DNA from: Branchiostoma floridae
Lineage: Eukaryota > Chordata > Leptocardii > Amphioxiformes > Branchiostomatidae
Assembly: GCF_000003815.2 (NCBI RefSeq)
Contig: NW_023365706.1
Coordinates: forward strand, 344,272 to 408,271
DNA: 64,000 nucleotides
Reading direction: 5' to 3'
The position numbers and the translations under genes were made by a program. This document shows positions 1 to 64,000 of this stretch, in pieces (within the stretch, counting starts at the first letter, position 1; every line of letters starts with the position of its first letter). The notes beneath the pieces are model-generated. The model worked only from the letters and a program-made list of their open reading frames with translations. It ran no database searches and was not told where the DNA came from.

Positions 1-690
1 CATAATTCTTCCATGACAATTGTGGCAATCATGTGGTGTATAGGGGTTATACATATACCCTGTTACTGTATAAGTACATGAGAGAAATGTTTATATAGAG
101 GAAGATTCCTTTTCCATGCGCTTTACCAATTGTGCCTAAGAAAGGTATTTTTATTTATACGACAGGGGACACTAGTACTTGGAATTCCTCCATGTACAAT
201 AGTAGCTTAGATACTCTGTTTTTTTTACAAATGTACTATTTGTTTTAGGAATAAAGCCTTAAAGATTTAAAAAAATTTTTAAAAAAAAAAAACTCAAATG
301 CGCTTGGGTTGAGTTTAGGACATTTACATGAAACTAGGGGGATACAAGGGGTGTGATTGGCTGATTGTCGACTGCGGTCAGTGACCTGCTAGCAGCCATC
401 TGATTGGTCCTCGCTAGAAACCGCCAGATATCTACTGAATGTGAAATAGTGTACACGGGGGGGGGGGGGGGGGCTGGGCTTTATAATTTTCGAACGGCTT
501 ACTCTACGATCACCAAATTCGCAAGGGGTGATGTTCTCGTTGATTTTTATAATTTGTGAAAGTTTGATATCATTATAACGTAGTATGACGTAATTGTGAC
601 GTCATGGCTTGTTTTTGTTGGGGAATTCCATAATACCTACAATTTCAATTGTACAATTTCTTACCACGTGTACTGAATAATTCACAAATA
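1..690. other. Non-coding stretch, no gene recognised
   Basis: No supportable coding region in either strand. An AATAAA at about 250-255 followed by A-rich sequence near 270-292 could be the 3' end of a gene or retrocopy lying upstream, but nothing else supports that. A G17-type homopolymer lies at about 458-473. A palindromic CRE-like TGACGTCA sits at 597-604 and a CACGTG E-box near 665, just before the LINE; they could belong to the LINE 5' UTR promoter. Confidence 0.4.
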
Positions 691-750
691 TAGACATAAA
701 GGTCAGAGGTCAGCCGTGAGAGTGAGCGGCGGTTTTAATTCTCCGCAGAT

Positions 751-883
751 NNNNNNNNNNNNNNNNNNNNNNNNNNNNNNNNNNNNNNNNNNNNNNNNNN
801 NNNNNNNNNNNNNNNNNNNNNNNNNNNNNNNNNNNNNNNNNNNNNNNNNNNNNNNNNNNNNNNNNNNNNNNNNNNNNNNNNNN
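751..883. other. Assembly gap (N run)
   Basis: 133 consecutive N in the presumed 5' UTR of the LINE. Translated X residues in this region are not protein. Confidence 0.99.
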
Positions 884-941
884 TATTTCGTGAGTTGACG
901 CCAATTTGTGTATCTGGAGATATTTGGAGGTCAGCAGAATA

Positions 942-1718
942 ATGTCTGACAAAGGTACCGGAACCAGAACCCGGGATAGCGCCAGGCGAGATGCGGAGAT
1001 TGAAGCCGCTAGCGTCAGGAAGGAGGGAGACGCCGCCATTATGAACGAGCTGAAAGCCCTGAATAGGAAGCTCGACGGTATGCAGGCGTCGTTCGAGAAG
1101 AAGCTGAACAGTAAGGTTGACAGCCTACAAACGTCTGTTGAAAAGCTGGTTTCTGCGACTAAGGATGAGCTGAAAGCCGAGCTGGAAAGGAAAACGAAAG
1201 AAATTGGAGACAACATCGACCTGGAGATGGGTCACATGAGGGCACGTATCGACGCCATGGAGACCAAGATGGCAGGAATAAGCAACAACCGAGCCGAGTT
1301 TGATCCTGACGAGTCGGTGATTGTGTCGGGCTTACCGTTTGAGGAAGGGGAAGATGTCAAGGAGAAGATTGAGGAGCTGTTCCACAACGGACTTCAGTCC
1401 GATGTGCCTGTTGTTGCTGCCGAGAGAATGAAGTCGAGAGGCCGTGGTCCCGGCGTGGTGAAAGTCAGGCTCCGCTCCGTCCAGGAAAAGGTGGCCATAC
1501 TGAGGGCGAAACCGAAGCTGAAAAGTGACCCCTCTTATGAGAAAGTGTTTCTCCGATCAGCGAAAAGCCACACGGATAGGCTGATAGAGCTCAACTTTAG
1601 GACTCTCCTGCGGGAAATTCCGGGCGGAAAGGATTACTTCATCACTGGCAGCGGACGTGTCCAGAAGCGGGGCGCTCGTGACTTACCTGCCGACAACAAC
1701 CTGCCGACACAACCGTGA
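942..1718 (+). CDS. LINE ORF1 protein (coiled coil plus RRM-like)
   Basis: A 258-residue nucleic-acid-binding ORF1-type protein. I chose the ATG at 942 over the upstream one at 906 because the sequence from 942 is charged and helix-rich, whereas the 12 residues before it are not. Residues 20-105 are Lys/Glu/Leu-rich with heptad spacing (trimerising coiled coil). Residues about 122-205 resemble an RRM, beginning ESVIVSGLPFEEGED and containing VVKVRL. The tail is basic. In LINEs this protein coats the RNA and acts as a chaperone. It ends 18 bp before ORF2 begins. The clade is unknown; the reading frame itself is intact. Confidence 0.75.
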   Translation: MSDKGTGTRTRDSARRDAEIEAASVRKEGDAAIMNELKALNRKLDGMQASFEKKLNSKVDSLQTSVEKLVSATKDELKAELERKTKEIGDNIDLEMGHMRARIDAMETKMAGISNNRAEFDPDESVIVSGLPFEEGEDVKEKIEELFHNGLQSDVPVVAAERMKSRGRGPGVVKVRLRSVQEKVAILRAKPKLKSDPSYEKVFLRSAKSHTDRLIELNFRTLLREIPGGKDYFITGSGRVQKRGARDLPADNNLPTQP

Positions 1719-2657
1719 GAAGCGGACGCCGAACCTGTGTGGGAGAAGATCAACCTTGTGCATTGGAATGTTAATGGCTGGACAAGTCTGAACTGTAAGT
1801 TAAGAGAAATAACACTCCAGCACTTATCACCAGATATCATTTCTATAAATGAAACACACTTGAAAACTGATGAGGTAATCGAGTTAGATGATTACACTTG
1901 GTACGGACATAACAGAAAGACTCATCGTGATGCCCCCAAAGGCTCAGGTGGTGTTGGCATTTTCGTTAAAAACAATCTACGTCTTCAGTACAAGATTACA
2001 ATTATTGATAGAGATGTCGATGGAATGCTAGGACTGCACTTTGAGCATACGAAGTCTGAGTATACTTTTGTTGTATTTTCATGTTACTTGTCTCCCGAGC
2101 AGTCGCCATGGGGACGGAATGCCACCAAATATTTTTCTCACCTGTTGTGCCAGATGTATGCTTTGGAATCCGTTGATGCTATTTATGTTTGTGGAGACTT
2201 CAACAGTCGCACAGGTGATCGTGATGATTGCATAACGGAGGTTGATGGCATTCCACCCAGAGCGACAATTGACACAACATTTAACAATCATGGGGCTAGT
2301 TTAATTGAATTTTTGAAAGACTCCAAAATGTGCATGCTAAACGGCAGAGTTTGCCAGCACAATGACAACTTCACATCTGTCTCCACGAGAGGAAAAGCAG
2401 TTGTTGACTATATCCTTACACCCCATGATTGCCTTGATACATGCCATGACTTTAATGTGATTACAGCGAGTGATATTGTGGAAGAATGTGGCTATTCATG
2501 TATAAGCCTGATAGGCGATCGGTGTAGAGTACCAGATCACTCTGTGTTATCTTTAACCTTTTATGTAAATAGCCAGTATGTGGAAAATGTACCTTCACAA
2601 TCAGTAAAGTCGCGTCGTAAACGTAGAATCGTGACGGAAAACTTTCTGAGTTCTGAC

Positions 2658-2883
2658 NNNNNNNNNNNNNNNNNNNNNNNNNNNNNNNNNNNNNNNNNNN
2701 NNNNNNNNNNNNNNNNNNNNNNNNNNNNNNNNNNNNNNNNNNNNNNNNNNNNNNNNNNNNNNNNNNNNNNNNNNNNNNNNNNNNNNNNNNNNNNNNNNNN
2801 NNNNNNNNNNNNNNNNNNNNNNNNNNNNNNNNNNNNNNNNNNNNNNNNNNNNNNNNNNNNNNNNNNNNNNNNNNNNNNNNNNN
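2658..2883. other. Assembly gap (N run)
   Basis: 226 N between the endonuclease and RT regions of LINE ORF2. The true gap size is unknown. Confidence 0.99.
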
Positions 2884-3602
2884 ATGCAGAGCGTGAATAT
2901 GTTAGATGCAAGGGAAGCAAAAGATGTAAGGCCGTTCTTAGGGATGTTTTTAAGTGCAAGCAATATGCTTTTGATAAGAACCTCCGTTTTTATAAACGAA
3001 AGTATCAACGAGGACAGGCTTTGGAGCTTGAGGGTCTAAAAACTAATAATCCTCAAAGATTCTGGAATGAAGTAAATAAGCTGGGTCCAAAGAGAAGCAC
3101 GAAAATCCCTATGAAAGTCTCAGATGAAACTGGAAATCTGATGGAAGAGGTAGATAAAGTTTTGGAAAAATGGGAAAAGGATTTCAGTAATTTATTTGCT
3201 GGCAATGATGGGGAGGGTAAGTTCGATGATGAATTTCTGCAAGAGATTTGTGATCTTAAACTTCGACTAGAAAGTGAGATGAATGAGGTCTCTTATAACC
3301 CTAATGAGTTCCTGAATGCACCAATCACTCTTGATGAGATTAAAGCAGCTGTGGAGAATGCTAAGACAGGAAAAGCATTGGGAGCAGATGAAATCTCGAA
3401 TGAGATGCTAAAAGCGCCAGATATGCTGAATACTTTATATATGCTTGTACAAACCTGTTTTGAAAGTGGCCTCATTCCTTCTGTGTGGTACAAGTCCATT
3501 ATTAAACCGATTCCGAAGTCAACAAAGAAAGATCCTACAGTCCCTTTGAATTACCGGGGAATAAGTCTAATGAGCACTGTGTACAAACTTTATTCTTGTG
3601 TA

Positions 3603-3780
3603 CAGTCAAACCTGTATTAGGGGCCACCTCTACAGAGGGACCACCTGTCCATAGTGGCCACTTTTTGTCGGCCCCTTGGGTAGTTTATCTACAAGTTACC
3701 ACCTCTATACAGAGACCACCTGTCTATAGTGGCCAAATTTGTCCGGTCCCTTGAGTGGCCGCTATAGACAGGTTTGACTG
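3603..3780. mobile_element. MITE (Tc1/mariner-like, TA target) inside LINE ORF2
   Basis: A 178-bp non-autonomous element with perfect outer terminal inverted repeats (CAGTCAAACCTGT at the left, its reverse complement at the right), flanked by TA on both sides (3601-3602 and 3781-3782). Its interior contains repeated, inverted GGCCACC/CTATAG blocks, so it can fold almost end to end. Excising it with one TA restores continuity of the RT reading frame, which shows it is an insertion and gives its exact boundaries. It carries no coding capacity. Confidence 0.9.
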
Positions 3781-5415
3781 TACTAAACAATAGGCTAACA
3801 CGGTACTTAGAATGTTCAAACCTCCTAGAAGACGAACAAAATGGTTTCCGTAGGGCCAGAGCGTGTATAGACCACATCTACACAGTCTGTACGGTGATCA
3901 GGGCCCGGATGGAGCAGGGGAAGTCAACCTTCTCCTGCTTCATTGACTTCCAAAAGGCTTTCGACTGGGTAAACAGAGACCTCTTAGCCTATAGACTAAT
4001 ACTGAACGGTGTTGATGGGAAATTTTATAAAGCTATAATGACTCTTTATAAGTCCCCTGTAGCTTGTGTACAAGTGAATGAGTATCAGACTCAGTGGTTT
4101 CCCACCCCCTTGGAGGTAAACAAGGGATGTTCTGTCACCAACCCTATTTGCTATGTATGTGAATGATCTTGCTCAAAAAGTCAAAGAATCGGGGCTGGGT
4201 GTCAGACTTGATGATATGACTTTAAGCTTGTTGTTGTATGCAGATGACATCATCATTGTAGCAGAGAATGAAAATGAATTGCAAGAGATGTTAAACATTG
4301 TTGCTGAATGGTGCTCTAAGTGGAGACTGATGATAAACCAAGGAAAAACACAAATCATGCACTTTAGGAAAAAGGGAGCAAGAAGGACTTCTTACGAATT
4401 CCGTTTTGGAGAGACGAAGCTTGATCTTGTGACTTCATACAAGTATTTAGGTCTCCACTTAGACGAGCACATGTCCTTTAACTCAGCCTCGAGTGTTCTT
4501 GCCGACTCTGCTGGAAGAGCCCTAGGCGGTATTCTGGGTAAAGTTAAGGCTCTGAAAGAACTTGGTTACCACGCCTATACACAACTCTACGAGTCGTGTG
4601 TTTGCCCTATTCTTGACTATGCCGCAGGTGTCTGGGGATTTAAGAAATACGATAAGTGTTCTGTGGTCCAGAATAGGGCAATACGGTGTTTCTTAGGTGT
4701 ACACAAATTTGCACCCGTCCTTGCCATAACAGGAGACATGGGTTGGATGCCATGTGAAATAAGAGGGAAAGGAGCAGTAATCTCCTTGTGGAATAGACTT
4801 ATCAATATGTCTAATGACAGACTTACCAAAAAAGTCTTTATGTGGGATTTGCAAAACCATGGCCCCTGGAGCAGGGATGTACAGAGAATACTACGTAGTG
4901 TTGAGCAAGAACATATTTTCCTAAACAACCTAAGGGCTAACATAAAGCAAATAAAAGAGAAATTGTTTGATATGTACCAAGAAGATTGGGCTTCTGACAT
5001 ATGGTTAAAGCCCAAACTGAGAACCTATAGATTATTTAAGGATGCCTACTGTACAGAACATTATGTTAAAATGAACCTGTGTAAAAGCCAAAGATCCCTC
5101 TGTGCGCAGTTCCGAGCAGGGATATTACCATTGTACATTGAGACCGGACGGTATCAAGCAATACCTGAGGATAATAGAATCTGCACAATGTGTAGCCTGG
5201 GCGAGGTAGAAAATGAGGCACACTTTCTTTTTTACTGCCCGTTTTATGACGACTTGCGAGAAAGCATCTTCTGCAAAATGTTCGACAAATGTCCAGAAGT
5301 CATCTGGGAACGGGACGAATTCAGAATTAAGTGGTTGTTTGAAGAGGGGGTCTCCGAAATTTCGAACTTCTTGCACAAAGCTTGGAACAAAAGAAGAAGG
5401 CGATCATACACTTGA

Positions 5416-6271
5416 ACTCACAACCTGTCCACTTATGTACAACTATTACTGTACTACATGTATTATGTTTTCCTTATTTTCTGTATAAACTCTGCTCTGT
5501 TTAGCTCTGCGAAACCCTTGTTTGATGGTTTTGATTAATGTGATTATGATTTGATATCTGGTTTGTTACCCGATTTGTATAATGGCTTCCGATTATGTTT
5601 CTGTCTACTATTATGTTTGTCCTTATCTTCTGTATAAACTCTGCTCTGTTTAGCTCTACGAAACCCTTGTTTGATGGTTTAATTTTGGTGATTATGATTT
5701 GATATCTGGTCTGTTACCCGATACCGATTATGTTCCTGACGTTCTTTTATGTTATAATATCCTCTGTTCAATTATGATTTGTATTGTATGTGTCTTATAA
5801 GCCCACGTGGGCTGGGCGTTCTAACGCATGACACGTTAATAAAATTCATTCATTCATTCATTCATTCATTCATTCATTCATTCATTCATTCATTCATTCA
5901 TTCATTCATTCATTCATTCATATAGACAATTCCTCAAATCCTTCAACTCAAAAAGGTAACAAGCCCCCCTTTGGACACACTTCAGTGAGGTAATACCTCA
6001 AATTAGGTAAATTAGGCATTGATTTGTATGTTTTGCATGGGTGATTTCTGAAATAACACATTACTTATAAAACAGCTGCAAAACAGGCATCATCTCGAAC
6101 ATACGGGCTATCGACGAGTCAAAGTACGTACGAATGCAGCAAAAGGATCGTGAGATACAGCTGCAAGCAGCATAACAACCCAAACTATGGTACTCCGCCA
6201 GGGGGTGATTCTCCTTCCCTGAGTAATGACGTCATGTTTCCCACTTTCCATGTTTGTGTTCTTGTGAGTAG
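5416..6271 (+). repeat. LINE 3' UTR, (ATTC)n tail and unannotated spacer
   Basis: After the ORF2 stop there is a direct duplication of about 145 bp, both copies containing TCTGTATAAACTCTGCTCTG. Then come AATAAA at about 5839 and about 19 ATTC units to 5920. The following 5920-6271 stretch has no recognised exon. A short open frame over 6080-6250 has no similarity I recognise. A TGACGTCA sits near 6227. The pyrimidine-rich stretch before 6272 serves as the acceptor region of the next exon. Confidence 0.6.
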
Positions 6272-6467
6272 CTGGTACCGGAAGACGTCAGCACCACGCT
6301 GCCCAGTGACGCAGTGCCCACCGCTGTCACCCCAATAACTAGGATAACGTCACCTACCAAGCTTCAGCCCACCACCCGAAACACCAAAAGTCCAGCAGCT
6401 GAGAATATAACAACAACCCAACCCGGTACCCCCCATCCTGCCACAGAGCCCACGGGTTCCGTAATTG
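6272..6467 (+). CDS. G1 stalk exon (Thr/Pro-rich)
   Basis: A 196-nt exon, phase 0 to 1, encoding about 65 residues rich in Thr, Pro and Ser (for example [15 protein letters not shown]), a likely O-glycosylated spacer between coiled coil and SRCR domains. The acceptor used by the paralogs (after TTGTGAG) would put a TAG codon first here. Moving three bases to the AG formed by that same TAG (exon start 6272) keeps phase and removes the stop. Donor G|GTGAGG at 6468. Confidence 0.6.
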
Positions 6468-6645
6468 GTGAGGAATCTACAGTCTCTAAGGATTAGCACA
6501 TCTAGTGACATGTATTGCTTTCTTTTCTTTGTAAGAGATTTGTAATGAATCTTTTAATTGCTCAATGTACATCTCTCGTGACGACATTCTATATACTTGC
6601 CCATCTGTCAGTACATCCAGCTATCTGTCGATCTCTTCTTTCTCA

Positions 6646-6677
<32 letters not shown>

Positions 6678-9218
6678 GTCTTTTTGTCTCTCTCTCTTTC
6701 TCTCTCTCTGTGTCTTTTTGTCTCTCTCTCTCGATGATGATGATGATGATTCTTAAGTGTCATTTCTAGGAATGCAACTTCAAGTCCGTCTTGTTGGTGG
6801 GTCTACTCTACTTGAAGGCCGGGTGGAGGTCCGGAACGGTACCGGCCAATGGGGCTCCGTCTGTGATGACAACTTTGACCTGCAGGACGCTCATGTTGTC
6901 TGCAGACAGCTCGGCTTCGGGGCGGCCCTGGAGGTGAAACTGGCGGGTCATTTTGGGGAAGGTTCGGGGAACGTCTGGCTGGACGAGGTGTCCTGCAGGG
7001 GCAACGAGACGGACCTTGGAGACTGTCCTGCTGACTCCTGGGGACGGAGTGACTGTTCACACAAGGAGGACGCTGGAGTCGTCTGTGCAGGTATGGGTGG
7101 CTAAGATATTGGGGATGATGGGAACTCTTGGGTGATACCTGCAAAGCATTTTTGTCAAATTAAGGACTTTTGCTGTAAGAAAAGCTATGCACATTGCCCC
7201 AAACGGAAACTACAACATGTTTTGATGTGCCCAAAGGAGACGCAGCTCTCCGGCTGGTTGGCGGTCCGGTTCCCTGGAAAGGACGGCTGCAAATCCGGCC
7301 GTGGGGAGCGTTAGAGTGGGGTGCCGTGTGCAACACCAGCTGGACCGAGGCTGAGGCCGGGTTCGTGTGCAGACAGATGGGTTATACCGGCGGGGTGACG
7401 TCATCTGGGCAGGCAGACATCGGAGAAGGGTCGGAGAACATCTGGCTGGGTGACGTCACCTGCAGCGGAGACGAGACCAACATCCTGTCCTGTGGCTTCA
7501 GCTGGGAACCTTCTTACTGTGATCATAGCCAGGATGTACAGATCATCTGTACAGGTTAGAGACACATACATACATTAGTTCGCGTCATTAAATAGGTCAG
7601 CCATATAAAAATTATATGATCTAGAAAATAAGGCTAGACATGTTTAGGTTATGTCGAGCAGGTGAATAGAAAATTCGGTGTCAATATTTATTCACAACAG
7701 GTGAAGGGGAAAGTTGATGATTTATCGGTAGTTGTGTTGGCACATATACAGGTGGTGTGTCAGTCCGCTTTACTGGCAGCCAAAGTCCGTTACAAGGCCG
7801 AGTGGAGGTTCGGACTCGCCATGGCGACTGGGGGACGGTCTGTGATGACGGGTTTGACGACAGGGACGCCCAGGTGGTCTGTAGACAGCTCGGGTATCGG
7901 GGTGGAGTCGCCACGGCAGGAGGAGACTTCGGAGAAGGGACAGGAAACATCTGGCTCAGAAACCTGAACTGCTTCGGCAACGAGTCATCTCTAGAGGGCT
8001 GTCCGATCCAGAATAGCAACAGCCGGGACTGTGTCCACGGGCAAGATGTCGGGGTGGTCTGCAGAGGTTTGTGTTGGTTTTGTGTGACATGACAATACTC
8101 TTCGCTTTTTATACTAAAAGAAACAACTATGACTTACTTTAAATCTGTCTTTTTCCCAAACAAGAAAAATACCAGAAGTATAGTATTGCACTTAGATACC
8201 CAAGCCAACGATAGGTTCTGATGATTGTATGGAGTATTGGAGCTCGATATTGTGTTACCAGGCTAGTCCTGGGGGTAATTTTCTAGTTTAAATCAGGGAT
8301 AACACCCGATGTTTTGAAAACTTTCATTATAGATAATTTCAAAATGTTATTGACGAACAAAGATGTGATAATCACGTTTTGAAATCTGCTTCAGGTGACG
8401 CGTCTGTCCGGCTTACCGGAGGTCAGGATTCATTAGAAGGCCGAGTGGAGGTCCAGCCCGAAAATGGAGACTGGGGAACGGTCTGTGATGACGGGTTTGA
8501 CGACAGAGACGCCCAGGTGGTCTGTAGACAGCTCGGGTACTACACTGGGTCCGCCAGGGTGGGAGGAGTTTTTCCTGAAGGGACAGGAAACATCTGGCTG
8601 GACAATCTCAACTGCGCGGGGAACGAGTCTTCTGTAGCGGACTGTGAGATCAACAGGTGGGGAGACCACGACTGTACCCACAAGGAAGACGCAGGAGTCG
8701 TCTGTGTACCAGGTATGATACTTGTATCTGTTGTTTTCTAACCTGTTATTCAAATTTGTTGATACAGGAATTGAAAACAAGATTCTTTTTTCTCCTTGTC
8801 CAGAGGAAGACTGTGCTGGGTAGCGATGTAACAGGTATGATACGCGTATCTGTTGTCCCTAAGCTTTTATTCGATATTGTTGATATTGGAATTGAAACAA
8901 GATTATCTTCTTATTATTGCCGTTTTCCAGAGGAAGACTGTGCCGAGTACTATTCATCAGGAGTGAGAACAAGTGGAGTGTACAGAATCGGCCTCCTCCC
9001 CGCTGATGTGGAGGCGTACTGTGACATGGAAACCGTAGGTACGGATTACCAAACACACTGGTCTGTTATGTTTTAGCAAAACATGACGGCCTGTAGTTAC
9101 GTTATGCTGTGTTTGTTAGGAGGCAAGTTCGCGTTTTATGTATGTATGTGTGTGTAAGATGGATTAAATAATATGTGTTTATCTTTGTGTATGTCTAACG
9201 TTATGTGTGCATGTGTAT

Positions 9219-9269
<51 letters not shown>

Positions 9270-10294
9270 CGCGCGCACGCGTGCGTGTGTGTGTTTATGT
9301 GTGTGAGAAAAATTACCGTCTCTGTTGAATATGATCCTAAAGTTTAAAATTGATTTTTTTAAGGCAGCATTTTTTGTTCATATTATATATCTTACACACA
9401 GGCGGCGGTTGGACCGTTATCCAGCGGCGGCAGGACGGGTCGGTTCCCTTCAACCGGACCTGGGAGGAGTACAAACTGGGCTTTGGGAACAAGAACGGGG
9501 AGTACTGGCTGGGGAACGAGAACATCCACCTCCTGACCAATCAGAAGAATTATCGCCTCAGGATTGACCTTTTAGACTGGCAAGGGGAGTCACGCTACGC
9601 AGAGTACAGCACCTTCAGGTGAGTAAAATATCTTAAAGTGAGTCAAACACCTTCAGATGAGCAAAACACCTTTAGGTAAGTAAAACACCTTCAGGTAAGT
9701 AAAACACCTTCAGGTGAGTAAAACACCTTCAGGTGAGTAAAACATCTTAAGGTGAGTAAAGCACTTTTAGCTAAGTGAAACAGTTCATTAAAAACCTTAG
9801 GATGAGTAAACACTTTCAAGTGAATAAAACACCTTTAGGTAAGTAAACACTTCAGATGAGCAAATCATTTTCAGGTGAGTAAAACACAGTTGATTAAAAA
9901 AAGCTTTAAGTGAGTAAAACACTTTCAGGTGATTAAAATACTAATGGGTGAGTTAAACAGCATCGTGTGAGTAAAACGGCTTCAGGTGAGTAGAACAAAT
10001 TCAGGTGAGTAAAACACATTATGGTGAGGAACAGACTTTAGATGAGAAAAAAAATTAGTGAGAAAAAACCTTAAGATGAGTAAAACGCCTTTAGACACGC
10101 AAATACTGGACCACACACACTCTCACACATGCGTGCAAACACACGTTGTGTTTATGAGTGTATAAGCTTAAGTGTGTTAATATATATATATATATGAATG
10201 TGTAAGTGTTCGTTTATTTATGTTTTAGGACACATTTGTAAACATAAATAAAGGAACACTTACACATAAACATAAATAAACGAACACTTACACT

Positions 10295-10330
<36 letters not shown>

Positions 10331-11008
10331 TACAGACGCATAACAAACACACACACAATATATACATTTATATTTATATATATATGAATGTGTAAGTGTT
10401 CGTTTATTTATGTTTACAAATGTGTGTGTGATAGCATACGTGTGTCTGTATGGAACGCTTTCTATGTATGTATGTATGTATGTATGTACGTATGTATGTA
10501 TGAACATGTATGTATGTATGTATTAACATGCTTGAGTGTGTATGAAGGTGCAGCCTCAATCAATAACAGCGTGATTACTATACGTTGAATCAAATTATAT
10601 TTGTAGTTTTTTATTACATAAATTGATGATCATGAAAATCTTTATCGTTCATTAAGTCTAGCTGGTTTGATATTTCCACCCAGGGTGTCCGGTGAGTCGG
10701 ACGGGTACCGGCTGCATATTTCCGGGTATTCAGGCACCGCGGGAGACTCCATGACTGGTGGCCACTCCCTCAACGGGCGGAGGTTCTCCACTGTGGACAG
10801 GGACAATGATGACTGGAGCAGCGGCCATTGTTCTCAGCAGTACGGACAGGCCGGCTGGTGGTTTTGGGACTGCAGCCACTCCTTCCTCAACGGCCGTTAC
10901 CTGGGCAACTGTGGGAACTCCTGTCCATCTTATCAAGGTGTGGTGTGGTACCGGTGGAGAGGCTGGACTTACTCCCTGAAGTCTGTGTCTATGAAGATCA
11001 GGCCATAA
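6272..11008 (+). CDS. SRCR-FReD gene 1 (G1): stalk, 4 SRCR, fibrinogen domain; 5' exon missing
   Basis: Multi-exon gene, predicted secreted or extracellular recognition protein. Exons from GT/AG junctions: 6272-6467 (stalk), 6770-7090, 7237-7554, 7752-8066, 8395-8712 (SRCR1-4), 8931-9038, 9402-9618, 10684-11008 (FReD, stop TAA). All SRCR exons are phase 1-1 and multiples of three, and the reading frame is continuous through all eight exons. In the paralogs a signal-peptide/coiled-coil exon lies 0.4-1.9 kb upstream of the stalk. Here that position is occupied by a LINE, so the exon is either further upstream outside the window or lost. AATAAA signals at 11074 and 11085. Exact transcript structure is unproven. 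Confidence 0.8.
6640..6748 (+). repeat. (CT)n/(GATGAT)n microsatellite before SRCR1 acceptor
   Basis: About 90 bp of CT-rich simple repeat followed by seven GAT-type units, ending 21 bp before the SRCR1 acceptor. It supplies an unusually long polypyrimidine tract to this intron end. Confidence 0.85.
6770..8712 (+). CDS. G1 SRCR exons 1-4
   Basis: Four single-exon SRCR domains at 6770-7090, 7237-7554, 7752-8066 and 8395-8712. Each has six Cys in group-A spacing, the CDD...VVCRQLG core and a C-terminal D/E-D-A-G-VVC or equivalent. The acidic CDDGFDD cluster fits the family's divalent-cation site. SRCR2 is a distinct subtype with CNTSWTEAE and [13 protein letters not shown] domains bind microbial polyanions or protein partners in proteins such as CD163 and DMBT1; the ligand here is unknown. 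Confidence 0.88.
8713..8930 (+). repeat. Tandem duplication of intron plus 5' end of FReD exon (pseudo-exon)
   Basis: The intron between SRCR4 and the first FReD exon is doubled. GGTATGATAC recurs at 8712 and 8833, and the acceptor plus AGGAAGACTGTGC recurs at 8801 and 8931. The first copy of the exon start runs into an in-frame stop within 30 bp (about 8830), so only the second copy (8931) can be used. Confidence 0.75.
8931..11008 (+). CDS. G1 fibrinogen-related domain, three exons
   Basis: FReD exons 8931-9038 (DCAEYY...SGVYRI...YCDM), 9402-9618 ([14 protein letters not shown]...[10 protein letters not shown]) and 10684-11008. The C-terminal subdomain has the DRDND calcium-type loop, [15 protein letters not shown] and NGRYLGNC, and ends KSVSMKIRP. 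Together about 215 residues, the normal family length. In ficolins, tachylectins and FIBCD1 this fold binds acetylated sugars through a pocket next to the Ca2+ site. Pocket-flanking residues ([19 protein letters not shown]) differ from the paralogs. Confidence 0.88.
9205..9310 (+). repeat. (GT)n/(CG)n microsatellite in FReD intron
   Basis: Alternating purine-pyrimidine tract of GT repeats with a GCGCGCGCGC core near 9266, potentially Z-DNA-forming, inside the G1 FReD N/M intron. Confidence 0.9.
9610..10085 (+). repeat. Splice-donor minisatellite in G1 FReD intron
   Basis: A degenerate tandem array (unit about 19 bp, ACCTTCAGGTGAGTAAAAC) starting with the authentic exon end and donor at 9618/9619. 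Roughly 20 decayed units follow, many keeping a CAG|GTGAGT or CAG|GTAAGT match. The unit is exactly the last bases of the FReD middle exon plus its 5' splice site. Confidence 0.9.
10180..10520 (+). repeat. AT/TATG microsatellites and a short inverted repeat
   Basis: (TA)n tracts at about 10180-10195 and 10300-10327 and a (TATG)n tract at about 10463-10503. A GTAAGTGTTCGTTTATTTATG block recurs at about 10203 and 10393, with an inverted copy at about 10270. Open frames here are periodic artefacts. Confidence 0.85.
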
Positions 11009-12112
11009 ACAACGTGCCTCTAACATTACCCGCGTGAGATCTGTTGGCATTTTCAATGAAATGATTCAACACCAATAAATAGAAAATAAACCCTGTTATA
11101 ATACTTATCTGCTTATCTAACAATCCTGATGATTCACAGAAAATTTAACCATTTAATCGTGCATACATAGTACATGTATTTATCCTTTGCTGCAAGTTTT
11201 TGTATGATTCTTTCTGAGTATGATTTTTACTTTAATTTCGTGTTTGCTATTCTATTTCGTCGGTGGGTTGTAGCGTGTTGATTGTTGCTGCTTACAGAAT
11301 ATCGAGCAAAGTAGAAAGTAGAGCAAAATTAATCACGAACCAGATCCACGGTGCGTAATGTATAGTATCAAACTTCCCGTTTGACTCCCTTGGCCGGCTA
11401 CACTCCTTGGACAGCTTTGGTACTATCTTATGGCACCGTAGGATCTGCCTTGAGATTAGAGCAAAATCTCAGTTCAGTTCAGTTCATCCTCGGAGATCTC
11501 AAAATCTAACGAAACTTACATAAAAGAAATAAGTACATGAAAATACTTATTTTCACTACAGTAATCGGAAGACATTTACCAATTCAGTACAAAGAGTGGA
11601 AGTAAATTCGTTTTAATGTGATATAAAATGATCAATGGTTTTAATTGCAAATTCATGCCCATGGGGCTAATTGCAAGTGAACATAATCAAATACATGAAG
11701 TGATTGAAAACAGGTAAATGATCTAAACTCTAACATACAAAGATTAACTGATTGTATGTGCATACAGAATATCGAGTACGATTCTAAAACCTACATTACT
11801 ATTGCGGGGTTTGACTTATCTAATGATGTAACATTTATCGTCAAGGGTTAGATTACAACTATATAGCTTCTAATTTGATTTTATATTTGATGTCTCTTTT
11901 ACAATGTATTATGCTATGGTCTTTTTTATCACAACGTCTTGGCTACTTGTGTCATTAAAATGTTTGTTTTTTCGGAATGTTGAAATGCGATTTTCCCTGT
12001 AATTCTAACATGTTGTGATTAGGAAGTCTTAGTAAAATCTTACATGATGGGAAGGAAAGCTGCAATAACCATGATTTTTGAGGCTGATAACGTTTACAAA
12101 ATCACTAGCGTT
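11009..12112 (+). other. G1 3' UTR and AT-rich spacer
   Basis: AATAAA at 11074-11079 and 11085-11090 mark the likely poly(A) site. The following kilobase is AT-rich and holds no recognised gene; parts recur after the other paralogs (for example the TTTGCTGCAAG...TTTTGTA block), showing that the 3' flank was copied with the gene. Confidence 0.6.
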
Positions 12113-12519
12113 TAGATCAACAGTCGGGGCAGTATAACTTTGACCAGGGTAATTGATGAGGGTAATTAGGTTTTGATAAACTTTGACCTATGACCTTTCC
12201 AGTCATAGCGCACTACAATCAGACGACCGACTGTCGATACATATAACCTACTGGAACCTACTATATTAGATAACTCCATTCTTTGTTTTCAAAACAAAGC
12301 AAAGAGGGCTCCCGGTAGTGTCTTTGTGGTTGTATCTTTGTTACCTTTCTGACCTTATAAGGTAAGAAATCCCATAACGTTTTCATCGACAGTCGGTGCA
12401 GTGTTATTTTGATCTGGGTAATCAGGACCCAATGTAAGTTGACCCTATGACCTCCCAATTTCGTTCGGCGTGTCCTGGTTACCCCAAATCCGGAGCACCA
12501 TACGGCCGACTGTCGATCT
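12113..12519. repeat. Two short TIR elements (GATCGACAGTCGG family)
   Basis: Elements at about 12113-12240 and 12384-12519, each about 130 bp, bounded by inverted ends ATCGACAGTCGG / CCGACTGTCGAT with interior CTGGGTAATCAGG and TGACCTATGACC blocks. MITE-like, non-coding. Further copies lie after the other genes of the array. Confidence 0.75.
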
Positions 12520-12639
12520 ATGACCTAATGGACTTTCCTGTATTAGATAACTCCGTTCTTTCTAACTTAAACTAAGAAGATAGCTTAATGCAGCATCTTT
12601 GTGCTTTACATATTTGATATAGTTACTTTCGGGCAGTGT

Positions 12640-13165
12640 AACTGTGTATATAAACGAGTTTGCTAAGAGCGTTTGTTGCAGTTCTTTAGCCGGCCGTAGG
12701 GTGTCTCTTTTGAGCCGTGCTGACGGAGGGTACACGTCACCTTATACTTAAGAGCCATTATACGGCAAATTACTTGGTAAAGTCCGTGGATTTTGGTACA
12801 CAAGTGCTCATCAGTAGATATTCTGTGCATTTTTTTTTACTTTTAGTGACCCCCTTGACCGAATACAAGCCGAAACCGGCACCGTGTAGGGAGCGTGATC
12901 TCCTCGGGGGTAGCGACAGGGTCTCCCGCAGGAATTCACGCTTGGCGACCTGATGGCAAGAATGGTTCGCTTTGTCCGTTACAAAAGTACCAAATGGTCT
13001 AAAGACCTTTCTATCGAAATCAATGGAGATATAGTTTCTTCTAGAAAACTACGTAAGGAGTTTGAAGAACCACCGGTACGTGGCAGAATTGTTTTCGGGT
13101 GAATGTGTACCTTCCCCCTCCGGCCAATGTCAGACGACCCGGTCGGGTCCCCGTTGTGTAATAAC
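12640..13165 (+). other. Recurrent decayed ORF module, copy 1
   Basis: A sequence of about 520 bp present upstream of each paralog. The upstream half contains a frame ending in EYKPKPAPCRERDLLGG and a stop. The downstream half starts ATGGCAAGAATGGTTCGC (12953) and reads about 50 codons including GDIVSSRKLRKEFEEPP and GRIVFG to a TGA; other copies continue MCTFPRRP...DDPVGS...CND. Protein-like conservation in shifted frames suggests a dead gene or exon of unknown family. Confidence 0.5.
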
Positions 13166-13309
13166 TGAGAGGTTTCTCGTTGACTAGCTTAGTTTATAAC
13201 ATAAAGAAACTTGAAGTAATTGAAACAAGTATAGATATATTATTGGATGTGAGCCGTAGGTTACAATGCTAAGTACTTTACCCCCCTCCCCTCCTTAAAC
13301 CCATAGGGC

Positions 13310-13629
13310 CTCAGCCCATCGTAAGACACACCTGTGCTGGAGGTGAGCCAAACGTCCGTCAGGTCGGTCAGGATCAGGTGTGACGTAGTATCTTGGCTCA
13401 GATACTTACCAAGATTTTCATTGTACACGTGTAGTAAAACTTAGCAATCTTCCTTCTTAAGGCATCAAGGCAAGAGTCAGAAAAAAATGTTTATGATGAT
13501 AAAAATGAATACCACCAAAGTTGACCTTGTTTGAATGTGTGGATAACTTTTCACCCCCAGCCTTCCCCGCCCTTCCCCAGTTGAAACTTGAAAATCAAGT
13601 TATGACGCAGGTGTTTTAATGATAACAAG
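13310..13629 (+). promoter_or_regulatory. G2 proximal promoter / 5' UTR block
   Basis: Conserved upstream block shared by the paralogs: CACACCTGTGCTGGAGGTGAG at about 13326, then TCAGGTGTGACG (AGGTGTGA, a T-box half-site match, at 13376-13383, overlapping a CAGGTG E-box). GACGCAGGTGT (13604-13614) lies 15 bp before the start codon. No TATA box is evident. Function is inferred only from conservation and position. Confidence 0.45.
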
Positions 13630-14250
13630 ATGGCGAGTGTCGTACTGCTCGCTGTCTTCCTCCTGTTCGGCAGTTTCCCTGCCCGAGCCCAGGACACCAG
13701 AACCGACCAGGCTGGGTCCGTCCTGCGGGAGTATGTAGACAAGGGCTACTGTACCTACACCTATGTGGTTCCGCCTGGGTCCCGTACGGAGGGCTGTGCA
13801 CCACCGGGCCTCCAGCGGCAGCTCGCCGAGACCAAGGAGGAAACGGACCGCCTGAAAAATCAGGTGGATCGCCTGTCGTCGCTGGTGAACACACTGCTGT
13901 CAACGGTGGGCAGTTTGTCTGCTGAGCTGTCGGGGGAGAAAGTCAGGAGTGCACAGCTGGAACAGAACCTGACACGGGAACTACAAAAACAAGAAACCCG
14001 TCTCCAAAACCAGGGACAAGATATAGCACAGGGGATACAAGAACTAGAAACCCGTCTCCAAACCCTGGGACAAGATATAGCACAGGGGATACAAGAACAA
14101 GAAACCCGTCTCCAAACCCAGGTACAGAACATGACACAGCAGCTACAAGAACAAGAAACCCGTCTCCAAACCCAGGTACAGAATCTGACTACAACCTTGT
14201 GCGTACATGACATGAGCATTTTTTCTCGAATTCTTATAATGTGTGCGTAA
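13630..14250 (+). CDS. G2 N-terminal exon: signal peptide, angiopoietin-like Cys segment, coiled coil
   Basis: 206 codons. Signal peptide [20 protein letters not shown] with cleavage before QDTRTDQ. Residues 36-60 ([18 protein letters not shown] then a second Cys) resemble the short Cys-bearing segment before the coiled coil of angiopoietins (QC-Y-T-F-x-x-P), suggesting disulfide-linked clustering. Residues 62-195 form a coiled coil ending in about four 18-residue repeats of the type [18 protein letters not shown]. Ends SRILIMCA-stop. AATAAA-like signals about 45 bp downstream (14298) could terminate a short transcript. Confidence 0.8.
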   Translation: MASVVLLAVFLLFGSFPARAQDTRTDQAGSVLREYVDKGYCTYTYVVPPGSRTEGCAPPGLQRQLAETKEETDRLKNQVDRLSSLVNTLLSTVGSLSAELSGEKVRSAQLEQNLTRELQKQETRLQNQGQDIAQGIQELETRLQTLGQDIAQGIQEQETRLQTQVQNMTQQLQEQETRLQTQVQNLTTTLCVHDMSIFSRILIMCA

Positions 14251-17200
14251 CGATCAGAAATACCCATCAGTAATAAACTAACTTGGTGTACAACAATAAA
14301 AATAATGCAAGGCTCAGAATCAGAACCAGACATTGTGTTTATCCTATCCTAAACATTTAAATATGCCTCGCGGCAGTTTGGTGGGGCTACTCGCGCGTCA
14401 TCAGGACAGTGGGCACACGTCATGAAAACTAGTCTAACAACAACACAAGCCTTATTCTGTAAAGTTCAGCGTCGGTCACTTTCTGCTCGGTTCTCAGTGT
14501 GCCTAATGTTAGCTATAACGATTTCGTGTCCGCACCATAACGTTACATATCAGTATCCTTGTGAGAGGCTGGTACCGGGTAACGTCATCTCAGTGATAAT
14601 AAAGATCTTAGTGTGATTCATTAAGTAATGACTTTGTGCCCCTACCTTGTGTAAGTGTACTTGTGAGCGGGCGGTACCGGATGGCGTCATCTCTACAACT
14701 GTAGCCACCCTGCCCAGAGAGCGGACGGCAACAACCCAGCCCAGTACCCCCCCTCCTGCCACAGAGTCCACGGGTCCTGTAACCGGTGAGGAATCTTTAC
14801 ACTGGCTCTATTGATTAGCACATGTAGTTATATGTACCTTTTGCTCTCAAGTTGTTTTGAAAAAATGGATTGTGAGATGATCTGTCTATGTATTGTACAA
14901 ATGGAGAGCACAAGAGACTGTATTTATACCTTATGCTCTACATTTCAGAAAAATCAGATGATCAACATTGTATCTATGTTATATACCCCCCCCCCCCCTC
15001 TCTTTGATTATATATAAAGACAACGGTGTTAAAGAGTCGTCATTTTCAGGAATTCAAATCCGTCTTGTCGGCGGCTCTTCACCACTTGAAGGACGAGTGG
15101 AGGTCCGAAACGCTACCGGCCAATGGGGCTCCGTCTGTGATGACAACTTTGACCTGCAGGACGCTCATGTTGTCTGCAGACAGCTCGGCTTCGGGGCGGC
15201 CCTGGAGGTGAAACTGGCGGGTCATTTTGGGGAAGGTTCGGGGAACGTCTGGCTGGACGAGGTGTCCTGCAGGGGCAACGAGACGGACCTTGGAGACTGT
15301 CCTGCTGACTCCTGGGGACGGAGTGACTGTTCACACAAGGAGGACGCAGGAGTCGTCTGTGAAGGTAAAGGTAGTTTGTTCGCAGCTCAATTTCATTGAC
15401 ATTATGAAATTATATATCAACATCACAGCCTAAATCTGTAATTACACAGTATCTTATTGTATGAGTACTTTTTAATGTTTCATCTGTAACCCTCTTCCCA
15501 ACTGCGTCAAAACAACGCGCACACGTATTCACCGTCCTTTAAACTGTACAATGTCGTTTATAACCATTTTTTTCTTTTGATAGTTTGTTTCTAGATAGTT
15601 TAGTCCATTGATAAGCGATGTCAATTTGCCAATCTGTTGTGCACTTAGAAAAATCAGGGGTTCGGCTTACTGGTGGTCACGTGCCCTGGGAAGGACGACT
15701 GGAGGTCCGCCCTGGAGAGAAGTCGGAGTGGGGTGCCGTGTGCAACACCAGCTGGACCGAGGCTGGCGCTAGGGTCGTGTGCAGACAGATGGGTTATACC
15801 GGCGGGGTGACGCCATCTGGGCAGGCAGACATCGGAGAAGGGTCGGAGAACATCTGGCTGGGTGACGTCACCTGCAGCGGAGACGAGACCAACATCCTGT
15901 CCTGTGGCTTCAGCTGGGAACCTTCTTACTGTGATCATAGCCGGGATGTACACGTCACCTGTACAGGTTTGTTTCACCGACTTTAGTTTGCCGGAAACAG
16001 TTAAGTTCCAGATTATGCTGAAAGATTATCTCTTCATTTTCACGGCCGCGTGGCGCGTTGGTCACCCGATCCCTCGATCTCGGAAGTTAAGCAACGCGAC
16101 GGTCCGGACAGTGCTTGGATGGGGGACCAACCAAGGACGTCCGGATTGCTGTAGCCTCACGAAGTTTCCACGAAATCGTCTTCCGGGAGGGACGTAAAAC
16201 GGGGGTCCCGTGCTCGAGGAGGTGCCTCGACCACGTTAAACAGCCTCATTACTCATACTGGGTACCTACTGGCTGGCAAAATACACCAGATGATTATTAT
16301 TATTATTCATTTGATTATAAGCAATACGACGTGATGTACCAAACAAGTACCAAAAAAGTAATCAGAATGAGTGAAAAAGTCAGTGACTATGACTCAGATT
16401 CACATTAATAGAAAAATATCATAAAGAGTTGTCATCTATCTGACGATTTAGTAACACCGGTGTGATAATCAGGTTTTAAAATCTGCTGCAGGTGACGTGT
16501 CTGTTCGGCTTATCGGAGGTCAGAATTCATCACAAGGCCGAGTGGAGGTCCGGTCCGGTGAGTTAGACTGGGGGACGGTCTGTGATGACGGGTTTGACGA
16601 CAGGGACGCCCAGGTGGTCTGTAGACATCTCGGGTACATCACCGGGTTCGCCAGGGTGGGAGGAGTTTTTCCTGAAGGGACAGGAAACATCTGGCTGGAC
16701 AATCTCAACTGCACGGGGAACGAGTCTTCTGTAGCGGACTGTGAGATCAACAGGTGGGGAGACCACGACTGTACCCACAAGGAAGACGCAGGAGTCGTCT
16801 GCGGCGGTGCTGCAGGTATGATGCATGTATCTACATCTGTTGTTTGTTACCTTTTAAGATATAGTTCGCATTGAACTTAAACCTAATTTATTCTGCTCTT
16901 TCCAGAGGACGACTGTGCTGAATATCATTCATCCGGATGGCCAACAAGTGGACTCTACCCAATCGGCCTCCTCCCGGCTGATGTGGTGGCGTACTGTGAC
17001 ATGGATACCGCAGGTTCAGGTTTTTGCTTTTTTGGTTTTTATTTTACACATATGTGTGTCTGCGCGTTGTCTGTTTGGGTGTTTGTATATGTGTTTGGGT
17101 GTATGTTTGTGTGTGTGTGCGAGTGTGTGTGTGTGTATGTATGTATGTGTGTATGTGTGTGCGTGTATGTCAATTTTCCCTGTCACTAAAAATAGCTTGC

Positions 17201-18428
17201 AACTATTTTCTTTTTCTTTACCTTACTTTCTCCCCACAGAAGGCGGTTGGACTGTGATCCAGCGGCGGCAGGACGGGTCGGTTCCCTTCAACCGGACCTG
17301 GGAGGAGTACAAACTGGGCTTTGGGAACAAGAACGGGGAGTACTGGCTGGGGAACGAGAACATCCACCTCCTGACCAATCAGAAGAACTATCGCCTACGG
17401 ATTGACCTCGTGGACTGGAACTACGAATCAACTTTCACAGAATACAGCACCTTCAGGTGAGTAAAACACCTTCAGGTGAGTAAAACACCTTCAGGTGAGT
17501 AAAACACCTTCAGGTGAGTAAAACACCTTCAGGTGAGTAAGACACCTTCAGGGGAGTAAGACACCTTCAGGGGAGTAAGACACCTTCAGGGGAGTAAGAC
17601 ACCTTCAGGGGAGTAAGACACCTTCAGGGGAGTAAGACACCTTCAGGGGAGTAAGACACCTTCAGGGGAGTAAGACACCTTCAGGGGAGTAAACCATTAG
17701 GTGAGCAGAACACCTTCGGGTGATAAAACATCTTCAGCTGAGTAAAACATCTTTAGGCGAGTAAAATACCTTCAGATGAGTAAAAAATCTTAAGTTACTG
17801 TTTATCAAGTGCATGCATACGTTTATAATTGAACATTTCAAGTGTTTCTAGCTATTGAAACATTGCTATGTATTGCCTATAACATCTGCAGTACTTTTTG
17901 GTCTCGTTTGTACTTCGTGAGTATGACCATGTGGTCACAATTAATGTTAACTTAATTATCATTCGTCGAATCAAATTGTTTTTGCAATTGTTTATACATC
18001 ATCATTGGCATCCGTCCGTCTTTAGAGACGATGGGTTTATCATATAATGAATGACAAAGACCTTCAGCGTACATGTAATTAGCCACACGGTGATATTCCC
18101 ATCCAGGGTGTCCGGTGAGTCGGACGGGTACCGGCTGCACATTTCCGGGTATTCAGGCACCGCGGGAGACTCCATGACAGGCAACCACGCCAACAACGGG
18201 CAGAGGTTCTCCACTGTGGACAGGGACAATGATGACTGGAGCCGCCATTGTTCCCAGGAGCGCGGACAGGCCGGCTGGTGGTTTCTGGCCTGCAGCTACT
18301 CCTTCCTCAACGGCCGTTACCTGGGCAACTGTGGGAGCTCCTGTCCGTACGCGCAAGGTGTGGTGTGGTACCACTGGAGAGGCTTCACCTACTCCCTGAA
18401 GTCTGTGTCTATGAAAATCAGGCCATAA
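13630..18428 (+). CDS. SRCR-FReD gene 2 (G2): signal peptide, coiled coil, stalk, 3 SRCR, FReD
   Basis: Predicted secreted multimeric recognition protein. Exons: 13630-14250 (signal peptide and coiled coil, ends in a stop), 14668-14785 (stalk), 15050-15364, 15658-15966, 16492-16815 (SRCR1-3), 16906-17013, 17240-17456, 18107-18428 (FReD). From the stalk onward the frame is continuous. The join from the first exon is unresolved: the phase-0 donor seen in G3 is absent and the frame runs to TAA at 14250. Either a weak internal donor is used, such as TGC|GTACAT near 14202, or the first exon makes a separate short protein. A 5S-derived SINE sits between SRCR2 and SRCR3. Confidence 0.8.
14251..14667 (+). 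other. G2 intron with a decayed extra stalk exon
   Basis: At about 14565 the acceptor-like CTTGTGAG plus AGGCTGGTACCGGGTAACG copies the start of the stalk exon but reaches a stop (GTG TGA) after about 15 codons. G4 has the same relic near 34315. The functional copy follows at 14668. Confidence 0.6.
14668..14785 (+). CDS. G2 stalk exon
   Basis: 118 nt, phase 0 to 1, about 39 residues: [16 protein letters not shown] then [16 protein letters not shown]. Thr/Pro-rich, predicted O-glycosylated hinge. Acceptor after TTGTGAG, donor G|GTGAGG. Confidence 0.65.
15050..16815 (+). CDS. G2 SRCR exons 1-3
   Basis: SRCR exons 15050-15364, 15658-15966 and 16492-16815, all phase 1-1, six Cys each. SRCR1 is almost nucleotide-identical to SRCR1 of the other three genes across about 140 bp (around 15119-15260), including silent sites, which points to recent duplication or gene conversion. 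SRCR2 is the CNTSWTEAG subtype. SRCR3 carries [17 protein letters not shown] and ends with an extra GGAA spacer before the FReD. Confidence 0.88.
16041..16305 (+). mobile_element. 5S rRNA-derived SINE
   Basis: The first 120 bp (16041-16160) align by eye to eukaryotic 5S rRNA: CGATCTCGGAAGTTAAGCA, then GTGCTTGGATGGGGGACC and TTGCTGTAGCCTC, covering the internal A-box and C-box promoter positions. A non-5S body follows with GGGACGTAAAACGGGGGTCC and a (ATT)n tail near 16290-16305. This is the layout of 5S-headed SINEs (SINE3 type). It lies in the SRCR2-SRCR3 intron of G2, same strand. It is not a functional 5S gene: several helix positions are changed. Confidence 0.8.
16906..18428 (+). CDS. G2 fibrinogen-related domain, three exons
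   Basis: Exons 16906-17013 ([10 protein letters not shown]...YCDMDTA), 17240-17456 ([10 protein letters not shown]...) and 18107-18428 (stop TAA). DRDND Ca2+ loop, [15 protein letters not shown] and NGRYLGNC present. Pocket-flanking residues LACSYS and [13 protein letters not shown] differ from G1, G3 and G4. No canonical AATAAA in the next 100 bp. Confidence 0.88.
17040..17170 (+). repeat. GT/TATG microsatellite in G2 FReD intron
   Basis: Imperfect GTGTGT/GTATGT tract in the intron between the first and second FReD exons, at the same place as in G1 and G3. Confidence 0.85.
17448..17795 (+). repeat. Splice-donor minisatellite in G2 FReD intron
   Basis: Begins at the authentic exon end/donor (17456/17457). 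About five units of CACCTTCAGGTGAGTAAAA are followed by about nine units of a variant with GGGGAGTAAGA in place of GGTGAGTAAAA, then decayed units. The variant block has lost the GT of the donor, so only the first units would act as decoy sites. Confidence 0.92.
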
Positions 18429-19300
18429 ACAACATACTTAAGTACTACCCTTGTAAACTCTGTTTGCGTTTTCAATGAATTTATAAATCAACAAAATTAG
18501 CAAATAGACCCTGTTACAACACTGATTATATCTGGTTATATCCACCTTCCGTCATAATAACAATCGCCCGTGGTTTAGAGATAAAATCTTGTTCTGTTCA
18601 CGATTCAGTCTTGCAAGAATCATTTTCTGCAGGAGTTTGTAAGATTTTTACGTTTTGTATTTTGTATTTCATATTTTAGCTCATCAATGGGTTAATAGAG
18701 GGTTAATGGAACAGAAAAGAGCAAAACCCAGAGAAAGAAATATATTAAGAACATTTTTACCACAGAAATCGGAAGACAACATTCACTAACACGATCGGTT
18801 CAATCTTGCAAGAATCATTTTCTGCAGGTGTTTGTAAGATCTTTACGTTTTGTATTTTCTGTTTTAGTTCATCGATGGTTTATACAAAAGAGTTACGTTG
18901 TGGCATGGAGCAAAATAAAAGCAAAATCTAAAGAAAGAAATACAAATATACATTTAGAATATTTCTACTACAATCGGATGATAACATTCACTATCTTAGA
19001 GAGATGTTTAATAAAAATTGTAATGGATTTTACAGTAATGAAGAGAAGACTTCAAGACTATCGTAAAGAGTTAGATTCACAAGTTTATAAATTCATAGCA
19101 TCATATGTGATGTTTCTGTTGGAATGTATTTTGTTATGAATTTTTTTAAAGTATAAGCACAACGTGTTGTAATACTATTTCGTCCTTTAACTCTATCATA
19201 TAGTGATGAGTAGGTCTTGTAAAGTCGTACATGATGGTAAGAAAAGCTTGAATAACGATTATGAGATAAGATAAGAAAGATAAGAAAATCCTTTGCGCAC
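18429..19300 (+). other. G2 3' flank, AT-rich, with a short duplication
   Basis: A block containing TTGCAAGAATCATTTTCTGCAGG occurs twice (about 18612 and 18809). No gene recognised. The open frame 18828-19139 is compositionally AT-rich and has no recognisable features. Confidence 0.5.
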
Positions 19301-19676
19301 AGATCGACAGTCGGTGCAGTGTAATTACCATCTGGGTAATCAGGTCACCACACGCTTTTGACTTATGACCTTTCCAGTCCCTACAGCGTATCCTGGTTAC
19401 CCCACTCAGTACTGTGGTATGACCGACTGTCGATCTGTAACCCAATGGAGTTTACTGTATAAGACCATTTACTGTAAATAGGGCTTGCTGTAGTGCATTT
19501 GTGTTTGTGTTTGTATGTTTGTTAGTTGTAATGATGATGATTACTGACTTACTAAGATTTAAAAATCCAGCGTGATTCGGATGTCGGTGCACGACAAAAT
19601 TTGACCCTATGGCCCACAATTTCGTTCTGCGTGTCCTGGTTACCCAATTCATCACACTACGACCGACTGTCGTTCT
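19301..19676. repeat. Two TIR elements (GATCGACAGTCGG family)
   Basis: One well-preserved copy at 19301-19436 with ends AGATCGACAGTCGG and CCGACTGTCGATCT, and a 5'-eroded copy at about 19572-19676 ending GACCGACTGTCGTTCT. Confidence 0.8.
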
Positions 19677-19814
19677 ACAATCCATTGGACATTTATGTAT
19701 GACTCATGTATTAGATAACTCCATTCTTTGTACCTGAAACTAATAGAGGACTTGATGCTGTGTCTTTGTGGTTTATATATTTGTTATCGTTACTTTGTAT
19801 CGGGACACTGTAAC

Positions 19815-20330
19815 TGCACAAATAAACGAGTTTGCGGAGAACGCCGGTTGCAGTGCTTTAGTCAGCCGTAAGGTGTCTCTTTTGAGCCGTTCTGACGGGA
19901 GGGCATAAGTCACAAGTCACAAGCCTCTACGCGACAAACTACGTTGTTAAGTCAGTGGATTCTTGTACATAAGTGTTCATAAGCAGATATTCTGTGCACT
20001 TGTAGTGACCTCTTTGGCCGAATACAAGCCCAAATCGGCACCGTGTAGGGAGCGAGATCTCCTCGGGGGTAGCGATAGGGTCTCCCGCAGGAATTCCTGC
20101 TTGACGACCTGATGGCAAGAATGGTTCGCTTCGACCATTACAAAAGTACCAAATGGTCTAAAGACCTTTCTATCGAAATCAATTGAGATACAATTTCTTC
20201 TAGAAAACTACGTAAGGAGTTTGAAGAACCACCGGGACCTGGCAGAATTGTTTTCGGGCGAATGTGTACCTTCCCCTGCCGGCCAATGCCAGACGACCCG
20301 GTCGGGTCCCCGTTGTGTAATGACTGAGAC
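19815..20330 (+). other. Recurrent decayed ORF module, copy 2
   Basis: Same module as at 12640. The frame ending EYKPKSAPCRERDLLGG is followed by ATGGCAAGAATGG (20112). A TGA interrupts at ATCAAT-TGA, after which KLRKEFEEPPGPGRIVFGRM and CTFPCRPMPDDPVGSPLCND continue to a stop at 20329. Confidence 0.5.
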
Positions 20331-20460
20331 GGTTCTCGTCGACTAGCTCATAAGCTTAAAGTTTGTGAGCTAGGTAACTGAAGCGGGTACAGATTATTGG
20401 TTGTAAGCCTTACGTTTCATGTAGATATGATACTAAATACCCCCCCCCCCTCTCCATTAT

Positions 20461-21113
20461 AGTGTCTCAGCCCAGCATAAGACATACCTGTGCTGGAGGT
20501 GAGCCAAACGTCCGATAGGTCGTTCAGAAGCAGGTGTGACGTGGTTCCTTAAGTCAACTTCCTCCAAGGAATTAACTTTCTTAATGTCAGGCGCCTTCAT
20601 TCTTAACATAATCAAGGCAGAGCCAGAAAAAAACGATGGTAATGAAAACGGTTAAAACCAGGGATACTTTTTCATGTGGGGGCCACATAAGACTCCTGTC
20701 CTCCCCCATCCCCTTTCCAGAGTTGTGCCTCTGAAATGGACAGCTAAGACACACCTGTATGTGCTGGAGGTGAGCCAAACGTCCATTAGGTCGTTTAGAA
20801 GCAGGTGTGACGCAGTTTCTTCACTCATCTTCCCTGAAATGATTCATTGTTTTAAAGTCTTAAGATATAATCAAGGCAAATGTTCAAATAAAATGCTGAT
20901 GATCAAGATATTGCTAACTAATAGTTACTTCTGAAGTTGAGATTTTTTCATGTGTGGGCAACTTTAAACCCACCCTTCCCCAGCCCGGGCTTGTGTTGTG
21001 CCCCTGATATTCACCAAGATATAAGGCACGCCTGTGTTGCTGGGTAAACAGACCGTCCGTGAGAAGCTTCAAAATCAGGTGTGACGCAGGTGTTTTAGTT
21101 GACTTCCTCCAAG
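20461..21113 (+). promoter_or_regulatory. G3 proximal promoter block, triplicated
   Basis: Three tandem, diverged copies of the conserved upstream block: about 20466-20560, 20735-20830 and 21018-21100. Each pairs an ACACCTGTG-type site with an AGGTGTGACG site (AGGTGTGA at 20532, 20803 and 21077). The third runs into GACGCAGGTGTTTTAG (21083), 20 bp before the ATG. G1, G2 and G4 show one copy. TCCTCCAAG follows copies one and three, so the copies duplicate the start-site-proximal region. Confidence 0.5.
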
Positions 21114-22016
21114 ATGGCGAGTGTCGCACTGCTCGCTGTCTTCCTTCTGTCCAGCAGTTTTCCTGCCCGAGCCCAGGACACCAGAACTGACCAGGCTGGG
21201 TCCGTCCTGCGGGAGTATGTAGACAAGGGCTACTGTACCTACACCTATGTGGTTCCGCCTGGGTCCCGTACTGAGGGCTGCACGCCGCCGGGCTTCGAGC
21301 GGCAGCTCGCCGACACCAAGGAGGAAACGGCCCGCTTGGAAAATCAATTGGATCTCCTGACGTCGTTTGTGCAAATCTTGCTGAGTCAGCAGTCTGATCT
21401 AACGTCCAGTGTCAGCAGTTGGGGAGATCGGTTAAAAGTGGAAGAGAACCTGACACAGGAACTACAAGAACAGAAAATTCGTCTCCAAGCCCGGGTAGAA
21501 GATTTGTCAAGCCAACTTTCAGAAGAAAGAATCAGGAGCGCAAAGCTGGAACAGAACCTGACACAGGAGATACAAGACCAAGAAACTCGCCTTCAAACCC
21601 AGGTACAGAACCTGACACAGGAGCTACAAGAACAAGAAACCCGTCTCCAAACCCAGGTACAGAACCTGACACAGGAGCTACAAGAACAAGAAACCCGTCT
21701 CCAAACCCAAGTACAGCACCTGACACAGGAGCTACAAGAACAAGAGAGTCGCCACCTAACCCAGCTACAGAACTTGTCCGATCAACTCTCAGACGAGAAA
21801 ACCAGGAGTTCACGACTGGAACAAAACCTGACACAAACGTTGCTTCTACAGGAGACAAAGTTTATAGGCATGATCAACAGTCTTTCTGACGTACTATCAG
21901 AGGAGAAAGACAGAAACCGGGAACTGGCGCTAAACCTGACCCAAACACTGCTTCAATTGGACAACATGACGTCAATTCTGTACGAGCATGATGTGACCAT
22001 CAAACAGCGTTTGAAC
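21114..22016 (+). CDS. G3 N-terminal exon: signal peptide, Cys segment, long coiled coil
   Basis: 301 codons; the ATG at 21114 aligns with the starts of G2 and G4, so the upstream in-frame start at 21099 is not used here. Signal peptide [20 protein letters not shown]. The Cys segment [12 protein letters not shown] with a second Cys in TEGCTPPG is identical in type to G2 and G4. Residues about 62-298 are coiled coil with 18-residue repeats. Eight or more N-glycosylation sequons recur in the repeats ([26 protein letters not shown]), unusual density for a coiled coil. Donor AAC|GTAAGT at 22017. Confidence 0.85.
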
Positions 22017-25000
22017 GTAAGTGTATTTTAACTTCTGACTACCATTATTGAGCCAACATTTAGTCTATTAGCCAGTTTTTTTTTTCAAATTGTTTCAGTT
22101 ATATTTACAAAGCATCCCAAATCATGACTAATCTCTTGATTCCGACGATAAACTGCAAAACGCCAATATTAATATATTTCTCACCCATTGTAAATCAAGC
22201 GTACAGACAATATCTTAACACGTTAAGTTTACTCGTCTGACCACAATAACAACCACGAAAGGCTGTCGGTTCATTTCAGGGTCAAAAACAGAATTATTAA
22301 TGAACCTTTTGTTTCTCCCATACCGTCTCTCCGAACCATAAACAAACCTCGCGGCAGTTTTCAGGTTTGCATATCACAGGTCAGGAGGCACAGGCTGAAC
22401 CGCCACAAGTCACATTCCTGAAAGTTCACTCTCGGCCCGAAATAGAAATATTCATGAGCCGTCCTGAAACGTAAACAACCACTGTTTATCTGGCAGCAAA
22501 CTCAGAAGGCATTTTCTATGTGGCGTATCTTATTACCTGGATGTGTAATCGACGGGACAAGTGACATGTTTTGTAGAAGTAAGTCAACAATGTAACAAGC
22601 ATAAGTATAATAAATAGATAAATAGCCATTTCGTCACAAGGGACAACACAACTATTCCTTTTAAGGAATGGTTGTGACAGAGAGTGAACTTTCATACTTC
22701 CTATATCACTGGGAGGGAATATCCTACATTTTCCCAAAAATGTTCCCTTTCGAGTTTTACCAACTCTTTAGAATACTTCATAAAATGACTGTTTCTAAAA
22801 TCCTCCAGTCTTAAAAGCTAATGGATTTGTGTTTCCCGCCTTACAGGTATAAGCATAATAAATAAATAGATTGTCGTTTCGTCACAAGAGACAGCACAAT
22901 TATTCACTTGCTCAGATCTGCCCACCGGCTTTCATTCCTGTCTGTAGACGGTACTATTTACACCCTCTTTCTTACTGTGATGGTCTTCAAAACCTCAAGT
23001 AGAATTCATTTATCAATTAATATTTGCTGCTATTTATTAATATCTTGCTCTTATTCTTCCTTTCTCTTCTGTCGTCATGTTTCAACACATTGTACAGGTA
23101 AAAAAATTAACAGATATTAATCATTTTTAAATGTTGATTCGAGGTGATCACAACACACTACTGATCAGTCTAAGTGGAAACAAATTTACATAATTACCCT
23201 AATAGACGACCTACTTCGGATAATGAATGACTGTAATAGAATTATTTCCCTTACGTTAAATACTATGGCTGTCATATCGGAGCTGAAGTTATATCTAGGA
23301 AAGTTGTATACAATATGATGTGCATTATGCTAATGAGTATCACATTTGAATAATTAGAGTGGAAACTTTATATTTCTTTTGTGGTCAATGGTAAGGATTT
23401 CCAATTGGAGGTAAATGTTGTAGGAAAAGTAAATACAATTTCACGGTACCTTTTAGGAAATGCTCATACAAATAATTCGCATTGTGTTGATGAGTGTCAA
23501 ATTTGCATAATGAATGCAGAAACTGTATATCTCTCTTGTTGTAAAATTGGCAGCGATTTCCTATAGGTGGCTTTATGCAATGTGTATACAATGGCATGTG
23601 GGTAATGCTTATGATAATCTTATTTGCATAATTAATGTAGAAACTTCATTTGGCTTTTGTGGTAAATGTTAATTGGTAGGGACTTAATATTGCAGATATA
23701 AGTAGTTTGACAAAATGCAATTTCCAAAAATTGTGGGCTTTGCTACTAAGCACTAAATCGGCATAATTAATGACGCCGTTTCATGCTTCATATATCACTG
23801 GAATGGAAATATCCTGCATTTTCTCGACAATGTTCCCTTTCAAGTCTTACCAGGTCCACAATATAACAGTAGTCTAAAAAGCTAATAGATTTATTTTTGT
23901 TTCCCATGTCAGTGTACCTGTGAGAGACTGGTACCGGGTGGAGGCGTCTCTACTACTGCAGCCTCCCTGCCCAGTGAGCGGACGGGAACAACTCAGTCCA
24001 GTGAGTCGGTGTCCACTACCGTCGCCCGGCTGACTGAGATGACGTCACCAATAAACCTTCAGCCTTCCACTCGATGCACCGGAAGTACAGCATCTGCTGA
24101 GATCACGACAAGTGAGCGGACGGTAACAGCACATCCCAGTACCCCCCCATCGTACCACAGAGTCCGCAGGTCCTGCAACCGGTGAGGAATCTACAGTCTT
24201 TATAAAAATAGTGAATCTAGAGACAGGTTCCTCTTACTTTGTATCAAATCTTTTATTTCTCATATACATATATACGAAGAGAACTAGTTCATGATGATAA
24301 TCCTGAACTGTTAATTTAGGAATTCAAACCCGTCTTGCCGATGGTTCAAACCCGCTTGAAGGCCGAGTGGAGGTCCGAAACGGGACCGGCCAATGGGGCT
24401 CCGTCTGTGATGACAACTTTGACCTGCAGGACGCTCATGTTGTCTGCAGACAGCTCGGCTTCGGGGCGGCCCTGGAGGTGAAACTGGCGGGTCATTTTGG
24501 GGAAGGTTCGGGGAACGTCTGGCTGGACGAGGTGGCCTGCAGGGGCAACGAGACGGACCTTGGAGACTGTCCTGCTGACTCCTGGGGACGGAGTGACTGT
24601 TCACACAAGGAGGATGTAGGGGTCGTCTGTGAAGGTAACGATACTTCATCAGAAGTTTGGTCCATTGAAGATTTAAAAGCCAATTAAACGGCTCATGTTT
24701 TAGAAGAGAGTTTCTTCTCACAGTTATAAATATAAATCAAAGAATAGACAGAGACTCCGGCATAGAAAGACCTCTAAAATTGAATTGTCGACTGCCCTTC
24801 TGCTTTGCCTTTGGAGTCACAGAGAGCAATCAACTTACAGAAGTCGTCCTGTCTAGTATATGCTATTTTTACTTCAGTTTGTTCACTCACAGTTCTTTTG
24901 CATTTTCTTTTTTTTTTTTTTTTTCACACACACAAACCCACACGAGCAGGAGGCCGCAGTCCTCCTGAATTGAGTGCGATTTGTTACATTTTGGCCTCAT

Positions 25001-28000
25001 AAAAACGCGGCATAAACATACAAATATACAAATGCAGGTTACAACGATCGGCAAGCACGAGACCTAATAACATTACTGAGCAATTGAGTCGTTGAACAGT
25101 CTTACAGCTGTGTGCACAAAGGACCTTGTCAGTCTTTCAGTTCTGGCCTTTGGTACAGAGAACAAGTTATGATTCCTCAACTGCCTGCCTGAGGTGCCTG
25201 TTTGACAAGTCCTTTGTGTGTGTGCGTGTTCGTAGGAGGCGGATCTTTGCGTCTTGTCGGAGGCGTCGCGCCGTGGGGAGGGCGGCTGGAGTTCCGCCCG
25301 TGGCAGGCGGCGGAGTTGGGAACCGTGTGCAACACCAGCTGGACAGAGGCTGAAACTGAGCTCGTCTGCAGGCAGCTAGGTTATACCGGTGGAGTGAGCG
25401 CCAGCCTGCCAGCTTTTGGGGAGGGGACAGGCCCGATATGGCTGGGTGACGTCACCTGTGAGGAAGACGACGTCAGCATCACATCTTGTCGCTTCAGCTG
25501 GGAACCTTCAGACTGTGATCATAGCCAGGACGTAGCTGTTGTCTGTACAGGTTGGTTCTTACTTCCGTTTAGATCATACGAAAAATCATTTCAATGTATG
25601 AACAAGATTTAGCAATGTAATCGCAATACAAGTCGACAGTCAGTGGTGACTGACTGAGATCACTGGGGAGGCTCTGGTCACTGAACGACGTTTCTTATAT
25701 CAGGCCAACACCTATAGTTGATGACTTTCTTCGTTATCACAGGTGGTGTGTCCGTTCGCCTTACCGGCAGCCAGAGCCCGTTACAAGGCCGAGTGGAGGT
25801 CCGTCCCGGAAATGGAGACTGGGGAACGGTCTGTGATGACGGGTTTGACGACAGGGACGCCCAGGTGGTCTGTAGACAGCTCGGGTATCGGGGTGGAGTC
25901 ACCACGGCAGGAGGAGACTTCGGAGACGGGGCTGGGCTCATACGGCTGGGGATACTAGACTGCTCTGGTGACGAGTCTTCTGTAGCGGACTGTGAGATCA
26001 ACAGGTGGGGAGACCACGACTGCAGCCACAAGAAAACTGCAGGAGTCATCTGCACAGGTACGTTTAAATAAAATATTATTGGGACGTTGGAAGAATGCAA
26101 ACATTACATGTAGAGACTGCAACACATACTCGATTCACTCTAACAGATGACGTGTCCGTTCGACTGAACGGAAGCCAAAGTCCGCTACAAGGCCGAGTGG
26201 AGATCCGCCCAAAACACGGTGACTGGGGAACGATCTGTGATGACGGGTTTGACGACAAGGACGCCCAGGTGGTCTGTAGACAGATCGGGTATCGGGGTGG
26301 AGTCGCCACGGCAGGAGGAGACTTCGGAGAAGGGACGGGAAATATCTGGTTACAGAATGTTAACTGCATCGGGGCAGAATCTTCTTTAGGTGACTGTCCG
26401 ATTCAGAGTTGGGGCAGTCAAGACTGCAGCCACAGACAGGACGCAGGAGTCGTCTGCACAGGTACGGAGTTTGCATGTGTTGCACAAAATCATTGCCTTG
26501 CGTTGCCTTATCGAAATATTTATCATAAACGCCGGTCACAATTAATCTTTCTTTATACGTGCAGTGATTTTATGGATCATATATTTGCAGTATAATAAAT
26601 TCATGGATCATATCAGTGGAGTGACGATGATGCTGAATTTTACAGGATTAATTTGATGTCTGAAGAAACGAGGTTGGAAAAAGTTTACTATTTTCAGGAA
26701 TCCATTTAAACTATGATTTAACCGTTTCAATTTAAATCAGATATTCAACAGTCAGATACCAGATACATTTATATAATGTTTAATGTTTAGGCGAGGTGTC
26801 CGTCCGACTTATCGGAGGCCAGAATTCATCAGAAGGCCGAGTGGAGGTCCGGCCCGGAAATGGAGACTGGGGAACGGTCTGTGATGACGGGCTTGACAAC
26901 AGGTACGCCCAGGTGGTCTGTAGACAGCTCGGGTATCGGGGTGGAGTCTCCAGGGTGGGAGGAGTTTTTCCTGAAGGGACAGGAAACATCTGGCTGGACA
27001 ATCTCAGCTGCGCGGGGAACGAGTCTTCTGTAGCGGACTGTGAGATCAGCAGGTGGGGAGACCACGACTGTACCCACAAGGAGGATGCAGGAGTCGTCTG
27101 TGGCAATGCAGCAGGTGTGATGCATGCATCTGTTGTTTCCTAACCTTTTATTCAACTTTGTTGATATTGTCGTTTTCCAGAGGAAGACTGTGCTGGGTAT
27201 TATTCATCCGGACGGACAAGTGGAGTCTATCCAATCGGCCTCCTCCCCGCTGATGTAGAGGCGTACTGTGACATGAATACCGCAGGTAGGGTTTTTGCCA
27301 AGTTCGCGTTTCTATCTTTTATTCTACATGTATGTCTGCTCGTGTCTGAGTATGTGTGCGTATGTGTGCGTGTTTGTATGCATGTATGTATGTGTGTGTG
27401 TGTGTGTGTGCGTGTTTGTCTATTTCCCTTTCATTGAACAAATTGCTTACACGTCTTTACTATTTGCTAACCTTACTTTCTCCCCACAGGAGGCGGTTGG
27501 ACCGTGATCCAGCGGCGGCAGGACGGGTCGGTTCCCTTCAACCGGACCTGGGAGGAGTACAAACTGGGCTTTGGGAACAAGAACGGGGAGTACTGGCTGG
27601 GAAACGAGAACATCCACCTCCTGACTAATCAGAAGAACTATCGCCTACGGATTGAACTTTCAGACTGGCAAGGGGAGTCACGTTGGGCAGAGTACAGCAC
27701 CTTCAGGTGAGTAAATCACCTTCAGGTGAGCAAAACAACTTCAGGCGAGCAAAACAACTTCAGGTGAGTAAAACACTTTCAAGTGAATAAAAATACCTTC
27801 AGGTGAGTAAAACACTTCAGATGAGCAAATCACTTTCAGGTGAGTAAAACACTGTTGATTAAAAAAAACTTGAAGAAATTCAGGTGAGTAAAGCATATTA
27901 TGGTAAGAAAAAACTTTAGATGAGAAAAAAACTTTAGTGAGTAAAAAAAACTTAAGATGAGTAAAAAACCTTCAGACACGCAAATACTGACACACACACT

Positions 28001-28791
28001 CACACATACGTGCATACACACGTTTTGTTTATGAGTGTATACATGTGTTTATATTGTGTGTGTGTGTGTTATGCGTCTGTATTCATATATATATATATAT
28101 ATGAATGTGTATGTGTTTGTTTATTTATGTTTACAAATGTGTGTGCGATTGCATATGTGTGTCTGTAAGTATGTATGCATGTATGTATGTATGTATGTAT
28201 GTATGTATGTTTGTATGTATGTATGTATGTATGTATGTATGTATGTATGTATGTTTGTATGTTTGTATGCATGTATGTATGTATGTATGTATGTAACGTT
28301 ATGTATGTATGTATGTATGAACATGCAATGGTGTGTTTGAAGGTGCAGCATCAATCAATAACAGCGCGATTACTATACGTTGAATCAAATTATTTTTCTA
28401 GTTATTTATTACATAAATTTATGATGAAAATCTTTATCGTTCATTAAATCTCGCTGGTTTCATATTTCCACCCAGGGTATCAGGTGAGTCGGACGGGTAC
28501 CGGCTGCACATTTCCGGGTATTCAGGCACCGCGGGAGACTCCATGGCTCACAACAACGGGCAGAGGTTCTCCACTGTGGACAGGGACAATGATGCCCTCA
28601 GCAGCGTCCATTGTTCTCAGCGGCACGGACAGGGCGGCTGGTGGTTTGGACACTGCAGCAACTCCTTCCTCAACGGACGCTACCTGGGCAACTGTGGGAG
28701 CTCCTGTCCATCCTGGCAAGGTGTGGAGTGGTACCACTGGAGAGGCCCTTATTACTCCCTGAAGTCTGTGTCTATGAAGATCAGGCCATAA
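21114..28791 (+). CDS. SRCR-FReD gene 3 (G3): complete architecture with 5 SRCR
   Basis: The most complete member. Exons: 21114-22016 (signal peptide, Cys segment, coiled coil; donor GTAAGT), 23925-24181 (stalk), 24320-24634, 25236-25550, 25743-26057, 26147-26461, 26791-27114 (SRCR1-5), 27181-27285, 27490-27706, 28476-28791 (FReD). The first exon ends in phase 0, which matches the stalk acceptor and confirms that the coiled coil belongs to the same gene. The stalk exon is one base too long for the phase of SRCR1 (see that entry), so as assembled the frame breaks there. AATAAA at 28867. Predicted role: secreted oligomeric pattern-recognition protein. Confidence 0.82.
22017..23924 (+). repeat. 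G3 long intron with internal duplications
   Basis: 1.9-kb intron. A block with TATATCACTGG...GGAAATATCCT...AATGTTCCCTTT...AAAGCTAAT occurs at about 22700-22850 and again at about 23795-23910. An ATAAATAGAT...TTTCGTCACAAG block occurs at about 22608 and 22862. A third set of imperfect repeats of about 120 bp (TTTGCATAAT/TAATG motif) fills about 23290-23720. No additional coding exon recognised. Confidence 0.6.
23925..24181 (+). CDS. G3 stalk exon, longer, with apparent 1-nt frameshift
   Basis: 257 nt. Acceptor after CCTGTGAG; encodes [19 protein letters not shown], a second Ser/Thr-rich block ([16 protein letters not shown]) and [19 protein letters not shown], about twice the length of the G2 and G4 stalks. 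Beyond a run of seven C (about 24141) the frame is shifted by +1 relative to the paralogs, so the donor G|GTGAGG at 24182 is in phase 2 instead of phase 1. A homopolymer sequencing error is as likely as a real mutation. Confidence 0.6.
24320..27114 (+). CDS. G3 SRCR exons 1-5
   Basis: Five phase 1-1 SRCR exons: 24320-24634, 25236-25550, 25743-26057, 26147-26461, 26791-27114, each with six Cys. SRCR2 has diverged most ([21 protein letters not shown]). SRCR3 is a mosaic: its first half ([14 protein letters not shown]) matches the SRCR3 type, its second half ([18 protein letters not shown]) the last-SRCR type. SRCR5 ends with the GNAAG spacer before the FReD, as in G2's last SRCR. The two extra domains relative to G2 and G4 fit exon duplication. 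Confidence 0.88.
24635..25235 (+). other. G3 SRCR1-SRCR2 intron
   Basis: 600-bp intron with a poly-T run at about 24908-24924 and a CA-rich stretch after it. No exon or element recognised. Confidence 0.5.
27181..28791 (+). CDS. G3 fibrinogen-related domain, three exons
   Basis: Exons 27181-27285, 27490-27706, 28476-28791 (stop TAA). All FReD landmarks are present: [48 protein letters not shown]. The first C-terminal variable loop is three residues shorter ([10 protein letters not shown]), and pocket-flanking residues are GHCSNS and [13 protein letters not shown]. Confidence 0.88.
27330..27420 (+). repeat. GT/TATG microsatellite in G3 FReD intron
   Basis: GTATGTGTGTGTGTGT tract at the same intron position as in G1 and G2. 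Confidence 0.85.
27698..27970 (+). repeat. Splice-donor minisatellite in G3 FReD intron
   Basis: About 13 decayed units of ACCTTCAGGTGAGTAAAAC beginning at the authentic donor (27707). It is alignable unit by unit to the distal part of the G1 array (both contain TTGATTAAAAAAA and CAGACACGCAAATACTG), so G1 and G3 share a more recent common array than G2 and G4. Confidence 0.9.
28055..28320 (+). repeat. (TATG)n microsatellite
   Basis: (TA)n at about 28086-28101, then about 35 TATG units at 28168-28320 with TTTG and CATG interruptions. Open frames on both strands across it are repeat artefacts. Confidence 0.95.
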
Positions 28792-29512
28792 ACAGCATAC
28801 TTTCTGCATTACCTGTGTAAAATCTGTTGGAGTTTTTAATGAATTTATCCAACACCAACATTATGAAATAAACCCAGTAATATTATTTGTCCGATCATGA
28901 CCAACCCTCTATCCAATCACCTTTGATTAACAGATAAAACATGTTTGTTCATGATCGGACATTAAATTTTGCATATATGCACTGATAATTTGCTTCGAGT
29001 GTTTTGTTAGATTTTTACTTTTTGTATTATATACTCAATCAATGGTTGTAGCATTTTCCTGTTGCTGCTTGCATTATATTTCACATGGAGCAGAACAGAG
29101 CAAACGGTAAACGAAACTTAAGATATTATTAAACGAATACATGAAAATACTTCTTTTCATTACGTTAATCAGAAGATAACATTTACTATTCCCAAAGGAA
29201 TGGAAAGCAAATTCATTTCAGTGATGCAAATAACATGTAATGGCTATCATCGAGAATTAGATGACAACTTAATACATTCATACCTTTGTACGTGATGCCT
29301 CTCTTACAATGTACAGTTGTATCATGATGATCTTGATTAGAAGCACAACCTTGGCTTCCAGTGACATTACAACGTTTTCAGAATATTGAAATGCGCTTTG
29401 CCCTGTACTTCTATCATGTTGTGATCAGGAAGCCTTGGTAGAATATTACACAATGGCAAGAATATCTGTAATAACACTGCTTTTTGAGCTGATAAAGACA
29501 ATCACTTGCGTT
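28792..29512 (+). other. G3 3' UTR and flank
   Basis: AATAAA at 28867-28872. The following AT-rich sequence is a diverged copy of the flank after G1 and G4 (shared TTTGTTCATGATCGGACATTAAAT and CATGTTGTGATCAGGAAGCC blocks). No gene seen. Confidence 0.55.
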
Positions 29513-30292
29513 TAGATCGACAGTCGGTGAAGTATAATCTCTATCTGGGTAATCAGGGCACATCACAGTTTGACCCTATATGATCTGGTGTCCTGGTAGC
29601 CCATTCAGCGAAGTACGACCGACAGTCCATCTAGACCGAAAGGAACTTTAATCCTGTAATCTATAACGCAATTCCCTGTACCTAAAGCTAATAAAAGAGG
29701 AATTGATACAACGTCTTTGTGGTTTGTATGTTTGTAAGCGTTGCTTTAAGGCACTGTAACTGTGTAGATAAACGAGTTTGCGAAGAGCTATGGCTGCAGT
29801 ACTTTAGCCGGCCGTAGAGTGTCTCTTTTTGGGCCGTGCTGGCCGGAAGCAAGGAGCATAACCTCCTGGAAAGACAAGGTAACTCACAATTTCGACCGAT
29901 ACAAAAGCACCAAATGGTTCTTCTCATACATAACAGGTCTTAACACTTTCAGATTGACCACACCTTTTTGACTTATGACCTTTCCAGTCCCAACAGCGCA
30001 CCCTGGTTACCCCACCCAGTACTGTAGTATGACCGACTGTCGATCTGTAACCCATGGAGTTTACTGTATAAGACCGTTTACAGTTAAAGAGGGCTTGCTG
30101 TAGTGTTTTTGTGCTTGTATGTTTGTTAGTTGTAATGATGATGTTTAATGACGTAATACGATTTAAAACCAGCGTAATTTGGATTTCGGTAATCACAACA
30201 CGACAAAATTTGACCCTATGACCCCCAATTTCGTTCTGCGTGTCCTGGTTACCCAATTCATTACACTACGACCGACTGTCGTTCTACAACCA
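29513..30292. repeat. Three TIR elements (GATCGACAGTCGG family)
   Basis: Copies at about 29513-29633 (ends TAGATCGACAGTCGG / CCGACAGTCCATCTA), a 5'-truncated copy about 29952-30036 and an eroded copy about 30176-30292. The duplicated order reflects tandem copying of this spacer. Confidence 0.7.
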
Positions 30293-30419
30293 ATTGGACA
30301 TTTATGTATTAGATAACTCCATTCTTTGTACCTGAAACTAATAGAGGACTTGATGCTGTGTCTTTGTGGTTTTATATATTTGTTATCGTCACTTTGTATC
30401 GGGCCACTGTAACTGCACA

Positions 30420-31525
30420 AATAAACGAGTTTGCGGAGAACGCCGGTTGCAGTGCTTTAGTCAGCCGTAAGGTGTCTCTTTTGAGACGTTCTGACGGGAG
30501 GGCATAAGTCACAAGTCACAAGCCTCTACGCGACAAACTACGTTTTTAAGTTAGTGGATTTTTGTACATAAGTTTTCATAAGCAGATATTCTGTGCACTT
30601 GTAATGACCCCTATGACCGAATATAAGCCCAAACCGGCACCGTGTAGGGAGCGTGATCTCCTCGGGGGTAGCGGCAGGGCCCTCCGCAAGAATTGACGCC
30701 GTTGGCGACCTGATGGCAAGAACAGGGGTGCCTAAGCATTTGCACGAACCCTATGAGATTCGTACGAATATTATGTGATACGCACGAATCACTATGCGAA
30801 AACGCACGAACCTTATGAAAATCACACGAATCACTATGCGAAAACGTACGAATATTATGTGATTCGCACGAATCACTATGTGACACACACGAACCTTATG
30901 CGATTTGCACGAACCTTATGCGAAACCGGCCAACTGCCCTCGGGTCACCTGACATCACGTCATTCGCATAAAGTTCGCGCAAATCACATAAGGTTCGTAC
31001 GTTTTCGCATAGTGATTCTTGTGATTTTCATAAGTTGCGTACGTTTTCGCATAGTGATTCTTGTGATTTTCATAAGTTGCGTACGTTTTCGCATAGTGAT
31101 TCGTGTGATTTTCATAAGGTGCGTACATTTTCGCATAGTGATTCGTGTGATTTTCATAAGGTGCGTACATTTTCGCATAGTGATTCGTGTGATTTTCATA
31201 AGGTTCGTGCGTTTTCGCATAGTGATTCGTGCGTATCACATAATGTTCGTATGAATCTCATAGGGTTCATGCAAATGCTTAGGCACCCCTGAAGAATGGT
31301 TCGCTTCGACCGTTACAAAAGTACCAAATGGTCTTTTGTAAACATAACAAGTCTGAACACCTTCATATCAAAATCAAAGGAGATATAGTTTCTTCTAAAA
31401 AACTACATACAGAGTTTAGAGAATCACCGGCACATGGCAGAATTGTTTTCGGGCGAATGTGTACCTTCCCCCGCCGACCAATTACAGACGACCCGGTCGG
31501 GTCACTGTTGTGCAATGACTGAGGC
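30420..31525 (+). other. Recurrent decayed ORF module, copy 3, split by a hairpin element
   Basis: Left part 30420-30722 ends CTGATGGCAAGAA; right part resumes AAGAATGGTTCGCTTCGACC at 31292. After the insertion the frame reads KGDIVSSKKLHTEFRESP, GRIVFGRMCTFPRRP and ITDDPVGSLLCND to TGA (31522), the best-preserved downstream half of the module. Confidence 0.55.
30723..31291. mobile_element. Foldback element with 42-bp internal satellite
   Basis: Starts CAGGGGTGCCTAAGCA and ends TGCTTAGGCACCCCTG; the two arms stay complementary for over 200 bp around a centre near 30925-30950. Flanked by AAGAA on both sides, a 5-bp target duplication confirmed by the uninterrupted module copies (GGCAAGAATGG). 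The right arm contains about six tandem units of 42 bp (TTTTCGCATAGTGATTC...GATTTTCATAAGGTGCG). Because 42 is divisible by three, open frames appear on both strands; they are not genes. CAGGG ends with a 5-bp duplication suggest a hAT-related non-autonomous element. Confidence 0.88.
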
Positions 31526-31679
31526 GGTTCTTGTCGACTAGCTTACTTTGTAACATAAAGAATCATGAAGTAACTGAATATAGGGGTATAGACATATTAT
31601 TGATTGTGAGCCGTAGGTTACATGTAGAATACAGTACTAAGTACTTGCACCACCCCATCCCCCTCAACCCCATAAGACC

Positions 31680-32003
31680 TTAGCCCAGCATAAGATACAC
31701 CTGTGCTGGAGGTGAGCCAAACGTCCGTCAGGTCGGTCAGGATCAGATGTGACGTAGTAACTTGGCTCAGATACTTACCAATATTTTTATTGTAAACGTG
31801 TAGTAAAACTTAGCAATCTTCAATTCCTTCTTAAGGCGTCAAGGCAAGAGTCAGAAAAAAATGTTTATGATGATAAAAATGAATACCACCAAAGTCGAGG
31901 TTGTTTTAATGTGTGGATAACTTTTCACCCCCAGCCTTCCCCGCCCTTCCCCAGTTGAAACTTGAAAATCAAGTTATGACGCAGGTGTTTTAATTGAGAT
32001 GGC
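31680..32003 (+). pseudogene. Relic promoter plus start codon of a deleted SRCR-FReD gene copy
   Basis: 31680-31760 copies the conserved promoter block and 31800-31998 copies the 5' leader (GATAACTTTTCACCCCCAGCC, TATGACGCAGGTGTTTTAAT) of G2 and G4. It ends in GAGATGGCG (ATG at 31999), matching the ATGGCGAGTG start of the intact genes, then leaves homology and stops at TAA within three codons. It appears to be the 5' end of a fifth gene copy whose body was deleted. Confidence 0.65.
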
Positions 32004-32394
32004 GATTTAATTGATTAGATGTTGAGGGGTAGCTCATGTTTGCTGTGTTGATGCGTAATAAAAAATGACTGTCAGACGATGCAAAACGTACAGAACATAA
32101 AACTACAAAGCAGACGTAAGAAGTTTTTCTTTCTCGGCAATTAACAAGCTTAACTGTCAGTGATTGAGTGGCACGTCATCGACAATTTTCTTCAAATACT
32201 TACATGATCCTGTGGATTCTCGACTCTCCCCTTTGAAAATGGGGGAATGAGAGAATGAATTCCCCATTATACACCTATGCTGGAGGTGAGTTGCAAAACA
32301 GTTGTTACAAAGGACACTGACAGGCATCAAGAGATGGAACACACCGTTGCTAGCTATAGGTTAGTAGATTTTGCCATGTGCGAAGGTTCGGCGT
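32004..32394 (+). other. Spacer between relic promoter and module copy 4
   Basis: No gene recognised. A short remnant of the promoter block (ACACCTATGCTGGAGGTGAG) occurs at about 32269-32288, indicating yet another broken duplicate. Confidence 0.5.
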
Positions 32395-32755
32395 ATAGTG
32401 ACGCCCTTGACAAGACACAAGACACAAGCCGAAACAGTCACCGTCTAGGTGGCGAGATCTTCCCGGGCGTAGTGGCAGGATCTCCCGTAAGAATTCTCGT
32501 TAATTGCGCGATCCAATGACACGAAGGGTTCCTTTCGACCTATAAAAAAGTAGCAAATGCAGTCATTTTCATCCTAACAAATATTAACGCTTTCATATTG
32601 GGACAACGGAGGTATGGTTTCTTATACGAAATTACGTGCGGAGTTTGGAGAATCACCGGGACGTGGCAGAATTGTTGTCGGGCGGATGTGTACCTTCCCC
32701 CGCCAGCCGGTAACAGACGACCCGGTCGGGTCACTGTTGTGTAATGACTGACAGG
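32395..32755 (+). other. Recurrent decayed ORF module, copy 4
   Basis: The most degenerate upstream copy, lacking the ATGGCAAGAATGG start, but CGGAGTTTGGAGAATCACC, GGCAGAATTGTTGTCGGGCGG and GACGACCCGGTCGGGTCACT remain, ending at TGTAATGACTGA (32750). Confidence 0.5.
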
Positions 32756-32904
32756 TTTCTCGTTGACTAGCTTAGTTTGTAGCATAAACAAACTTGAAGT
32801 AACTGAAGCCGGCATAGATATATTATTGCTGGTTAGCCGTAAGCTACATGTGGATACAATACTAAGTACTTTTACCCCCCACCCCCCAAAATCCCATAGG
32901 GCCT

Positions 32905-33218
32905 TAGCCCACCATATGACATACCTGTGCTGGAGGTGAGCCAAACGTCCGTCAGGTCGGTCAGGATCAGGTGTGACGTAGTAACTTGGCGTACCAAGAT
33001 TGCACACGTGTTCATTGCACACGTGTAGTAAAGCAATCTTCCTTCTTAAGGCATCAAGGCAAGAGTCAGAAAAAGGTTGATGATAAAAATCATGAAAATG
33101 TATACCACCAAAGTTGACCTTGTTTTAATGTGTGGATAACTTTTCACCCCCAGCCTTCCCTGCCCTTCCCCAGTTGAAACTTGAAAATCAAGTTATGACG
33201 CAGGTGTAAATTGACAAG
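32905..33218 (+). promoter_or_regulatory. G4 proximal promoter / 5' UTR block
   Basis: Same organisation as G2: ATACCTGTGCTGGAGGTGAG, then AGGTGTGACG (T-box-like half-site 32969-32976), ATTGCACACGTG sites near 32999 and 33018, and GACGCAGGTGT at 33197-33207, 11 bp before the ATG. Confidence 0.45.
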
Positions 33219-34001
33219 ATGGCGAGTGTCGCACTGCTCGCTGTCTTCCTTCTGTCCGGCAGTTTCCCTGCCCGAGCCCAGGACACCAGAACCGACCAGG
33301 CTGGGTCCGTCCTGCGGGAGTATGTAGACAAGGGCTACTGTACCTACACCTATGTGGTTCCGCCTGGGTCCCGTACTGAGGGCTGCACACCGCCGGGCCT
33401 CGAGCGGCAGCTCGCCGAGAACAAGGAGGAAACTGACCGCCTGAAAAATCAGGTGGATAGGCTGTCGTCGCTGGTGAACACTCTGCTGTCAACGGTGGGC
33501 AGTTTGTCTGCTGAACTGTCGGAGGAGAAAGTCAGGAGTGCACAGCTGGAACAGAACCTGACACAGGGGCTACAAGAACAAGAAACCCGTCTCCAAACCC
33601 AGGGACAAGTTATAGCACAGGGGATACAAGAACTAGAAACCCGTCTCCAAACCCAGGGACAAGATATAGCACAGGGGATACAAGAACAAGAAACCCGTCT
33701 CCAAACTCAGGGACAGAACATGACACAGCAGCTACAAGAACAAGAAACCTGTCTCCAAACCCAGGTACAGAACCTGAACCAGGAGCTACAAGAACAAGAA
33801 ACCCGTCTCCAAACCCAGGTACAGAACCTGAACCAGGAGCTACAAGAACAAGAAACCCGTCTCCAAACCCAGGTACAGAACCTGAACCAGGAGCTACAAG
33901 AGCAAGAAACCCGTCTCCAAACCCAGGTACAGAATCTGACTACAACCTTGTGCGTACATGACATGAGCATTTTTTCTCGAATTCTTATAATGTGTGCTTA
34001 A
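33219..34001 (+). CDS. G4 N-terminal exon: signal peptide, Cys segment, coiled coil
   Basis: 260 codons. Signal peptide [20 protein letters not shown], Cys segment [12 protein letters not shown], then a coiled coil with about seven 18-residue repeats ([18 protein letters not shown]), three of them identical at the nucleotide level (54-bp units, about 33758-33925). It has about three repeats more than G2, so coil length changes by unit expansion. Many units have QNLNQEL, which lacks the NLT sequon present in G3. Ends SRILIMCA-stop like G2; possible AATAAA at 34050. Confidence 0.82.
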   Translation: MASVALLAVFLLSGSFPARAQDTRTDQAGSVLREYVDKGYCTYTYVVPPGSRTEGCTPPGLERQLAENKEETDRLKNQVDRLSSLVNTLLSTVGSLSAELSEEKVRSAQLEQNLTQGLQEQETRLQTQGQVIAQGIQELETRLQTQGQDIAQGIQEQETRLQTQGQNMTQQLQEQETCLQTQVQNLNQELQEQETRLQTQVQNLNQELQEQETRLQTQVQNLNQELQEQETRLQTQVQNLTTTLCVHDMSIFSRILIMCA

Positions 34002-34698
34002 CGATCAGAAATACCCATCAGTAATAAACTAACTTGGTGTACAACAATAAAAATAATACAAGGCTCAGAATCAGAACCAGACATTGTGTTTATCCTATCC
34101 TAAACATTTAAATGTGCCTCACGGCACTTTGGTGGGGCTACTCGCACGTCATCAGGACAATGGGCACACGTCATGAAAACTGGTCTAACAACAACACCAG
34201 CCTTATTCTGTAAAGTTCAGCCTCGGTCACTTTTGGCTCGGTTCTCAGTGTGCCTAATGTTAGCTATAACGATTTCGTGTCCGCACCATAACGTTACATA
34301 TCAGTATCCTTGTGAGAGGCTGGTACCGGGTAACGTCGTCTCCACGTGTATAGCCATGCTGCTCAGTGATAATAAAGATCTTAGTGTGATTCATTAAGTA
34401 ATGACTTTGTGTCCCTACCCTGTGTTAGTGTACCTGTGAGCAGCCGGTACCGGGTGGTGACGTCATCTCTACAACTACAGCCACCCTGCCCCGAGAGCGG
34501 ACGGCAACAACTCAGCCCTTGACTCCCCTTGCTGCTACAGAGTACACGGGTCCTGTTACTGGTAAGGAATCTATACTACTTCCATTGATTAACAAATGGA
34601 TTGTGAGAACAATCAGATGATCTATCTATGTTACCTATCCCCCTCTCCTCCCTCTCTCTCTCCCTCTGTGCGTCTCTCTCTCTCTCTGTCAATGTCTC

Positions 34699-34737
<39 letters not shown>

Positions 34738-34742
34738 GCCTG

Positions 34743-34777
<35 letters not shown>

Positions 34778-37700
34778 GACTATATATAACGAAACAGTAT
34801 CGTGTTTAAGTTTCGTCATTTTCAGGAATTCAAATCCGTCTTGCCGGTGGCTCAACCCCGCTTGAAGGCCGAGTGGAGGTCCGAAACGGTACCGGCCAAT
34901 GGGGCTCCGTCTGTGATGACAACTTTGACCTGCAGGACGCTCATGTTGTCTGCAGACAGCTCGGCTTCGGGGCGGCCCTGGAGGTGAAACTGGCGGGTCA
35001 TTTTGGGGAAGGTTCGGGGAACGTCTGGCTGGACGAGGTGGCCTGCCTTGGCAACGAGACGGACCTTGGAGACTGTCCTGCTGACTCCTGGGGACGGAGT
35101 GACTGTTCACATAAGGAGGACGTAGGAGTCGTCTGTGAAGGTATGGGTGGCTACGATAAGCAAACCAGTCTGGGAAGTCATAAATAGATAAGATAGTTTG
35201 TTTGCAGCTCAATGTCATTGCAACCAATAACCTTTATAATCTTAACTCGGAAGCGTAAGAATTCGTTTTTTCTTACCTTCATCAGCACCTGGATGTTGCT
35301 TTTTCGTTTTGACGGATAGTTTCAGATAGCTTCTGCCCCTTGATAAGCGATCTCATTTTGCTACTCAAGTGCACTTAAAAAAATCAGCGGTCCGGCTTAC
35401 TGGTGGTCACGTGCCCTGGGGAGGACGACTGGAGTTCCGCCCGGGAGAGAAGTCGGAGTGGGGTGCAGTGTGCAACACCGGCTGGACCGAGGCTGGCGCT
35501 GGTGTCGTGTGCAGACAGATGGGATACACCGGTGGGATGACGTCATCTGGGCAGGCAGACATCGGAGAAGGGTCGGAGAACATCTGGCTGGGTGACGTCA
35601 CCTGCAGCGGAGACGAGACCAACATCCTGTCCTGTGGCTTCAGCTGGGAACCTTCTGATTGTGATCATAGCCAGGATGTACACATCATCTGTACAGGTAC
35701 GGTTGCTGCCATTTTTTAACTGTATAAATGTATTATGGTGTCTTTACTACAGAACAAACAACCTGGCAAGTGGTCAAAATTATTCGGCAATTTTCGTACT
35801 CAAGGTTGGTCTTATTGTCAGATTTCTATGTCCATAATCATTTCACTTAAGTTTGCGCTCTCAGCCTTTATTTTCAAGTTCTTGTCTACAGGTGGGGTCT
35901 CAGTCCGACTTGCCGGCAGCGAAGATCCGTTACAAGGCCGAGTGGAGATTCGGGCTCCTAATGGAGACTGGGGAACGATCTGTGATGACGTGTTTGACGA
36001 CAGGGACGCCCGGGTGGTCTGTAGACAGCTCGGGTACTACACCGGGTATGCCAAGGTGGGAGGAGTTTTTCCCGAAGGGACAGGAAACATCTGGCTGGAC
36101 AATCTCAACTGCGCAGGGAACGAGTCTTCTGTAGCGGACTGTGAGATCAACAGGTGGGGAGACCACGACTGTACCCACAAGGAAGACGCAGGAGTCGTCT
36201 GTGCAGGTATGATGCAACATTTCCTTCACTAAAGAAGTTAATATCAAATCGTACCATGATAAGCCATGTATCTCGTTTAATATAAGAATACTTTTATATA
36301 TACAGCACTGTGTTCAAATATTTGTTAAATACGATCCACTGAAATAAGCAATTTGACATAAACCTTTTTCTTAAATTTTTCATTTCAATCTTATAAAAAA
36401 AACTGTACCACTCCTCACCGCTTCACAGCATCAGACTGCGCAGATCACCTTGCGTCAGGAGAGACGACAAGCGGAGTCTTCAACTTAACATTCCGTTCCT
36501 CTGATGTGGAGGCGTACTGTGACATGGATAACGCAGGTACAAATGTTCTGAAGCATGGTAGGAAGCATCACTTTCAATTTCCTTCCTTTTTCACTTTTCT
36601 CACTGTAAAAAGCGACAGTTGATGCCATGACTGCGGACGAAAAAAAGTCTATGGTTATTTTTTAAAAACTTTTTTTGCCCAGAGTTGACTAAAATTGCCG
36701 TCTTTTATTGTCCATAATACAAGACAATAGGTTAACTGTTCTCCGTGCGGTACCTCCCTACGTCACAGGAGGCGGGTGGACTGTGATCCAGCGGCGGCAG
36801 GACGGGTCGGTTCCCTTCAACCGGACCTGGGAGGAGTACAAGCTGGGCTTTGGGAACAAGAACGGGGAGTACTGGCTGGGGAACGAGAACATCCACCTCC
36901 TGACCAATCAGAAAAACTATCGCCTAAGGGTTGACCTAATGGACTGGAACAACGAATTACGCTACGCAGAATACAGCACCTTCAGGTGAGTAAAACACCT
37001 TCAGGTGAGTAAAACACCAGGTGATTGAAACACCATCAGGTGAGTAAAACACCATCAGGTGAGTAAAAAAAAACTTCAGGTGATTAAAGCACTTTCAGGT
37101 GAGTAAAACGTACTTGATTGAAAGCCTTCATGTACTACTCGCTCAGAGTGGACATGACGGACTGGAACAACGAATCACGCTACGCAGAGTACAGCACCTT
37201 CAGGTGAGTAAAACACCTTCAGGTGAGTAAAACACCTTCAGGTGAGTAAAACATCTTCAGGTAAGTAGAACACCTTCAGGTGAGTAAACCATCTTCGGGT
37301 GAGTAAAATACCTTCGGGTAAGTATCAAAAAAATCTTAATTTTTATTGTGCATGCATGCTATTTATAATTGAAGTTTCAAATGTTTCTAGCAATTGAAAC
37401 ATTGCTATATGTTGCCTTTAACATCTGCAGTGCTTTTCGGTCTTGTTTGTACTTCGTGAGTATGAACATGTGGTCACAAATAATGTCAACTTAATTATCA
37501 TTCGTCCAATCAAATTGTTTTTGCAATTGTTTATACATCATCATTGGGCTCCGACCGTCTTTAGAGACGATGGGTTTATCATATAATAATTGACAAAGGC
37601 CTTCAGCGTACATGTAATTTCACACAAGCCCACTTGTGTGATATTCCCATCCAGGTTGTCCGGCGAGTCGGACGGGTACCGGCTGCACATTTCCGGGTAT

Positions 37701-37976
37701 TCAGGCAACGCGGGAGACTCCATGACTGGATACTCCCTCAACGGCCATATGTTTTCCACTGTGGACAGGGACAATGATGCCCGGAGCGGCTACCACTGTT
37801 CCCAGCAGCGCGGACAGGCCGGCTGGTGGTTTAGGTGGTGCACCCAATCCTACCTCAACGGCCGTTACCTGGGCAACTGTGGGAGCTCCTGTGCATACGG
37901 GCAGGGTGTGGCGTGGCTCCACTGGAGAGGCAGGAGTTACTCCCTGAAGTCTGTGTCTATGAAGATCAGGCCATAA
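33219..37976 (+). CDS. SRCR-FReD gene 4 (G4): signal peptide, coiled coil, stalk, 3 SRCR, FReD
   Basis: Exons: 33219-34001 (N-terminal, ends in stop), 34441-34561 (stalk), 34826-35140, 35388-35696, 35892-36206 (SRCR1-3), 36429-36536, 36769-36985, 37655-37976 (FReD). Frame is continuous from the stalk on. As in G2, the N-terminal exon lacks the G3-type donor and reads through to TAA at 34001, so its link to the rest is unproven. Closest in layout to G2, with which it shares the decayed extra stalk exon near 34315. The FReD first exon is the most diverged of the four ([19 protein letters not shown]). Confidence 0.8.
34441..34561 (+). CDS. G4 stalk exon
   Basis: 121 nt, phase 0 to 1, about 40 residues ([34 protein letters not shown]). 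Acceptor after CCTGTGAG, donor G|GTAAGG. Confidence 0.65.
34640..34785 (+). repeat. (TC)n and (TCTG)n microsatellite before SRCR1
   Basis: CT-rich tract with about 13 TCTG units (34698-34757). It lies at the same intron position as the CT tract before G1 SRCR1. Confidence 0.92.
34826..36206 (+). CDS. G4 SRCR exons 1-3
   Basis: 34826-35140, 35388-35696 and 35892-36206, phase 1-1, six Cys each. SRCR1 is again nearly identical to the other SRCR1 exons; SRCR2 is the CNTGWTEAG subtype; SRCR3 carries [19 protein letters not shown] and ends directly in VCAG without the extra Ala spacer. Confidence 0.88.
36429..37976 (+). CDS. G4 fibrinogen-related domain, three exons
   Basis: 36429-36536, 36769-36985, 37655-37976 (stop TAA). 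[20 protein letters not shown] and NGRYLGNC present; pocket-flanking residues RWCTQS and [13 protein letters not shown] are the most distinct of the four genes, with Leu replacing the Tyr of WYxWRG. Confidence 0.87.
36977..37330 (+). repeat. Splice-donor minisatellite and duplicated exon end in G4 FReD intron
   Basis: After the true donor (36986) come about six CACCTTCAGGTGAGTAAAA-type units to 37110. Then a second copy of the end of the FReD middle exon (37140-37204, reading [20 protein letters not shown]) with its own GTGAGT donor, followed by about six more units to 37325. The copied segment has no acceptor of its own, so it is a partial pseudo-exon. Confidence 0.88.
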
Positions 37977-38691
37977 ACAGCATACTTTCTGCATTACCTG
38001 TGTAAAATCTATTGGTGTTTTTAATGAATTTATAAAACACCAACATTACTAAATAGAACCAGTAATATCACTTGTCTGGTCATGGCCACCCCTCTATCAA
38101 ATAAGCTATGATTAACAGATATAACTTGTTTGTTCATGATCGGACATTAAATCTCGCATATATGCATTGATAATTTGCTGCAAGCGTTTTGTAAGATTTT
38201 TTTTACTTTTTGTATTATATACTTAATCGATGGTTGTAGCATTTTGGTTGCTGCGGCTTGCATTATATCTCACACAGAGCAACCGGTAAACAAAACTTAG
38301 ATATTATCAAACGAATACATGAAAATACTTATTTTCACTACGGTAATCAGAAGATGACATTTACTATTTCCAAAAGAAATGAAATACATTTAAGTGATGC
38401 AAATAATATGTAATGGATATCATCAAGAATTAGATTACAACTTACGTCTGTACCTAATGTCTCTTTTACAATGTACAGTAACTGTTGTATCGTGATGATA
38501 TTGATTATAATCACAAACGTGGCTTTCAGTGATATAACAACGCTTTCAGAATGTTGAAATGCGCTTTGTTTCTGTAATTCTATCATGTTGTGATCAGGAA
38601 GCCTTCGTAGAATATTACATAATGGGAAGAATATTTGTTATAGCACTGCTTTTTAAACTGATAAAGACAAACACTTGCGTTTAGATCGACA
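37977..38691 (+). other. G4 3' flank
   Basis: AT-rich copy of the flank following G1 and G3. No AATAAA within the first 100 bp and no gene recognised. Confidence 0.55.
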
Positions 38692-38793
38692 GTCGGTGCA
38701 GTATAATTTCTATCTGGATAATCAGGGCACATGACAGTTTGACCCTATGACCTGGTTACCCCATTCAGCGAAGTACGACCGAGAGTCCATCTA
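38692..38793. repeat. TIR element (GATCGACAGTCGG family)
   Basis: Short copy, ends TAGATCGACAGTCGG and CCGAGAGTCCATCTA, closely matching the first copy after G3. Confidence 0.7.
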
Positions 38794-38924
38794 GACCGAA
38801 AGGAACTTTAATGCTGTAATCGATAACGCAATTCTCTGTACCTAAAGCTAATAAAAATGGAATTGATACAACGTCTTTGTGGTTTGTATGTTTGTAAGCG
38901 TTGCTTTAAGGCACTGTAACTGTG

Positions 38925-40400
38925 AAGATAAAGGAGTTTGCGAAGAGCTATGGATGCAGTACTTTAGCCGGCCGTAGAGTGTCTCTTTGGGGCCGTGCTG
39001 GCCGGAAGGCACAAATCAGTGTGACACTACACGGTAAACTACGTTCTTAACTTAAGTGGATTTCGGTGCACAAGTGTTCATTAGTGAATGAATGAATGAA
39101 GACCTTTATTGCACATTTTTGTCCCACTGGGCTAAGTACAGGTCACACGGTAAGAATCACATATATGTAACAATGGAAACAATCATACACATCTATATAT
39201 GCAGATGTGCGTCTAATCTATTCTATGACATTCGGCTTCCTCTCGCTTCTTGGTAATTGCATAAATGTAGCTAGCTGTATGGTTGGCTAGAGTTGGTTTA
39301 TAAAAAGCTGTCAGGAATATAAATTTCTCTTTACTGTTCAAGTGTCTAAAGTGGGGATATTTACTTAACACATAGTCAAATAAAATGTTCCTATCGCTAT
39401 CATACAAAGGACAATCCATAGTAAAATGTACTTCATCTTCTACTTTCCCTAAACAACAAAATTGGCATATTCTTTGCTCTAGAGGAGTGTGGTTATGTCT
39501 TCCTGATTCGATTCGTAATTTGTGGCAACTGATTCTTAGTTTTGTGATGGTAGATCTGTGGCGTACATTTGCAATCTTCAGATATTCTTCTTCTTTAAAA
39601 TATTGTTTTAATAGTCTGTATGTTCGTAGTTTGTTTTTTGCAGTCGCAACTCTTTTATCGTTGTGGATTTCAGATAGAAAGGTCTGGAAATAGATATCTT
39701 TTAAACGTTGATAGATTGATGAAATAATTTGAGGTGTACTTGAGATTGTTGACTGGGCGTTTTGCCAGACGAAAGCATAGCCACATTTCTCTAGAGTGTT
39801 GCGTACATAAGAGGCCCAACATTTAGCACCTGTTGCTTCTAAATCCATTTGGCACAAGAGAGCATCTGCTTGGAGGCTGTCAGCTGGCACATTCTTGCTA
39901 AGTCGAATGAAATACTTGATGGTATTTAGGGAGGCCTCCAGATGAATGGGGTACCTCCCTAGTTCTGCCTGTGCTGCGAGATTTAATACTAGCTGTTTTG
40001 GGGATATTGAGTGAATATTTACAATGTTTTGTAGACATTCTGTGCAAATGTTTGACTCGCAGTGACCCCCTTGACCAAATACACGCCAAAACTGGCACCG
40101 TGTGGGAAGTAAAATCTCCTCGGGGGCAGTGACAGGGTCTCCCGTAAGAATTCCCTGGGAGCCACTCGGTGTCACGAAGGGCGCTTCAACCGATACAAAA
40201 GTACCAATTAATGGTCGTTTTCATACACAGCAAGTCTTCACACTTTAAGATTGATAAATTTAACAACACAACGGAGTCATAGTTTATTTTGCAAAATTAC
40301 GTACGTAGTTTGAAGAATCACCGGGGCATGGGGGAATTGCTGGCGGGCAGATGTACACCTTTCCCCGCCGGCCAGTCACAGGCGACCCGGTTAGGTCCCT
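38925..40400 (+). other. Recurrent decayed ORF module, copy 5, split by a LINE fragment
   Basis: Left part 38925-39082 ends in GTGTTCATTAG; right part resumes near 40033 with ATTCTGTGCA...GTGACCCCCTTGACC, then ACCGGGGCATGGGGGAATTGC and GACCCGGTTAGGTCCC near 40390. No SRCR-FReD gene follows it, so this is the distal edge of the array. Confidence 0.5.
39083..40032 (-). mobile_element. 5'-truncated LINE, minus strand
   Basis: Reading on the minus strand: the C-terminal part of a LINE ORF2 ending at 39213 with RICQFCCLGKVEDEVHFTMD, the same CxxC...H...C-type motif as the LINE at 1-6 kb, then a 3' UTR with AATAAAGGTC and a short (ATTC)n tail at 39083-39098. RT catalytic motifs are missing, so this is a truncated, inactive insertion. 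It landed inside module copy 5. Confidence 0.82.
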
Positions 40401-42230
40401 TTTGTTTACCGGGATAAATTGGATAAATGAAAATGCGTACTCAAAATTTTCTACTAACATAGAGTTTATTGCCACCATACAAACATAGACTTTAGTCATA
40501 TAATTGCAAGTTAATTAGCATCTAGAAAAGACAATCAGCAATACCAAGGACGTTATAACGTCCTTTGCAATACTATTAGCCTTCTTCTTCAACTATTGGC
40601 CTGAAACAGCATCTAACTCATGGGTATCTATGGTAAAATTTCCTTGGAGCATGTTGGCCCCAGAGCCGAGAATTGGACCTGTGCAAGCCATGGAAACTAT
40701 CTGGCACCCTGGTTACAATACTGTATTCTATGATTCCTTACTTGCCAGGTTATCGTCTGCCCCACCTCTCAGATTAAGTTTATCAGGGCACAGGAGAGCT
40801 AAGCTGGGCCCTTATTTAATGCGGGTTTTAAACAGTTACTGTCAAATTTCTGTGTTGAAAAATCACAGTATGATATAAGTAATGAACAATAAAAAAGTTG
40901 AGGCAAGTTTTTTCAGCAAGAATCGATTGTTGATAAGGCTCTAGGCAGTCCTTTCCATTTTCACAAGGCAGCTGAAGCAACGCAGTAGTAGTATCTATAT
41001 GGGGTACCGTAGTATCCATTATTTGATTTTGTACAAAAAGAAGGAAATGGCCAGTAAAAGTGTATTACGAGCCCCCCTCTCCCCAAAAAATGAAAAACAA
41101 AAGGCCCAGGGAGCCTGCTATGGAGGCCAGTATCCATGAGTACAACAAGAACGCCCCTTATTTGCTGTGCTAAACCATCATACAACACATCTGACAGGAG
41201 CTTTTATAAACTTAGTTAATCTTACATTTGTACTTTTTTTATGGCATCATAGAATTTAATAGCAGGATGACTCACTATGGGTACTTTACTCTTCATTTAT
41301 CTATTCAACAATTAGAAAGTAATATGTTGATTCCTTTTCATAAACATGACAAAAATTTGTTTAATGAAACAGGAAGGAAATTTGTTTTCTTCAGTCCCTT
41401 AATTTTAATGAGTTAGAATACAAACTGGAAATCAACTGTGCAAGTAAACAGCAACAACACAAAACTCTTGTTAGATCAACAATTTTGATATATCCTCTCA
41501 AGACTTCTGTATTACCTTCTTGTTCTCAAGCATTACTTTAAGCCACACTGAAGTTGATTTTACAGATGACATCGGTATCCAAAAAGTAATGCAAGTGCAC
41601 AAATAAAAAGAAGAAAACTCCCCCCACCAAAAAAAAACAAAGTTACCTTCGTTTTGAGAATTTTTTTTTGCAACTTCATGCAAAAAGACTTATGATCTAA
41701 TAGTGACCAGAAATATTGAACAAATGACTTAACACAAAAAACATAAACATCTACCATTTTAAGACCATGCTCAGAAAGGTAACTATGACACAAACATGAT
41801 GTTAAACAATTTAACACATAGCTGCAAACTATAGTTTAACTGTAGCATCCTTATTCAACTGTTGGTAGGCAATTGATATACACGTAAGTTAAGCTCTGAC
41901 ATTTATTGATTAAATCTGTAATTTTAGCTCAAAGTGTTTATCTGCTTATTTTCATTAAGCCTCCTGTACTATAATTGCCACATGCTCACAAGTTTTCATC
42001 TCTAAGATTGGTCCCTTGTTCTAGACTAAGAAAAGTCTAAGCTGTTAAAATACTAAACATTTAGCAGGACACAAAGTTACGGCATTCTCTCACCAGCTTT
42101 GACTATAATCATGGCAGTTTAACTTATCCTTCCTGCCTTATCCCATTAATTACCCTGCTCTAAGGTCTGCCAATCTTGTTTGGAGATGGTTCCAGTCTTC
42201 CAAAAATTATTTTGTCAGGTTGTCAGAATA
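40401..42230. other. Intergenic, AT-rich; no gene recognised
   Basis: Separates the SRCR-FReD array from the TSPO locus. No supportable coding exon on either strand; short open frames here are AT-rich and unstructured. Part of it may be TSPO 3' UTR, but no poly(A) signal can be assigned. Confidence 0.5.
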
Positions 42231-42545
42231 TATAGATTATAGGAGAATTCTTCCACACCACCAGTTTCTACTAACTTTGCTGAGATTTCGGTGTCTCTCA
42301 GTCACCTTCATCAGAGCTTATGACTAGACTTCTACTTCTCACCGCTATATGTAGCCGATGTAGGTGTTGCTTTTGCGGCGAGAACTTAGCTATGGTTGGG
42401 ATTGTGTTCTTGCCACAATAGCTACATATAGCAGTGAGATGCAGAACACAAGTCTGAAGCTCTGAGGATGGTGTCTGAGAGACATCGAAACGTGAGCAAA
42501 GTAAGCACAAACTGGTTGTGTCAAAGAATTCTCCTATATCCATGT
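42230..42545. mobile_element. Palindromic foldback element
   Basis: Arms ATAGGAGAATTCTT...CTTTGCT...TTTCGGTGTCTCTCAG (left) and the matching inverted arm at about 42465-42540. The palindrome continues inward: CTATATGTAGC (about 42345) pairs with GCTACATATAGCAGTGAG (about 42420). Non-coding. Confidence 0.75.
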
Positions 42546-42589
42546 TTCGAATCTGTTCTCAGATGGTCCAGGTTTTGGGGCCAGGGTTG

Positions 42590-42740
42590 TTGGGATGGTA
42601 TTGGGCAGTTTAAGGCTGGTTTCAGCAGTTTTGGGGCAGTTTTGGGCTGGTTTTGGGCAGTTTTGGGATGGTTGTGGCAGATTTGGGATTTTATGGCAGT
42701 TTTGGGATGGTTTCAGGGCAGTTCTGGGATGGCTTAGGGC
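42590..42740 (+). repeat. G-rich minisatellite (GCAGTTTTGGGATGG)n
   Basis: About ten degenerate units of roughly 15 bp containing TTTTGGG. Regular GGG runs on the plus strand could form G-quadruplex structures just downstream of the TSPO stop codon. Confidence 0.8.
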
Positions 42741-42786
42741 ATTTTCCAACAATTTCCAAAGTCATGAAGTTTTTGCGGGGCGCCGT

Positions 42787-42960
42787 CTAGTCTCCCTTCT
42801 TGCCGGGGTTGTTGCGCCAGATCCAGAAGGTCAGACACGAGGCGAAGGACACCCAGCCGAGGTACGGCAGCATCAGGTAGCTCGCCGTCTTACTCACGGG
42901 GTGAAAGGTCACGATGCAGCCCACAATGGCCAGCCAGGTGCAACCAATCTCTATCGTGGC
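42787..42960 (-). CDS. TSPO: TSPO exon 3 (last coding exon)
   Basis: Acceptor CACCTCTCCAG, phase 0. Encodes [14 protein letters not shown]... with the family motif [10 protein letters not shown] and the C-terminal helix ending [13 protein letters not shown]. At the cholesterol-recognition (CRAC) position the usual Tyr is not present; CLTFWIWR has Phe/Trp instead. The CRAC assignment is by position only. Confidence 0.9.
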   Translation of the reverse strand, partial: ATIEIGCTWLAIVGCIVTFHPVSKTASYLMLPYLGWVSFASCLTFWIWRNNPGKKGD

Positions 42961-45900
42961 CTGGAGAGGTGCAATCAATCAATCAATCAATCAATCAATC
43001 AGTTAGGTGGCACCAATCCTGTTATTGCCTGAACAGCAATCAATCCATCAATCAGATAATCAATCCAAAGAAAACCAAATAAGATGGGTGTTCAGGCAAT
43101 TACACAAACAATTAACACATAAACAGACAACCCTCACCAGGCCATCACACAAACAATAAACAAACAAACGACCCTCACCAGTCAGAGTTTATGCCAGCTG
43201 AAGAAATGGGTGTCCAGGCGATCACACAAACAATAAACACACAAATAAACAAACAGCTCTCACCGCCAAAGAAGATGGGAGTTCATGTGATCACACAAAC
43301 AATAAACAAACAAACAAACATCCCTCACCAGTCCGAGTTTGTGCCAGCCGAAGAAGATGGGCGTCCATGCGATCACACAAACAATAAACAAACAATAAAC
43401 AAACAAACAAACAGCCCTCACCAGTCCGAGTTTGTGCCAGCCAAAAAAGATGGGCGTCCATGCGATCACACAAACAATAAACAAACAAACAAACAAACAA
43501 TAAAACAGCCCTCACCAGTCCGAGTTTGTGCCACCCAAAGAAGATGGGAGTCCATGCCCAGTTCAGCGCCAGCTGTGTTCCGTACAGCCCCAGTGGGACC
43601 AGCGAGCGGTCGTTGAACCCGTCACACGACTCCCAAACCAGGTACGACGCATATCTGCAGGTGCAAATGGACAGGTGGTGAGTCAGAAGATCCATGAGAA
43701 ACCAAGTTAAAACAGTCCCGTCAAAATTGAATGTTGCAGTGTCCAACTTCGTAGAGTGTTCGAGATGATCTGCCCATAAACCCGTCACACAATTCCCAAA
43801 CCAGGTACGACACATATCTGCAAGCAAAGATAGACATGTCAGGGTTCGAAATACACATACTTAACTTGCAATTTGCACATAATTTTTGAGATTTGCATGT
43901 AAAATTATTCTGAACTTGCAATCTTGCATGTTGAAAATACCTGGCCTATTGGAAAAATACTTGAATTTTGTCTCTTAGACAAAAAGACAAATGGATGTGA
44001 GACTTTATCCTTTCTTGTTTTTGCCAGTAACTTTCTCCGGTAACTTTACTAGATGTAATCAAAATTCACCGATTCAAGCTGGTGATACTCGTCGCCATCG
44101 CCACCTAGTTGTATTTTGCATGTAAATTTTTCAAATTGCACGTAAAATTTTTGCTAACTTGCAATTTTGCATGTAGCAAAAAAGAAAGTACAGTATTTCG
44201 ATCCCTAAATGTGGTTACTAGCAGCAGCTGGTTACTAGCTACGGCAGTAGCATTACAGTATTCGAACCCATGATCTTTGGGCCACAGAAATAGGACCAGC
44301 CATTGGTCGTTGAACTCCCACAAAAGATACGACATATACCTGCAGGTACAAATGGACAGTTAATCAATCAGGAGATTCACCATGAAACAGTCATAAAACA
44401 GTCAGGAACAACCACCCCCAGTCAGCAACCATTTTCCTCAGTCCTTTGAGCAGTTGAGGGGCAAATTTGACTGTAAAACTAAAAGAAAATTAATGATCAG
44501 TTTAGTACCAGATTTGTGCTGCACAAACCCACCAACCGGCTTGAGCCAGTATGTCATTGTTTAAACCAACTACTCACGAAACTATGCTCTAAACCGTACA
44601 CAAACCACAACAAATACAAATGATGAAACAAGAAAGCTTCTGAAAAAGCTGGCCAGTGGGTATTTTTGGAAAAAGCCTGGATGTTAAACAAAATCACATG
44701 AAAAAAGAGTTTTTAAACATCGAATTACTGAATTGGTCTGTCTTCTATTAAAAAACATTCCATGAGATTTGTCTAACAAAGAAAAAAAATTGTTACAAGT
44801 GGGGTTCGAACCCACTATCCACGGCTGCAAAGCAACTCGCTATCTGCGCCCGGAGCCGTAGGCCGCTCGGCCACGCTAACTCAATTATGCAATCACGCGT
44901 ATGGAAGGGCTATTAGAAGGGTTTGGTTAAATTGACCGATCAATGCATCCATGCAAAATGCATTCATCCATTGAAACCAAACGAATGGTTAAAGGACCCG
45001 CTTCTCCCGTCTCAAAGCTGGTGCTACGCACCGGCAAAAAACATATCATTCTTGGCAAATTAAGGTAATACAAAAAGTTCAGTACGGCACCTAAGAACTA
45101 AGGACATAACCTGGAGCTGCCTGAATGAAATACAACTGGAGGTCGTTCACCTGTCTGCACACGTCATGGGTTATCATGCCGTTGGCTAGCAACACGGGCA
45201 CGAATAGACTCATCTTGACTTTCATGTGATGCAGGATGGAGACACTCATGTCTGGGAGGGGGAGACCCACTAACAACCATGGGGGGGGGGCACTAGCACT
45301 AAGCTATTAGGCACTGAAATATGGTGGGTGCGCTCTGAAAAACGTGTCCCTCACTCTAGCAGAAACTGTCGCAGTACTTTGATTTGATTTGATTTACTGT
45401 ATTCGGCTGTGTAGTGAGAAATACAGCCAGAGCTACCCAACTAGCCAAAGGGTATAATCAAGGGCTAGCCCTGGTAACAATCTGTGTCTTCGGCTCTTGT
45501 CGTCTCGTGAGACGGTTGACAGCATCAGTCAGTCAAGGTCTCAGTCGTTACTGGTTACAGTTCTCGCCTGACAGTGCCTTTGATGACTTATGAGTCCAAT
45601 CTTGGCACGGCAGGCTCTTCCACAGGAAGTGCAGGTGAACACTTCTCCGGTATTCGACCCCTCCCCTTTCTTCTTCCTCTGTCTTGCCTCTCGGACTTGC
45701 CTCTCACGGGCAGCCCTGTACCGCTCCATACCGGTGTGTACTGCTGCTCTCCATCTACTTCTGTCTGTTGCTACACTTTCCCAGTTCTTTGTGCAAATGG
45801 AGAAGTCTTGGAGGGTAGCTTTGCATACATCTTTGTACCTCAGCTTTGGCCTCCCTCTGGGTCGACTGCCCACAGAGAGTTCTCCATAAAGTACTCTCTT

Positions 45901-48900
45901 TGGAAGCCTGGTGTCATCCATCCTGCTCACATGACCTAGCCAGCGCAGCCTGTTTCGCCGCAGGGTCTCGAACAACGATGGTATGCCTGCTTGCCGGAGT
46001 ACTTCTTCATTTGTGATTCTGTCCTGCCATTTTATATTGAGAATCCTACGTAGACATCGCATGTGAAAACTGTTTAGTCTTTTTTCTTGCCGCGAATAAA
46101 CAGTCCAGGTTTCACTACCATACAGTAAAGTTGGCAATACGCATGTGTTGTAGATCTGTACCTTTGTCTTTCTTGTTAGCTTCTGGTTTTCCCAGGCCCT
46201 CTTGCTGAGTTTCCCAAAGGAAGCAGCAGCTCTACCAATTCTCACATTTATCTCCTCGTCCAGAGAGTTGGTGCTTGTCGCCACTGATCCCAGGTAAGTA
46301 AACTTTGGAACTGTTCGAAGAGGATTTCCATGCAGTGTGATTGAAGGGGGGATTGCGGTACCTTGCCCAATTACCTCCGTCTTCTTGACACTGATGGTAA
46401 GACAGAACAGGTCACAGGCCCGGGAGAGGTTGTCCAACAGTCCCTGCAGGGTTGTCTCCTCATGCGCTGTGAGTGCTGCATCGTCAGCAAAGAGAAGTTC
46501 TCTGCACAGCAGCTCGACAGTTTTACTTTTAGCCCTCAGTCTTGCCAGGTTGAACAGTGAGCCATCTGCCCGTGACCGGATGTAGACACCGTCCTGGTTT
46601 CCACCAAAGGCACAACGGAGGAGTACAGAGAAATAGATGCTGAAAAGGGTCGGTGCCAGCACACACCCCTGCTTAACTCCGTTCCTGACGTCAAAGCAGT
46701 CAGAGGTGGAGCCATCAAACTGAATGCAGGCTTTCATGTCCTCATGGAAGGAGATGACCAGTTGCAGGAGTTTAGGTGGACATCCGATACTCTTGAGTAC
46801 TTTGTAGAGGGCAGATCGGCAGACAGTATCAAATGCCTTGGTCAAGTCCACGAAGGCAATATAAAGCGGCATACACTGCTCTCTACATTTCTCCTGAAGT
46901 TGTCGCAAAGTGAAGATCATGTCCGTAGTGGACCGTCCAGCTCTGAACCCACACTGAGACTCCGGGAGAACACGTTCCGCTAGGGTCTGTAGGCGCTTGC
47001 GTACAATCCATGCAATAGCCTTCCCAGTTATGCTCAGCAGTGAGATCCCCCTGAAGCTGTTACAGTCCCCTCTATCGCCTTTGTTCTTATACAGGGTCAC
47101 AATCTTAGCATTGCGCATTTCGTGAGGAATCATCCCTTTCTCCCAGCAATGGCGAAGTAGATCATACAGGTGTGGCAATACTACCTCCTTGTTCTCCTTA
47201 AGGACTTCTGCGGGTATGCCATCCTGACCCGGTGCCTTGCCGCTGGGTAGAGCGCTCAGCGCCTCGAGAAGTTCACTCTCTTCAGGCATCCCGTCCAACT
47301 CTGTCAGCTCTGGGAAATCTGGTAGGGCCTCATCCAGTCCCGGTTTCTCTGGTATTTCATTTGAGTACAATTCAGAGTAATGTTCTACCCATCTCTCAAG
47401 CTGTTTAGATCTGTCGGTTATCACTTCTCCCTCTTTTGACTTCAAAGGTGCAGTCTTAGAGACCCTCGGCCCGAGCGCTACTTTCATGAGACTGTGCATT
47501 GTGCCTGAATCACCCCTGTCTGAAGCAGATTGGATTGAAGTGCACAAATCTGTCCAGTACCGGTTTGCACACTTTCTTGACTCCCTCTGTGCTTCCGATC
47601 TTGTGTGGCGAAGACGATCTAATGTGGCTTGTGATGGATTTGTTTTGTGTTCAAACATCGCCTTCCTTTTTGCGTCGAATAAGGGCAAAAGAGAACCGGC
47701 ATGCGCCTCAACCCAGTCCTTGCCTGCCTGTCTCTTTTTCCCACAACTGGCAGCTGCGCTGTCGTAGATGTTCTTGCTCAGTGTATGCCACAGTTCATCC
47801 ACAGTGTCGCCAGTCGCACACTCTTGCATTCTCCGAGAGAACTCCCTAGCAAAGGTTTTCTTCCTCTCAGGCTCCTTTGCTACCATAGCATTGACTTTGG
47901 GCCTAGCCTCCGGTCTCCGCCTATGGATGCGTTTGTGTGTAATCTCCACTCTGCTGGCTACAAGTGAGTGATCTGTATCACAATCTGCGCTGTGAAAGGA
48001 CCGTGTAACCTTGACTGTGTTCATGTGTTTTTTACGGGTGATTACTAAGTCAAGCTGATGCCAGTGTTTGGACCTTGGGTGGCACCATGACACTCTCTGA
48101 CACTCTTTCACTCCAAACACTGTGTTTGTGATGACGAGATCCCTCTCTGAACAAAACTCCAACAGTCTCTGTCCATTCTCGTTCATCTTCCCAACACCAA
48201 AGTGACCAAGTGGTACGGACCAAGTGTCGTAGTCTCTGCCCACCCGTGCATTGAAATCCCCTAGGATATACAGCTGTTCTCCTTGTGGGATCGAAGTATA
48301 GACCTGACTAAGCACTCCGTAGAAGTTGTCCTTCAACTCTCCCGACGAAGTGAGTGTTGGTGCATATGCGTTAATGAAGTTAACGTAGCCTCCAGCTGAG
48401 TTTAGCCGCAATGACATCAGGCGTTCCGATGTCCCGACAGGGGTAGTTATGGATTGAACCAGGGTGTTCCTAACAGCAAACCCAACACCATGCCACCGAG
48501 GCTGGTTTGCTTCCAGTCCCTTCCAGTAGAATGTGAAGTTTGCTTCCCTCAAACATCCATTTTCAGCAATCCTTGTTTCTTGAAGAGCAACAATGTCCAT
48601 CTGCAGTTTTTCAAGTTCTTCATCAATTAGAGCAGTCTTTCTAATTTCCCCATGCCTAATGTCCATGTTATCTAATCCGGGTAACATGGTTCTTACATTC
48701 CATGTCCCGATGCGCAAGTACTTCTTTCTGTTCTTGGTAACGGGTACAGTCTTACATCTGTCGTTCGACTTTTGGTCTATCCCCATGCACCCTGTGAGGC
48801 AGACAGACGTGACGGGTCGACACCTAATTGGCCTGGGGCTGCCAGGCTTTGGCGGGCGGTAGTCGCATCCTATGTAGCTAAACAGCCACTCCCACCGTCA

Positions 48901-51900
48901 AAAACGGCCCGTGGCGTTCTCCCTTTCGCCAATTTGGGAGAACTTATAACCCGTAACTGCCGTCTTCCGCTGAGGTTAACGGACCTCTGCTGTGCCGGGG
49001 CATGTTAGGGAGCGGTGCCTTGCCCATAGCGCACCACGCCCCACTCGACTCTAGGAATTCACTCCGAAGGAGAGACAAAGTCTATACGTCCGAAGCATCC
49101 CTATAGCTGTAGGGGATGCCAGACGATGGCTGTGGATAAGTCCGCACCAACGACTGCCTACGGGTCCCTCCCTCCGGAATTTTGGTCAGGGTTAACTCCC
49201 TTAGCCTTGGCCTCAAAAGGCAAAACCTGCAAGACAGCAGGTGGTTTGGAATCAGGGTTTTCCTTCCCCTAGACGGACTGCCTTCCAAGGCTATTGAGCT
49301 CCGTCTGCCCGGCTTGCACTGCCCTTCGTCTGACCTCTCACCCGTAACCTGCCCGGCATGGTTAGACCTGCCAGGGGCATGGGAGCCCCCGCCGGTATAG
49401 CCCACAGGATCCTTGAGGCACGCAAGCATCCCCACCACGACAAGGTAGCAGTACGAGGGGGAAGCCTGGTAACAATACAATATACAATAACAGCATTAAC
49501 ATTACATTACATTACCGATACACTAGGTTATACCTGTCAGACAAAGCAAGATATAGATAACTTTGACTACAGAGGTCCCAATACTTAGACAATACTCTTT
49601 CTTGTACGTGTTGAAAAGAGGTAGGAGAATTTCTCCGGTACACTGAACCTACGAATATTGTACATAACGTCTGTCAGCCCAGTCAGGACCAGTGGAAGAA
49701 TAGACTGCAGTGTGGTAAAACTGGCTCGAGATTTGTTGGGACTACTTTTCACTTTCGCAAACTGAGTAGTTCTTAAGGAAAACAAAAAGTCCCCTCTAAA
49801 TGAAAACTAATTTGTCTGAAATTTCCAACACCAGAGAAACCAGACTTAGTGGGGAACACGAACCATGAAGTTCCCTTCGTCTGGCCCACCCCAAGCTCAG
49901 CTGGTGACATTTCCTCTGTAAGTACATTACAAATGTCACGAAAGGAAACGTAAATGTCGTGTTTGGTGTTCACATTAAACAACGTTCTCCTCAGTTATCA
50001 GGTTTCCAGTTGTAATTCTGTTTCACAGAACAGTACAGGAAAAAATCAGATTGAAACTGTATGGATTATTGTTGATTATAATTCTGGATATGCCAGCAAA
50101 GGTTTAGACACAGGTAAGGAAAAAATGTTGTGTTTCTTGTTTCCCTACCAACCCTAGAAAAACCTGCAACCCTAGACATTTTTGGGTGGGCAGTGGAGTC
50201 TCATATATAGCTTCCAGTTAAAATTTTATTCAGCCTACTTCCTATTGAAGTAAAAAAAAACACTGCTTGTGTCCTATCTAATGAAGAATAGATATATGTA
50301 TAATGCACAAAATTAAAGTTTGACATTGAAAGACAAGTGTCCTCATGCACACAACATTTTTTTCCTAGGCCTATTTTCAATTCTTCTTTATTTTGGGTAT
50401 AAAATCCCATATGTCAAATAATATTCTGCAATCTGTACTCTGGGTTTTAGAAATGTCCAATCTATAATGTGACTATTGCTGTACACCACATCTTTACATA
50501 TTCAGTAATGGAACTAAATCCTAATTCTAGGGGAAAAAACTGTGAATTCTTGGATCTAAAACCTGAATTCCTGTAAAAATTCTAATTCCTGAAAATTTAC
50601 CCAGGCAGTCAGATCTGTGCCCAAAGTGGCATAGCACAGACAATATTTTCAAGGTAAAATCTAAATTCATGAAGAAAGACTGAATGCAGCTATAAGACTT
50701 TCCAATTATAGATGCAGAACACAGTTCCTGTTGATTTCAATTCAGCATTATTTTTGAAATTCGAGAACCAAGAAATAAAATTGATATGGCCTTTGCTATG
50801 GATATGTAAATAATCCCTTATATCTGCCAAACAAACTTGCATCTTCCCTCATGAACATAATATACTTTCACGCCCTGAAACTTGTGTGTACATAGACACA
50901 GACACTGTTTTCAAGGTAAAATCTAAATTCATGAAGAAAGACTGAATGCACCTATAGGATTTTCCAAAGACTATAGATGCAGAACACAGTGACTGTTGAT
51001 TTCAATTCAGCATTATTTATCAAATTCAAGAACCAAGAAACAAAATTGATATGGCCTTGGCTATGGATATGTAAATAAGCCCTTATATCTGACACACAAA
51101 GGAAGGCACAGCCGCTGTGGTTATTAACAGGTGCTGTTACATGTGGGGGCGTCAATCAAAAACATCAACCTTAGTTGTCGGCTTTTTACTACGGACCCTT
51201 TTTTTTCAGCTCTAAGAACACAAAACAACAACAACAACAACACCATGCTTACCCGCTGGTGACAAAAAGGAACCTGCTCAGAGAACGGTGGTCGTTAACA
51301 GGTGGTGAATAAGAGAGATAACGTTGACTCTATGTGGGGGCGTCAATCAAAAACATCAACCTCAGCTATCCGCTTTCTATAAGTAATCATCCTAAGGCTT
51401 GTTTCACAGTTGGATCTTTTAAGGCATCGAATCGTGAATATGTTTCATGTGTGACACATTAATAAGAATATGAGCGTATCTTAATTACTCTTTTGAATGA
51501 AAATATCTAAAAAAAATTCACTTCTTCGACTGAAGCCAGGTATCCCTTCCTACACTTGGATGGTATGAGGGAAGTCATGTTAAGTGCATTTCAGAAGTGC
51601 ACAAGACGAGAGTACGACAGGGTTCGAACCCATGACCACTTGGTTCCCAGCCAAACCCCTTGCGCTTATGCCACTGTTTGCCACATGACCCCACAATACT
51701 CATGCTATTCAAAAACTTCATCTCATTCTGGGAAGAACTCTTAACCTTACCAAAATAACAAAAGCCAAATTTTCAGCACTAAGGACAGACAACAACAACA
51801 ACAACACAACAACAACAACATAATAACACCATCCTTACCCGCTGGTGATGAAGAGGAACCTTGTCAGGTAACAGAAAACAGTCAACGCCAGTTCCCTACT

Positions 51901-54900
51901 ATAAGCCTTACCTAAACAACAGCAGCCAAATTTTCAGCACTAAGGACAGACAACAACAGCAACACAACAACAACATAATAACACCATCCTTACCCGCTGA
52001 TGACGAAAAGTAACCTGCTCAGAGAAAGGAAAACAGTCGACACCAGTTCCCAAAACGCAAATCTTACTGTCAGTCTTACCAAAACAAAAGCTGCAAAATT
52101 TACAGCACTAAGGACAGAAAATAACAACACCATTCTTACCCGCTGATGACGAAGAGAGACCTGCTTAGAGAACGGAAAACGGTCGACGCTGGTTCCCACT
52201 TCGGTCGGATGAGCCTCACATACCACGCCACGCCCCACTTCCGTATCACGACCCTCGCTATGACCCCTCCCACGCACGGTAGCAGCGTGGAAACACCGAC
52301 CGCCGCACGACACTGCCACCTCGAGACCACCATCGAGTCTCGGTACAAACCCCTGCTAGGCACCAATTACTCTATACACAAAACGCTGGGTAAGAATAGA
52401 CCTCCCACACTCCAGAAACCTGTATAAGGAACACCATGGTTCGTCTGTCTGTCTGCTCTGTCAGAAAATCATGTTTCTGACCTGTTTAATACACTTACAG
52501 AAAGGGGGAGGACCGTTATACACATCAAGAGAGAGCCAGCCATCATAATTGCAGAAGCATGGTGTGAGAAGGACTCTTCTTTGTCAGCTAATTGTGTTCT
52601 TGACTGGTGGAGAACACTTACAGAAAGGGGAGGATCATTATGCACTATGAGAGGGGAGTGGAGGTCCAGCCATGAGGGTAATTATTGTACAAGGCAGGCT
52701 TTAATAGATCGCCCACATGGCTAAATTCTCCATTAAAGAAAAACAAAAAAACATGGTTCATTTGTCTGCTCTGCAAGCAAAATCTACACATATAAACAAA
52801 GGGAAAGATCATCTTATAGCATGGGAGGGTGTGGGAAGGTCTAGTCTTGAGGGCAATTAAACCAGACTGGAATAGACCACCCACACTACTACTGCAGTCC
52901 CCATTAAAAACAAAGAAACAAACAAAAAACATTGTCTGCTCAGCAAGCAAGTCTTGTTTTTTCTACACATATACAAAGGGAAAGCTCATGATACACCATG
53001 AGAGGGTGTAGGAAGGTCTAGTCATGAGTGTAATTAGTGCACAGGTTGCAATAGACTGCCCACATCTTAGCAGTCCCCATAAGGAAAACCTTGGTTTGTG
53101 GGGGTCATCTCTCAGCATATTTGTTTTGTCTGGCTGAAATGCTTTCACCAATAACTTCACTGGAAGGGGTGGTGGAAAGGTTCAGCCAGCTTCTTCATAT
53201 GGAAATTATAGTGTGTAAAAGGGTTATAAGGACTCTTTATTTAGAAATAAGGACTGTTGCTGGGCTCCAATAATGAAATAAAATGTTGGCAAGCCATGTT
53301 TTAACAAAACAAAGTATCCACAGTATGCAATTCTTTAAAACATAGGCCTATGTTTTATTTTAGGGTTGTTTGTAGGTTTATCTTTTAAACTACAATTGGA
53401 TGAACTCTGGAAATACTCCCTCACTCTCATTCGCTATGAAAACAGTCCAGCAGACAGATTTATAATGAAACAAAACATTAAAATAAGGTAAGTGTATATG
53501 CTGATTTTGTCTTCATCCATATATATTCAAATTTGTCTTGCCAAACAATAGTGGCCAAATATTCAGCACTAAGGACAGAGAGCAACTACCTGTTGTCTAC
53601 AATGTCCACACATCTAAGTGGCATTTTCTCCTCATTTCTTCACACATATTTCCATCAAACAGTATAGGCTCCATATCAGTGTAAGTTGGAAAAAAACATA
53701 GTAGTATAAGCCATTTAATTGCACTTTCCATTTGCCAGTACATTTTGTGCAATTATCAGGATGGTGCAACAAAGCGAAGTTATCCAGCTGGACTGCATCA
53801 CTACGGGACTTTGGGATTCCGTGCAATTAACAGAAGCGTGCATTTATCCGTTGTGGAATTAACTGGCTTCTACTGAAGTCTAAATAGGGTAGAAAATGTT
53901 TTTACTTAGACCCCTGCTTCTGCGACTGTCTCAGTAACAAGTAAAGCTGAAAGCTCATTAACACTCTGAAGAGGCTTTATACAATAGGCTACCATTGACT
54001 GCCCCATGGCCATTATACTGGCTGGATAATACGGATGCAAATTGGTCCAATTACTTTCTTCAAAAGAAACACCGCTGCTGGCTGTTGTAAGGCCTCTGTG
54101 ACTAAACTGAACTGAATTCCTTCTACCAAACATAGGAGGACCAGAAAACGTATTTTGGTACACTAGAGTCTATAATCTATAAAAATTACAGCATGCAATA
54201 ATATTGCGAAGTATTTTCAAGATTTGGATCTTAAAACTTTGAATTGAATAATGTGCAGTTTTGCATGGCACCATTCTATTTTCATTTCCCAAGAAATTAT
54301 TTCCCTTCTTGCATTTATTTCTTCTTCTTTAAAAAAAAATTATATTCCCTTCCAACTTCATTCAACAATTCTATAACCTTTGACCTGGTGGCTACGAAAA
54401 GTAGTGAAAATGTACTAAGGTCTTGATTTTATGAATATGTTCTACTATAACAAAATGATCACCAAGTATGACAAGACATCAAAACAGGCAACAAACCAGC
54501 TCCAGCAAATTGTTATATAAACCTTACTTGAAATTTGTGAAAGCTCAATTTAATGTCCTTATGTCTCCAGACACCTGCACAAACTGTGGAGGACATTTCA
54601 TCCACTGCACAAAAGAGCTCAAAAGAAAGGCCGTGCATGTAGGCAGCCTAGACCTGGTTATTACCTTTTTACAGTTCTGAGGGTCCATTAGGGGGTAGCC
54701 ATGTCCTACTAACAGTTAGGAGGATCCATTAGGGGAAAGACCTGACCTTTCATGGTTCTGAGGATCTATTAGGGGTTAGACCTGACCTTTTATGGTTCGG
54801 AGGATCTATTAGGGGATAGAGCTGACCTTTCCAGGGTTCTGAAGGTCCATTAAGTGTAACATGATACGGTTGTAGGTCTGCTGTCTCAGCTTATCACACC

Positions 54901-57900
54901 CACCAAAAGGGATCATTGGGATAATGCTGTAGGTAAGAAAGCCTCAGGAAAAGCTTCCTAGGGGGAGCACTAAAATCATTTCCGTGCTTTTTTATCCATT
55001 GCATGCGAAATTACACCAAGCTATCAACATTGTACTGATGGCAAACCTTTAAAAAAAATTGCCACATAAAAAATTAGTCAATCAAAACAGTATCTATTCA
55101 TTTGACAACATTCCAAACCTTAAGTTCAGCATAGGACCAAAGACAGCACAGCAATTAATGAAAGTACCAAATTAATCAGTTTGAATCTCCCGCCATGCCC
55201 CTTTGACGTTGTGCCCTTTTGAAAGGCAATTTACACAACTTTCCTCACAGGAAACTGAGTACCTAACTGCAGTTTGGGATGTCTCCCAGATAGGAGGTCC
55301 CCAGTGTTTAGGAAGAGCCACAACTCAAGCATCTTAAAGAACCCACCACACTTATCAAAAAGTCCTTCCCAGTGGAGTGGATCAAATAAACAAGTTTTGG
55401 TAAACTGAAGTGAAGTTTCCTTTTACATCTACATTTACATTTAGGCAATGCATTTTGGAAAAAGTCAATTAACCTATAGCTACAATAATTTTAACATGAT
55501 AGTGCAACTTGAAATCACCTCCATCACAACCGACCTTCTCTTTTTCTTTTTACAATATCACAGCATTTCCATATAAAAACAAGCAATGGTGTGAGTTAAT
55601 TGACCTCTCATGAAACCAAAAGAAACTGAGAAGAAGCTTTCTCCCAGTGAATCAAAGTGTCCATGTCCACCATGACAACCGTTATTACCTTGGCAACCGT
55701 TCTACGTCACAACTCCTTAGACACAATATCCAAGGACACAAGCCTTCATAGCTACATTGACATTAACTTCACCTTTATTATTAACGTTACAAAATGCAAG
55801 AAGAGTCTGTCTCATCCTAAAATATAACACTGGCAACCATTTTAAGTCACAACTTCTTGGTTACCAAATGCAAGGACACGTCGAGCAAAGTTCATCAACG
55901 TGAAATTAAACCCTAATAGTAATACTATAGAACGTTACAAAATGCAAAATGAGGCTGCATCACTGCTACATCATATTTCAGGGCTCGAAATACCACCTGC
56001 ATATGCAGGTTAGTGCAGGTAAAACTGGAGCTGTGCAGGTATTTCTGGTGTCTACCTGCACCTAACCTGCACTGGTCCATGTACTGGCTTATATACATAA
56101 ATGTCCTATGATGTACATGTAGGTGCATGTGGATTGTTCTTAGCTGCATTGGCTGTTACCACGGACCTAAAAAGTTAAAGAAAAAAAATAGCAATGGTTC
56201 CTGAACAATTTCAGTATGATCCATACTTCCTAAATTCAGAGTGGTGCAGGTAAAATTTGTCTGGTGCAGGTAATTTTCAATGTTACCTTCACCAGTGCAG
56301 GTATGCAGAAAAAAGTATTTTGAGCCCTGTATTTGCATGTATCAGTTTCAACATCAACATCATCAAAACACCCACAGAACTTAACCATTGTGATAGAACA
56401 TAATGTTACAAAATGCAAGAAGAGGCTGTGTTACTGCTACATCATATTTGAATGTATCAGTTTCAACTTCTATATCATATACATACACACAGTTATATAC
56501 AACACCCACCCCATGCCCACATACATGTACAGTAACAATACTAACAGTTACAAACAGTGTATGTATGTATATGCTGTACCCACCCCATGCCCACATACAT
56601 GGTGCCCCACATGGGAGCGAAGAGCCAGTTGGGTGCGCACCACCAGGGTTTGGTCAGTCCTACATACATGTACAGTTACACATGTACCCGGTAACAGCAC
56701 AATCAGCTAGACACTGTATATATACTGTACCCATGCCCACTTACATGTACAGCAACAATTTAAAACAGTATACACACAGTATGATTGTGTAGTTGTACCC
56801 ACCCCATGCCCACATACATGGTCCCCCACATGGGAGCGAAGAGCCAGTTGGGTGCGCACCACCAGGGTTTGTTCAGCCCCACGTACCAGCACCGACCCTT
56901 CTGGGTCTGCATGTGGGCGATGAACCCTCCAACGTTGGGCACGAGCGTCGCGGCGAACGAAGGGACCCAGTTGGGAGCCATGCTGGATAATAGGCCAAGA
57001 TAGGAGCAGCAAGAAGGGACAAACCATCATAGATCTTAGGGGTAGGTAGGTGCAAGACACGCAAGATGGGACAAACCATTATCAATCTTATATAGGGATG
57101 GGTAGATGCTAGACAAGCAAGCAAGATTACTCCTGGAAGAGTAGATGTTGCAGACTGTCAAAAGTTGTCAACAACTAAAGGAGTTAATAAACAATAAACA
57201 ATAAGATGGGACAAACCATCGACGATCTTAGGGGTGGGAAGACACAAGACAAGCAAGATGGGACCTACCACTAACTACCTTAGGGGCCAGTGGAACATCA
57301 CTAGCTAGATGGGACGTACCACTAACAATCTGTGTAGAAGACCAAAATACTAAGCAAGCAGGGACATACCACTATGGAACTGAGTTGTGGGCAGACTTAT
57401 GATCATTTGCAACATAAGGGTGATCATGTACTGCAAGGTAGGAAAGGCAAGACGGGCCATACCACTAAGCACCAGTTTTAGGGGGGTGTAGAATTCGATG
57501 GATGTGAGATTAAATATGACCGTAATTGAGATTAAAGGATCTACCAACAGGCTGCAATACCGATAAGAGAAGAAAGGGGGCAGCACCAGGCTTGCGTAGT
57601 TAGGAGGAGGATCATGAAACAAATTAAAGTAATCATTTCAGTGTATGATAATAAATATATGATATAACACATCAAGTTATGTAAACCCTTACCAATATTG
57701 CTTTAACACTTGAAGCCAAGCAAGGGAAAACAGTAGCACTGAGGCATAGACAATGTAGCAACGTGTTGTGTTATACAATATATATACACACAGCCACACA
57801 GAAAAGCCGAAGCAATTTGGGTATCTTTCCCTCCCTTGCAATAGAAGTAATTCGATCTGGGCACTGACTAGACGTCTAGACTGGGATGAGGTGGAAGATA

Positions 57901-60900
57901 TGACTGTAAAAGCCTGTCTAAGCCTCAAACCCTCGCCTGACCAGAACAACAGACGTTAAACCGGATAGTGAGTGAGTGAAACATAATCTCAAACATGGCT
58001 GATCTTTCCCTGTCCATTTGAAGACACATCCATAGTATTTCTGACATGGCTGATCTTCCCCCATCTTTTTTGAAGACACTGTGATGATCTATTGTGTTTA
58101 TTCAGGGGAGACGTTATAATAAGCTAACGAGTGGACCTGCTAATGACACCATCAGAGACCATTACGGACATGAGGACGGTGCTTAATAAAGAAGAAGGGA
58201 AAAAGCTGGAATATATGATTCTTGTTAGGGTTTTTTTCTTGTTGGACCGGTCCGACAAAAACAGACCAGAAAAAAATCAGTGGACCTGACTTTGGACCGA
58301 GTAGAAAACCAACAGATTATATCGGCAGGGGTTTACTAGTAGATGTTTTTGCGCTATACCTGTCCTGTTCAAGGAAATCCCAAGAGTGAAAAGTAGAGTT
58401 TAAAGTCATTTCTAACAAGTTTCTACAGTCAACCTTTTTAAATGTCAGTGGGCATCGGATACTCCGTGTTTTTTATGATTTACTATCCTGTATAGTTTGG
58501 TAAATGAAAGATTAGTTGATTGTTGTTATTTTCTGTTTGCTTCAATTTTTCTCACTGTATGATTATTTTCAAAATTTGTTTCCCACGGTTCTTCATGGTT
58601 TACATTACTCAATGATTGGTTGATACATAATTGGTTGATTTGTTGTTATTTTCCATTCCCCTAACATTTTCTTCCCACGGTGTGATTTATTTTATGTTTT
58701 GTTTCTCACAGTTCTTAATGGATTATTTTACTCTATGGTTAGTTGATAAATGATCAGTTGATTTGTTGTGATTTTCCATTCCCTTCCAATTTTTCTCACA
58801 GTATGATTTTTCAATTGGTTCCTCACAGTTCTTAATGGATTACTTTACTCAATGGTTGGTTGATAAATGATTGGCTGATTTATTGTGATTTTCCATTCCC
58901 TTCAATTTTCTTCTCAAAGTATGATTATTTCTTTTTTACCTGTTTCTAACGGCTCTTCACAGTTTACTTTACTCAATGATCAAGTTGATTTGTTGTTATT
59001 TTCCATTTGCTTCTCAAAGTATGATTATTTCTTTTTTACCTGTTTCTAACGGTTCTTCACAGTTTACTTTACTCAATGATCAAGTTGATTTGTTGTGATT
59101 TTCCATTCCCTTCAATTTTCTTCTCAAAGTATGATTATTTCTTTTTTACCTGTTTCTAACGGCTCTTCACAGTTTACTTTACTCAATGATCAAGTTGATT
59201 TGTTGTTATTTTCCATTTGCTTCTCAAAGTATGATTATTTCTTTTTTACCTGTTTCTAACGGTTCTTCACAGTTTACTTTACTCCATGATTGGGTTGATT
59301 GGCGACATTTCCCCCGCCCCCCTCCCACCTTACCCCATGGCAGTATACAGCGCGGTCCAGACAGGTGCGAAGAGCCAGTTCGGGGGGCGGAACCATGGTT
59401 TCTTGATCTCCGTGTCGTACCAGGTGCGCACGTTCTTAGAGGTGATCATTGCGCCCCCGAACCCACCAAAGTGGGGCAGGATGGAGGCGAGGACGGGCGG
59501 GGCCCAGGTGGGGAGTACCATTCTGACAGAGGGGGGAGATGACACTGAGGGAACAAACACAGGCGGAATTATTATGATCATCAATTTAAACAAGCAGACT
59601 CAAAAGTCATACCGGCTACAAGCTGAAAGGTTACCACCTCTGCATTAAAAAATATTACTGTGTATACTTTTTTTGTTGGTCATTACTTAAGGTAGTATAT
59701 TACAGATATGTAATATGTAAATAATTGGCTTCCACTGTATTCCCCAAAGAAGCCTTTCTATAATAGTGGTCACCTGTTTTAACTGTGCCACTATTCTCAA
59801 AGTTCCTTGACTGATGCAGAACAAAACCTGGAATCAATGAGATTTATTCCTATGAATAGTTACTAACTTAAAGACAAAATATAATGCGACCTTCTTTTAC
59901 TATGGAGTTAAAAGTTTAAGTTTATGGAATCCGCATAGGGAAAGAAGTCCAGAATTAGACTGGAGTGCTTGACTCTATACTTTTTGGAAAATAAATGCTC
60001 CAAAAGGAAGGCTGACATAGAAAATTCTAACTTCCAAAACAATTGGTTTGTTTACATAACTGTTACAGTGACCTGAATACACTACTCTTGCTGTGTACGT
60101 GCTGAGAAGCATGTTACTCTACTCAGTATGTAGGTCACCTATCAGACTGGCATGTTAGTTAGATCAACGTCCTTGGTTAGATAATAGGCTCTCATGAGTC
60201 AGACTTTGAGAGACTTAAGTCACACCTGGAAGACCTGTAATCTCACCTGTCCCTTACCTGTGCAAAGGTGGTCAGCTAGTGAAGACTAACTCAGGTCTAA
60301 AGTCTAACCTGGACTGAGCCTGGTACCAGTGTACGTACAGCCTCTATGGGGTCAGTTTGACCTCAGGTCACAGGGCTGTTCCACTCCATATAAAGGGGGG
60401 TATTCCAAGATCTTACATAATAAAGTTGTCCAAGTTGTGTAAGAGTTGTGCAACAGGTCGAAGGTGACACAATGGAGGGTATTTAGGTCCAGATAAGATC
60501 TATTCAGAACAAAACCAGGTCAATGAAAAACTCAAGCCTTAGCCTGTAGTTGCTGTGCTTCTGCGAACAAAGCATACCTCTGGGGACTGACCAAAGCACA
60601 GCTTAAGCCCGCTAAACAGTTATCTTATTCACTTCGTGACCAGAAACAAATAAACAAACTATATCGGGACAAGTGAATACAGTCACACCTGAAGTATAGA
60701 GTCTGACATACCTTAATTCAAATATCTTAAGACACTGTTAGTTAAAGTCCCAACTCCTCACACGGTAGTAGAGCTGACATCAACAGGTGGTTGTGTAAGG
60801 GGTAATTGACTTTGCTGATCAAAGTCATGACCTCATGTGACCCGGGCAGGTCCAAATGGGTCAGACAGAAAAATTAAGATTAATACTTTTTTGTTAAAGC

Positions 60901-63290
60901 TGTTTTTTTCAACTCCTTATGATAATTAGATAGCCAAGAAAATGTCCTAAATAAATATCAATCTGATCACGTGTCAATAATTACTATATAAACAAATCTT
61001 GTACAAAGACACATGGTATCATCAGAAAAAAATTCAATACCCCCGTCTCACGTGGTACAGTCCAGCCTTATCATGTCCCTGAGAGTTCAGTGACCCCAGA
61101 TAAACACAATCAGCTGATAAGGAGGTTAAAGGTCAGCAGACAAGGGGTGCTCACACAGATTGGCCATCATACATGGGCACTGCCCAACAAGACACTGTAC
61201 CAAGTGACTTTCCAGAATAGACTGCAATCTGGTTGGTACACTACGACTGTACTAAGTAATAAGGTAAGTTGCTTAGGAATTATGAAGGCTAGTAGGGAAT
61301 CTGGAAGGCTGCTAAGTGTACTAATAGAATTGCACTCTCTTCATTAAAATTGCAAAGCCAGGTGCTAACAAAAGTGCACTCTGTTCATTAGAATCGATAC
61401 GTATTAAGAGATTGCGTCGCATATGGCAGAAATGCTATTTGCATACTAATTAATTTAGGTGCCAGACGAGTACATTGTATGATGAGTCTAATAAGCCTTC
61501 TCACATTAGTTAGGGCGCATGTGCGGCGACAGGAATTCTAGGTAATATGTCAAAGGGTAAGGCACACAGAAAGAAAACAAAACCTGTCTGGATATTGTTA
61601 TGCAAATCAAAACAATGGTGAAGACAAGGACTGTTTACATTTTGTGTGCCTTGTTGGCATCCGTCTGTCTCGGAAGACAATGGTAGGCAGACGGGTTTAA
61701 GGCGACCCGTCTGCCTGGCCTGCACTTAGATTTTTATGGTGAAGGAGGGGTGTGCACGTCCTTCTCCACCCTCTCGTCCACTGGCGCACTAGTCCTACAG
61801 GGGCAACTGTTTGCAACGTGTAAGACAGCCCCAGCCGATGCAGGTTTGTTGTTTGGAGTTTCCGTCTCCTAGGAGGACTTCCGACCAAGGATGCAAGGGG
61901 TTCCTCCTACCCCTGACTCATGTGTCATGGCGGGTGCGTCATGCCCGAACATGCCCCTATGGCCTGTCACCACCACAAAGGCCTGTCACTGCCACTAGCC
62001 GCAGCTATGTACTCATTTACACCTGAGTTAGGTGAGGAAAGTCGTGTAAAGTGCCTTTCCCAAGGGCACAAGATCGGTGACACGGTAAGCGGATTTGAAC
62101 CCCGGACCTCTCGGGCCTGAGACCAACGTGCTCCCGATTGTGTGCCTTACCCTTTGACATATTACCTAGAATTCCTGTCGCCGCACATGCGCCCTAACTA
62201 ATGTGAGATTAGGCTTATTGTTTCTTTGAATACCAAACTTTTGCACGGCGCCACTAGGCAAATTTCCAGCCATGAAAAGCAAGTAAGCGAGGCAGAGCAA
62301 CTCATCATACTGAGTATTTTCATCCTTATTACAACTATATTAGACATTGTATTGCATTGCTAAAATTGCTTATAAAGCATACGATATCATAAAATCACAC
62401 CATGTTCGGTAACTGTGATAAGTATTCATAACTAACATTATATGTACATTTGTACATCTTGGGGCTGGCACTTCATACATACATTATCTATACAGACTTA
62501 GGAATGAATGTGTGCATTATGCCAACTAACCAGTGGCACAAAACAAACAAACAAGCAAACAAGGCTTACACCATGCTAGCGTACAGCCCTGCCCATACCG
62601 GACCGAAGACATAGTTCGGGGAGTCCACCAAGGCTTCTTAACCTGCATATTGTACCCCTTCATATTCTCACACCACTAACAAACAAACAAACAAACAAAC
62701 AAACAAACAAATAAACAAACAAGTCTTACCCCATGCTAGCATATAGCCCGGTCCAGACAGGACCAAAGACGTACTTCGGCGGGGTCCACCATGGCTTCTT
62801 AACCTGCGTATCGTACCACTTCATATTCTCTTTCCCTGCGAACGAACCTCCGAACCCCCCTACAAGGGGGTGGAGCGTTCCGATGACCGGGGGCAGCCAG
62901 GATGGAGCCATGGTGAGGGGTCGGAGTTCAGGGTTCAACACTTCTAGGGTCGGAGTTCAGAGTTCAACACTTGAAGGGTTTGGAGTTCAGAGCTCAACAC
63001 TTGAAGGGTCAGAGTTCAGAGTCCAATACTTGAAGGGTCGGAGGTCAGAGTTCAACACAGCTGGAAAGATAGAGAAAAAACACAAGAATGACTGTAAATG
63101 CTTACCCCATGGAGGCGTACAGACAGGTCCAGATGGGTGGGAACAGGTAGTTGGGGGGTGTCCACGAGGGTTTCTTGATCTGGGTGTCGTACCACTTCAT
63201 GGAGTGTTTCCCCTGGATCATGGAGCTGCCGGCAACGCCGATCAGGGGGTGAAGTGTGCCGAGGATAGGTGCGAGCCAGGAGGGGGCCAT
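42787..63290 (-). CDS. TSPO: TSPO (translocator protein) locus with five alternative first coding exons
   Basis: Outer-mitochondrial-membrane five-helix protein that binds cholesterol, porphyrins and benzodiazepine-type ligands. Shared exons 2 (43516-43654) and 3 (42787-42960, stop TAG) can be joined to any of five ATG-bearing first exons, all ending in phase 2 before a GT: 63106-63290, 62730-62911, 59334-59521, 56803-56981, 52140-52333. Predicted lengths 165, 164, 166, 163 and 168 aa; human TSPO is 169. Only one set of exons 2 and 3 is visible, so this is either one gene with mutually exclusive first exons or remnants of tandem genes that lost their 3' halves. A full-length LINE lies in the shared intron. 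Confidence 0.82.
42960..43515. repeat. TSPO intron 2: (AATC)n, (CAAA)n and tandem copies of exon 2 end
   Basis: (AATC)n at 42972-43001. Then about five tandem copies (spacing about 65-95 bp) of the last 35-40 bases of exon 2 with its donor: near 43081, 43172, 43261, 43327 and 43420, each containing CTCACCAGTCCGAGTTTGTG or a variant and separated by (AAAC)n. On the minus strand each carries CTG|GTGAGG, a copy of the authentic donor. Confidence 0.88.
43516..43654 (-). CDS. TSPO: TSPO exon 2
   Basis: 139 nt, phase 2 to 0. Acceptor CACCTGCAG, donor CTG|GTGAGG. Encodes [10 protein letters not shown]...[10 protein letters not shown] then [19 protein letters not shown], matching the highly conserved second and third helix region of TSPO. 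Joins in frame to each first exon ending ...MG. Confidence 0.93.
43755..43830 (-). pseudogene. Partial copy of TSPO exon 2 (5' part)
   Basis: Minus strand: CTTGCAG acceptor then [17 protein letters not shown], matching the first 16 residues of exon 2 before homology stops. A second partial copy lies at about 44290-44345 ([12 protein letters not shown], acceptor CCTGCAG). Neither has the 3' part or donor. Confidence 0.75.
43834..44207. mobile_element. TIR element, CAGGGTTCGAAATAC family
   Basis: Inverted ends CAGGGTTCGAAATAC and GTATTTCGATCCCT with interior repeats of AACTTGCAATTTGCA / TGCATGTAAAATT. hAT-like non-autonomous element. Another member is at 55977-56325. Confidence 0.65.
44208..45481. 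other. TSPO intron sequence
   Basis: Apart from the partial exon-2 copy (about 44290-44345) and the tRNA-like sequence, no coding feature is seen. G10 run at about 45283. TTGATTTGATTTGATTTACTG at 45360 looks like the tail of an old retroelement. Confidence 0.45.
44792..44880 (-). tRNA. tRNA-Ser/Leu-like sequence (probably pseudogene)
   Basis: 89 nt on the minus strand starting GTTAGCGTGGCCGAGCGG (type-II A box) and ending with a perfect T arm GTGGG-TTCGAAC-CCCAC. T8 follows within 4 nt, a Pol III terminator. The acceptor stem pairs at only four of seven positions and no normal anticodon arm can be drawn, so a transcribed but degenerate tRNA or a SINE head is more likely than a working tRNA. 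Anticodon not assigned. Confidence 0.5.
45482..49464 (-). mobile_element. Full-length non-LTR retrotransposon, intact ORF, 12-bp TSD
   Basis: Element of about 3.98 kb inserted in the TSPO intron, same strand as TSPO. CCTGGTAACAAT occurs directly at both ends (45470-45481 and 49465-49476) as the target-site duplication. A 5' UTR of about 680 bp (48787-49464) precedes a single 1081-codon ORF, and a 3' UTR of about 60 bp follows. Intact ORF plus exact duplications suggest a recent, possibly still competent, insertion. Clade not assigned with certainty. Confidence 0.88.
45541..48786 (-). CDS. Endonuclease-reverse transcriptase of the LINE (intact, 1081 aa)
   Basis: AP-endonuclease domain at residues about 25-280: [13 protein letters not shown] (catalytic Glu), [10 protein letters not shown], and the terminal TDHSLV His. 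Reverse transcriptase at about 540-820: [36 protein letters not shown] and the catalytic LLFADDAAL. The C-terminal region has [27 protein letters not shown] and GRPKLRYKD, ending in a C2H2-type finger ([20 protein letters not shown] then C). Nicks target DNA and primes reverse transcription on it. No stop or frameshift in the ORF. No separate ORF1 is evident. Confidence 0.92.
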   Translation of the reverse strand: MGIDQKSNDRCKTVPVTKNRKKYLRIGTWNVRTMLPGLDNMDIRHGEIRKTALIDEELEKLQMDIVALQETRIAENGCLREANFTFYWKGLEANQPRWHGVGFAVRNTLVQSITTPVGTSERLMSLRLNSAGGYVNFINAYAPTLTSSGELKDNFYGVLSQVYTSIPQGEQLYILGDFNARVGRDYDTWSVPLGHFGVGKMNENGQRLLEFCSERDLVITNTVFGVKECQRVSWCHPRSKHWHQLDLVITRKKHMNTVKVTRSFHSADCDTDHSLVASRVEITHKRIHRRRPEARPKVNAMVAKEPERKKTFAREFSRRMQECATGDTVDELWHTLSKNIYDSAAASCGKKRQAGKDWVEAHAGSLLPLFDAKRKAMFEHKTNPSQATLDRLRHTRSEAQRESRKCANRYWTDLCTSIQSASDRGDSGTMHSLMKVALGPRVSKTAPLKSKEGEVITDRSKQLERWVEHYSELYSNEIPEKPGLDEALPDFPELTELDGMPEESELLEALSALPSGKAPGQDGIPAEVLKENKEVVLPHLYDLLRHCWEKGMIPHEMRNAKIVTLYKNKGDRGDCNSFRGISLLSITGKAIAWIVRKRLQTLAERVLPESQCGFRAGRSTTDMIFTLRQLQEKCREQCMPLYIAFVDLTKAFDTVCRSALYKVLKSIGCPPKLLQLVISFHEDMKACIQFDGSTSDCFDVRNGVKQGCVLAPTLFSIYFSVLLRCAFGGNQDGVYIRSRADGSLFNLARLRAKSKTVELLCRELLFADDAALTAHEETTLQGLLDNLSRACDLFCLTISVKKTEVIGQGTAIPPSITLHGNPLRTVPKFTYLGSVATSTNSLDEEINVRIGRAAASFGKLSKRAWENQKLTRKTKVQIYNTCVLPTLLYGSETWTVYSRQEKRLNSFHMRCLRRILNIKWQDRITNEEVLRQAGIPSLFETLRRNRLRWLGHVSRMDDTRLPKRVLYGELSVGSRPRGRPKLRYKDVCKATLQDFSICTKNWESVATDRSRWRAAVHTGMERYRAARERQVREARQRKKKGEGSNTGEVFTCTSCGRACRAKIGLISHQRHCQARTVTSND
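49477..52139. repeat. TSPO intron with duplications, SINE and partial first-exon copies
   Basis: A direct repeat of about 190 bp (about 50641-50831 and 50904-51099, 263 bp apart). A duplicated TGTGGGGGCGTCAATCAAAA block at 51148 and 51331. Three partial copies of the 3' end plus donor of the TSPO exon at 52140: about 51247-51290, 51836-51895 and 51990-52050, each with ACCCGCTG(A/G)TGA on the plus strand, separated by (AAC)n tracts. Confidence 0.7.
51540..51690 (-). mobile_element. tRNA-derived SINE fragment
   Basis: Minus strand: TGGCATAAGCGCAAGGGG (A-box region), GGGTTCGAACC (B box), then a body with GTGCACTTCTGAAATGCAC and ACTTCCCTCATACCATCC, the arrangement typical of invertebrate tRNA SINEs. 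The same body type occurs at about 61.9-62.1 kb. Confidence 0.65.
52140..52333 (-). CDS. TSPO: TSPO first coding exon, distal divergent copy (1e)
   Basis: ATG at 52331-52333; 194 nt, donor AGCGG|GTAAGA in the same phase as the other first exons. Encodes a hydrophobic helix ([16 protein letters not shown]) then [12 protein letters not shown] and FVISG, aligning with WY..L.KP.W.PP and YSAMG of TSPO. Lacks the conserved second aromatic-rich segment (FxPVW), so function is doubtful, but the open frame and donor are kept. Confidence 0.55.
52430..53100. repeat. Four tandem diverged repeats of about 165-190 bp
   Basis: Units share GTCTGCTCTG, ACACATATACAAAGGGAAAG, CACCATGAGAGGGTG, GGTCTAGTCATGAG and AATAGACTGCCCACAT, at about 52430, 52600, 52750 and 52925. 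Non-coding. Confidence 0.75.
53101..54655. other. TSPO intron, nothing recognised
   Basis: AT-rich, no exon, TIR or tRNA-like sequence that I can support on either strand. Confidence 0.4.
54660..54870 (+). repeat. Tandem repeat, unit about 52-55 bp
   Basis: Four to five copies of GGTTCTGAGGATCTATTAGGGG...AGACCTGACCTTT with decreasing identity. Confidence 0.8.
54871..55976. other. TSPO intron, nothing recognised
   Basis: No exon or mobile element recognised. AT-rich with short scattered repeats of CATTGACATTAAC and TGCAAG blocks. Confidence 0.4.
55977..56325. mobile_element. TIR element, CAGGGCTCGAAATAC family
   Basis: Ends CAGGGCTCGAAATAC and GTATTTTGAGCCCTG are inverted repeats; TATTT flanks both sides (5-bp target duplication). 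The interior is built from GTGCAGGTA repeats in both orientations. Same family type as 43834-44207. Confidence 0.75.
56580..56663 (-). pseudogene. Partial duplicate of TSPO first exon 1d
   Basis: Minus strand copy of the 3' part of exon 1d ([20 protein letters not shown] to GMG) with the same GG|GTGGGT end, about 220 bp downstream of the real exon. The upstream half and start codon are missing. Confidence 0.8.
56803..56981 (-). CDS. TSPO: TSPO first coding exon 1d
   Basis: 179 nt, ATG at 56979-56981 directly after a TATTATCCAG acceptor. Encodes [19 protein letters not shown], ...[30 protein letters not shown]: full first helix and the WY..L.KP.W.PP..LF.P.W motif. Donor GG|GTGGGT is weaker than the GTAAG of exons 1a-1c. 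Predicted 163-aa protein with exons 2 and 3. Confidence 0.85.
56990..57480. repeat. Decayed tandem repeats upstream of exon 1d
   Basis: Degenerate units of about 60-75 bp sharing CAAGATGGGACAAACCATC and CTTAGGGGT. They abut the exon 1d acceptor, so the acceptor-side flank appears to have been copied repeatedly. Confidence 0.6.
57481..58440. other. TSPO intron, nothing recognised
   Basis: No exon or element recognised. A GAACAACAGACGTTAAACCGG...GTGAGTGAGTG stretch at about 57943-57980 resembles the 3' end of an old LINE or SINE. Confidence 0.4.
58440..59290. repeat. Tandem repeat array, about 100-120 bp units
   Basis: Seven or eight units sharing GATTTGTTGTTATTTTCCATT, CTCAAAGTATGATTATTTC, CTAACGGTTCTTCACAG and TTTACTTTACTCAATGATC. 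The distal four are nearly identical. The array runs up to 40 bp from the 3' end of TSPO exon 1c. Confidence 0.88.
59334..59521 (-). CDS. TSPO: TSPO first coding exon 1c
   Basis: 188 nt. Acceptor CCCCTCTGTCAG lies one base before the ATG (59519-59521). Encodes [20 protein letters not shown], ...[21 protein letters not shown] and [10 protein letters not shown]. Donor GG|GTAAGG. Predicted 166-aa protein. It has the KPW.PP..LF.PVW.ALY consensus, closer to vertebrate TSPO than exons 1d or 1e. Confidence 0.88.
59522..61489. other. TSPO intron, nothing recognised
   Basis: About 2 kb without recognisable exon, tRNA-like or TIR feature. Short open frames here lack any family motif. Confidence 0.4.
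61490..62219. mobile_element. Composite element with long (about 80 bp) terminal inverted repeats
   Basis: AATAAGCCT then CTCACATTAGTTAGGGCGCA, GGCGACAGGAATTCTAGG and GGTAAGGCACACA at the left (61490-61570) are repeated inverted at the right (about 62137-62219). The interior holds a SINE-like sequence on the minus strand with a B box (GGTTCAAATCC at about 62089-62099), a GTGCC...AGGGCAC body and TAGCCGCAGC. No transposase. Confidence 0.82.
62568..62690 (-). pseudogene. Degenerate partial copy of TSPO exon 1b
   Basis: Matches the 3' half of exon 1b on the minus strand (AAGAAGCCTTGGTGGACTCC, CCGGTATGGGCAGGGCTGTA, CTAGCATGG then GTGTAAGC) but the frame is disrupted and the start region is missing. 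Separated from exon 1b by an (AAAC)n tract. Confidence 0.75.
62730..62911 (-). CDS. TSPO: TSPO first coding exon 1b
   Basis: 182 nt, ATG at 62909-62911. Encodes [20 protein letters not shown], ...[20 protein letters not shown] and [12 protein letters not shown]. Donor GG|GTAAGA. Predicted 164-aa protein. Closest relative is exon 1a (shared WYDTQ-KKP-WTPP and LYASMG), so 1a and 1b are the youngest duplicates. Confidence 0.9.
62914..63062. repeat. Tandem repeat, unit about 31-37 bp
   Basis: Five copies of AGGGTCGGAGTTCAGAGTTC AACACTTGA-type units between exons 1b and 1a, beginning immediately 5' (minus strand) of the exon 1b start codon. Confidence 0.88.
63106..63290 (-). CDS. TSPO: TSPO first coding exon 1a
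   Basis: 185 nt, ATG at 63288-63290, a TGTTTGTCCAG acceptor about 12 bases upstream. Encodes [20 protein letters not shown], ...[20 protein letters not shown] and [12 protein letters not shown]. Donor GG|GTAAGC. Predicted 165-aa protein. The outermost first exon in the window; a non-coding exon and promoter probably lie beyond 64 kb. Confidence 0.9.
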
Positions 63291-64000
63291 GGTGCTCAAC
63301 ACTGGACAAACACATGCACAAATAGGGATATAACTAAGGGATAATCACAACACCTTAACACCAGCAGGGGCACTAGGAGGGGGCATGCTGTACACCACTG
63401 GACAAACACATGCACAGATATAGGGAAAACAAGAAGAAGAAGAAGAAATACCTAAAGGGATCATCAGGTTACACCTTAACACGCCTGAGAAGGGGAGGGG
63501 TGGTGCTTAACAATGAATGAACACACAGGTGGGGAAACTTCTGGTTATAATATAACACATGCACAGATGGGGAAACTACTCAGGGATCATCACTGAACAC
63601 CATGGTGCTCAACAGTGGACAAACATGTAACATCAACATTACAGTTTACAGTCACAATGACTCTCACACTAACGTGGACATAATACATTATACAAGACAT
63701 TTTAATTACATGAGTTACTGGGTGTGAAATAAAACTGAAAATAGCAACATAAGAAAAGGCCGTTCGGGGTCAGAAACACGTAAAGTTAGATATTGACATG
63801 GCACGTTAGTTTTAGTTAGCATTTTACTAAGTGACAGATTTATCGATCATGATGTCAGAGACGCTCATCCGTCGTGAATGACAAGAGAACCACGACGACA
63901 TTCTAGTATTTGAGCAAGAAATTGCAATTTGTACAATGAAGACCAAATAATCTCTAAGGTCGTTACAAGGTTATTATCATTACAAGAAACAAGTGTGAAA
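63291..64000. repeat. Decayed repeats of the exon 1a start region, then unannotated sequence
   Basis: CATGGTGCTCAACA-TGGACAAACA at 63288 recurs in altered form at about 63383, 63504 and 63601, together with ATGCACAGAT and AGGGATCATCA blocks. These are degenerate copies of the exon's 5' end and flank. Nothing recognised from 63680 to the window end. Confidence 0.6.

Follow-up and report, generated by a model that had tools for sequence, protein, structure and literature searches.

A tandem lancelet gene family that probably joins SRCR domains to a fibrinogen domain with a pocket differing between copies

Gene array and exon structure

The window analyzed here, a stretch of 64,000 nucleotides of the Branchiostoma floridae genome, holds four tandem genes (G1 to G4), each made of a stalk exon, SRCR exons, and a three-exon fibrinogen domain (FReD). 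An earlier note on this DNA had proposed this layout, with three to five SRCR exons per gene all in phase 1-1, and both points were confirmed by exon models with AG/GT splice sites, the layout also by Pfam matches. SRCR exons number four, three, five, and three in G1 to G4, respectively, and the FReD exons have phases 1-1 (FReD1), 1-2 (FReD2), and 2-stop (FReD3). PF00530 was matched above its curated cut-off in 8 of 8 SRCR exons scanned, out of 15 in the window (E 6e-22 to 4e-34), and the joined G1 FReD matched PF00147 (E 7e-72). All SRCR and FReD exons of the four genes are open. Phase 1 at the end of the last SRCR exon agrees with the phase in which FReD1 begins a few hundred bases on, with conserved splice sites. 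The features are as follows:

6272..6467, + strand: G1 stalk exon, Ser/Thr/Pro-rich, phase 0 to 1; acceptor GTGAGTAG placed by eye, donor ATTG/GTGAGG, both weak
6770..7090, + strand: G1 SRCR exon 1; PF00530 E 4e-34, splice sites
7237..7554, + strand: G1 SRCR exon 2; PF00530 E 4e-23, splice sites
7752..8066, + strand: G1 SRCR exon 3; PF00530 E 2e-30, splice sites
8395..8712, + strand: G1 SRCR exon 4; PF00530 E 5e-32, splice sites
8931..9038, + strand: G1 FReD exon 1; splice sites, part of the joined PF00147 match
9402..9618, + strand: G1 FReD exon 2; splice sites
10684..11008, + strand: G1 FReD exon 3, bearing the hypervariable pocket and ending in a stop; splice sites, pocket alignment
13630..14247, + strand: G2 N-terminal exon with leader, Cys segment, and coiled coil; the conserved donor at its 3' end is replaced
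14656..14785, + strand: G2 stalk exon; acceptor very weak
15050..16806, + strand: G2 SRCR exons (15050-15364, 15649-15966, 16492-16806); position of the last donor uncertain to within a few codons
16906..18428, + strand: G2 FReD exons (16906-17013, 17240-17456, 18107-18428); exon models
21114..22016, + strand: G3 N-terminal exon; phase-0 donor GTAAGT
23913..24181, + strand: G3 stalk exon; +1 frameshift relative to its paralogue ahead of donor CCG/GTGAGG
24320..27114, + strand: G3 SRCR exons (24320-24634, 25236-25550, 25743-26057, 26147-26461, 26791-27114); exon models, last four matched by PF00530
27181..28791, + strand: G3 FReD exons (27181-27285, 27490-27706, 28476-28791); exon models
33219..33998, + strand: G4 N-terminal exon; the conserved donor at its 3' end is replaced
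34429..34561, + strand: G4 stalk exon; exon models
34826..36206, + strand: G4 SRCR exons (34826-35140, ~35370-35696 with uncertain acceptor, 35892-36206); exon models
36429..37976, + strand: G4 FReD exons (36429-36536, 36769-36985, 37655-37976); exon models

G4 has two additional pieces, a shorter stalk-like exon (34305-34383) and an extra FReD2 fragment (37125-37203).

N-terminal and stalk exons

The upstream exon encoding a leader, a Cys segment, and a coil, which had been reported for G2, G3, and G4, was found in these three genes, and G1 has one too, beyond the window (C148:337296-337895, ~6.4 kb before it, donor CAG/GTGAGT). A reverse-transcriptase-bearing element sits between this exon and the rest of G1. 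By eye, an AAGATGG start context and a hydrophobic leader can be recognized in G1 to G4; the coil has a hydrophobic period of ~3.6 residues and 3 to 8 sequons. No Pfam family reached its cut-off in the N-terminal exons (none at 0.001 for G3, sub-cut-off matches for G4). As the earlier note had stated, the G3 exon ends at a donor in the phase needed by the stalk (GAAC/GTAAGT, phase 0; stalk acceptor CATGTCAG/TGT, phase 0).

When phase-0 donors were scored for 17 N-terminal matches, two of which are pieces of one exon, 9 reached at least 8.7 (one of these, at 77 kb, being an inner site), G3 and its paralogue scored 2.4 at AAC/GTAAGT, and 6, including G2 and G4, were without a phase-0 donor. The G2 and G4 exons both end in a stop, with candidate inner donors CAG/GTACAG at 14122 and 14176 (G2) and at 33765, 33819, 33873, and 33927 (G4). 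Because the conserved donor is lost, the coupling of the N-terminal exon to the rest of the gene is weakened in G2 and G4, and we rejected these two as fully intact genes. Other N-terminal exons are truncated or frame-broken.

The stalk is 43-49% Ser, Thr, and Pro, and the shift from phase 0 to phase 1 depends on it, with 3 of 13 ordered clusters on C148 being without a stalk match. Its acceptors are weak in all four genes (scores of 0.8, -3.8, 1.2, and -0.5 for G1 to G4; 5% of 92 SRCR/FReD acceptors score below 2.4). Ahead of its best 3' donor, at 24182, the G3 stalk is shifted out of frame by one base, whereas the nearest paralogue stays in frame; in-phase GTGAG sites lie upstream at 23920, 23974, 24001, and 24112, and scoring of the last two showed both to be weak. 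The intactness of G3 is thus weakened by this frameshift.

Exon order across the assembly

We searched the same assembly (513,431,437 bases) for related exons. Contig C148 was read for 19 exon clusters, of which 13 have the order N-terminal exon, SRCR, FReD, and this order recurs, among the matches listed, on contigs C6, C8, and C11. Since a C148 cluster opens by rule at an N-terminal exon and closes at FReD3, start and end are fixed, and the telling points are the common strand and the lack of any SRCR exon directly following FReD3. A search with SRCR1 gave 16 of 18 listed matches with at least 83% identity, 15 of which are flanked on their own strand, among the matches listed, by an N-terminal match before and a FReD2 match after. 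Of these, 12 lie on C148, while C6, C8, and C11 have one apiece; all that precedes the sixteenth, C148:304111, is a coil piece. As a point against, no SRCR was seen among the matches listed between C148:329159 (N-terminal) and 331884 (FReD2). Order and phase support one gene running from leader and coil through SRCR to FReD, and on these grounds the exon for signal peptide, Cys segment, and coiled coil is most likely part of the SRCR-FReD gene.

Variation at the FReD pocket

Across 14 family genes, the ten positions equivalent to ligand contacts of human FIBCD1 (as given in parts of PMC3908420 and PMC10825690) had a mean entropy of 2.18 bits versus 0.36 elsewhere (permutation p 1e-5), for a pocket idea that arose after the family alignment had been viewed. 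Cys414, an invariant main-chain contact, was left out of the ten, and the mean is 1.98 when it is added. FIBCD1 residue letters were taken from the PDB chain (the PDB query being part of L066), and the comparison set was without the control L043, a protein copy of L042, and the family gene A-79768, which has no full FReD2. Loci L053-L072 were viewed as additional FReDs, and among them L056 has a longest frame that is not the FReD.

Substitution patterns point in the same direction: pocket pN/pS was 1.47 versus 0.51 and 0.40, and the tree-based dN/dS was 1.76 versus 0.56 and 0.29, a marginal non-synonymous excess (p 0.025). Synonymous steps were also raised at the pocket (14 in 10 codons versus 56 in 93), so that a mutational contribution may be involved as well. 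Among exons of at least 90% of reference length, none dropped for a stop, dN/dS was 0.85 over FReD3 versus 0.28-0.37 in six other classes measured (N-terminal and stalk exons lie outside this set), a range that led us to reject the SRCR as the diversified domain. Low dS was noted in SRCR1, FReD2, and FReD3. All 15 full-length FReD3 exons of C148 are free of stops; a FReD3 relative on C3 has an internal one.

All 14 family genes share the same calcium, cysteine, and tryptophan residues. The calcium site (Asp393/Asp395) and Cys401-Cys414 are also kept in 19 of 19 genes of a separate, FReD-only cluster on contig C10, where variation falls at largely the same positions. Acetylated glycans, which the earlier note suggested for binding tests, are not supported as a general ligand: of the acetyl S1 pocket standard (Tyr405, His415, Tyr431, Ala432, and Trp443 or Tyr), the 14 genes have Tyr405 in 7, His415 in 0, Tyr431 in 2, Ala432 in 2, and Trp443 in 2 (Tyr in 2). 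Since these residues vary, general acetyl binding is not expected, and we rejected it as a family-wide property. Adenine-only replacement, as in diversity-generating retroelements, was likewise rejected, as pocket codons viewed by eye change other bases too.

A candidate family of secreted recognition proteins

We consider it rather probable that the array is a tandem family of secreted coil-SRCR-FReD recognition proteins with a pocket differing by copy. From its N-terminus, the product of one gene would have a signal peptide, a short Cys segment, a long coil carrying N-glycosylation sites, a stalk of Ser, Thr, and Pro, and three to five SRCR domains; the FReD would form its C-terminus, and no membrane anchor follows. 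The coil and cysteines would join chains into a multimer, and the SRCR domains, under purifying selection, may provide broad or structural binding. As the S1 pocket differs in nearly every copy, the copies would be expected to differ from one another in the glycan or other epitope that they bind. The low dS suggests that tandem duplication and exchange would keep some scaffold exons alike, with pocket codons diverging. The expected product is hence a germline-diversified, secreted, probably multimeric lectin. More tentatively, with the odds somewhat against it, the FReD pocket could act as a variable region encoded in the germline. In two or more separate tandem families (SRCR-FReD on C148 and FReD-only on C10), ligand contacts would be exchanged between genes on a much less changeable scaffold, which would yield an antibody-like repertoire of soluble, multimeric receptors, perhaps aided by a process that raises pocket-codon change while scaffold exons are exchanged.

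A lectin pocket that differs from copy to copy in otherwise much alike genes suggests an inherited repertoire of recognition molecules. If so, an animal without rearranging antigen receptors would have a large inherited set of soluble receptors with diversity focused in one pocket, a testable case for the reach of germline duplication alone. Single molecules would also link SRCR and FReD, both of them large immune families in lancelets, and natural pocket variants on one scaffold would be useful for glycan-recognition studies.

Two alternatives concern gene boundaries. The N-terminal coiled-coil exon could be a separate small secreted-protein gene, co-duplicated with a SRCR-FReD gene that starts at or after the stalk. 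We retain this rival because the stalk acceptors are weak in all four genes; the G2 and G4 stops without the conserved donor also fit it, as do two N-terminal matches on C13 with no SRCR or FReD match nearby, among the matches listed. Against it, 9 of 17 N-terminal matches have a strong phase-0 donor, the stalk frame showed no hydrophobic leader, and order and phases are kept on four contigs, which disfavors a separate gene and makes it rather unlikely. That SRCR and FReD exons are neighboring genes, rarely or never joined, seems highly improbable given how phase 1 fits phase 1 at conserved sites so close together and that no cluster has a SRCR exon after FReD3, even though three C148 clusters consist of the three FReD exons alone, one of FReD1-2 alone, and many FReD matches lie far from any SRCR match among those listed.

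Other alternatives bear on the variation itself. The lost G2 and G4 donors, the frameshifted G3 stalk, and the truncated or frame-broken N-terminal exons mean that part of the array may be dead, and together with the stop in the C3 relative the latter two would also fit an array that is mostly decaying, with FReD3 varying through relaxed constraint rather than diversification. We regard this as decidedly unlikely: change concentrates at pocket positions while calcium, Cys, and Trp positions stay invariant, all SRCR and FReD exons of G1 to G4 and all full-length C148 FReD3 exons are open, and the six other exon classes have low dN/dS. Pocket codons might instead be altered by a local mutational or conversion process and the changes then tolerated by selection, in line with both kinds of step being raised there and with a low dS that suggests scaffold exchange. 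Yet no template, motif, or mechanism for such a process was found, and the similar pattern in the separate C10 family is as easily due to selection on the pocket, so that this too is unlikely.

Relation to known proteins and possible origin

Angiopoietins and angiopoietin-like proteins are secreted and combine a coiled coil with a C-terminal FReD, as the proteins described here probably do, and the Cys segment CxYTxxxP may resemble theirs. In angiopoietins, the coil is joined directly to the FReD with nothing between, whereas here three to five SRCR domains and a Ser/Thr/Pro stalk intervene, the pocket is variable, and the genes form a tandem array. Ficolins, tachylectin 5A, and FIBCD1 have the same FReD calcium aspartates and S1 disulfide; their stems are collagen or membrane, unlike the SRCR and coil found here, and their acetyl-pocket residues are not conserved in the family. 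DMBT1, CD163, and the sea urchin and lancelet SRCR proteins have the same phase 1-1 arrays of PF00530 exons, but these are here fused to a coiled coil and FReD. Mollusc FREPs, described as an Ig plus a fibrinogen domain in the part of PMC7588048 consulted, are likewise an invertebrate multigene family pairing the FReD with another domain; here, SRCR takes the place of Ig (no Ig match in the N-terminal, SRCR, and FReD exons scanned by Pfam), and the diversity measured is in the FReD pocket.

Passages of PMC10855680 describe an expansion of SRCR genes in B. floridae, and the sections of PMC4284660 used here report strong shuffling of 1-1 exons in lancelet genomes and name SRCR and FBG among the fast-evolving receptor families. 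Animals and phase bias are thus the same, although the coil-SRCR-FReD combination was not met in those sections. A literature search, with subscription journals mostly outside its scope, found no paper on a coil-SRCR-FReD fusion or on hypervariable FReD pockets.

The earlier note had also proposed that SRCR exons were inserted into an angiopoietin- or ficolin-like gene. The 1-1 phases fit this, but FReD likeness is not angiopoietin-specific: the best PDB match of the family FReD is the angiopoietin-2 FReD (E 2e-62), with angiopoietin-2 chains ranking first among solved structures, and a C10 control FReD has the same best match, so that the likeness is real without being specific. The 1-1 SRCR exons may nevertheless have entered an angiopoietin-like coil-FReD gene, a scenario suggested by matches to a C14 cluster, where no SRCR is seen among the matches listed and coil-like exons lie a few kb before FReD2 exons.

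Gene structure of the SRCR–FReD family

Comparing the window (bases 344272-408271 of contig C148, itself 451,745 bases long) with itself by blastn resolved four tandem units, G1 to G4. Pfam called SRCR in 8 of 8 exons scanned, out of a window total of 15 SRCR exons, and Fibrinogen_C in the joined fibrinogen domain (FReD) of G1, bearing out the tandem SRCR and fibrinogen gene set proposed in the earlier note. Exon ends were placed at in-frame AG and GT sites close to paralogue-predicted ends, giving an N-terminal (N-term) exon that ends in phase 0, a 0-1 stalk exon, SRCR exons that are all 1-1, as had been claimed, and three FReD exons of phases 1-1 (FReD1), 1-2 (FReD2), and 2-stop (FReD3). The N-term exon described for G2-G4 is present there, but G1 also has one, lying outside the window.

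Features of the tandem units
C148:337296-337895 (outside the window), N-term exon of G1 (leader, Cys segment), donor CAG/GTGAGT
Window 894-5415, LINE-like element within G1's long first intron; Pfam places its reverse transcriptase at 4120-5412
Window 1719-3620, further ORF of this element
Window 8705-8949, partial duplicate, FReD1 exon region of G1
Window 37125-37203, partial duplicate, FReD2 exon of G4
Window 14122-14176, 21603-21657, and 33765-33927, 54-base coil repeats with donor-like phase-0 CAG/GTACAG

The coil-like ORF of the LINE-like element (894-1715) gave only Pfam matches below cut-off, and runs of N lie at 751-883 and 2658-2883.

The predicted protein has a leader at its start and the FReD at its end, and should therefore be secreted. 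One cysteine precedes the coil in G1 and two in G2-G4; G2 and G4 have additional cysteines in the coil or the run-on end. The coil itself has a hydrophobic period of ~3.6, no proline, and 3 to 8 N-glycosylation sequons, with an 18-residue spacing between several. Ser, Thr, and Pro make up 43-49% of the stalk (that of G3 being cut at 24113).

Conserved exon order across contigs

Using the window's exons as queries, we read C148 stretches of 200 kb, 10 kb, and 74 kb (the last being the window plus 10 kb upstream). In 13 of the 19 exon clusters there, the parts share a strand and follow the sequence N-term match, SRCR, then two or more FReD exons. A stalk match is missing from three of these, and for the cluster at 300-308 kb the search recovered just a coil piece as N-term match and no FReD3. 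The other six comprise FReD1-3 only (three), FReD1-2 only (one), an N-term-stalk-FReD3 remnant (one), and an N-term exon at a stretch end (one). Since clusters were defined as opening with an N-term exon and closing with FReD3, this order is partly built in; independent of the rule are the shared strand and the finding of 0 clusters with SRCR exons directly after FReD3 in the C148 stretches read.

The assembly (513,431,437 bases, 431 contigs) was also searched with the family's SRCR exon 1, and 150 of 435 candidates were scored (E up to 1e-38). Of the 18 matches listed, 16 reach 83% identity or more: C148 carries 13 of these, and C6, C8, and C11 carry one apiece. The remaining two, on C4, are ~60% identical. 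Among the matches listed, 15 of the 16 were preceded by an N-term match and followed by a FReD2 match on the same strand (12 on C148, one each on C8, C6, and C11); the sixteenth, C148:304111, is preceded by a coil piece only, and neither flanking match was listed near those on C4.

Flanked SRCR exon 1 matches on other contigs, among the genome matches listed (N-term > SRCR1 > FReD2)
C8, minus strand, 1187479 > 1175569 > 1168670
C6, minus strand, 25586323 > 25577386 > 25566137
C11, minus strand, 53491 > 44549 > 36986

Short of RNA, such conserved order across contigs is the strongest evidence for a single gene: the order on C148, C6, C8, and C11 backs the proposed joining of coil, SRCR, and FReD, and the leader-coil-SRCR-FReD architecture has good support from genome evidence. 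Two N-term exon relatives (C13:3946355 and C13:3962764) have no SRCR or FReD match nearby among the matches listed.

The softest link in this one-gene chain would be the weak stalk splice sites. Stalk acceptors of G1-G4 score 0.8, -3.8, 1.2, and -0.5 (5% point of 92 SRCR/FReD acceptors, 2.4), and the G1 stalk donor 1.8 (5% point for donors, 5.9). The N-term exon of G3 does end in a phase-0 GTAAGT donor, but the stalk carries one extra base ahead of its own donor at 24182; the nearest paralogue, C148:69796, is in frame. G3 would need a different stalk donor, and the alternatives are weak (-1.1 at 24001, 1.2 at 24112). The 3' end of the N-term exon is replaced in G2 and G4 alike: the ATCAAACAACAGCTGCAG/GTGAGT stretch of G1 is missing and a stop follows instead. 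The CAG/GTACAG sites inside the coil repeats, which also occur in G3, are phase-0 sites scoring 11.2 bits, against a median of 11.9 for 80 SRCR/FReD donors. G2 and G4 could thus be spliced in frame, and use of these sites could yield coils of differing length.

A hypervariable pocket in the fibrinogen domain

Lancelet genomes are reported to show very high exon shuffling with a bias to 1-1 phase, and fast turnover of receptors including SRCR and FBG (PMC4284660); B. floridae is named among the SRCR expansions (PMC10855680). The SRCR–FReD architecture fits this habit, and the surprise for a specialist would be the variation of the pocket. In the portions of the literature searched, we found no paper on hypervariable FReD pockets, nor one on an SRCR–FReD fusion in lancelets, although the pair may be tabulated in supplements.

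Across the seven exon classes measured, mean pairwise dN/dS was 0.28-0.37 in FReD1, FReD2, and SRCR1 to SRCR4 and 0.85 in FReD3, with dN > dS in 37 of 105 FReD3 pairs. In human FIBCD1, the S1 pocket includes Tyr405, His415, Tyr431, Ala432, and Trp443, the extended site comprises His382, His396, Arg412, and Asn413, and Glu398 contacts glycan (PMC3908420, PMC10825690). Ten pocket positions were located by FIBCD1 sequence letters, excluding Cys414 (main-chain binding). In the 14 genes for which FReD2 and FReD3 were both available, mean entropy at these positions was 2.18 bits versus 0.36 elsewhere in the alignment (permutation p 1e-5, the lowest value that the test can give) and versus 0.46 within the C-terminal half alone; adding Cys414 gave a pocket mean of 1.98. 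Asp393, Asp395, Cys401, Cys414, Trp409, 410, 437, and 440 were constant in 14/14 genes. The acetyl-pocket His415 occurred in 0/14, and acetylated glycans are not expected to be a ligand shared by the whole family.

The pN/pS ratio was 1.47 at the pocket, 0.51 in the rest of the C-terminal half (leaving out 16 pocket and neighbouring positions), and 0.40 in FReD2. Counting steps on a tree, the ten codons underwent 93 non-synonymous and 14 synonymous changes (dN/dS 1.76, p 0.025 versus neutrality; 0.56 and 0.29 elsewhere). Synonymous steps per codon were also raised at the pocket (1.4 versus 0.6), and we therefore do not claim selection alone.

This pocket hypothesis arose from the family alignment, and 20 single-exon FReD genes (C10:19337770-20336300; 19 after dropping one copy) were taken afterwards, unseen, as a control. 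They lie on a separate contig, and their FReD2 part is about 55-61% identical to the family among the matches listed. They did not serve as a normal, non-variable control, as their pocket is likewise hypervariable at much the same positions: entropy in the 19 genes was 1.59 versus 0.39 bits (p 5e-5), or versus 0.48 within the C-terminal half (p 9e-4), and 13 of 17 hypervariable columns were among the family's 25 (174 columns; hypergeometric p 7e-10). All 19 genes carry His at position 443, and position 382 is almost constant. Pocket pN/pS was 1.16 versus 0.54 and 0.24, and in the tree test pocket change was not above neutrality (dN/dS 1.13, p 0.39). Given this like pattern, diversified pockets may be a wider feature of FReDs in this genome and not a consequence of SRCR fusion. 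A separate FReD2 match, C10:21100301-21100513, is 94% identical to the family and has no N-term or SRCR1 match nearby among the matches listed.

Related clusters and other elements

Family-like FReD2 exon clusters
C14:833901-1012485, adjoining coil matches
C170:43659-120819

On C14 (0.83-1.01 Mb), the N-term query matched through its coil part (from residue 50 or later), without leader. These matches precede FReD2 matches that are 80-87% identical by 2 to 3 kb (once by 10 kb), for example 833901 > 836049. No SRCR match was listed there (150 of 459 candidates scored, and the SRCR1 listing), and this arrangement is what a coil–FReD ancestor would look like. C148:329159 (N-term) and 331884 (FReD2) may be a copy without SRCR. 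On C3 (32.7-33.1 Mb), SRCR and FReD2 matches (FReD2 73-84%) were listed and N-term matches were not; one stretch (L031) has SRCR and FReD1-3 in the family's order, and another (L032) FReD1-3 only. A FReD3 relative in L031 (2415-2735, minus strand) has an internal stop at the pocket region and is probably a pseudogene.

Two further elements lie in the window
45544-48897 (minus strand), LINE-like open reading frame (1118 aa) that encodes endonuclease and reverse transcriptase domains
58468-59300, tandem repeat of ~120 bases in several copies (blastn self-comparison)
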